Assembly: GCA_949126835.1 (NCBI GenBank)
Contig: OX421503.1
Location: 3,925,001 to 3,989,000, forward strand
From: Anisus vortex
Taxonomy: Eukaryota; Mollusca; Gastropoda; Planorbidae
DNA: 64,000 bases
Direction: 5' to 3'
Shown: one piece after another, positions 1 through 64,000 of the stretch
How the letters are laid out: every line of letters starts with the position of its first letter
Position numbering within the stretch: the first letter of the stretch is position 1
Translations under genes and position numbers: made by a program
The notes under the pieces: generated by a model
What the model was told of the DNA's origin: nothing
Database searches by the model: none
The model's input: the letters and a program-made list of their open reading frames with translations, nothing else

Positions 1-19644
<19,644 letters not shown>

Positions 19645-19655
<11 letters not shown>

Positions 19656-19684
19656 CAACATTAGACTATTTCATCTTTAATAAA
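19645..19684 (+). other. PPP2R1A: PP2A-A penultimate exon carrying the stop codon
   Basis: The acceptor aaatgcag precedes this exon and the donor gtaagt follows it. With the one-base phase carried from the exon ending at 17365, it adds Gly-Leu-Lys and a TAA at 19653-19655, then 29 nt of 3'UTR before the donor. The stop lies less than 50 nt from the junction, so nonsense-mediated decay is not expected. Because it is short and flanked by long introns, it could be a cassette exon. Confidence 0.6.
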
Positions 19685-20197
19685 GTAAGTAGAAACTGTC
19701 CTTTTATTTATATAAAATACATTTTCATAGTTGGGACTACTATTTGTCTGGTTTAAAATGTGTTGCTCCCCTTTTAGTGACCAAGCTGTTAAAATTGTAC
19801 TGTTTTTTTTTTTAACAAAGGAAATAATTAGTGTGCTATTCTGATGGTCCCAGGCTCAAAACCTGGATTTCACCAAATTGTCTCCTGGGTCAGTAGGTCA
19901 ACTGTCACTGCTCTCTGGTCTGTTAAGTACCTAAACTTGAGAGAAAAACTGTCAGAGTGAGCTTGTTCCAGAACAACTTCCCATTTAGGCCCATGAAGAT
20001 TAAACATGTTGATCTTTTAGGGCTTCATCGTTTCAGTGGTTTGCATTTTTATAATAATAGCAAATGAAGGTGGATTAAAGAAAAATTAATAACTTACTTC
20101 AGCTCTTGCCACACGATCCTGTTGCATAACTATGAAGGCCTTGTGGAAATATAACTTTTGTTTTTTTTTACATTTCATTTTAAAACCGTTATATATT

Positions 20198-20262
20198 ACA
20201 GACGCACCTTCTATAAAGAAGATTATTGCGTCCTCCGCTCATCCGTTGCTTGTTTACTCTAT
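20198..20262 (-). mobile_element. LINE 3'-end fragment, reverse copy
   Basis: TTACAGACGCACCTTCTATA followed by AAGAAGATTATTGCGTCC and CGCTCATCCG is the reversed terminal ~60 bp of the CR1-like LINE. It lies in the last PP2A-A intron. Confidence 0.85.
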
Positions 20263-20433
20263 ATAACATTTTAGCATGCTCAAAATGTAGGACGCTTTTG
20301 CTAAAAAGATGTATTGTCTGTTTTTAAGTAACATTGTGCTGTGCTGTGAACATGTAGCTGTAGTTTGATTATTTTGACAAGCTTATTTTGACAAGTTACT
20401 GTAACCGTTTTGTTGTCTTTTTTTTGTTTTCAG

Positions 20434-21580
20434 GATCAAGGTTTACAATTTTACTGAAGTAATGGAGAAAGGATTCTGAAAATGGCCCCTACCACACGCT
20501 CATGATAACATCTTTAGGAAGATTTCTCCCTTAAGTTATTCAAGTATTTTTTTTTGTGTGTTTGGGATAAAACCGAGTTGTAATCTGTTCAAATATTTCA
20601 CTTGATGTGCTCCATAATCGTAATGTAAACTTAGTAATTATTCATGTGTTAAGCATTAGACCCAAATTAAAATAGTCTTTTTCTAGACCAGCTTCCTGGC
20701 ATCTCTGTTACATCAGTAAAAATGGACTTGTGTATATTACTAGAACAATTTGTCACTGTAATTAATTTTATTTTTCTCAACTTACTGAACTGATAGAGCA
20801 CAGTTTTTCTTTGTGCCCCCCTCCCCCCATCTCTTATGTCAACTTTGTGTTTAGTTTTTTCCATTCACTGTGTGATTTGTGCAGACTTTTTTCTGTACTA
20901 TTCAGTTTGTGTATGAGTTTCTTTGTGTAGATTTTAGTCTGGTTTCATGAAGACCATCAGTTTCTCTGTATAAACAGACACTACACTTCTTTTAGTCTGG
21001 TTTCATGAAGACCATCAGTTTCTCTGTATAAACAGACACTACACTTCTTTTAGTCTGGTTTCATGAAGACCATCAGTTTCTCTGTATAAACAGACACTAC
21101 ACTTCTTTTAGTCTGGTTTCATGAAGACCATCAGTTTCTCTGTATAAACAGACACTACACTCCTTTAGTCTTTAGTCTGGTTTCATGAAGACCATCAGTT
21201 TCTCTGTAAAAACTGACACTACACTTCTTTTTGTTTTGTTTTTCTTTCAAACCAAATCTGCTCGGATGAATTTGTTCTTTTCTTCACATTTTGTCAATAT
21301 TCTAGGGCGCTTTAATAAATGCCATCTTCAGTTTTATTTTGTCAAATGATTTTTTTCAATTTTCAGCAAGAAATTCTAAAAACCCATTAATCAGTTTTGA
21401 GCAGAGTTTCACAATGTTTATTTCAGATGACATGAAAATGTCTGTTTGTTCATTTTATTTGTATTGTAGTATTGTAGTTTTTACATGAAAAATGTAACCA
21501 ATTTTGTCGTTTGTATAATTAAAACTAATTATATTTTCTATCATTAAATGGTTTTGCTTTGTCTCCTAAATAATAAAGTA
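20434..21580 (+). other. PPP2R1A: PP2A-A last exon, 3'UTR (alternative coding end 20434-20462)
   Basis: A strong polypyrimidine acceptor (ttttgttttcag) ends at 20433. If exon 19645-19684 is included, this exon is wholly 3'UTR. If it is skipped, the frame stays open and the protein ends GSRFTILLK, with a TAA at 20460-20462. The exon carries a 58-bp tandem repeat (20931-21230). Candidate poly(A) signals AATAAA lie at 21314-21319 and 21572-21577; the true cleavage site cannot be decided from sequence. Confidence 0.6.
20931..21230 (+). repeat. 58-bp tandem repeat in PP2A-A 3'UTR, five copies
   Basis: The unit begins TTTTAGTCTGGTTTCATGAA and contains CTCTGTATAAACAGACACTA. Copies 1-4 are nearly identical. 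Copy 5 has a small TTTAGTC duplication before it and changes TATAAACAGA to AAAAACTGA. Confidence 0.95.
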
Positions 21581-21599
21581 ATTTTAGGACATTTCTCTT

Positions 21600-22460
21600 C
21601 ATTAAAGAAAAAAAGTTTAAGTTTTTTATTTATGTTTTAAGTGGCAGTGGGGCCATGTTTAATGGGGTTTTCTGATATGCAAAAGGCCATGGTTTGGGAG
21701 GGTGGGGGAAGGGGGTCACAACCTGACTTATTATTCACCCATTGTCAAACAACCTTGTATAGTAGATTAAAATGTAATTAGCATGTTAAATATAGAAGTT
21801 TCCTAATTAGGTTTCTATGATAAAACACTAGTCCAATGCTGCATAGCCTAAAACAAGTGTCCATCTAGTGTTTTTAAAGACTACACACTGTGATCTGGCT
21901 CCTGTTTAATGATAGTCATTTTAAATCATTTGAATCGCTAGTGTTGACTGCGAATCAATGTTGTATAACGAATGTCATTCAATTGTGGCATCCAGCATTG
22001 TATAATCAAGTTAACATCCCTAGGAAATACTATTGTACAGTTTAATACATCCCTAGGAAATACTATTGTAAAGATTAATACATCCCTAGGAAATACTACC
22101 GTATTGTAAAGTTTTAATCTTACTTTGAATCATCCAGAAAGCAAAAAAAAGAGAACAGAGACATCCATGATTTCTATACTATTGTATGATTACAAAATGT
22201 GTACCGTACATCAGACATTTTCTATACTTGTTTAAATCATTTTTTACAGTCATGTACACAAACTGTACATCTAAAAAATACTGAAATAAACTTTTGGCTG
22301 TTTTCTTTTTCTTTTTTTTAAATTCTTTGAAAGTGCCACCACACCTTCATGTTTCATTACATCAGCAGTTCATTTTGAAGTTTTTAAGAATGAAGTTTGA
22401 ATAATCAAACTCTGTAAATAGTAAGTTCAAATTTATAATCTTAGATCTTGAATAATGGTA
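21600..22460. other. spacer downstream of PP2A-A with short tandem repeat
   Basis: Intergenic AT-rich sequence. A ~33-bp unit, ACATCCCTAGGAAATACTAT plus flank, occurs three times at 22013-22105. No gene is seen. Confidence 0.6.
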
Positions 22461-22462
22461 AT

Positions 22463-22740
22463 GGGGCACTGTGATTGAGTGGCAGCACATTTGGCTTGCG
22501 TATTGAAGGTCCTGGGTTTAAATCCTGGCGCAGGCTAGGATTTGTTCCCATGTCTAGAGGGTGTCCCTGAGTCTACCCAGCTCTGATGGGTACTCGACAT
22601 TATTTTGGGTAAAGTAAAGGCTGCTGGGCATTGTGCTGGCCATACATCCCCTAGTATGCCGTGGCCACAGAAACTGGTGAACAATACTTCACCGACCCTA
22701 TCAATTCATTTGATCAGACGTGATAATTTACTTTTTAATA
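22463..22740 (+). mobile_element. tRNA-headed SINE family 1
   Basis: The head GGGGCACTGTGATTGAGTGG corresponds to the A box. CTGGGTTTAAATCCTGG is a B-box variant. The body includes TGTCCCTGAGTCTACCCAGC, TGATGGGTACTCGACATT, TGGGCATTGTGCTGGCC and CAGAAACTGGTGAACAA, collinear with the copy at 62853-63123. Confidence 0.9.
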
Positions 22741-22891
22741 AAAAAGTTATTGTTTTTAAAAGTAAAGAACTCCAGTTTCTAACTGGTGGTAAGCTATCAA
22801 AATGTTATATCTATTCTACGGAGTGCTGGCTCAGTCTGCATTTAAAGAAAAAATCAGTTAGGGTTGACATAGCATTAGGAAATGTTTCCGC

Positions 22892-23155
22892 CTATGGGGC
22901 ATGGTAGCCGTGCGGCAGCGAGTTCGATTGATGATCCAATCGAATCTTGGTGGAGGCTAGGATTTTTTCCCAGGACTTGAGGGTGTCCCTGAGTCAACCC
23001 AGCTCTGATGGGTACCCGACATCAGTTGGGGAAAAGTAAAGGTGGCTGGGCATTGTGTTGGCCACACATCCTCTAGTATGCAGTGGCCGCAGAAACTGCT
23101 GAACGCTGGTAAACCAGCCCTATGATCAGTTTGGTCTGAAGGAAACTTTACTTAT
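22892..23155 (+). mobile_element. tRNA-headed SINE family 1
   Basis: GGGGCATGGTAGCCGTGCGG, then CCAATCGAATCTTGGTG in the B-box place, then the same body with GGGTACCCGACAT, GGTGGCTGGGCATTGTG and CGCAGAAACTGCTGAACGC. It is the second copy within 500 bp in the same orientation. Confidence 0.9.
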
Positions 23156-23701
23156 GTTTCAAAATGTTGTCAAGCTAATAAATTTAAAATCCTGTTTTGC
23201 AATTTTTAGCAAGAGGATAAAAAACAAAATACAGTTTTTAGATTAGACGTTGCCATTAATTCTTTGCATTCATATCCTGACACTATAATATACCGTATGT
23301 ATCAGAACTAGAACTTTTAATGCACAAGTAAATAACGGGTTAAGCCAAATACTTGGACTAACTAAGCCAAACTTAATGTTTCTTTCTATTTTAAACAATA
23401 GCCTCAAAGCAGAAATACATTTTAAGGGCACAGAAAAAAGCAGCTGTTTTTTTCAATCATTCATTAAAAGATTTATAGTGAGCTCACTTAAAATTGTAAC
23501 TGCTTTTAATAATGATAATGTATACAAAAGTACAAAATATATATAAAATATTTAAAACATAGCTGAATAGTCAAGTTTACAGAGTTATTTGGATATAACC
23601 CATTTGGTACTATTCTGTTCTAAAACACTTTTAATAATGTATGATAGTAATAGTGAGTTCTTCTCATAAATTATGTGTACATTTATTGTAATATATATTA
23701 T

Positions 23702-23845
23702 ATCTTATAAGTTTACAGACATTCCTTCTAGATAGAAGATTATTACGTCCTCTAGGCCCAAAACTCCTGCAGGGCGGCAGGGATAGAACATGTGACGTAT
23801 TGGTTGACAGTCCAGTGAACTAACCACAGGACCAGCCGGCCTCAC
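23702..23845 (-). mobile_element. tRNA-derived SINE (family 2) with LINE-like 3' tail
   Basis: On the - strand: head GCCGGCTGGTCCTGTGGTTA then GTTCACTGGACTGTCAACC (A-box region), GTTCTATCCCTGCC (B-box-like), and a 3' tail GGACGTAATAATCTTCTATC then TAGAAGGAATGTCTGTAA. The tail matches the CR1-like LINE end. It lies just beyond the gene A stop, probably in or next to its 3'UTR. Confidence 0.8.
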
Positions 23846-24193
23846 ATTGTCACATAGACTAACATTTTTAAAAATTTTTACAATGCACAAACATGTATTG
23901 ATGAAACAAAGGTACAAAATGAATTCATATGAGTTGAAGAGAAATAACTTTTGATATCAAGTTCAACAATAAAATGAAAGAAAAACAAGAAATACATGTA
24001 ATGTTAATATAATTCTTGGTGGTTTCTAAAATTCTTACACATTGAAAGTGAATAATCAACTAAAGCAGCTATAGTATACAGCTTGAAAGAGTAGTCATAA
24101 AAGTAAGTATTTCATATATATAAAAAAGGTAGTTTTTAACATTCTATGTTTTTGTCACAAAGTAAATTTGACAATAAATATGTACAAGTCTAC

Positions 24194-27100
24194 TTAATTA
24201 AGGCAAGGTGAAGCTCCATCCTGAGGTTTCATTTTTACTACTGGATTCAAGGCCTTGTTTGTAGAATCTTCACTCTCATTATATCTATAGTAAACAAAAA
24301 AACTAGTAAAATTTAATAATAATTATATTTGTATAGAGTCACCAATAAGCATAATGTGACCTCAGAGCGGATTTAACATTTAGCAACAAACAAGCAAGAA
24401 CACTCATACAATTCTCTAGACTAAAAAAGATATACCGGGTAATGCTAATAAATACTTTAAACCTTTATAAACCTAGGACATTGTAGAATTTATCGCAAAG
24501 TATATGCATTCTATTTCTTATCCGGAGAACTTAAGCAGGCATTTATAGAAGCAGTATAAAAATATATAAAGAAATCCCAATTGAAGTCATTAAGAAGAAT
24601 TAGAATCATGAAGAAAATATTAATATAACAAAGTAATTCTTGCGATTCACTTAAAAAATTCATGAAAAACTATAACTTTTAATTCTAAGCACTTTTTTGA
24701 TACAGCTTATTACTTTTAAGACAACAAAACTTTACTACTATTTTTAGTGTATAACTTCAGACATTGTAGCATTGTAACATTGAACTCTTTAGGGTTTAGT
24801 TTAATCTAGCCTTTATTGTACCGGATAGTATTGTAGTAAAAATAAAATACCAATAAAAAATCTCGTTACAAAAAAAAATTAATTTAGTTCTAAACAACAA
24901 AATTAATAGATTTTATAAATTACGATTTTAAAAAAATAATTAATGTACCATATATTTATTAGGTAAAAAAAAAAACAGTGTAGATCTATGTCACATACTC
25001 AAAAGTTAGTAAAATAAATGATAACATTGAAATTTCAAATAGTAAGTAGATAATGTAAAGATTTTTATAAAAAAGAAATATTAACTGACTATAAACAAAC
25101 TATCAAAACAATAGTCAAATGAAAAAACATACCGAATACGTATGAATTCATATTCGTCAAGTAAATCTGTAAACGTAGCTTCATCCGCTAATGTTTTCTC
25201 TGTATTTTTTTCATAATCATCATTACACAGGACTACAGTAAAATTTTGTAACTGTGGGTAATTCGTCCCAAGGCATTTCTCCTTGAACTGAAATTAAAAT
25301 CAATGTTTTCAGGCACTTTACAAAATAGAAAATTCACAGAAATTTTTAGTGTGAATTTTCTAGGAATTTTTTTTGTTAAATCTAAAACTAAAGCCATAAA
25401 ATTATAATTTATTATATTTATTATTTGTTGAAATATAGGTGAAGTGACCCCACATAATGGTACTGAAGTAGGCAGAATAAGATACCATATTTAGCTTTTT
25501 TCTGAAATTAATTTAGATCACCTTTTTTTTTAAACTTATTACAAAAATCTAAAATTGAATAATTAGGTAAGATAGTGATAATTGTTTTTGAAACGCTTAC
25601 CAACAAATAAGTAAAAATTCACCAATTGCACTGAAGACTTTGACAATATGTCAGTACACAAGTTTATAAATTGGGATATAGTAGTTAAGTGAGAGCTGGT
25701 CTACCGAATGTTCTGCATTTCGAAATCTGATAAAGGTTAGGATTTGTTCCAGAGACTGGAGGGTGTCCTTGAGTCTACCCATCTCTCATGGGTACCTCAC
25801 ATTAGTAAGGGCAAAGTAAGGCGGGGCTGGGCATTAGGCTAGCCACACAATCCCGCAATACGCCATGATAGACACGGAAACTGGTGAACGCTGCTTCATC
25901 TGCCCTATGGACCAAATTGCTCTGACTGGTAATTTATTTTACTTTTTCAAGTTTGAAATATAGCCTATAGATCTTAAGCAAAATGTTTTCCTTAGTGATT
26001 TCCAGAAAACAACGTTTCTAAATTTGATAGTTATGATATTTGAGATTTAAAACTGTATTATTTTAGATTAAAAGATCCCTTAATACATTATTTTGTTTCT
26101 ACTTCTTTGCAAGAAATCAGCTTTGCCAACTTCAGCAACAGTTTGTGGCAGGTAATCACATATGTATTCTGATCGGGCCACTAATTAACATAAAAAAAAC
26201 TCTTTACCTCAAAAGCAGATTCCGAAGGATAAACTCGTTTGTATACATCTGTTCCGTCTGGTAAAATAACTCTCATGGTTAACCCTTCCTCATGTTCAGC
26301 TTCGCAAGTAGTATCTAAATGTAAATAGTATATATTAACATGTAGGCCCACACTTGAAAAACTAATTTGTCTGGCTTGCATTTTATCTTTAAATGCATCA
26401 CATAAAAGATTTGTGTGTTGAGTTTTAAGTAAAAAAAATATTTTTTTTGGCAGCTCTGCTTTCCTTTGTTATCTTTTTTGCTGGAATGTTTTTAAACGCA
26501 ATGCTTTTTTCACTGGTGTCACACTAGTTTGATAAACTTAAACTTTAAACTAAAAATGACACCATTTAAGACACCTTACAGGCCTTGTAATGTAAGAATT
26601 AATTGGCTAATTAATAGCCATTCACAAAAAATAACCTTTAACAATTTTTTTTCAAAATATTTATTTTTCCTACTAATATTTGAAAGATTTGACAATATTT
26701 GAAAACAAAATTCTATTTGCTGAATATAAATTTGGAATAGATTATTTTCTTTTTCAGTTTGTATGAATTTGGTTGAACTTATAGTTATAAAGGTTACTGT
26801 AATGAGTTCTAATAATAAATGTAATATTTCCTGGTGGCTATCCTGCTGGAATAGACAATGGTTTGACAAAAAAAAAGTATCTCTGTGTTCTTTTCTACTT
26901 GTAGTGAAGAGATCAAATGGATAAAATTATAATTATGTTTAAATTTATAGTTTAGGCTATACATTTAGAATTCTACCTTCAAGGTTGAAGATTTCACAAC
27001 TAGAGCTGTCACTGTTCTCATCATAGCTTGGTTCTGTATCATCATTTCTTTCAACATCAAAACTTCTATCGTCCATTCTTCTTTTCTCTGACTTCTCCAT
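24194..27100 (-). CDS. cluster gene A: 158-aa protein of an unrecognised four-exon family
   Basis: Exons on the - strand: 26977-27104 (ATG at 27098-27100), 26208-26314, 25133-25287 and 24194-24284 (TAA at 24194-24196). They join in one 159-codon frame with GT-AG introns in phases 1, 0 and 2. Residues 1-41 form an acidic, Ser/Asp/Glu-rich, probably disordered leader starting MEKSEKRRMDDRS. Residues ~50-129 form the conserved module: TMRVILPDG, then KRVYP, then AFE at the exon edge, FKEKC, NFTVVLCND, TLADEATFTDLLDEYEFI. A polar tail ends in SPCLN. The order strand, hairpin (LPDG), strand, helix (FKEKC), strand resembles a beta-grasp/ubiquitin-like or RA-type fold; this is inference from pattern only. 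An acceptor just upstream (tttttcag before 27104) implies an untranslated first exon, probably near the promoter-like block at 29399-29461. Its closest relative in the cluster is gene D. Function unknown. Confidence 0.8.
25690..25940 (+). mobile_element. SINE family 1, diverged head
   Basis: Shows GGTTAGGATTTGTTCC, GACTGGAGGGTGTCCTTGAG, TCTCATGGGTACCTCACATT, GGGCTGGGCATTAGGCTAGC and GGAAACTGGTGAACGCTGC. The tRNA-like head is degenerate. It sits in the phase-0 intron of gene A, antisense to the gene. Confidence 0.85.
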
Positions 27101-27269
27101 ACTTCTGAAAAACAGAAGAATAATCATACCATACAATATTACCTTTGAGTTTTAAATCTAGTAGCTATTGCCAGTAGACCTATAGCTTTATACAAACAAA
27201 TGTAAAAAAAAAATTTTTAAACAAAAACATTGAAGTATTTTTGTTCAATTAATTGTAATCTTATCTTAT

Positions 27270-27720
27270 ACGTTACAAACGCTCCTTCTATAAAGAAGAT
27301 TATTGCGTCCTGCGCTCATGACTGTGGTCCAAGTCTAGACTTGCATTTTTATTAATGTTTTAAATGATGTTAAGTTACTAGTGTTCCTGATTTGTTCAGG
27401 CAACCCATTCCATGCCCGAATGCCACTCGGGAAGAAAGAGTACTTATATGCATTTGTTCTCGCATAAGGGATAAGGAAAGTTTTTTTGTCTTTATGTTTA
27501 TCTGAGCTTTGCAAAAGGTTGTTATTGGATTGTATTCTAAATTATAGTTTAATGCCTTATGTATTATTACTACTTTACTCTTTTCCCTTCTGTCCTCTAG
27601 TGTTTCTAGGTTTAGTGATTTGACTAATGGTGTTACTCTTGTTAGTTGGGAATATGCACTATAAGTTATGAACCTGACACTCTTTTTTTTAATTTGTTCT
27701 AATTAATGATATAAAAAAAT
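27270..27720 (-). mobile_element. CR1-like LINE 3' segment, reverse copy
   Basis: Begins at TTACAAACGCTCCTTCTATA and runs, reversed, through the C-terminal coding region (antisense of GIRAWNGLPEQ, ALNSN and VTPLVKSLNLETLEDRR) to the RFI region at ~27665. It lies between gene A exon 1 and its putative promoter. Confidence 0.85.
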
Positions 27721-27849
27721 AGTTAATATATAACTTATTAAAAGATCTAATTGCGATAGTTTACTGGTTGCCTTAATGAAGATTCAAAAGCCAAGGCAAA
27801 TAATATCATTGGATGGGGATGTTGCTGAACTCGAACTTAAGGTCAAAGC

Positions 27850-27922
27850 TCAAAAGATGAGCGTAGGACGCAATAGTCTTCTTTATAGAAGGAGCGTCTG
27901 TAATGTATAAGATAAGATAAAT
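27850..27922 (+). mobile_element. CR1-like LINE 3' terminus, forward copy
   Basis: GATGAGCGTAGGACGCAATA then TCTTCTTTATAGAAGGAGCG and TGTATAAGATAAGATAA is the complete 3' terminus, 5'-truncated. With the reversed copy at 27270 it forms a ~60-bp inverted repeat with a ~520-bp spacer. Confidence 0.9.
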
Positions 27923-28539
27923 CTTATATCAGTATCAGTGTTAAATTAAAAGCCTACAGGGCCTACTTAGTATTTTATAATCTAGGGCTCAGATTGGTCT
28001 GTTTATATGTAGCGATGTAAGAAATTAAGAGTCCACAGTTTTGACCATCGTCTATCTAAATGGAACAATTTGATGAAGTATGTATCCTAAGTAGTCGATC
28101 AGGCTAGCGTCCACCAGAACACCTAACTAAGTAGGCATGCGTTCTATATGTTCTTTAATAGTGATATAAGAACGTGTCTTCCCACCCAAAAGAAGTGCCC
28201 ACTATTGAGAATATTTTAAGAACAAGAAGAAAAAAAATATTTCATCCATGGAAAACTTTTAACTTAAACTAAAAATGCGAAGTAATTAAATTAGGAGGCA
28301 AAATGTATGATAAATTATCATGGAATCCATGTTATTGCAGTAAAAAATCAAATAAAACCTTATACTTCATATAAAAAGTACTTTTTGAAAAAAATTAAAT
28401 AAACAACATAAAACTAAATTGCTACCTTACATTAGTTAGATCTAGGGCCTGTATGATAATATACTCATCAATTGAAGAAAACATTTGTTTAAACTACAAG
28501 AAATCCAGAAAAGATCTAGTAGAGAATATTTTATCTTGT

Positions 28540-28610
28540 GTATTACAGACGCTCCTTCTATAAGAGAATATTACAACTGACAAGAGTAACGCCAATAATG
28601 CCAATAATAA
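28540..28610. mobile_element. LINE fragments, rearranged
   Basis: A reversed LINE terminus (TTACAGACGCTCCTTCTATA) is fused directly to a forward-strand piece of the C-terminal coding region (GAATATTACAACTGACAAGA, cf. 36600). This suggests a twin-priming or recombination product. Confidence 0.7.
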
Positions 28611-29398
28611 GGATAATAAATACATATAAAAATTTAAAATATAATTGCTCTTTCTTCCAAAAGGCATGCAAGCCTATATTAGGCTATATATATGGCATAT
28701 ATAATGGGTATAATGGTATAATAATAGTAGGCCTTTAGTTGTTCTAATTAAACTCATTCTAGTCAAAACTTGGGCTATATTTTTTTATAGAAACATGCCA
28801 TTTTTATAAAATATGTATTTACAGTGATTTAAGATAAGAATGGGCATGGCATAGTTATTGCAGTTATAGCGCTTCTATCCATGCAATTATAATTAGCTCT
28901 TGCACCTTGGTGTGAATTGCAGTGTCAGATGTATTAGCCAAAGAGACTTAATGAAATGGCTAATGTCCTAAGGCTTACACTTACAGCCTAAGTAAAACTA
29001 ATACTAATAGCCAATCAATGTCATTAATGATAATCACTATATGATTAGTGACTAGGACAAAGACACTCTAATGAGAATAACGAAAACTTACTCAAATTGA
29101 ATAGGGCCTAGGCCTACTGATTAGGTTGTTATTGTGTTTTATTTCTAAATTAAAGTTTAACGCCCTTTATATTATTACTCTAGACTTTAGACCTATTACT
29201 ATTAGTTTTGTTGCCTTTATATTGCACAATTTATTTCAACATTATTATATTATCATGTAATAAGATCAGTCTGAGCTAATCTATTCATTATCTTTTAAAT
29301 CTAATAAACGTTTACACCACTTTGTCAAAGTTTGTAGAGTTCTCGTAGGCCTTAGACCATTAAACATTAATATATTATCTGTGAATTTTGTCACGAAA

Positions 29399-29461
29399 GG
29401 AAATTTCCGCAAGGGAAATACAAACGAAAAATCCGCTACGTTTTAGCACTGAGCTATATAA
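29399..29461 (-). promoter_or_regulatory. promoter-like block of gene A with Rel-type site
   Basis: Read on the - strand: TTATATAG (29454-29461), CAGTG (29447-29451), then the perfect palindrome GGAAATTTCC (29399-29408), 46 bp past the TATA-like box. A half-related GTATTTCCC is at 29413-29421. The same order and spacing occur upstream of genes B and C. It lies 2.3 kb from the first coding exon, so an untranslated exon must lie between if it is the real promoter. GGAAATTTCC matches the Rel/NF-kB consensus. Confidence 0.4.
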
Positions 29462-30540
29462 AATCATTATAAATCTAGTAGCTAAAGTGACATTTGGTAT
29501 GTGTGCACTGACCTATAGACTTTAAAGAGAGACGAAAGATGGGCTGCTTGCTCTATTTTTAGAGCTGAAGAGTTGCGTTTGGGTTTTCCAACACTGATCT
29601 AGTCTTTTTATAGATCAGTGGCACGTAGCATGTTCAACTCGCCTAACTCGCCATAGTCGTTGCATTTTTATGCATTTGTCATGATTTGTGATTGTTTATC
29701 TTTGCGTTTGCGAGGATCTTCTGCAAAAAGTTGGCCTGTCAGAGAATATGTTGTATAGGCTAATTAATAAAGATAATAATTGTAGAATTCACTATTTAAT
29801 TTTCAACAAATATGCTATTGTTTCATTGTTAATTGAATTAAGGATTTGGGCCTATATAATATATAGTTAGTAGGCCTAGACTATATATTTTTATTTTTTT
29901 TACAAGACTTTTACTTTGTCAGTTTGCAGCACTGATCTTTGAAGATAGTCTAGATAATTATTGGGAACTATATTAATTGTAGTAAAATTGTAGGCCTACT
30001 GGTGGCTGGTGAAATCCAAATTTAATTGAAAAAACAACAACATTTTAATGAAACAATAGCCTACTATATCATATAGTATATGTCATCCTATGTCCTTCTT
30101 TGTTAATTTGTCCTCCTTTTTGTCTATGTCCTCCTTTTTGATGCCCATGTAATCTGATGCATGTATCTGGCCACCCTACCCGAGTCCGAAATAAATAGGG
30201 TAGGTCTATGGCGTCTACGCACAAATTATTATGAAATTCACAACCTCCCCCATTCGAGCCCAGTTTGTTTCAAGAAATGTTGGACTCTTTAAATCAAGAT
30301 TTGACAGAATTAGATGTGTAGTATATAGCCTAGTGGGCTATTAGATGATATTTAGTCAAATTTCGATGCATCTGATTCTAGTTTAGACACATGACATAAT
30401 ATATAGTTGTCACATATAAGCAATAATGATAAGTCAATAAGTATCACATAAAAAATAAGCATAGGCTACATGAACATACTGGCTCAAAGGTGGAAAGATA
30501 ATACTTGTATTTTTGTGCTTATAACTGTATGTCTGTTGAT
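29462..30540. other. spacer A-B, first part
   Basis: AT-rich intergenic sequence with many AGGCCTA words. No coding region, TIR pair or dated repeat is recognised. (A reversed scrap of LINE coding sequence lies at 29125-29190, just before the promoter block.). Confidence 0.5.
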
Positions 30541-30589
30541 CATATAATTAATTAAATACATAAGCCTACAGCCTGGATAGTAATATTAC

Positions 30590-30950
30590 TAAAATATTGG
30601 GTACATATATAGTGGCTATAAATTGTGTAAATATGGATACAACATTGGTTATCTATTGATACAACATTGAAAAAATATTGTGAATACGATTGGGACAACA
30701 TTGGGTAATTATTGGCAATACAAATAATACAATGGATTGAGATTAGCACAATATTGGATTTAGGTTTTACCAATGTTGTTCCAATATTGTGCCAATATTT
30801 CCCCAATGTTTGTCCTAAAAAAGGTCTAACATTGTCTTAATATTGTTACTATTTTTAGCCAATATATTGTACCGATTCCTAAACAATATTTCACCATGTA
30901 ACAAGCCCAATTTTGTCCCAATTGTTAGCCAGTTTAATGCCACTACCAGT
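30590..30950. repeat. degenerate array of ACAACATTGG / CCAATATTGT words
   Basis: About fifteen 8-10 bp words of the form CAATATTG or CAAYATTGG recur every 15-30 bp. The left half is mostly ACAACATTGG-like and the right half CCAATGTTGT-like, so the array is roughly inverted about ~30765. There is no coding potential. Confidence 0.6.
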
Positions 30951-30994
30951 CAAAAGTCAATAGGTATTGTACCGTACCAATAAAGCATATTAGC

Positions 30995-31350
30995 TGGGTC
31001 CAGAAGTACCTCTCCAGTCTCTCAAGTTTGTCATTAGTTCCATTTATATATAAAGCATTAAACTCTAATTTAGAATTACAACTCAAAAACAGCCTGTTGC
31101 AATGCTCAGATAAACATAAGGACAAAAACGACTTTGGTTATCCCCTATGCGAGAACAAATGCATATAAGTATAAGTACTATTTCTTCCCAAGTAGCATTC
31201 AGACATGTAAAGGGTTGCAGCAAACAAGGAAAACCAGTAACTTAATTAGCACCATTGAAAATACTAATAAAAATGCAAGACTAGACTCGGATGAGCGCAG
31301 GACGTAATAATGTTCTTTATAGAAGAAGCGTCTGTAATATATAAGATAAG
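30995..31350 (+). mobile_element. CR1-like LINE 3' segment, forward copy
   Basis: Runs from the ALNSNLEL region (AAAGCATTAAACTCTAATTT) through CTAGACTCGGATGAGCGCAG to ATATAAGATAAGG. It is the same family as 35237-36995 and internally deleted relative to it. Confidence 0.85.
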
Positions 31351-31364
31351 GTAGTTATTGTGCT

Positions 31365-32050
31365 TTTTTTCTTAATTAGAGTTTAACGCCCTTTATATTA
31401 TTACTACTTTACTCTGTGCCATTCTGTCCTCTAGTGTTTCTAGGTTTAGCAATTTAACTATTGCTATTACTCTTGTCAATTTTGAATATTCACTAGTAAT
31501 GAACCTTGCAGCTCTTTCTGAATTTGTTCTAATTTGTTTATGTTATTTATTCTTTGGCTGATGGGTCCCATACATAAGATGCATTTTCTTGTATAGGTCT
31601 AACTAATGTGAGATAGCATTTTAGTTTTATATAAATGATATTCTTATTACATTTGTAAAAGTTTCTTTATATGAAGTCTGATGTTTATTTAGATTGTTTA
31701 ATTAAGGTACTTCATCGATATTTGGATTCCAAGAAAGTTTATCATTTATTATTACTTCTAAGTAGGCCTACTTGGCATTTTTAGTTTGAGTTAGTTCTTT
31801 ACCATGAATGAGGAAGTTTCTAATTATGTTTCTTTTTCTTGGATTCTTCTACCAGTTGGCATTTGTCTGGCTCAAAAGACATACTCCAGTTATATTCCCA
31901 TTTTTGTAATTCATCTATAGGTCTTTTTGTAGGAGTTTTTTTTCAGTCTTTATTGTTCTATAAATTATACAACCATCTGCAAATAATCTTACTTTTGTTC
32001 CTGTGTTGATGCAATGGTGTAAGTCTATTCTATGTATTAAACAAAATATT
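31365..32050 (-). mobile_element. CR1-like LINE, reverse copy of RT domain and C-terminus
   Basis: The reverse strand reads from the LFADxCIIYR active-site region (~31980) through MSFEPDKCQL, the LVRPI..YAxYVWDPS region, to KALN. It is collinear with 36110-36710 of the main copy but interrupted by frameshifts. It forms an inverted pair with the forward copy at 30995-31350. Confidence 0.8.
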
Positions 32051-32499
32051 GATAATCAAATGTCAATATATAGATCTAAAGCTGTTTCATCCATGACATT
32101 GTTTTAGTCAGGCACATTTCAAGTGTTCTAAAAAAAGGACTCCTAATGGTAAACAGAAAAATTAAAAATGTCATTGTTATTATGTCATTTATAATTATTA
32201 AAATCTGCAGATAACCATAAAAACAGTGCAGTTATAGAAAAATACCTTAATCTTTTTTGTTCCATTCAATACATTTAAATTTATGATTATTTGACACAGT
32301 AATATACTCAAAACTTTCAAATTAAAAAAAAATTGGACAATAGGACAACCTGTTTTTATGGAGATAGTTTGCAGGTGCACAGAGTCTATCACATTTTTAT
32401 TCCATATGAATAAGAAGAAAAAAAATTCAAAAAGTAAACACGAAAAGATTTTTTTTAAATAACAACTAAAATATATTTCCAATTGAATTATATTTATAT

Positions 32500-32672
32500 G
32501 TTTACAGGCATTCCTTCTAGATAAAAAGTTATACATCCTAAGCTCAAAGCTCCTGCCGGGGGAGGGGTGCATGGATAGGTCAGCAGTAGGACTAGAACCT
32601 GGGCCGTTTTTGTTGACAGTCTGGCGTAGGCTACTAACCGCACCGGTGTATTAACTGCAGGACCAGTTGGTA
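32500..32672 (-). mobile_element. tRNA-derived SINE family 2
   Basis: On the - strand: CCAACTGGTCCTGCAGTTAA head, GACTGTCAACAAAAACGG, CCAGGTTCTAGTCCTACTG (a clean B box), then a tail with ATCTAGAAGGAATGCCTGTA. It matches 23702-23845. Confidence 0.8.
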
Positions 32673-32679
32673 GAAATTA

Positions 32680-33815
32680 TTAAGGCACATGATTATGTAA
32701 AATATTCCTTGTATTTGTGTCAATGCAACCCTGATAATTTAAGACACATCACATTGTTAAAAATTCACAAAATCAAAAGCTACAATCAGTATATATACTG
32801 AAATGTTTATTATATTGTAGCACAAATCTTAGGTCAATTTGTAATAATTTAAGATGTTTTCAATAACCAGTACATGATGTAATACAAAATATGGCATGAA
32901 TCAAAATAATAAAAATATATACAGATAGATAAACATTAAATAGATCTTCATATCAATTTTTCATAAAGTACAAAGTAGTAGGCCTAAAATGGTCTAGGCC
33001 TATGGAAAAAAAGGGGATACACTTGAGACAAATTAAGCTTATGGCGAGGAAGTCCAAGGTAAGGTATGTATGCAAATGTCCCAAATGTGGTTTAAGACCA
33101 AAATAAATGAAAAAAAAGATGTTTAAAAAAAAGATTAAATATTGAATATGGTTTTATGATAGTTTTATCAAATCAGAAGATAAAGGTTGTGTTAGTATTA
33201 AGAAAAATTAAAGTTCTAAACAAGTAAATTTGTTACAAAAAGAAATGTAGTACACTTAAAATACATCTCAATACGTTGATAAACCAACAAGAGTACCAGC
33301 AATTTCCAGTATTTCTCATTGCCATTGAATAGCCAGGATTGTAATGTAAGGGGGGGGGGGGGGGAGGTAAATTATAAGCTCATGCATGCTTCTATTTTAA
33401 ATTACCCATTTGTAAAATTGAATATTTTATAAACCTGTATCTTAAAAATAGTTGAAACTTTGATATTTTAAAATTATATTAATTATTAAATATTTCTTAG
33501 CTTTATATAATCTTCTTCATCTTTTTCTTCATTGAACTTTGGAGACCCTGTCAGACCCAAGGAAAGTTCACAATTTAAGGGTAATTTGATTGTGAATGCT
33601 CTGGGATCAATAGTGTGCATTACTAGGCTATTCATAATATTTTATAACATACAAGCAAGAGTTATAAACTGATGACAGACTTTCATATAAGTAGGCATCT
33701 ATTCTCTTTTCCTAAACAAAATATAAAAATACACATTTAGTAAAATTAATAATTATTCACAAGAAATAAGTTCAATAGAAAGAGAAAGCCAATAAGAAAG
33801 TGAAATACTAATTTA
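32680..33815. other. spacer A-B, last part
   Basis: AT-rich sequence with a 14-G run at 33350. It probably includes the 3'UTR of gene B at its right end. No gene is seen. Confidence 0.5.
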
Positions 33816-33821
33816 AAACAA

Positions 33822-36800
33822 TTAATTAGGCTTAAGTGTAATGGCTTCGTTAAGTTCACTTGTGTCAGCATCCCTGTTTACTCCAGTTCTGTTGGCAAAA
33901 AAGTAATAAAAGAAATGTTGATTTGGACCTAATAAAAATTACTTGCTATAATCATAAAAAAAAAAAGAAATTAAACAGTTTAAAAATCACCCTTTATCCA
34001 TTAATGTATTTGTGAAAACAAATATATTAAGAAAAGATGTGGATATTTTTGCACAAATCTTTAAGGAGAACTTTCATAAATGCAAAATATATAGTAAATG
34101 TTTGTCACATGAAATTGTAGCCCTCACTTCGCAAAAATCCTGGCTTTGCCCCTAGTGGTAGAGTGACCAGATCAAAGTTACCCACCAATGTTTTCAGAAC
34201 ACAATTTGATGATCGCCATAAATCCAATCAAACTAAATTTGCCAGTAATTATACTTTTACAAACAGCATAATAATATAGACTAGTAGCCTATTACTATTA
34301 AGGAAAGGTATAATCATACAATAACAAAATTCAAACCAAATAATTTATTTTAAAAAATTATCATTCATTCTCTGTCACTTTACCTTTTAACAGGCATAAT
34401 AACAAGTACAAAAAACTATAAACTATATTAAAACAGAAGTTCATCTTGATGCTAATTATTATAATAAATTTGTTAAAAGAAAGGTTAGTGAAGGGCTTGT
34501 TTTTAAATATCACTAACACTGAGACACTGTCCGTCTGGTCGAGTACACAAGACGATAGGAATGGGTCAGCGGGTCAATAGGTCAGCACAGGGAGCTGCTC
34601 AGTGTGTAAGAGACAGAGTTGGTACAAGGTCATGTCAGGGTTGGTGTTCATTAGATGGTGTTAGACAGTGTTAGTTGGAGAGATAGAAACAGATGTTGGT
34701 CTCAGTTTAGTGTATATAGTAATATAGAGAACGTGAAGTGATTTTAATGTATATTCTTGAATATGTCTACTATTTGTATAGTAAGTACATAATAAATTGC
34801 TTTCTATAAATCATTATTTGTGCGAGAGAGAGAAAGGAAGTCGGCACGTTCAACCAATTATAAAGGAATATGTCACCAATGATGTCAAAATAATAGTGGC
34901 AGTGACAAAATGCCATAGATCTATAGGCCTACTATTTATTGAATTATTTTCTTTACAATAGCATATGGAAAGATTTCAACAAAGTGACAATATCATAATA
35001 TTACCCTGCAGGAACAATGTGAATACTTTCAACTTCATCCCAGTATTGGCTGATCTCATCGCTACTTTGAAGAACTATTTGCTTGTTTAAGTAACAATGC
35101 AGTTCAACCTCATAGTTCATGTGTTGGTTATTTTTAACATGGCTTTCCAAGAACTGGTGGTGAAGAAATACAATTTATCATCTCAAATCTATTTAAGAAA
35201 TGTATTTTTATAAAACTTAATAAAAAATTAAAATTATTTCACACACTGATCTATTCACATCATCACATAGTGATGGCCAAAACAATGAAACTTATAATGA
35301 TAATGAAACCAAAGCTAATATCCTTAACACACACTTTGCATCATCTTTTTCAAATGCAGGTGACAAAGAAATCTTCATAAATTTAAACAAACTAGAAGAG
35401 ATAGGACATATAAATGTAGATGAAAAAGGCATTAAACAACTCCTAACCAACTTAAAAGCAAACAAAGCTTCTGGTCCAGATGAAATACCAGCAAGACTGC
35501 TTAAAGAACTAACCAATGAAATATCTCCAATCTTTAAAATACTTTTTCAGGCCTCTCTAAACCAGGGCAAAGTGCCCAGAGATTGGAAATTAGCTAATGT
35601 AACCCCCTTTTCAAAAAAGGAGATAAATCTGACCCCGTTAATTATAGACCTGTTTCTCTAACCAGCATAACATGTAAATTACTTGAACATATTATATATA
35701 GTAGTATAGTAAATCATCCAAACAAACTTAATGCACTGTGCCCACACCAACATGGCTTTAGGAAAAATAGATCATGTGAGACTCAATTAATAGGCCTAAT
35801 AGATGACTTGTCAAAGGGATTAGATAATAAAAACCAAATTGATGCTATATTACTAGATTTTTCAAAAGCATTTGAAAAAGTTCATCATTCTAGTCTACTA
35901 AAAAAACTTAAATATTTTGGCATCTCTGGTCCCTTAGGCTACATCAGTGGATTCAGGACTTTCTTATAGGCAGAGAACAAACAGTGATAATAAATGGCTC
36001 TAAGTCATCACCAATAACTGTAAACTCAGGAATTCCACAAGGAACTGTTCTAGGACCCCTACTATTTCTAATTTATATTAATGATCTGCCAAATTGCATC
36101 AACACAGGAACAAAAGTAAGATTATTTGCCTATGATTGCATAATTTATAGAATAATAAAGACAGGAAAAGATAGTGAACTCCTACAAAAAGACCTAGATG
36201 AACTACAAAAATGGGAATCAAACTGGAGTATGTCTTTTCACCCAGAAAAATGCCAACTAATAAGGGTATCCAAGAAAAAGAAACAAATAATAGCAAACTA
36301 CTTCATTCATGGTAAAGAACTAACTCAAACTAACAATGCTAAGTATCTAGGAGTAATAATAAATGATAAGTTATCTTGGAACCCTCATATTGATGAAGTA
36401 ATAAAAAAAATAAACAAAACTTTAGGATTCATAAAAAAGGAACTTTTACAAATGTAATAAGAACATAAAACTAAAATGCTATCTCACATTAGTTAGGCCT
36501 ATACTAGAATATGCAGCATCTGTATGGGACCCATCAACTATAGAAAACATTAAAAAATTAGAACAAATTCAAAAAAGAGCTGCAAGGTTCATAACTAGCG
36601 AATATTCCCAATTAACAAGAGTAACACCATTAGTCAAATCATTAAACCTAGAAACACTAGAAGACAGAAGGGCAAAGAGTAAAGTAGTAATAATACATAA
36701 GGCATTAAACTCTAATTTAGAAATACAACACAATAACAACCTGTTGCAAAGCTCAGATAAACATAAAGACAAAAACACTTTCCTTGTCCCTTATGCGAGA

Positions 36801-39123
36801 ACAAATGCATATAAGTACTCTTTCTTCCCGAGTGGCATTCGGGCATGGAATGGGTTGCCTGAACAAACCAGGAAAACCAGTAACTTAACATCATTTAAAA
36901 CATTAATAAAAATGCAAGACTAGACTCGGACCACGGATGAGCGTAGGACGCAATCATCTTCTTTATAGAAGGAGTGTCTGTAATGTATAAGATAAGATAG
37001 TATGTGCAAGGCTAAACCTATGTCTGGAGATAAGTATAAAATAAATCAGGAGGCTTTGATAGTTACAGAGCTCATCAATGTAATTGTATTTAAACAAAGC
37101 TTTTTTTTTTATTACATTCATTTTCGTGAAGAAAAATTATATGTTTTCATCATCATCCTGATCAAGCAGCCATTTGGGCACTTGCTCTTCGGCCTGAGGC
37201 TATGGTGAAGAAATTGCAGACTTTTTGTAGCTGTTCGTAGTTTGAATATAGAGTGTTAGAGAGATTTGGTGTTTAGGGGAGGTGGACATTTCATATGTCC
37301 TGCAGTGCCGGACAGTCAAAAAGGTGATGGGTAACTGTTTCATTTTGGTGTTTACAGAGGGGCATGCCGCTGCTTTTTCTGGTTTGATGCAGTTTAGATG
37401 TATGTGTCCTATGCGCAGACAAAAGATGGTCACTTGATCTTGTCTCTGTAGGGCATTTATTGGGTTATTATCATCTGATTTGGGCATATGTGGAAGATAC
37501 ATCTTCTGGTTGTGCCCAGTGCCCAACCATTCTTTTTTTAATGCTTGTTTTAATGATCTGGCTGTGTCAAATGATGCTGATGTGTCAGGTTGAAAGTTGG
37601 TTGAACCTTGCTTCGCTAGAGTGTCTGCTCTTATATTACCTTCTATTTTGTTGTGACTTGGGATCCACTGTAATATGAGCTTGACAGTAGAGATATCGAG
37701 GAAAGAGTTTATGTTCCAAAGTAGGGATTTGATTGGCCTTATTTTGAGGTCTTGGCACTCTGCTGCTTGTAGTACTGATAGGTAGTCAGAGAAGATTACT
37801 AAATCTTTTTTTCTGTTCTAAAATTATCTTTATTTTCTTTTGGTATTCATTTTTTTATTCTACAAGGAAATTGTTTAGAAGTCACAAATTTGGCCTAACA
37901 CTTAATCAATTTGTGACAATACATTTGTATTTTATATACAGACCTAATTTTAAATAGGCTGAATGTTTTATTGTTATCATGTGCTCAACTTAAATTTATA
38001 TAACTTAATAGTTATATTGAGAGGAACTTTTTATTAAATGTGTCACAGTATATTTACATTCAAAAAATTAAACATTTGAACATCAGTCCTTTACTTACTT
38101 CATGGGCAGTTTCATGTTCAAAGACGTTTTTAAAACTTTCTCGGCTACCTAAATAGGTCCTGATGTTTTTTGACCCTGTACTGTTTGCTTCTGAAACAGG
38201 AGTAAAAAATCATATTTGATATTGTATTCTGTATCTGAGAGTATAATATGCCTGGAAAAATTGATCTCATTTCATATATGATACTGATTTCGAATGCCAT
38301 AACTTAGTATTTAAGTTTTAAAAAAGATGGGGTATGAATGAGCTTTAAAGCAGTATCAATCAACAGGAGAACATTCTTTTCAATATTCTTATTGTTCTTA
38401 TTATTCTTATTATATTGTACTTTTCGCTTTATATGTAAAAAAAGAAATACTGGTCATGTATAAAAGTTTATGCAATTTTCCTATGGGACGTATAACCGGT
38501 AGGGGATGAAGGTTATGGAAAGATGTAAGATGTCAAGTAGGCCTACTTTCTGAATATATAGGCCTAGGTGTCCAGAAACCCTAATGATATATTATGGTAG
38601 GCTCATACTCATACGGCATACGACTATATACTTTATACTACTTGTTGTCAAAACTATAGACAAAAACACTTTCCTTATGCAAGAACAAATGCATATAAGT
38701 ACTCTTCCCCAGTGGCATTCGGGCATTGAATGGGTTGCCTAAACAAACCAGTAACTTAATATCATTTAAAACATTAATAAAATGCAAGACTAGACTCAGA
38801 CCATGGATGAGCGTAGCCGTAGGACGCAATAATCTTCTTTATAGAAGGAGCATCTGTAATGTATAAGATAAGATACCAGCCATAGGCCTATAATATAGTT
38901 TTAGCTTATTTATAGGTAGGCCTAACATTTATAAGTATCTATACTCTATATATACTATAGCCTAGACTCTAGACTAGTGACTTAGAGTTTAGACTTTAGA
39001 CTTAGAATTAGACTGGAGTCAATTTAGACCTTTATTAACTTTATTACCGTGCTCTTCTTGGGTGACTTTAGCAGTTTTGCCGTTTCGATCATGATCTCCT
39101 TGTTTATTTAGAAAGTTGCCCAT
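33822..39123 (-). CDS. cluster gene B: 127-aa protein, predicted N-myristoylated
   Basis: Exons on the - strand: 39048-39123 (ATG), 38099-38190, 35005-35153 and 33822-33888 (TAA at 33822-33824). They give one 128-codon frame with GT-AG introns in phases 1, 0 and 2, as in genes A, C and D. The N-terminus MGNFLNKQGDH matches the general myristoylation pattern (Gly2, Asn at pattern position 5, no Pro after). The module runs from NIRTYL, through VFEHETAHE at the exon edge, FLES, YEVELHCYLNKQIVL and DEISQYWDEVESI to HIVPAG. The LP[DN]G turn of genes A and D is missing. The tail TGVNRDADTSELNEAI is hydrophilic. It is a sister of gene C: exon 2 is 92 bp in both. A LINE and an RNase H fragment sit in its phase-0 intron. 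Function unknown; no signal peptide or membrane segment. Confidence 0.8.
33895..35000. other. gene B last intron; possible LTR-like block 34490-34870
   Basis: AT-rich except for a less AT-rich block at ~34490-34870 with AATAAATTGCTTTCTATAAA followed by GGAAGTCGGCACGTTCAAC. That layout is seen in solo LTRs, but I cannot define TG..CA ends or a target duplication. Confidence 0.25.
35237..36995 (+). mobile_element. CR1-like non-LTR retrotransposon, 5'-truncated and dead
   Basis: Encodes most of a reverse transcriptase: NKASGPDEIPARLLKELTNE, then after a frameshift near 35612 NYRPVSLTSITCKLLEHII, LLDFSKAF, then the open stretch 35984-36457 with SGIPQGTVLGPLLFLIYIND and YLGVIIND. A second frameshift near 36457 leads to LVRPILEYAASVWDPS and WNGLPEQTRKTSNLTSF. 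The active-site motif expected as FADD reads FAYD (~36125), so one catalytic Asp is lost. There is no RNase H. The 3' end is a small hairpin (CTTCTTTATAGAAG) followed by GTATAAGATAAGATA instead of poly(A), as in CR1/L2-type elements. It lies in gene B's phase-0 intron, antisense to the gene. Confidence 0.9.
37190..37835 (-). mobile_element. LINE fragment with RNase H domain, degenerate
   Basis: The - strand reads IFSDYLSVLQA, ILQWIPSHNKIEGNIRADTL and AKQG. These are the D-S and IPSH-x-GN-x-AD motifs of retrotransposon RNase H. Further along, with stops and frameshifts, are HICPNQ, HLNCIKPEK and a C-terminal Cys/His-like region (THHLFDC in another frame). It is a different LINE from the CR1-like family, which lacks RNase H. 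Confidence 0.75.
38640..38882 (+). mobile_element. CR1-like LINE 3' segment, forward copy
   Basis: AGACAAAAACACTTTCCTTA, then AGTGGCATTCGGGCAT, GCAAGACTAGACTCAGACCA and the 3' hairpin, ending GTATAAGATAAGATA. It is inserted in gene B's first intron. Confidence 0.9.
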
Positions 39124-39222
39124 TTTCTTATGTATATATCATTATAAATCTAACAAAAATGTTTGTTGTAATTTCTTGAAGTTGTTAAAACCTACTTGTG
39201 TGCCGAAATAAATTACGAAAAC

Positions 39223-39289
39223 GGAAATTCCATTTAGCTTATTCGGCGCATTCGGGAATTTGTTCCCCCCACCGCACTGCCACATATAA
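39223..39289 (-). promoter_or_regulatory. promoter-like block of gene B with Rel-type site
   Basis: On the - strand: a TTATAT box (39284-39289), CAGTG (39275-39279), a run of G, then GGAATTTCC (39223-39231), 100 bp before the ATG. The flanking TTTCCGTTTT is shared with gene C. The spacing from box to site is 53 bp. It could lie in the 5'UTR rather than upstream of the start site. Confidence 0.45.
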
Positions 39290-39815
39290 TAACATTGTAC
39301 AAAGTAACAGCTGTTGTGTTGGGTATAGAGTATAGATCCTTGGCATAGCGTCAGCCACCCCGCGGACGTAGCCTACTATCTCCGCAGTACATGCACTACA
39401 CTTCAGTCCCCACTTTCGGAATTCCCCTAGGATGATTAACGTGGTCGCTCGCTCGTATACCTGCACTGTCGCCCGGTAGCACCACAGACTATAGGCTAGG
39501 CTACATATTCTGTGGGTAGCACTAATTTCAGACTATAGGCTATAGTAGGCCTACTATAGTTATAACTTATAAACTTATAACCATAGGTCGGCACGTAGCC
39601 TACCAGTCCACTGAGTACCAGTGCTTATAAATATTACCAGGGACTGTCGCGCTCATTCTAGTATTGACATTGATTGACCACATTATGCACATAATAAAGA
39701 TTGGAATGCATAGGGCCTTCCTGGGTAGGCCTATAGCCTACCTGCCTGTATTTCACCGTATTCGCTTTTTAGACCTTCAGTAGGGGGTTACGCGTAGTTG
39801 CGTCTTAATAGACAT

Positions 39816-40131
39816 GTTCCACATGCTCCATTGGAACAGGGGTTTCCACAGAAAAGGAACCCCACACATATCAAAAAGACATTTTTAGTGACATCCCCAT
39901 TCTTTCGTTGAAAATGTAAAATAAAATTCATTTATTCCGCAACAATTTTAAGCGCTCCAGTCCAACCAAGCTAAGCGCAACATACAATTTATGATTTTAC
40001 AGAATGTAACATGAATTAACGGCACTTTTCTGGGGTAGGCTATTATGCCTATGGGGAAGGCAAGGCGAGGCCACGAGGGGCCCCCACATAAATTTGGGAA
40101 CAGGGCACCCACAATCCTAAATACGGCCCTA
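39816..40131 (+). mobile_element. hAT-type MITE (CAGTGGCGTATTT family)
   Basis: Contains ATGTTCCACATGCTCCATTG, TTTTAGTGACATCCCCATTC, TTTCGTTGAAAATG, CACTCCAGTCCAACCAAGCT-like sequence and GATTTTACAGAATGTAACAT. It ends AATCCTAAATACGGCCCT. It is collinear with 52215-52465 and, reversed, with 61970-62266. Confidence 0.8.
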
Positions 40132-40576
40132 ATTACGCGCAATAAACAAAATATAAGGATAAGGGCAGAGAAAAATGATTAAAAATATGTGTCCATTTTT
40201 AAATATTTTGTGAGGAGCGAAATTAAAAGGGAAAATTATAGGCTTATTTGTCAATAATAGTTTTCATCCTTCTGGTGTTTGATGACCAGTTTGGCCTACT
40301 GTTTGGTCGCAACATTTAGGACTAGATCATAGGTCATAGGCCTTGTGTGTGTGTGTAGTTACTTATATAATGGTTTAGAATAACGTAAATAGTTGCCCCA
40401 TCAGCCATCATGGACCAATAGGAGGAAATATTGAAAATAACAACGTTGAATTCCCACATTATTATAATATACACTTCACTAAATGCCTTGCAAACATTAA
40501 TTAGATATATATATATATATGTCTCAGTTTTGGGGTCCTGACAGTGAAAATCAACGATTGTTTGTTCAAGATTTCA

Positions 40577-40648
40577 TCCCGAGGAGCAGGGACAGAACCC
40601 ACGACTATATATAGGCCTATAACCACAGGACCAGCTAGCCGGTCTCAC
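40577..40648 (-). mobile_element. SINE family 2 head fragment
   Basis: On the - strand: GACCGGCTAGCTGGTCCTGT, GGTTATAGGCCT, then GTGGGTTCTGTCCCTGCTC, a good B box. The LINE-like tail is absent. Confidence 0.65.
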
Positions 40649-40659
40649 TTCATTATAGA

Positions 40660-42835
40660 ATAATAATTGCTTTATTTTCCACCTATACATACAATACATA
40701 AGCCTAATATTACTAATAACGAAAGTTTGAAAAGAAACATTAAAAGGACATGGGGGGAGGGGGTAAAACTGAAAATCAGTTTTGACAAAAACAAAATTAA
40801 CATCCCTACGCTGGCTGAACGTTCTGGGAAAACAGTGTGTTGGTGTGTATGTCTCTGTGAATTCACTCACCATGATGTCTCACTGAATGGCGAAAGCTAT
40901 AGGTTTTTTATAATCGGTTGCGGTCACTTTGCTAACAATTGTATAATTTTCCACCCATACATTATATAGACATAGATCTACAAACTAACAAAATGAACAC
41001 AAATTTAACGGATGTGTCTATATATATGTAGTTTTTTATAATTTAATATATAAATTTGTATTAACATAAAACCATGTTTTTACATGTTTAATTTGAAAAT
41101 GAAAATGACAATAGGGCCAATAGAATTTTGTATTAAATTTGTATTATTATTTGCTAAATTTATTATAAAAGGTATAATATTGTTGACATCAATATTTTTT
41201 ACCCTTCCCCCATGTCATATTATAGGGGCCTAAATATATAGGCTACGTATATATATATATAGGCTTATATATAATTATATATATAAATTCAAGATTTCAA
41301 AACAAAACCATTAAAAGAAATTCACACAAAAAAAACATGGGGATTAATATAATAAAACTTCAGCATGATCGAATTAGACCATAACACTCAAATATCTTTG
41401 TCATGATGCCTATAATTATGCTGCGTATATCTAAAGTGTTTATTCTGAGTCACATATAAAAATAGGACAAGTAGGATAACCCACATTAAAGGGACAGTTG
41501 GCAGGTTGCCTAATATTATGTGATTTTGTACATACAAATATTATTTTATTTCAACAGCATAGCATAGAATATAACAAAAACAAGCAACAATAATGAATAA
41601 TAAGATTATTTTAATAGCAATAAAATATATTTCCAAGTTTAGAAGGGCATACAATTATAATGTTAAAAAAATGCACATACCATTGCTACAAAACATAAAA
41701 TAAAATGTTACATGAAAATCACAAACCTAGTTGGGATATTTTGACCCCAGGGACAAACTATAGTTACCATACTTTAAAATTAAAAATTAAATATAGGGGC
41801 CTAATGTTGTAAGCCTCATTTTGGTGCCCACTTATCTTGGCACACAGGGACATATATGCACCCCCCTCCCCATCCCCCTCTTATGTTCATAATATTATAA
41901 TTATAGCACATATCAATTTGTAATAATTCAAGCTGTTCTAAAAAAAAATGCAATAGGCCTACAGAATTTAGGATTTGATGAAACTTATAGAATTCTTCAA
42001 ACTATAAGAAAAACAAAAAAAAGATAGCTTAAGTTTTTATGAAATGAATCTGTCATCATAAGTTAAAAAACAAAGTAATAGGAGCAGTCGTGGCATTTGC
42101 AAGAAAAAAAGGAGTAGGCTACCGGTACGCGAGGGATAAGACTGGTAGGAAAGCCCAAGGAAAATTGAATGAAAGTCTCCCAAAGGTACTAAACAAATCA
42201 AATTAAAGTAGCAATGATAGCCACATACATTAAAATAGATTGTATAAGGAAATATGTTTTTATCCAATCAGAAGTAGATTTTGTGTGCATTTTGAAAACA
42301 ATGATGACAACTAAAGTTCTAAACAAGTAAATTTATCACCAAAAGAAATTAGTAAAAAAAATATTTATTTTTTATTACAACAAAAAAGAATGTATAAGCC
42401 TCAGTAAAAAGGTTTCAGATTTCTTGACTAGATCTTTTTCTCCAATCAAAAGAATAGCAAAGTTCACAAAATATCTACCAGTAGGTTCAGTAGGTCTACA
42501 TTTTGTTAATGTAAAAAAAAAAAAATACCAATAATTATAAATTGTTTTAAAACAAAATTACATTTCTTTCTATCTGCTCAGAACTGTTAATAAAATATTC
42601 TTAATAAATGTGTTCTTCTTCTTCTTCATATATTAATGTGGAGACCCCGTTAAAATAATTAAACTTTATTTGAAACCAAAATGTGAATAAATCTAGTTCT
42701 TTTAAATATAGAAAGAAATTATTAAGTAATTGTAAAACCCCCTAATTTGCATGGATTGATAAAATAATAATTGATCAACATTTACATTTTTAAAAAGGAA
42801 AAACAATCAATAAAAAGAATGACATATCTAAACAA
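40660..42835. other. spacer B-C
   Basis: AT-rich, with (TA)n patches at 40508-40521 and 41240-41290. Several small ORFs here lack any recognisable motif, and no gene is supported. The right end is expected to hold the gene C 3'UTR. Confidence 0.5.
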
Positions 42836-45800
42836 CTATTTTGTATTAAGTTTAATGGCAGGATCAAGTAGAGTCTTATCAATGTCCTTGTTTTCTCCAG
42901 TTCTGTTAAAAAATATAATAAAATTGTAACAATTTCATGATTACTGATAAATTAATACAGTTTATTAAACATTTATAAATTACACTTCATCAAAAATGTA
43001 TATTTTTGTAAAAAAATATGTTAACCCTTACAGTCCCGGGCGCGTATATAGCGGAACTGAAGGCAGCATAGATAGAAGTAGGTCGGTACGGGAAGGGTTA
43101 ATGCAGATAAAACACAAATATGGCTTTTTCTTTTTGGTCAAGCTAAAATATTGTGTATAGGTAACTAATTTTTGGGTCCCAAGAATACAATGGAACTCTG
43201 TTCATGTCAAATTATCTGTCAGCTAGGTGGAGATACTGGTTTATAACCAGGTGTAAATATTTCAACCTGAGACTTTGTGAAATGAGTACCCATTTTTTTT
43301 TTCCCGAGACTCTTACTGAATAACATTTATATATATAACCTATAATGTGTATGTGGATTCTGATCACCATTAGTTAATTTAAAGATGTGTGACCTTATTG
43401 TCTCACATTTTACTTTTGCAATCTCGCTTCCTGCTTGTGTCCTCTCTAACTGAGTTTCTAGCATATCTGCATGTTATGTGGGTGACCTGGGTTTCATTCC
43501 CCAAAAGTTTACATTAATATTACTTTTTTTTAAAAAGAATTGCAGGACCTAAAGCTTTTAAAAAAGGTTTTTAGTACCAATAAGAAAAATCTAATAATAT
43601 TATATTTTAGACATGCAGGAGACAGGTGTTTTGATTCTCGCAGCCAGGGATAGTCCAAACTTTTTGTTAAATAAAAACACATGCATTTTTTAACTCTAGT
43701 ACAATATTTATTTTAAATTACTTTCCTAAAAGTTTTCAGTAAATAAGTAATAACTACATTTTTAAAAATTAATATATATTTCTGTTCGTTGTACTTTATA
43801 CAATTTTTATCTGTAGTTATAGACCTATGTACTTAATTTCCATGGGCAACGCCGGGCAATTTAGCTTGTATTATATATAAAAAAGGAACTCATCTTGGTT
43901 TTAGTTAGTAAATAAATTATTTAACGGTACAAGACTTATTTTTAAATGCCATAAACTGTTCATAAACAATTTTTTTTAACAGAAACATATGTGAATACAG
44001 TATACCCCCGCTATTCATGGGGGTTACGTTCTTTACCTCCCTGCAAATGGCGAAAAAAACTCACATATTGGATGCAGTTTTAAAACGCCTATGTATGGTA
44101 TGAGATTGTATACAGTACTAAATGCTTCCCAAACACTTTCTAAACACACTCTTACTCGTTAATACAGTTATCGAAAAGCGCATTTAGTCTCTATGACCTA
44201 CAATAACCTGGTTTAAGGGGCATTCGTTTTTAAGACGTTATGACGCTAACCCAGTATACCAGGCATGCGATGCGTTAGGGTTAAGAACAGAACCCGCTAA
44301 TATGCGGGGCCGCGAATAGGTGAGGGTATACTGTATATCAATGAAGTAAGAAGAATATCATGTTACCCAGCTGGAACAATATTTATGAATTCAACATCAT
44401 CCCAGTGGTCACTGATCTCATCCTGACTTTCAAGAACTATTTGCTTGTTCAAGTGACAATGCAGCACAACCTCAAGATACATGTGTTGGTCACCACAACA
44501 GCTTTCCAAAAACTGGTGAAGAAGATGAAATAAAATGGCCATTTCAAATTTATTTGAAAAAAGGGCCTTTATTCTATTTAAGTGATTATTTTTACACAAA
44601 CTTTAAATATTTGTTAAAATCAAATCTGTGTTTGGCTGTGGATATTTTTGTTGATGTATATCATCATCTTGAATCATTATCATGATTCATGATCCAGCAG
44701 CCATTGTTGATGTGTATAATCATGCAGGAGATATTGATATTTACAAAGTTCTCCGATGTGGTAAACAATGCTTTACATTACCTAGAAGAATTTTTTTTTC
44801 GATCTTTGTAATAAAATATTTTTTTTTCTTTTTATATTTTTAAATACCGTAAGTATAAATTGGTACAAAGAACAATTTCAAACACATCATCTTCAGACTA
44901 AGGACTGAACACAACAGGCTGAAGCAACATATGTTCCACAACCTATGCATCAGAGCAAGCAAAATTTGCCCATCTGGAACAGCTCCCGAAAATGCAGAAC
45001 ATTTACTTTAGACCTGCCCCCCCCCTGTACCACTCTACATGGTCAGCCAAATGGCCCCAGGAAACTACACTCAATGACAAACTGTATATGCAACTGACAG
45101 TCAAATCACAGTTATTACAACTATTTGACTTGTTGTCTGAATCATCCAAATCATACTTTTTGACTACAAAGAAGAAGCTACAAAGAACTTTTATTTGTAA
45201 CCAAAAGATTTTTACAAGAAATAATTATACCGGTATCCAGGGCCCTTTGCCTCAATACAGTTTTTATGTATTTTTTTATTGGCAGAACACCTTAAAAACA
45301 TATAAAGCATATTGCACAACTTAATTACATTTATTTCTTTTAAGTCAAATTAAAACATGTTTTTGTTAAATGTGCACACTTTTTTAAAAAATAACCTTTT
45401 TAAGCAAATTTATTCACATGATTGCCAAATTGCATGTTTATTAATCTACTTACTTCACGAGCAGTTTCATGTTCAAATATGTTTCTGGGCTTTACTTCAT
45501 CATTAAAGTGTGTATTGATGCATCTTGACCTTGAGTTGTGTGCCTCTGAAACATGAATTAAAAAAACTCTTTATTGATCATTTTCTTTAGTCCAGAGCCA
45601 CTATTATACAGCCCACCTTGCTGTTAGCTCACTACTCACTATATTGGCCTTCCTTATAAAACTAGGTCTAGATGATGCCATATCTCATATAATATTCTTA
45701 TTGTTTAAATTAAATAAAAGTTCAAATTAGTATTTTTATAGCCATTTAATTATAGTTATAGGGAGAATTAATTGGGAGAGAACCAATTTTAATATTTGCA

Positions 45801-47706
45801 GTAACTTAATGTTTTTTAATTTACAGAAATTTACTCTTATGGATTGAAGTAACCTACTAGCCTATATGCTATCTTAGACTATCTATATTATATATGGCTG
45901 TGACTATTCGTACACTCGGTGTACGAATAGACTACTGGTCTATCCGTACACGACATGCGCAGTGATGATTATAATTGACTCTGCCTCAAAACCAGCGCTG
46001 AATTTCTATTTGCTGTGTGTTGTATAAAGAGGGGACAGGTTCTACCCCGCTGTCAGTCGTAGTTATAATAGTTAATTTTTTAAAATTCAATTATAGTATA
46101 GCCTATCCAGTTGAACGCGATTGTTTTTTTTTTATAATTAGCAAATTACTTTTACTGTTGTTTTTTTTAAATAATAGTTTATCATTATATTTATAAATAA
46201 TTCAGACGGGTCTTTTATGTCAAAAAAAAAATATTTTTTTTTTTAGTGTTTGTTCTACAGCCTAGCCTACTAAACCAAAAAAAGTCAAGATTTAATTACC
46301 AGTTGCCTTGGTTATAGGATAAGAATTCCAAATTCCAACTATACACACAAATAGAATAGTAGGCTAATAAGGACTTAATAATATTGCTCAATACTCCACC
46401 CAAGACAATAACATACATACAACAAAACCAGTAAAATCTCTTCACAGCACTTTATTCAGTCTTGGAAACAGAACATCAAGCAATCATATATATAGCCTAC
46501 CTGTACCGGTTTATATAGGCCTTTATATAGCCTATATATATAATATATATACATAGGCTTATATATATTATCATTTATAAACAAAGGTATCTATAAGTAG
46601 GCCTATAACTATAAGGATAGGATTACATTATGATACATACAGACAAGCCAAAGAAATTAACTTAACAAAACTACAAGTTTAACCAGGACTAACAATATTA
46701 GAAAAGAGTAAATTAAAAAAAACAAAAACATTCACGTTCAACTGGATATACTAAAAATTGAATTTAAAAAAAAAAAACTGACAGTGGCTGACGGCTGGGT
46801 AGAACCTCTTGCCTCATATAACAGCTCACCGTTCTAACCACTAGGCCAGGAATACTTAGTTAAAAACAGCAGTCTATATATTTAAGATGTTTAAATATTT
46901 TTTAAATGCGCAAAAGAAATGGGCAGTCGAATTTAATTATCAGTGCGCATGCCGTGTACAAATAGCTATCCGTACATGGGTGTACAAATAGACACTTCCA
47001 ATATCTCCAATCTTTAAAATACTTTTTCAGGCCTCTCTAAACCAGGGCAAAGTGCCTGAAGATTGGAAATTAGCTAATGTAACCCCCTTTTCAAAAAAGG
47101 AGATAAATCTGACCCCGGAAATTACAGACCTGTTTCCCTAACAAGCATAACATGTAAAATACTTGAACATATAATATATAGTAGTAGGCCTATAGTAAAT
47201 CATCTAGACAAACTTAATGCACTGTGCCCACACCAACATGGCTTAAGGAAAAATAGATCATGTGAGACTCAATTAATAGGCTTAATAGACGACTTGTCTA
47301 AAGGATTAGATAATAACAACCAAATATATCAACCAATATATATCTATTCTATAATATTAATCTATCATTTGATTGTGTTTATAAAAAACTTAATAACAAT
47401 TTTCAAATTGGCTAATTTCGTAATAGTAATTTGGTAGGGCTAGCTATTTATATTTAAAACCATATAGTAGGCTACCATCATATTCATATCATAGTCATAC
47501 TCATTGAGTCATTGTGTTTAGCCTTATTTGATTATTTGACTTAATAAATTGCCTTAATTATAATTCCATAATTTCGTGTCTAATGAGTCATGACGACTAA
47601 TGAAGACTGTCTAGGAGTCACTAGGTCCCTAGGACGTCCAAGTCTTACCATTCTCTTCTTTGCCAGTTCGAACATGATCTCCTGGTTTATTTAGCCAGTT
47701 GCCCAT
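42836..47706 (-). CDS. cluster gene C: 120-aa protein, predicted N-myristoylated
   Basis: Exons on the - strand: 47649-47706 (ATG at 47704-47706), 45454-45545, 44367-44512 and 42836-42902 (TAG at 42836-42838). They form one 121-codon frame with intron phases 1, 0 and 2. The N-terminus MGNWLNKPGDHVRTGKEEN parallels gene B's MGNFLNKQGDH and fits the myristoylation pattern. The module has CINTHF, IFEHETARE at the exon edge, FLESCC, LEVVLHCHLNKQIVL, DEISDHWDDVEFINIVPAG, then the tail TGENKDIDKTLLDPAIKL. The three-residue shorter third exon and the missing LP[DN]G are shared or derived relative to A and D. The B and C modules are much closer to each other than to A or D, pointing to a recent duplication. 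Function unknown. Confidence 0.8.
43025..43097. mobile_element. 73-bp piggyBac-type MITE flanked by TTAA
   Basis: TTAA at 43021-43024 and 43098-43101. Ends CCCTTACAGTCCCGGGCGCG and AGGTCGGTACGGGAAGGG match the ends of the 612-bp element at 13937-14548. It is the minimal version of that family and lies in gene C's last intron. Confidence 0.75.
43328..43876 (+). mobile_element. candidate non-autonomous Helitron with tRNA-like segment
   Basis: It starts at TATATATATAACC with GTGTATGTGGATTC. A segment GGGTGACCTGGGTTTCATTC resembles a tRNA T-arm/B box. It ends in the small palindrome region GGGCAACGCCGGGCAATTTA followed by GCTTGT. A near-terminal hairpin and CTAG-like end is typical of Helitrons, here degenerate. 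It is homologous to 49779-50045. Confidence 0.45.
43998..44333. mobile_element. 336-bp mariner/Tigger-type MITE with TA duplication
   Basis: The left end is CAGTATACCCCCGCTATTC and the right end GAATAGGTGAGGGTATACTG is its imperfect reverse complement. TA is present on both sides (43996-43997, 44334-44335). The termini resemble pogo/Tigger elements. There is no coding capacity. It sits 33 bp from gene C exon 3, in the last intron. Confidence 0.75.
44520..45450. other. gene C phase-0 intron
   Basis: Contains an ORF-like stretch at 44992-45324 with no recognisable motif. I see no repeat relation to the rest of the window. Confidence 0.4.
45899..46996. mobile_element. element with long imperfect TIRs in gene C intron 1
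   Basis: The left end is TTCGTACACTCGGTGTACGA, then TCTATCCGTACACGACATGC and GCAGTGATGATTATAATTGA. The right end reads, reversed, TGTCTATTTGTACACCCATG, TACGGATAGC, GTACACGGCATGCGCACTGA. The TIR is ~70 bp with internal GTACA/TGTAC sub-palindromes. There is no transposase and the superfamily is unknown. A LINE fragment begins directly at its right edge. Confidence 0.65.
46997..47325 (+). mobile_element. CR1-like LINE fragment (RT fingers/palm)
   Basis: ATATCTCCAATCTTTAAAAT to ATTAGATAATAACAACCAAA is >95% identical to 35519-35835, including the same TTTTCAAAAAAGG frameshift site. That shared frameshift implies both copies came from a source already carrying it. Confidence 0.9.
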
Positions 47707-47822
47707 TATCAAATTACCGCATATGTTTCATTATATATCCAACAACAATTTTGTTTTTTTGACTCGAGACTTAGAGCCTTAAGTTTATATTTACTGCGAC
47801 TAATTTTTTTAGAAACTAAAAC

Positions 47823-47885
47823 GGAAATTTCCCGCAATTTATCTATATTTATCAGGAATGTTTTCCCCCTCACTGGTCTATATAA
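47823..47885 (-). promoter_or_regulatory. promoter-like block of gene C with Rel-type site
   Basis: On the - strand: TTTATATAG (47878-47885), CAGTG (47871-47875), a G run, then GGGAAATTTCC (47823-47833) followed by GTTTTAG. The box-to-site distance is 46 bp, identical to gene A. It lies 117 bp before the ATG. Confidence 0.5.
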
Positions 47886-48106
47886 ATTATAAAAATAAGA
47901 GACAAAGCTTGACGGTCAGCAGTCGATAGACCTAGATCATAGCCTATATATTCCTATACTATAATACGAGTTAAAATTGTATGTATATATATTATATTTA
48001 TATATATATATGTGTATATGTGGAAATTTTCTTCAAAAGCGCTCTAACGATTATCTTCATGTTTTAATGCACGACTTGTTTCACCTAAAAAAAAATCTAC
48101 AGCTTT

Positions 48107-48815
48107 TCGGCCCCACAAATAAAAATCGAAAATGAACGTTAGACAAAAATACCCTTTATTAGCCCCACGAAACGGTACGGAAGTCGGTAAAACTAATTTT
48201 TCAATAAATTCAAAAAATGCGAAGAAAAGGGTCCTAGGTCGTTTTTTAGATTATTATTGATTTGTAATGTTGAATGCCTTAACTTATAGCTGTGAAATTT
48301 TCAAGCTAAAATGATTTTTACAAATTACAAAAAAATGTGTTTTTATGCAACTTAACTTTAAATTGTTAAAAAATATAATAAATATTACTTAAAACATTTA
48401 AAACTTTAACAGCTTGAAATGTGTTTTATTTCATTATCATTATGTTTGTTAAATCTCAAGACGATTGGTCAATATATGTATGTCCTGGAAATAGTTAATT
48501 ATATGTTGCAATGCTAAATTTTAAAAAATTGGTACCGTTTTCTTTTTCATTTTTCTCCAAAAGGACTTCCCTTACTTTTGCTTATGTAATTTTGAATAAC
48601 TTTTGAACCAAATAATGGATTTTAAAGCTTTTTTCACCAGCATGTAGATAAATGAATTAGCTTTAATTCAATACCTAAAACTAAATATCCTATTTTGGCG
48701 ACTTCAGTACCATTCCGTGGGGTTGCATCACCTTTAGATTTATCGTAGATAATTGATTTTAGCCGTGAAAACATGCCATTGATCGACCCACGTGTGGTGC
48801 GGCTTTCAACAGTGG
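48107..48815. mobile_element. palindromic element with subterminal inverted repeats
   Basis: CCCCACGAAACGGTACGGAA at ~48165 pairs with the reverse complement of TACCATTCCGTGGGG at ~48707. The similarity extends into AGTCGGTAAAACTA / AGTCGCCAAAATAG. The interior is AT-rich and non-coding. The outer boundaries are not resolved. Confidence 0.5.
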
Positions 48816-48961
48816 TGTTTTGTTGCGTCGCAATTATGACGTTGCGGAAATACCCGTTCAACATTAACAAGAAGTTTAATTTCTTGTTTATGCTGGCTGT
48901 TTTGCGCACCGATGATAGATATAATTTAAAGCAAGACCAAGTGTAATAATTTATGTAATGC

Positions 48962-49025
48962 AGGGTGTGCAAACTACAGCCAGTGGTTGACTCGCGGGCT
49001 GACAAATAATAGTATGCGGCCCTTG
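48962..49025 (-). mobile_element. hAT terminal fragment
   Basis: CAGGGTGTGCAAACTACAGC, then CTCGCGGGCTGA and ATGCGGCCCTTGAG is the widely found end of hAT elements (CAGGGGTG..CGCGGG..GCGGCCC). No partner end is found. Confidence 0.5.
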
Positions 49026-49778
49026 AGGCTTATTTAGATTAAAACGTCCTCAATATATTTTAGATTAAATTAAAAATAAAATAAAAAATAAAATATTTAC
49101 GTATTAATTACTAGTGAGATAATAGTTTTGCCGTTTAAATAATAACAGAATTAGATGAGATTTCTCCAAACTATATGCCTATTTGTAAATTTTGTTTATT
49201 AAACATTATTTTAGAAAAAAAAAAACACGTCGAAAATAATAATAGGAACCACTTTTTTTTATACAAGACATATGTTTACGAATGTTTTATTAAATATATC
49301 TATGATTTGCTTAGGCCCTATATAGGCCTACCCAAGTAAGATATATTAGAATATGTTAACATTGTCAATTCGAAATCTGGTAAACGAGAAAAGATGTATT
49401 CAGTATATTCGTATTTTCCTTATAACAATAGTCAGAAGTGTAATATACTGTTAGTTTTATTGAGGGGCGGGGGGAGGGGGGGGGAGGAATTAAACACATC
49501 ATCTAACGTAGCCTATATATATTATAATCTTTTCATTTGCAGTCTTTTCAATGAATAACCTAATTTTACCGTTAATTATTTAGTATTTAAGTTTAATGCT
49601 CAAAATTAAAAAAAAAAAAGAAAATGTTTATATTAATCAATATTATATTTTGCCGCGATAGTTTATTTTAAATAGTAACACAAATGGAGGATATTAGATA
49701 ATGTTAACACCAAACTATATTTTTTTACTTTTTTGTCAAACAATGTTTGGAATAATACATTGAAAACATTGAAAATCT

Positions 49779-50045
49779 ATATATATAAAAAGATCGTGTT
49801 TGTGTCCCCACGGATCCCCATTGGTCAATTTGTGAGTTTGTGTCACTGACTTATTTAGGCCTAGTGACCTAGTCCTATATACTGACTAATAGCTTTTCAC
49901 ATCTGACATGTGCCTTCTCTAGCTAAGTTGTTAACGTAGAGGACTGCTGTGCGGGCGACCCGGGTTCGATTCTCATGTTAGACTATGCCTATTTTTTTTA
50001 CCCGATTTACATTTATTCGTAGACCTTTTTAATTCATATCAAACA
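49779..50045 (+). mobile_element. candidate Helitron 5' part with tRNA-like segment
   Basis: TCTATATATATAAAAAGATC with GTGTTTGTGTCCCC, then GGATCCCCATTGGTCAATTT, then GCGGGCGACCCGGGTTCGAT, an intact B-box/T-arm word. It is homologous to 43328-43560. The 5'-TC start after A fits a Helitron. Confidence 0.45.
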
Positions 50046-50139
50046 TGTTTGCCGGCCGTAACTCATTGTTAGCTTGAATGGGTTGAGGGAGGGAGTTAAA
50101 AAAATTGACATAATTTTATAGGAAAGTTTGACAGTTGTT

Positions 50140-50480
50140 AAAGTTAATTAATTAATTAATTAATTGGTCATTTATATAGCGCCTCACTCCATGCTAATAA
50201 AAGCATGCTCAGCGCGCTCACAAAAACGAAACGACAATAACACTCTAAAGTTTCGGCCGATGGAGGCACGAAACGACAATAACATTTTAAAATAGTTTTA
50301 AACAAGTTTTTTGCTGATGGATGTGTACTTTATCAACTTAGTTGAAAAGGAAAGTCTTCAAATTCTTCTTGAATGCCTTTTTTGACACAAGAGTTTTTCA
50401 GTGTCTCAGGTAAGCCGTTTCACAGTGAAGGCGCCACAGGTTCAAAAGAGCGTACACCAATAGGGGAAGGGGTAGAAGAA
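50140..50480. repeat. dispersed repeat with TTTATATAGCGCC and GCATGCTCAGCGCGC
   Basis: After (TTAA)n at 50143-50164 comes GGTCATTTATATAGCGCCTC, then AAGCATGCTCAGCGCGCTCA and GGTAAGCCGTTTCACAGTGA. This resembles a repeat I know from other marine invertebrates, probably a non-autonomous DNA element. ACGAAACGACAATAACA occurs twice inside. Confidence 0.5.
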
Positions 50481-50599
50481 CTAAAAATTGTAACGTAATT
50501 CACGATATTTTAAATTTAAACTTTTTATTTTCAGTTTTTTAAAATACATAACATTATTACATAACTGACATATATTTCTGTTGGATTTAAAACTGACAA

Positions 50600-51550
50600 C
50601 TCTAGCCTACATGTTTTTTTTTTTTGGGGGGGGGGGGGTTAAAATGAGATTAAGCTGGGTTTTTTTTTGGGTATTTTTTTTTGGGGGGGGGGTTGTTATT
50701 GGGCAAAATCTAGATATTAGACTGCACAAATAAAAATCTGCTTCGACTGTTAGAATTTAAAGCCCATGTTATTCATAGTAGAAAAAAGAAAAAGACAAAT
50801 ACAATTTATAGGTCTGGTAAAGACGTATTTTAAAAATGTATGCACTGTTGTTTTACATACACATTATGTTATGGTACAAGCCCCTGCTCTTTATTACCGA
50901 TCGAATGATCGGTCACCTGGTACTATATAATAATATACACAATCTAAATTCCCCGGCGATGGCCGGGTGTTGCAGTACAGTTTATTCACTGCAACATGAT
51001 TTGAATGGTTGAATCAGTGAGTGAAGTTTTTCTCTAAATAAATATAAACAGTAGTGAAGTGTGCAAAAGAAGAATGTAAGAAAAGCATGATTTGAGTGAG
51101 TGGTCAAGAATTGACAAGGGAGAGAATGATAGTGTGAATAATCAGTAGGCCCTACATGTTGGATTCTTGAGGTAGAAGGTTCAGTTTTATATAAGTTCTG
51201 TTGAACTAGTTGTGTCATACTTAAATTGATTCAAGTCTAAGTCTTGTAGACTTTGAATAGTGTTTAAATAAATAAAGAATCATATAAGGAGCTAGATAAA
51301 GTGCTCAAGATATAAGTATATGACTATAAATGAAGAATGATGTTATGAAGATGTTATGATACAATTGACGATTTATATGCAAGTAGTATTTGTGAACCAT
51401 GTGCTGCGTCCATTGACGGTCCATTGATGTATTATATGTAATAAACTTATCATCTTAAGAAACCTACGTGTACTCAAATATTCATGTTTACTGTTGTTCA
51501 ATAGTCAATATTACACGCCTCTGAAATAATATAATAATAAGAATAATATT
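50600..51550. other. spacer C-D with G runs and a possible solo LTR
   Basis: G runs lie at 50626-50638 and 50683-50692. A block at ~50990-51520 ends with TAATAAACTTATCATCTTAA and ATATTACACGCC, the layout of an LTR 3' part, but no ends or target duplication could be assigned. The small ORF here is not convincing. Confidence 0.25.
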
Positions 51551-51779
51551 AAGAACAATGCAGTAACACCGGGGGGGGGGGGGAAATAAAACAGGCCTAT
51601 ATAAGCTACACATAACAATTGTATTTAAAAATTCTTATTTTTACTGAGGACATTTAGGAAAGTAATTTAAAATAAAAATTGTATAACCTTATTATATAGC
51701 CTATAGAATATAGGAATATATATCGGGTTAAAAATAGGCGTCTTTTTATTTAACAAATAGCTAAATTTAGTAAATTGCC

Positions 51780-51890
51780 AGAAAAGAGCTGCAAGGTTCA
51801 TTACCAGTGATTATTCATAACTGACAAGAGTAACGTACACGTAACCGATAGTTAAACCACTAAACCTAGAAACACTAGAGCATGGCAGTG
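51780..51890 (+). mobile_element. CR1-like LINE fragment interrupted by a MITE end
   Basis: AGAAAAGAGCTGCAAGGTTC through CTAAACCTAGAAACACTAGA matches 36570-36660. The match stops at ~51890, just before a CAGTGGCGTAGCTAGG terminus at 51896. Confidence 0.85.
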
Positions 51891-51895
51891 GCGTA

Positions 51896-52000
51896 GCTAG
51901 GGTGGGGGAGGGGGGTCCAAATTTGAAAGTCCCCCCGGGCCCCAACTTGAGGGGGGCCCTCAAAGGAGTGTCCGAATTTTTTTTTTCTTTAAAGATAAAA
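51896..52000 (+). mobile_element. hAT-type MITE end (CAGTGGCGTAGCTAGG)
   Basis: CAGTGGCGTAGCTAGGGTGG is a terminus commonly seen in invertebrate genomes. It is followed by G- and C-rich sequence (CCCCCCGGGCCCC, GGGGGGCCCTC). The other end is not identified. Confidence 0.5.
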
Positions 52001-52214
52001 TATTACGCCGCTGCCTTGTAATCTTGCTATTCACATTGTTATATAAGCTAGTGACCCTGTTGCATGTATTCCACACATACATGTATTAAGGATTTCAAAA
52101 TTACGTATATCAACACGCATGTAAAAACTGGTAAAAAGTTTACTAAAAACTGTCAATACATAAACTCCGGTTTTTGTAAAACACGTTATCTTGACGGCAT
52201 TTTATCGGTATCTT

Positions 52215-52465
52215 CAGTGGCGTATTTGGGCATGTTCCACTGGAACAGGGGCCTCACACAAAGGGGGCCCCCACACATCCCAAAAATAATTTTTTTTAGT
52301 GACATCCCCATTCTTTCGTTGAAAATTTCAAATAAAATGCAATTATTCCCCTACAATTTTAAGCACTCCAGACCAACCAAGCTAAGCGAGACATACAATT
52401 TATTTATGATTTTACACAATGTAACATGAATTAACGTCACTTTTCTTCTGAGGTATGTGGAAGGC
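52215..52465 (+). mobile_element. hAT-type MITE (CAGTGGCGTATTT family), right end lost
   Basis: CAGTGGCGTATTTGGGCATG then the same body as at 39816-40131, including GTGACATCCCCATTCTTTCG and AAGCACTCCAGACCAACCAA, ending within TGAGGTATGTGGAAGGC. Confidence 0.8.
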
Positions 52466-52507
52466 AGAGACGAGGTAGGGGTCAGTAATTGGCAAATAAG
52501 CTTCTGG

Positions 52508-52595
52508 TGAGCAGCCGGCTGGTCCTGTGGTTGGATCACTGGACTGTCAACTGTGAACCCTGCTGACCTATCACTGTCGCCCTAACATCTGCTAA
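52508..52595 (+). mobile_element. SINE family 2 head fragment
   Basis: GCAGCCGGCTGGTCCTGTGG, TTGGATCACTGGACTGTCAA, CTGTGAACCCTGCTGACC. It is collinear with the head at 23790-23845 but lacks the LINE-like tail. Confidence 0.7.
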
Positions 52596-52599
52596 TGTT

Positions 52600-55500
52600 A
52601 TTGATTTTCTGGTATCACTTTTACCGTGATTTTCTTACTATTTTCCAAGCCTCAAAAGAACTATCGTTTGTAGGTATAGATACAAAGTAATCATAAAATC
52701 TGGGTAGTTATTGTAGTGCTTAAAAATATACATATAATATAAATTCTCTAGTCCTATAATATTTAAATAATTTTCAAATTCTATTTACAATTTTATCATT
52801 TCAACGTTATAAATTTTAAGCCATTAATTTTCTTATAAAGAAAAAGACATTCGAAATATTAGCTCAAATAAAACGGTCTAATTATCTCCCTTTAATTAAA
52901 AAAAAAATGTTACCACATTTGATTCAATAGTGATGCCGAAAAAGTTTTGTTTTGTAATGTAACAAATATTACTGATTATTATTATTTCTTTATATACATT
53001 TAACGTTCTGGTATTCATAACAAGATTTAGATATTAGAATGTTTATAAAATTTTAAATAAAAAGCTGTAAATAAACATTAACTGTTTTAATTGTTTGTCA
53101 ATTTAAGGAGTTTATATTTTAAACATTAATAATTACAGAAATTACTTAATATATTGCTATTAAATAAGTCTCTTATATTTCTAAATTAATTATACAAATA
53201 AATTTGTTTTAGAATTAATTTTATTTATGTTTAATTAAAGAAGATGAGTATAAAAACTCGTTTAAATGTAATTAGTCTGTATCAATTAATGATTAGTCAA
53301 GTGTAGGTGACCTCTTTGTATGCTTAAAACAGCTTTGATGTGCGATTAGATCTGTTCACAGGTGTAATTTGAACCAAAAGCTGAAAGTAAATGAGCAAAT
53401 TTTAATGCGTACCGGCACCTTTTTCAATGTGAGGACAATTTTTTTTACTTTTCTTGTATTTTAACGTTTATTATTAATTTATTATATTATTAATTTGTTA
53501 AAATTGAATTATTTTAAAATTGCGCGCAATAAAAAATTTAAAAGTTAGGCAATCCATCACTGAGTACGGGCACCTATTTTTTTTACAAAAAAAATCACTG
53601 AATACCCACTTAGAACAAACTCGTACAAAGACAGTCTTGCTGTTATAAATTAAAAATATGGACTTTTATTTATTTATAGATTTATTTGAATTTTTAACTC
53701 ATGTCTTTTTAAAAAAGTCTATTTTCTTACAAAGATTTGCATTTTTTAAATCTTCATAAGTAAATTTTTCAAAGCCCAAAAACTTAAAAAAAAAACAACT
53801 GAAATTATGTTTTATACAAGGAAAACAAAAGTGATAAATTCATTAAGAATTATATCATAGAACCATAGGCCCAAATTAGTTTAAATGATAAAAAAAATTT
53901 ACAAATGTTTTCACCACCATATTAAAAAAGGCAACAAAGTATCACATCTAAAGTAATAAAAACAATAAAATACAAATCAACAATTTAATACTGAGCAATT
54001 AAAAGCCCTGCAGTTCTTTAAGATCAAAATTCTTAGATGTTACTCCTCTATCTTCATTATCAAGTGCATGTTGGAGGATTTAGATATCAAGTCCAATACT
54101 TATTACTTGTGATGTTGTTCGCAGTGGTTGTGAGTTGCTCCAGTTCACCATATAGTGGGAAGTTAGATGGTACAAATTCAATGTAATATTATTCTTTGTA
54201 AAACAATTAGCACAAATTCAATAAAAGTTATAATAGTAAAATGAAAACATTATGCTGTAACATTCAATTAATGACTCGTATAGCCAACAAAATGGTGATC
54301 TAAACTTAAAAGCTGCAGAAGTATGACACCTGACCATATATGTTTACACTTAAAGTTAAATGTAGCATTATACCGGTAGGAGTTTTAAATGGGAATAATT
54401 GATAAAGTTCTTGTTTTTTCCTAGCTAGCTCAGGTAACCCATTTCCATATCCAAATAATACTTGGGAAAGAAGGTAAATATTTATAAGTTTTTTCTTGCA
54501 TGGGGATTAGAGAATGCCAAACAAATTTTATAATAATTTCTTTACCAGTAGGTACTGTGAAAAAGTTTATGGTTTGCTGTAAGTTTTGCAGGTTTTAGTA
54601 AATGATCTCTATTTGTGGAAATCTTTGTATTTCATGCATGTAACACCTATGACAATCAACATTTATTATAATTTGCCAAATTTCGTTTATATATAGACAT
54701 TTATACATATACTGTGAACAATTGATGGCAATTTCCTTTTGTGTAATTAGTTGAACAAGTGTACTTATGGATTTTCTCAGTTGGCTGTGCATTTTGTGTA
54801 TATGATATAACTCAGCAAAAACTCTGCTCATTGTTAAAAGATGCATTGCAATTTGGTTTGGAAAGTAAGTAAGTAACTGGCAGACCAAACTGATTCATAG
54901 TTCAGAGTTTAAAGAGTTTTTAGGGGAGTTATGTCATACTAAAATAATAACTTGTGACCTTATATCTATTAAATCTTAAAGTTTCATACATGTGTAGACC
55001 TATATACAAAAAATAATTCAACAAAATTATACATATTGATATAGACATTAAATATATTCAAACCAAAATGAATTAATAGAATCTAAAACAAGTTTTCATT
55101 CTCCTTCATTTTGTCTGGCACTGTTCTAGATGCATTATAAAAAAAATATGTCACTGAAATAAACTAAATTTTATCTAAAACTAAAAATTCAAATATAATG
55201 GTTTATAATAAATGAGAAATTATTAAACTTTCATTATCAATGTATTAATTATTCAATCAAATTAGACATAAGTTTCATTAAAAAAATTTCTTCATAAAAG
55301 AAAAAGAAAATAACATTAACATTATTAAAAAATATACTAGTATGTACAGTCATCTATTGGAAACTATAGAACAGATAAAGTTTCATTCAAGTCAAGAGTC
55401 GCAATAAACTAGTAGGCCCTATAATATATGAGTTAAAGCATTACTTTTAGAAACAATTCAGGAAAACAGATTAAAAATCAATGTAGGCCTACTAATATAA

Positions 55501-55970
55501 TAGTACATAAACCTATATAGTCTCAAGCTTAGAAATACAACACTATAATTTAAGGAAATAATCAGACAGAGAAAATGACATGTTTCATATTCCATATATG
55601 ATATGCAAGGACAAATTCATAATCAAATTCATGCAAATTTTCTTTCCTCCTGAGTGGGCAAAAGAGTTATGTAATATAAGTTAATTATTTTTCTTCAATT
55701 GTTGAAATGAATAATGAAATAACAATATTTACATTGTTTTATAAAGAAAGAAAACTCTAATGTTGTTTTTATAACAGCAATGATCTTTTTTTTGTTGTTG
55801 TTGAAATTATATACTGTTTCCAATCAATATATAACAATTTGTTTGTTTGTCTCTACCTTCTTTGTGAAAATCGTTGAAGTTAGAAGTTTTTAAAATTAAA
55901 AGGATAATGAATTTATGCATCTATACAAGTTTTCAACAGAAGAAGAAAAGGCTTAGTATTTCATGTCATA
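52600..55970. other. spacer C-D, AT-rich
   Basis: Strongly AT-rich. A degenerate piece at ~54420-54500 (CTCAGGTAACCCATTTCCAT) may be a decayed LINE C-terminal scrap. No gene is recognised; the right end probably includes the gene D 3'UTR. Confidence 0.5.
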
Positions 55971-55974
55971 TCCA

Positions 55975-58900
55975 TTAGTTCTGAGGATTCTGTCTTACAT
56001 GAACTGCATCCCGTAGATCCTTATAGTCAGATGTAGCCCTTAAAATATAAAAAAAGTGACAAGAAAAATTATTGTTATGAAACGGAGATTCATAATAATT
56101 ACCTTTATTAAATTCTAGCATTAATAATTGCGAATCGCGAATCTAACGTGGAGAGAATAAAAGTTAATAAATATCAACACCAGAAGAACGCTATTTTAAG
56201 AATCTTCTAGAAGCATTTTTATTCGGATTTGAAAAGTCTCGTTAATAATCGATAAGAACGATACAACGTCATTTACATTAAGTAATTTACAAATATATGC
56301 TTAAAACAATTACGATACGCCCAAACTGTTAGACTATAAAAAGCAGAAACCGCGTTCAATCGACCCTTTTTGGCCTATTGCCTTTTCCAATACAGTTAGG
56401 CGTATGTCGCTGTCTGTTAATAAGTCACTTCGTGCATGTGCTCTGAACTTGCCTTGTTTGCTCAACTACCTCAACCTAATAATATAAATTCTAATGATCA
56501 GGTTTGAGATGGGTTTTCTTAAATATTTCAATTTATTATTTGGACAAGGATTCCATACATAAACATATTGAAATGCATGTTAAATGGATCTAAGCCATAC
56601 TCTTGTTTTATACCAATTATGGAACTGTAGCCTATTGTACAAATATGTGAATATCAGGAATTGAAGAACAATTCAGTACTTTCAGTATTAAAGTTTTAAA
56701 GTATTTACAACTGAAATCTTATTTCAATTATTTTCCTTGTGGACTATTTTACATGTGTAGTCTTAAGAACTATAATTAATGATAGTAATCCTATTATATA
56801 CAAGACAAGTAAAATATACAACCAACTTGAGCTGATATAAATATATTTACCATGAAACAAGATGAATTACACTTATACACTATTGTTGCATAACAGTTTT
56901 CAAGAGGATATACAACCTTGGGCATACTCTAGACTATAACAACCATAATAACAACAACAACAGTAATTCAACTCATACTAAGTTCATGAGATAAACATCA
57001 ACTACTTACTAATTCTGTCATAAGAGGAACTGTTAATAATTATATATTTGAATATTGAAACAACAGCACAATTGAGCTGAAATTCATTTTTATTAAGAGG
57101 GGCTCGGAGTCAAAATACAAGAAATACCTTCTTAACACAGATTAGTATGTCATCTAAAATAAATATAATGGACAATATAATGAACTGACTTGATCAGGTA
57201 TAAATAAATACATTATAACTCGGCGGACATGAAAGTGTTGGATGACCACTAGTGTTTGCTGAAACAACATCTCATAGCTGATTAGGTAAGCCCATTACTT
57301 ACTTCGTGGATGGTCAGTGGTGTTGAATACACGGACAGTAATTACGAGAACGAAATGACTGTTGGTTTCTGTTCGAAGGAATTGTGTCACGTAATATTAT
57401 TTACAAAATGAATTAAATAGGGTTGCAGTGGAGACCCAGGCGCCCAGTTATCTAGTGTCAGGGTGTTTAGATTGCCATTCCGAAGGTCTCTGGTTCCAAA
57501 CTGACTTCAATATGTCAATTGTCCGGTTCATAGGAAAAGTTATTGGTCATTTTGGAAATCAATAGGTCTATAACTATTAAAGATTCAACTGATGGCACAA
57601 TAACATAATTCTTCTTAAAATCATTATCATGGCGTGTAACAAGCCAGCTTTAGAAGATATTTAAAACTCATCTCAGTGTTGAGTTGCCAAAATGACCCAC
57701 AGGTCGTTGATTTTTTCTTTGAATATTGACCATAAGTTCTTTAACTCTAAAAAAAAAACTACAGTCTATTTTGTCTGAAAATATTATTTACAATACATAA
57801 TTTTAAGCAGTTAAAGGAATGAAAAAATACTGGCATTGTGCCGAACATATTGTTTGTCCATCCAGTCGATGAGACCCTTCTAATGTCATTTAGGGAGGGT
57901 GTGAGTCTGGAGAAGGCTGATGAAACCCCATCCGAGTCCGCAAATGTCAGTTACAGTGGGTACATGGAGGTATGTATGTGCCAGGACATACAATCGACTT
58001 GTGTCAAAATGTGAACTCTTTTTCACTAGCCCCTTATATAAACAATGTATGTAATATAATATACTTTACTTGGGCTTCCTTAGTTAGTAATTACTTCAGA
58101 TAAGGGGTGATAAAGCAATCATGATTACAACTTCAAAAGAAATTAACTGAGATGTTTAAATATTTTCCAAGATCAACAATTTTTTGGGGCAGTTCTTTCC
58201 CTTTTTGTACATTTTCACACTTATTAAAAAAAACATGAAAGATTCACATAAGTATTGACAAGTCTTAATGAGGCGTGACCTTTTCAAATGGAAGAGATCG
58301 CGAACATCCGGTTCTATTTTTAAATTAGTAAACAAAAAAGCATGCTTTTCCTGGTGTTTGACAATTGATTTCAACCTCGACTGCCAGTTCTAGTCTTTTA
58401 GAAATATACAAAGGATACAAGGTTAGTTATGAGGAATCCGTTTTTTAACATCAAAAGTGAGTAGACGATAATCAATACTTAAAGTGTTAGTCGAGTTAGG
58501 TTAAATTTAGCTTTGTTTATAAAATAAATTAGTCAAGAGAAGTGATATTTCAGTTCAAAATGAAATTTCAATTCTTATTTTTATATATTTTTTATTTATT
58601 TCTATTCGCTGTAATTAATTTCTATTCTTATTCTTATTCAAGTTCTGAAATAATTTCAATTCTTATTCTTATTCAAGTTCTGAAATAATTTCAATTCTTA
58701 TTCTTATTCAAGTTCTCAAATATTTTCAATGGTTATTTTCATAATCGAGGGTCGAACAGTCAAACTTCACGAATTTGAATATTCATAACAACTTTATTTC
58801 AATAAAACACTTTATAGCTATCTTATAGATAGCTGCTGCTATCCAGTATCAACTATCAAGTTCTACATTTTTAAAATCTACATTATCTACATAAGAAATT

Positions 58901-61900
58901 AAAAATGAGTCAGCTGTTCATCAGACACAATGTTCCAACAGTTTGAGTTTTGAGTTATCAGTGATAAAATAAGAACAAGCTTATCACAGTTGAGCAATGT
59001 TCTTGTTTAATTTCAAAAAGACCCTCATTTCAAGGGATTTTTGCATTCTATTTCGCCTCCCGGTGGTTAACATTCCACACAGAGAAAAGATTCATTCTAC
59101 GTATGCCTGCAAAGCAGGTGCCGTTAACAAATCCTCAGCGATTTTTGACAGTTTGCTGTAAGTTGCTTTTCTGTTGTGCCAGAATACCAGAGAATCCGTT
59201 GTCGTTGTACAAGTATTCCTGTCTGTAGTGTCTGTTATATACCGATTCAACTGACATTGTACAGTGTCCTAACTTGGTGATGACGTTGTGGCATTTTCAA
59301 CAAGCTAAGTACTTAACACTTAAAAAACTAACCAGGAAGAAGGAACTTTGGATCAAATGTTTTAATCATGTGTCTGAATGACGGCTTGTCAACCACTGTG
59401 ACCGGATAGCAGGTGTCTATCAACATGTCCATCACACTGGACAAACGCTGTTGATACTCCTGCGACTCTGTTGACCAGGATACGATTTTACGTTGAACGT
59501 AATCAGCCAATGTCTGAGTCGCATTTTTGCAGACCATCGTTTTCTTTGGTTTTGTCTTTAATGATCTTGCCTCGGTTGCTTTAACATACTGCTTATACTC
59601 CTACTTATGTAATCTGCGGAGATGCGACAGCATATTTGTAGTGTTTTTACCCGCCAACAAAGCACCACACTTGCTATTAGTCTTTACAATAACAACTTTA
59701 CATTTCGCTTTCCCTTCCTGTTCCATATATGTAAAGTAATCCCACACCAGACTCTCTTTCTTTCGTCCAGCTAATATCCTTGATAATGAACTCATTGTCC
59801 TCAGAAAAAAACTTTACTCGTCCAAAATAAATCACAAATATTAATCGAAAAAATAAACCGGCGATCATGAAGAAATGCGATGCTTTAGCCCTTTACTACA
59901 ATACAAAATACGGATTTTGACAGAAATGGCGCAAATGGCGGAACATATTCCACGCGATAATCGTTCAATAATAATTTTCGTTATTATTACTATTCTATTC
60001 ATGAAAATTAATTTTTATTTCTATTCTATTACCGTTCTCAAAATAATTTTTGTTCTTATTTTCGTTATCGTTAACAAATTTCATATAATTTTCGTTCTTA
60101 TTCTTATTCTCGTTAACGTAAATATCACTGGTCAAGAGTTGCGCCCTTGGTTATTAAAAAAAACACAATGCATATATTTATTTTAAAAAAAGGAAAATTC
60201 TTTTGCATCAAGCAATTAGTTTGGTATTTTAAATAGGTGATTCTTCAAATCTGACATTCACAATCCATCGTTTTCTTTTGGCAACATCTTTTGGAAATAA
60301 AATTAAATCTCCTACATCTTTTTGTACAACCATATATATCTATGGTAGGCTACAATCAGTAACGCAACACACAGCCATTTTTTAAAAATAAATGTTCAAA
60401 TGGGAAAGGAAATGTTTTTTCTTTGACCTTTTATGCATGCATAATCGTTAAGACTTGTCAATTTAGAAACCACAAATAAATAGTTATCTTATAGCTTTTG
60501 GTCAGTTTGTTGAACTTTCATTTGATTAGCTACGAAAACTTCACTTTAAAAAAAATATCCTTTTTTTTTTACCTACCCTTTTGGCCTAAGCAAGATGCGA
60601 TGTGAATTTTTTAGCTTCTCTTTCAAATCTTCATTGTCGCTTAGCACCATTTCTTCAAGGTTATGGCCAATAAGAACAACTTCAATGGTTTCAGGACGAG
60701 CGTCTTGATTTTTCATACATTCTAGTTTGAACTAAAAGATATAGAAATGGAAGAAAAGGGAATTTAGCTATTTTTAGAATTTAGCTATTATTAGAATTTA
60801 GCTATTATTAGAATTTAGCTATTATGTGATGTTTTTTTCCAAGTATATATTATCTTTTAAAAAGCAAGATTAGCTAGATTATATTTTGAACTAGCCAAGG
60901 CATTTTCTAAAGGAGGCAATTCTCTTCATATTCTTAAGTTGAGCCAGATGATTGTGTGCTTTTAGTGGCCTATGTTATGTTAAATAGGACATACTGTGAG
61001 GAATTCAAATCATAATATGAACTACTACCGCATGTCTTATAGCTAAGATAAATATGGTTGTAACTTCATTGTATTTCAAGTTAAGACCCCTACTAAGCTA
61101 ACCTTTTCATTCAGGGTTCTACTCTAAAATCATTTTAAAATTCACAAACTTTTCCTGAACTTTGCAAAAAATCACAAAAAATAAATAAATTTATAACGGC
61201 TGTTGTAACGTGTGCATAATAAAGGTAAAGTATCCAGTTTCTGGTAAGGGCGGGTTTTATAGGTAATCCAAATATAAAAAAATTAGTAGGTGTTTGTTAA
61301 CATAGTTCTTACTCTACATACATGTTAAAATTCACAAACTTTTCACAAAATTCGCCAAACAATTTTTATCTGCATGTGTGATATTTCTTAATGTTTTCTG
61401 TTAAGAAAAAAAACATTTTGAGGTTGTTTTTAAGTACATATTAAAGAAAACAACAAGATGTGAGTTTTCTTAATGACTTCTCAAACTAACTAAAATGGTA
61501 ATGCACTTTAAAAAAAATATTTCAAGAATTTTTCCTTTTTTTTTGTCTATTTGAGTGAAATTCACAAAATATCCCAAACCTTGCTCAGTTTTTTCCACAC
61601 TTTCAACAACTTTTCCAAATCAAATGAATTTTCTCATTGCCCCTAGTGCAGGGGTGCCATTCACAAATCAGTGAACTCTGAAATTCTTTTCTAAAAGTTA
61701 TTGAAACCTGAAACCTTATGCTTTCCAAAATTTTACAAACCCTGGAATGTACCACAACAGAGCGCTAACTTGCTCATTGCAGTTGAGGTTAATCAATGCT
61801 CATAACAATTTGTTTAACTTTTACAACATACTGCCTTTCAAAGTTTTGGAATTTATACAATTCCTTGGTTGAGCATCAAAGGAAAATAATGTTGAGGCTT

Positions 61901-64000
61901 TTACCACATTACACATTTACAGAGAGAGGAAGGTAGATAGTGAGAGAGAGAGGGGAGAGAGCTGGCAAGCAGGGCCTGTATTTAGGATTGTGGGGCCCTA
62001 TTCCCAAATTTATGTGGGGGCCCCTCGTGGCCTTGCCCCAGCCTTCCACATACCTCAGAAAAATGCCCTTAATTCATGTTACATTCTGTGAAATCATAAA
62101 TAAATTAAATGTTGCACTTAGCTTGGTTGGACTGGAGCGCTCAAAATTGTAGGGGAATAAATTTAATTTTACATTTTCAACAAAGAATGGGGAAGTCGCA
62201 AAAAAAATTCTTTATAGGAAGTGTGGGGGGCCCTGTTCTAATGGAACATGCCTAAATATGCAACTGCTGGCAGGGTGTATCCTAAATAATCTCTAATTGA
62301 AACAGCCACAACAATCACATCTGACAAATGCCCTTCCTATACTATACTAAATGTTTTCTTTAATGTGAAATACTAAATGCTTGAACTCTTTACAATCAAG
62401 TCGAGACAATATGTCTATAATTTAAACAAGAAATGAGAATTGGATTTAAAAAAAACAACAAAAAGAATAAAAATTTCCACATACTTCACCAGCAGTTTGC
62501 GCAGAATAAACTCGAAATAGCTCATCCCTGCCATTAGGGAGAGTCACAGTACATTCCTTGCCCTTTTCAGGATGGGCCTCTAAATGAAAGATAGATTTAT
62601 TACATATATTTCTGTTATTCATATTATAACTTTGTATTAAGATTCTTAATCACATAGGTATACGTTAAAACCTTATTTATATATAATATAGGCCCCACAG
62701 GTAGGCCCCACAGGTAGGCCTGTAATACTTGAGTGCTCTATGCTCTAGCATAATATTTTGGCAGATATTATAATTTTGATCAATGTGTATGTCAATGTGA
62801 TCATAAGGAGCTTTAGACATTCCTTAATAAATAGTAGATCTATATGTAAAGTATGGGGCACGCTGGCCGAGCGGAAGCACATTTGACTGTCGATCTGAAG
62901 GGTCTGGGTTCGAATCCTGGTTAAGGCTAGGATTTGTTCCCGGGACTGGAGGGTTCCCTGAGTCTACCCAGCTCTGATGGGTACCTGACATTAGTTAAGG
63001 TAAAGTAAAGGCGGCTGGGCATTGTGCTGGCCACACATCCCCTCGTATGCCATGGCCACAGAAACTGGCGAACGCTGTTTCACCGGCTTTATGATCAACT
63101 TGGTCCGAAGGGTACTTTAATTACTATATGTAAAGTGAGTCTCCTAGGTTCTATTTAGTCATTTAGAACATGTATTTAGAGAGTAGCAAGAGCATACAAC
63201 AAAATCTTTTATACATGGAAATGTGTAGTGCCTGCCCATGGCCTCATATACCAGCATTTTTTGCCAGCATATTCTTAAGCAATCAAAGGAAATTAACCTT
63301 TCTGGAACAGGTTAATAGTAGCCTGTTGGACCATGTTTGCAGCAGTCAGCATGAGGATGAACCATTGTGTCCTTCCTGCCTACCTCTTCAAAACTTTGAG
63401 AAACTTAATCTCAGTAACACTATATGTGGGCCATATGTATTAGATCTTTGGGTGGTTTACCAATGACTTACTCACACTTAGATATTCTGGGTCCAACTTT
63501 GACTAAAGTGCTATAGATACAAGTTTAAAAAGGCACTGTAAAACAGTTGCCAAGCAATACACAATCTTGTCCGAGGTGTTTACCTAAGAAACTAACAGGC
63601 TTTTAGTAAATCCTTAAATGTCATTAGGAGCTTATTATATATTATATTTTTTATTATCAATCCAACATTCATATGGTAATGCAAATGTCCATGTATTATG
63701 TAGCCTACACAACATCATATTATCAGCATTTTTGTTAAATATTTGGCTATTTGAAAATAAAACTTATATTAATTAACATCAACTGTCAGTTTTCAGTATA
63801 ATGTATATAGATAAATATTTTAACAGCAGCTTTTTTAGCATGATTAAAAAACTAATTAAACTCAGTGATATTTAAAAATTTTAGAATGCCAATAATTTTT
63901 TATACTAATTAAGTGACTTAATATATAGTATAGCAATTATTATGTTACTGTATTTTTACCTGGCCTTATATCAATTGGTTGGGTAGACCTACTTTCAGTT
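55975..64000 (-). CDS. cluster gene D, 5' end beyond right edge
   Basis: Exons on the - strand: the 3' part of exon 1 at 63960-64000 (runs off the window), 62485-62579, 60577-60731 and 55975-56038 (TAA at 55975-55977). The phases are 1, 0 and 2 as in A-C. The visible protein is 117 aa: leader end TESRSTQPIDIRP, then EAHPEKGKE, CTVTLPNGRDELFRVY, TAGE at the exon edge, FKLEC, EVVLIGHNLEEMVLSD, LKNSHRILLRPKG and the tail ATSDYKDLRDAVHVRQ. It keeps the LPNG turn and RVY of gene A (LPDG, RVY), and its third exon is 155 bp, as in A. Its intron 3 holds a hAT element and intron 1 a SINE. Function unknown; same fold guess as for gene A. Confidence 0.78.
56050..58530. other. gene D last intron, proximal part
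   Basis: AT-rich intron. No coding region is supported. A moderately GC-rich block at 57830-58010 shows no match elsewhere in the window. Confidence 0.45.
58540..60130 (-). mobile_element. hAT transposon, internally deleted, with 8-bp target duplication
   Basis: GTCAAGAG lies immediately outside both ends (58532-58539 and 60131-60138). The TIRs are AAGTGATATTT on the left and CAGTGATATTT (read inward from the right). Inside, on the - strand, is a BED-type finger (VWDYFTYMEQEGKAKCKVVI, KCGALLAGKNTTNMLSHLRR, LHK; 59601-59795). Then, after a stop or frame break, comes a transposase piece ending FRHMIKTFDPKFLLPG (59328-59537). The catalytic core and the C-terminal hAT dimerisation region are absent. 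Subterminal TTCTTATTCTTATTC repeats lie at both sides (58646-58735, 60075-60110). Confidence 0.88.
59328..59795 (-). pseudogene. hAT transposase remnant (BED finger plus start of core)
   Basis: The first part (59601-59795) has the BED pattern: aromatic-rich start, Cys-Gly, then His-x4-His. The second part (59328-59537) has CKNATQTLADYVQ and PVTVVDKPSFRHMIKTFDP, matching the ZBED/hAT N-terminal core (normally VE..GFR..L..L.P.Y..P.R). The two are separated by a stop, and nothing of the DDE core follows. Confidence 0.85.
60756..60825. repeat. 18-bp tandem repeat, ~4 copies
   Basis: AATTTAGCTATTATTAG repeated four times, 25 bp upstream (gene sense) of the gene D third exon acceptor. Confidence 0.9.
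60840..61960. other. gene D phase-0 intron
   Basis: AT-rich with several AAATTCACAAACTTTTC-like direct repeats (61138, 61327, 61560). No gene. A GA-rich stretch is at 61920-61960. Confidence 0.5.
61970..62266 (-). mobile_element. 297-bp hAT-type MITE with 8-bp target duplication
   Basis: The left end is CAGGGCCTGTATTTAGGATT. The right end, read inward, is CAGTTGCATATTTAGGCATG. CTGGCAAG (61962-61969) and CTGGCAGG (62267-62274) flank it, 7 of 8 matching. The body is the reverse of 39816-40131. Confidence 0.88.
62853..63123 (+). mobile_element. full-length tRNA-derived SINE family 1 with 13-bp target duplication
   Basis: A-box region CACGCTGGCCGAGCGGAAGC and B box GGGTTCGAATCCTGG are intact, so the head is tRNA-like (Leu/Ser-type D-arm). 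The body has GGGTACCTGACATTAGTTA, GGCGGCTGGGCATTGTGCTG and CATGGCCACAGAAACTGGCG. The direct repeat CTATATGTAAAGT flanks it (62840-62852, 63124-63136). This is the best preserved copy and defines the family length (~271 bp). It lies in gene D intron 1. Confidence 0.92.
63140..63955. other. gene D intron 1, distal part
   Basis: AT-rich. A 98-codon ORF at 63170-63466 has no recognised motif and no splice support. Nothing else is seen. Confidence 0.45.

Follow-up and report, generated by a model that had tools for sequence, protein, structure and literature searches.

The 64,000-nucleotide stretch of the Anisus vortex genome analysed here (the window; C12:3925001-3989000 of the 863 Mb genome) contains a tandem family of small genes that, judged by sequence, is real, matches no curated family and has no relative in the searches made. 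The family has an ordinary predicted fold and an unusual architecture. The complete models consist of a head, a single predicted beta-grasp module and a short tail, 120-158 residues in all. The genes, their intron phases, their paralogy, the start motif and the two halves of the predicted fold were computed. We tentatively read the family as fast-evolving, lineage-restricted, membrane-tethered single-domain proteins that may serve as adaptors or decoys, with a Ras/Rap-type GTPase as the first candidate partner.

Four genes, here called A-D, lie in the window. The models are all on the minus strand, with four exons and intron phases 1, 0 and 2, and with the exons located and spliced in silico, this structure, as described in the initial annotation, is borne out. 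Genes A, B and C form single closed frames of 158, 127 and 120 residues, and their introns start with GT and end with AG. Gene A consists of exon 1 (26977..27100), which encodes an acidic head (MEKSEK) lacking a myristoylation-type start, exon 2 (26208..26314), with β1, β2 and the start of α1 and containing MRVILPDG, exon 3 (25133..25287), with the end of α1, β3, β4, α2 and β5, and exon 4 (24194..24284), with the C-terminal tail and the stop. It had been placed at 24194-27104; the locus and the end at 24194 are correct, but the ATG sits at 27100, not 27104. An acceptor-like CAG ends four bases 5' of this ATG, and an additional 5' exon is therefore possible; none of the 18 candidates 5' of gene A has a myristoylation-type start. 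Gene B comprises exon 1 (39048..39123), with the N-myristoylation-type start MGNFLNK, exons 2 (38099..38190) and 3 (35005..35153), and exon 4 (33822..33888), with the tail LNEAITLKPN and the stop. Gene C is built in the same way from exon 1 (47649..47706; N-myristoylation-type start MGNWLNK), exons 2 (45454..45545) and 3 (44367..44512), and exon 4 (42836..42902; tail LDPAIKLNTK, stop). Exon 1 of gene D (MGLSNSK) covers 63960-64032, or C12:3988960-3989032, of which 63960..64000 is in the window, and was picked from candidates on its start motif and donor; exon 2 (62485..62579) contains CTVTLPNG, and exon 3 (60577..60731) is followed by exon 4 (55975..56038), with the tail LRDAVHVRQNPQN and the stop. 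With exon 1 added, the gene D model yields a protein of 128 residues with phases 1-0-2. The start codon is at 64032-64030, and the expectation that gene D extends beyond position 64000 was thus right by 32 bases. The first listing of exon 1 candidates for D, and for copy F described below, used a filter favouring MG or acidic-run starts.

Three of the genes, B, C and D, have transposon pieces in their introns. Non-LTR-type reverse transcriptase pieces, typed by eye, are found in the second intron of B (35224-36920, plus strand) and the first intron of C (47078-47434, plus strand), and the second intron of B also contains an RNase H-like retroelement piece (37203-37817, minus strand; ...WIPSHNKIEGNIRADTLAK..., by eye). 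The last intron of D contains a BED zinc finger (59604-59813, minus strand; PF02892, E 9.9e-8) with adjoining transposase-like frames, which together are probably a hAT element.

As first described, this is a small, diverging, tandem paralogous family that adjoins a housekeeping gene. The neighbour, on the plus strand at 1-17361, is PPP2R1, the PP2A 65 kDa scaffold; its successive exons align with human PPP2R1A, from residue 9 to residue 583 of the human protein. Its best relative among the matches listed is 89% identical, and bivalves are among the named ones (Pinctada, 86%). Three minisatellites, at 15494-15945, 17428-17628 and 20932-21231, have repeat units of 19, 66 and 58 bases, respectively; the second lies directly beyond the final PP2A exon match. 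Searches of the window with Rfam and for tRNAs gave no matches.

To the window we added 190 kb of surrounding sequence. In 30 kb of this added sequence, an exon-3 profile built from A-D only detected two new copies, with E-values of 4.9e-9 and 6.1e-9. These copies, E and F, are located upstream of A-D and 12-33 kb past the window end. This out-of-sample detection is the strongest sequence support for the family, which therefore has at least six copies; the four paralogous genes initially reported are real, but they are not all. In copy E, exons 2 (C12:4001100-4001006) and 3 (C12:4000835-4000684) have phases as in A-D, while none of 47 exon 1 candidates has a myristoylation-type start and none of 27 exon 4 candidates is convincing. 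Since these exons were not found, copy E may be a fragment, or else a copy with a very different head and tail. The four modelled exons of gene F (C12:4021892-4021826, 4020657-4020563, 4018817-4018672 and 4013463-4013394) close to a protein of 125 residues with phases 1-0-2. Exon 3 of F is strong, and exons 1, 2 and 4 are supported by place, phase and motif: exon 2, with a profile E of only 2.6, was accepted on its place, phases and sequence, and exon 4, ranked second of 61 in the profile search (E 0.19; the first rank had 0.031), was chosen by eye on its acceptor and tail. Exon 2 is 95 bases long in D, E and F. The Glu|Phe reported at the middle intron is present in all four of A-D, but E has Gln|Ile and F has Glu|Thr. 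No more copies of comparable score were found up to 117 kb past F and 40 kb on the other side (profiles to E 3), in a search that covered 254 kb including the window, except one unreadable run of N.

Pairwise alignments of A-D, scored against 500 shuffles, gave a z of 47.6 for B-C, 14.0 for A-D and 4.8-7.7 for the remaining four pairs; for A-B, the weakest pair, the best shuffle (59) exceeded the real score (47). In 12 leave-one-out tests of exon profiles, three recoveries were strong (exon 2 of B and exon 3 of B and C) and five were weak (E 0.11-1.2), with a chance match ranking at or above the target for D exon 3 and A exon 4; the remaining four targets (A exon 2, D exon 2, B exon 4 and D exon 4) were absent among the best six matches. 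With exon 3, A and D are barely recovered. Run on the window, the A-D exon profiles returned their own source copies, which makes this comparison partly circular, and otherwise nothing below E 0.2.

B and C have 70 of 120 aligned residues in common. By NG86, their dN is 0.285 and their dS 0.524, a dN/dS of 0.54, with per-exon values of 0.36 for exon 3, 0.67 for exons 1 and 2, and 0.75 for exon 4; dN equalled or exceeded dS in 16 of 1000 bootstraps overall. Purifying selection on this pair is likely, though not by every method, since YN00 gave 0.69 and LWL85 0.95. The dN/dS comparison of B and C proposed in the initial annotation has thus been made, with a ratio of 0.54 to 0.95 depending on the method. 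In the B-C alignment the core is retained, and the first hairpin and the tail drift. NG86 yields no dS for the other pairs, as expected at saturation.

A search of 5.8 billion proteins, of a kind that requires shared 5-residue words, gave no homologue. The A-D alignment produced 653 scored candidates, none at E <= 1, and D alone (exons 2-4) produced none with three common 5-residue words. The same database does contain animal proteins (2,664 PP2A scaffold matches among 7,987 scored), so close relatives seem to be absent from it; distant ones would escape the search. Sequence searches of the PDB with the A-D profile and with A (from exon 2), B and D found nothing, as did searches of NCBIfam with a hand-made consensus and with A, and of PHROGs with a hand-made consensus; B matched one weak PHROGs family of unknown function (E 0.025). 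Among viral contigs, none of seven pattern matches was confirmed. An origin of the genes as transposon fragments, which had been named as a possible refutation, finds no support in Pfam, which lists no transposon family for A-F at E <= 10.

The structure of the module was predicted with AF2 for each half separately. Exon 3 alone (D first, with A, C and B) gave a mean pLDDT of 81.6 and the elements H2-5, E16-22, E27-30, H33-40 and E43-50. Exon 2 alone (A first, with D, B and C) gave a mean of 73.7, with 90 and 82 for blocks 11-20 and 21-30, and the elements E11-16, E22-27 and H29-34. Folded apart, exon 2 is thus strand-strand-helix and exon 3 helix-strand-strand-helix-strand, and together the halves have a predicted ubiquitin-like (beta-grasp) element order, with the middle intron, given these two folds, interrupting the first helix. 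The beta-beta-alpha-beta-beta-alpha-beta order of the Ras-binding domain (RBD) fits in the two halves folded apart. In structure comparisons, the exon-3 model was matched foremost by PB1, Ras-association/Ras-binding, FERM and ubiquitin domains, with PB1 domains at the head of the lists. The initial guess of a beta-grasp/ubiquitin-like fold therefore agrees both with the element order and with the leading structural matches.

Among domains of this type, the profiles favour the Raf/RGS14-type Ras-binding domains over ubiquitin, UBX, PB1, CIDE-N and DIX. A profile of all six members scored 24.5 against the RBD seed, a value that none of 50 shuffles (9.2 +/- 2.1) reached, 27.7 against the first RBD of RGS14 (0/50), 18.8 against Raf alone (0/50) and 15.2 against Byr2 (1/50). 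The scores were 12.65 for ubiquitin (1/50), 12.1 for DIX (5/50), 11.6 for PB1 (4/50), 10.75 for CIDE-N (10/50) and 9.9 for UBX (13/50). For scale, the accepted pairs of Raf with the second and the first RBD of RGS14 score 21.1 and 33.9. In a four-member test the RBD signal came from A and D, with none from B and C alone, and without D the score of 14.4 was barely above the best of 25 shuffles (14.2); the six-member score stayed at 19.5-29.8 on omission of each of four subsets in turn (run without shuffles). In Pfam, every match listed for the modules of D, E and F is to a Ras-binding family (RBD at 0.034; Ras_bdg_2 at 0.036 and 0.0064). None of the six copies (E and F as modules only) reaches a gathering cut-off, the best scores being 14.5 bits against a cut-off of 25.7 for D with RBD and 17.3 against 27 for F with Ras_bdg_2; the statement that no known family is recognised stands, as no curated cut-off is reached by any copy. 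Hand-made consensuses, four in number, matched PF02196 at 1.8e-4 to 2.7e-3. We set these matches aside, because two machine-made consensuses gave no matches and, for three of nine controls made by shuffling or reversal, the best matches were unrelated ones at 0.064-0.078.

Raf-1 contacts Ras through R59, R67, K84 and R89. These residues are kept in two, none, one and none of the six modules, respectively, and all six modules are acidic. We therefore rejected filing the family under the Ras-binding domain (PF02196), since the Pfam cut-off is not reached, the Raf contacts are mostly missing and the modules are acidic. The last two features do not exclude Ras binding, because the first RBD of RGS14 is similar: in the same alignment it retains only R89 of the four Raf contacts (the second RBD retains only R67), and the charge of its seed sequence is -3.

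N-myristoylated proteins start with the pattern MG-{EDRKHPFYW}-x-x-[STAGCN]-{P}, which B, C, D and F (MGNTGSKKTKK) match and A does not. Of the five copies for which a start is proposed, four thus begin in this way, with MGxxx[NS]K. In a control of 508 kb of strand, only five sites combine a start of this type, having K or R at position 7, with a phase-1 donor scoring at least 6/9; three of them are C, D and F, and the other two lie elsewhere. Gene B has the start, but its donor scores 5, under the 6/9 cut-off. The first 20 residues of F carry a net charge of +6, and its head would have the myristoyl-plus-basic arrangement of Src. The exon 4 tails share the pattern [AV]-[IV]-x-[LMV]-[KRN] (LNEAITLKPN, LDPAIKLNTK, LNPVVKMKP, LRDAVHVRQN, and in F MVNAIRVKRR, which was picked partly for this pattern). 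In A, B, C, D and F they extend 20-29 residues past the last strand and end in N or K. None of these five tailed models has a C-terminal Gly-Gly after the last strand, and a ubiquitin-like modifier was rejected on this ground.

As for lipidation, partner and effect, we infer the following. The N-myristoylation-type head of B, C, D and F would hold the module at the inner membrane face, and the module, split over exons 2 and 3, would bind a partner on its own, no catalytic domain being present. The protein could then be an adaptor that works by itself, or a decoy competing with longer effector proteins, with a Ras/Rap-type GTPase as the partner to consider first. Gene A, whose head is acidic and lacks the myristoylation-type start, would encode a soluble form. 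A more specific proposal, that these are a natural class of free-standing N-myristoylated Ras-effector-type domains, encoded by separate tandem genes instead of arising by splicing and competing at the membrane to tune several Ras-family GTPases, with each copy diverging toward a different one, seems rather unlikely.

The stand-alone effector-type reading is about level with one in which the same genes encode the same membrane-tethered beta-grasp proteins and the partner is not a Ras-type GTPase but, for example, PB1-like or ubiquitin-type, or the protein is a structural adaptor; this second possibility we hold with comparable, limited confidence. The acidic modules, the missing Raf contacts and the position of PB1 at the top of the exon-3 structure lists speak for it, but a PB1-like partner is at odds with the low profile score of PB1, within reach of shuffles, and with the type I acidic motif of PB1 domains, [DE]-x-[DE]-G-D, which is absent from all six modules. 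It is improbable that the array is an arms-race expansion of lineage-specific immune or reproductive proteins, a reading that can be combined with either a Ras-type or a non-Ras partner. Tandem duplication, rapid divergence, the lack of detected homologues and the B-C ratios given above, for the whole genes by all three methods and for exon 2, are consistent with it; however, no dN/dS ratio exceeds 1, and the myristoylation-type start indicates the cytosolic face. That the copies are decaying, never were functional or are chance open frames is very improbable: leave-one-out scores are low in nine of 12 exon tests and E, without exons 1 and 4, may be a fragment, but the frames of A, B and C, like those of the D and F models, all close with the same phases, the B-C differences lean to synonymous sites, and E and F were found out of sample at about 5e-9.

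Small multi-exon genes of this kind are missed by ORF scans, and this family was also missed by the homology searches of the present analysis. If the Ras-type reading is true, an animal lineage has evolved membrane-tethered stand-alone effector decoys as a gene family. If it is false, the family is a clean example of how far a ubiquitin-like fold may drift under a constant gene structure and, for most copies, a constant membrane-anchor motif.

Several known systems resemble the family in part. PB1 domains (p62, NBR1) are the closest solved structures to its exon-3 half, but its modules lack their acidic motif and its profile match to them is no better than that of some shuffles. The best profile match, the RBD (PF02196) of Raf and the first of RGS14 (R1), has the same predicted ubiquitin-like order, and the LP[DN] at its first turn is also found in A, D, E and F. 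However, the RBD of RGS14 and Raf is part of a larger protein, whereas the module of A-F is free-standing, acidic and below the cut-off in every copy, with most Raf contacts absent and a myristoylation-type head in four copies. R1 of RGS14 is reported to bind H-Ras and Rap2, and RGS14 to inhibit ERK (PMC8268017). The tandem UBL domains of FAM111A/B are described as resembling the RGS14 Ras-binding domain, and the same study reports no UBLs for the two marine invertebrate FAM111A sequences in its tree (PMC9798293). The likeness of FAM111A/B, which combine two UBLs with a protease, to the family would lie in this RGS14-RBD-like ubiquitin-like domain. For a Ras-binding module that acts at the membrane by itself, the splice form DA-Raf is, to our knowledge, the one comparable case. 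DA-Raf is a form of A-Raf without the kinase that is reported to bind both the membrane and Ras, with ERK being blocked as a result (PMC12540644). A-F would, by analogy, act alike, blocking Raf from the plasma membrane through a module that binds Ras and lacks a kinase. However, DA-Raf arises by splicing and contains a Cys-rich domain as well as basic residues that bind lipid, whereas the family consists of separate genes with a putative lipid-type anchor and an acidic module, and would share the function of DA-Raf only by inference.
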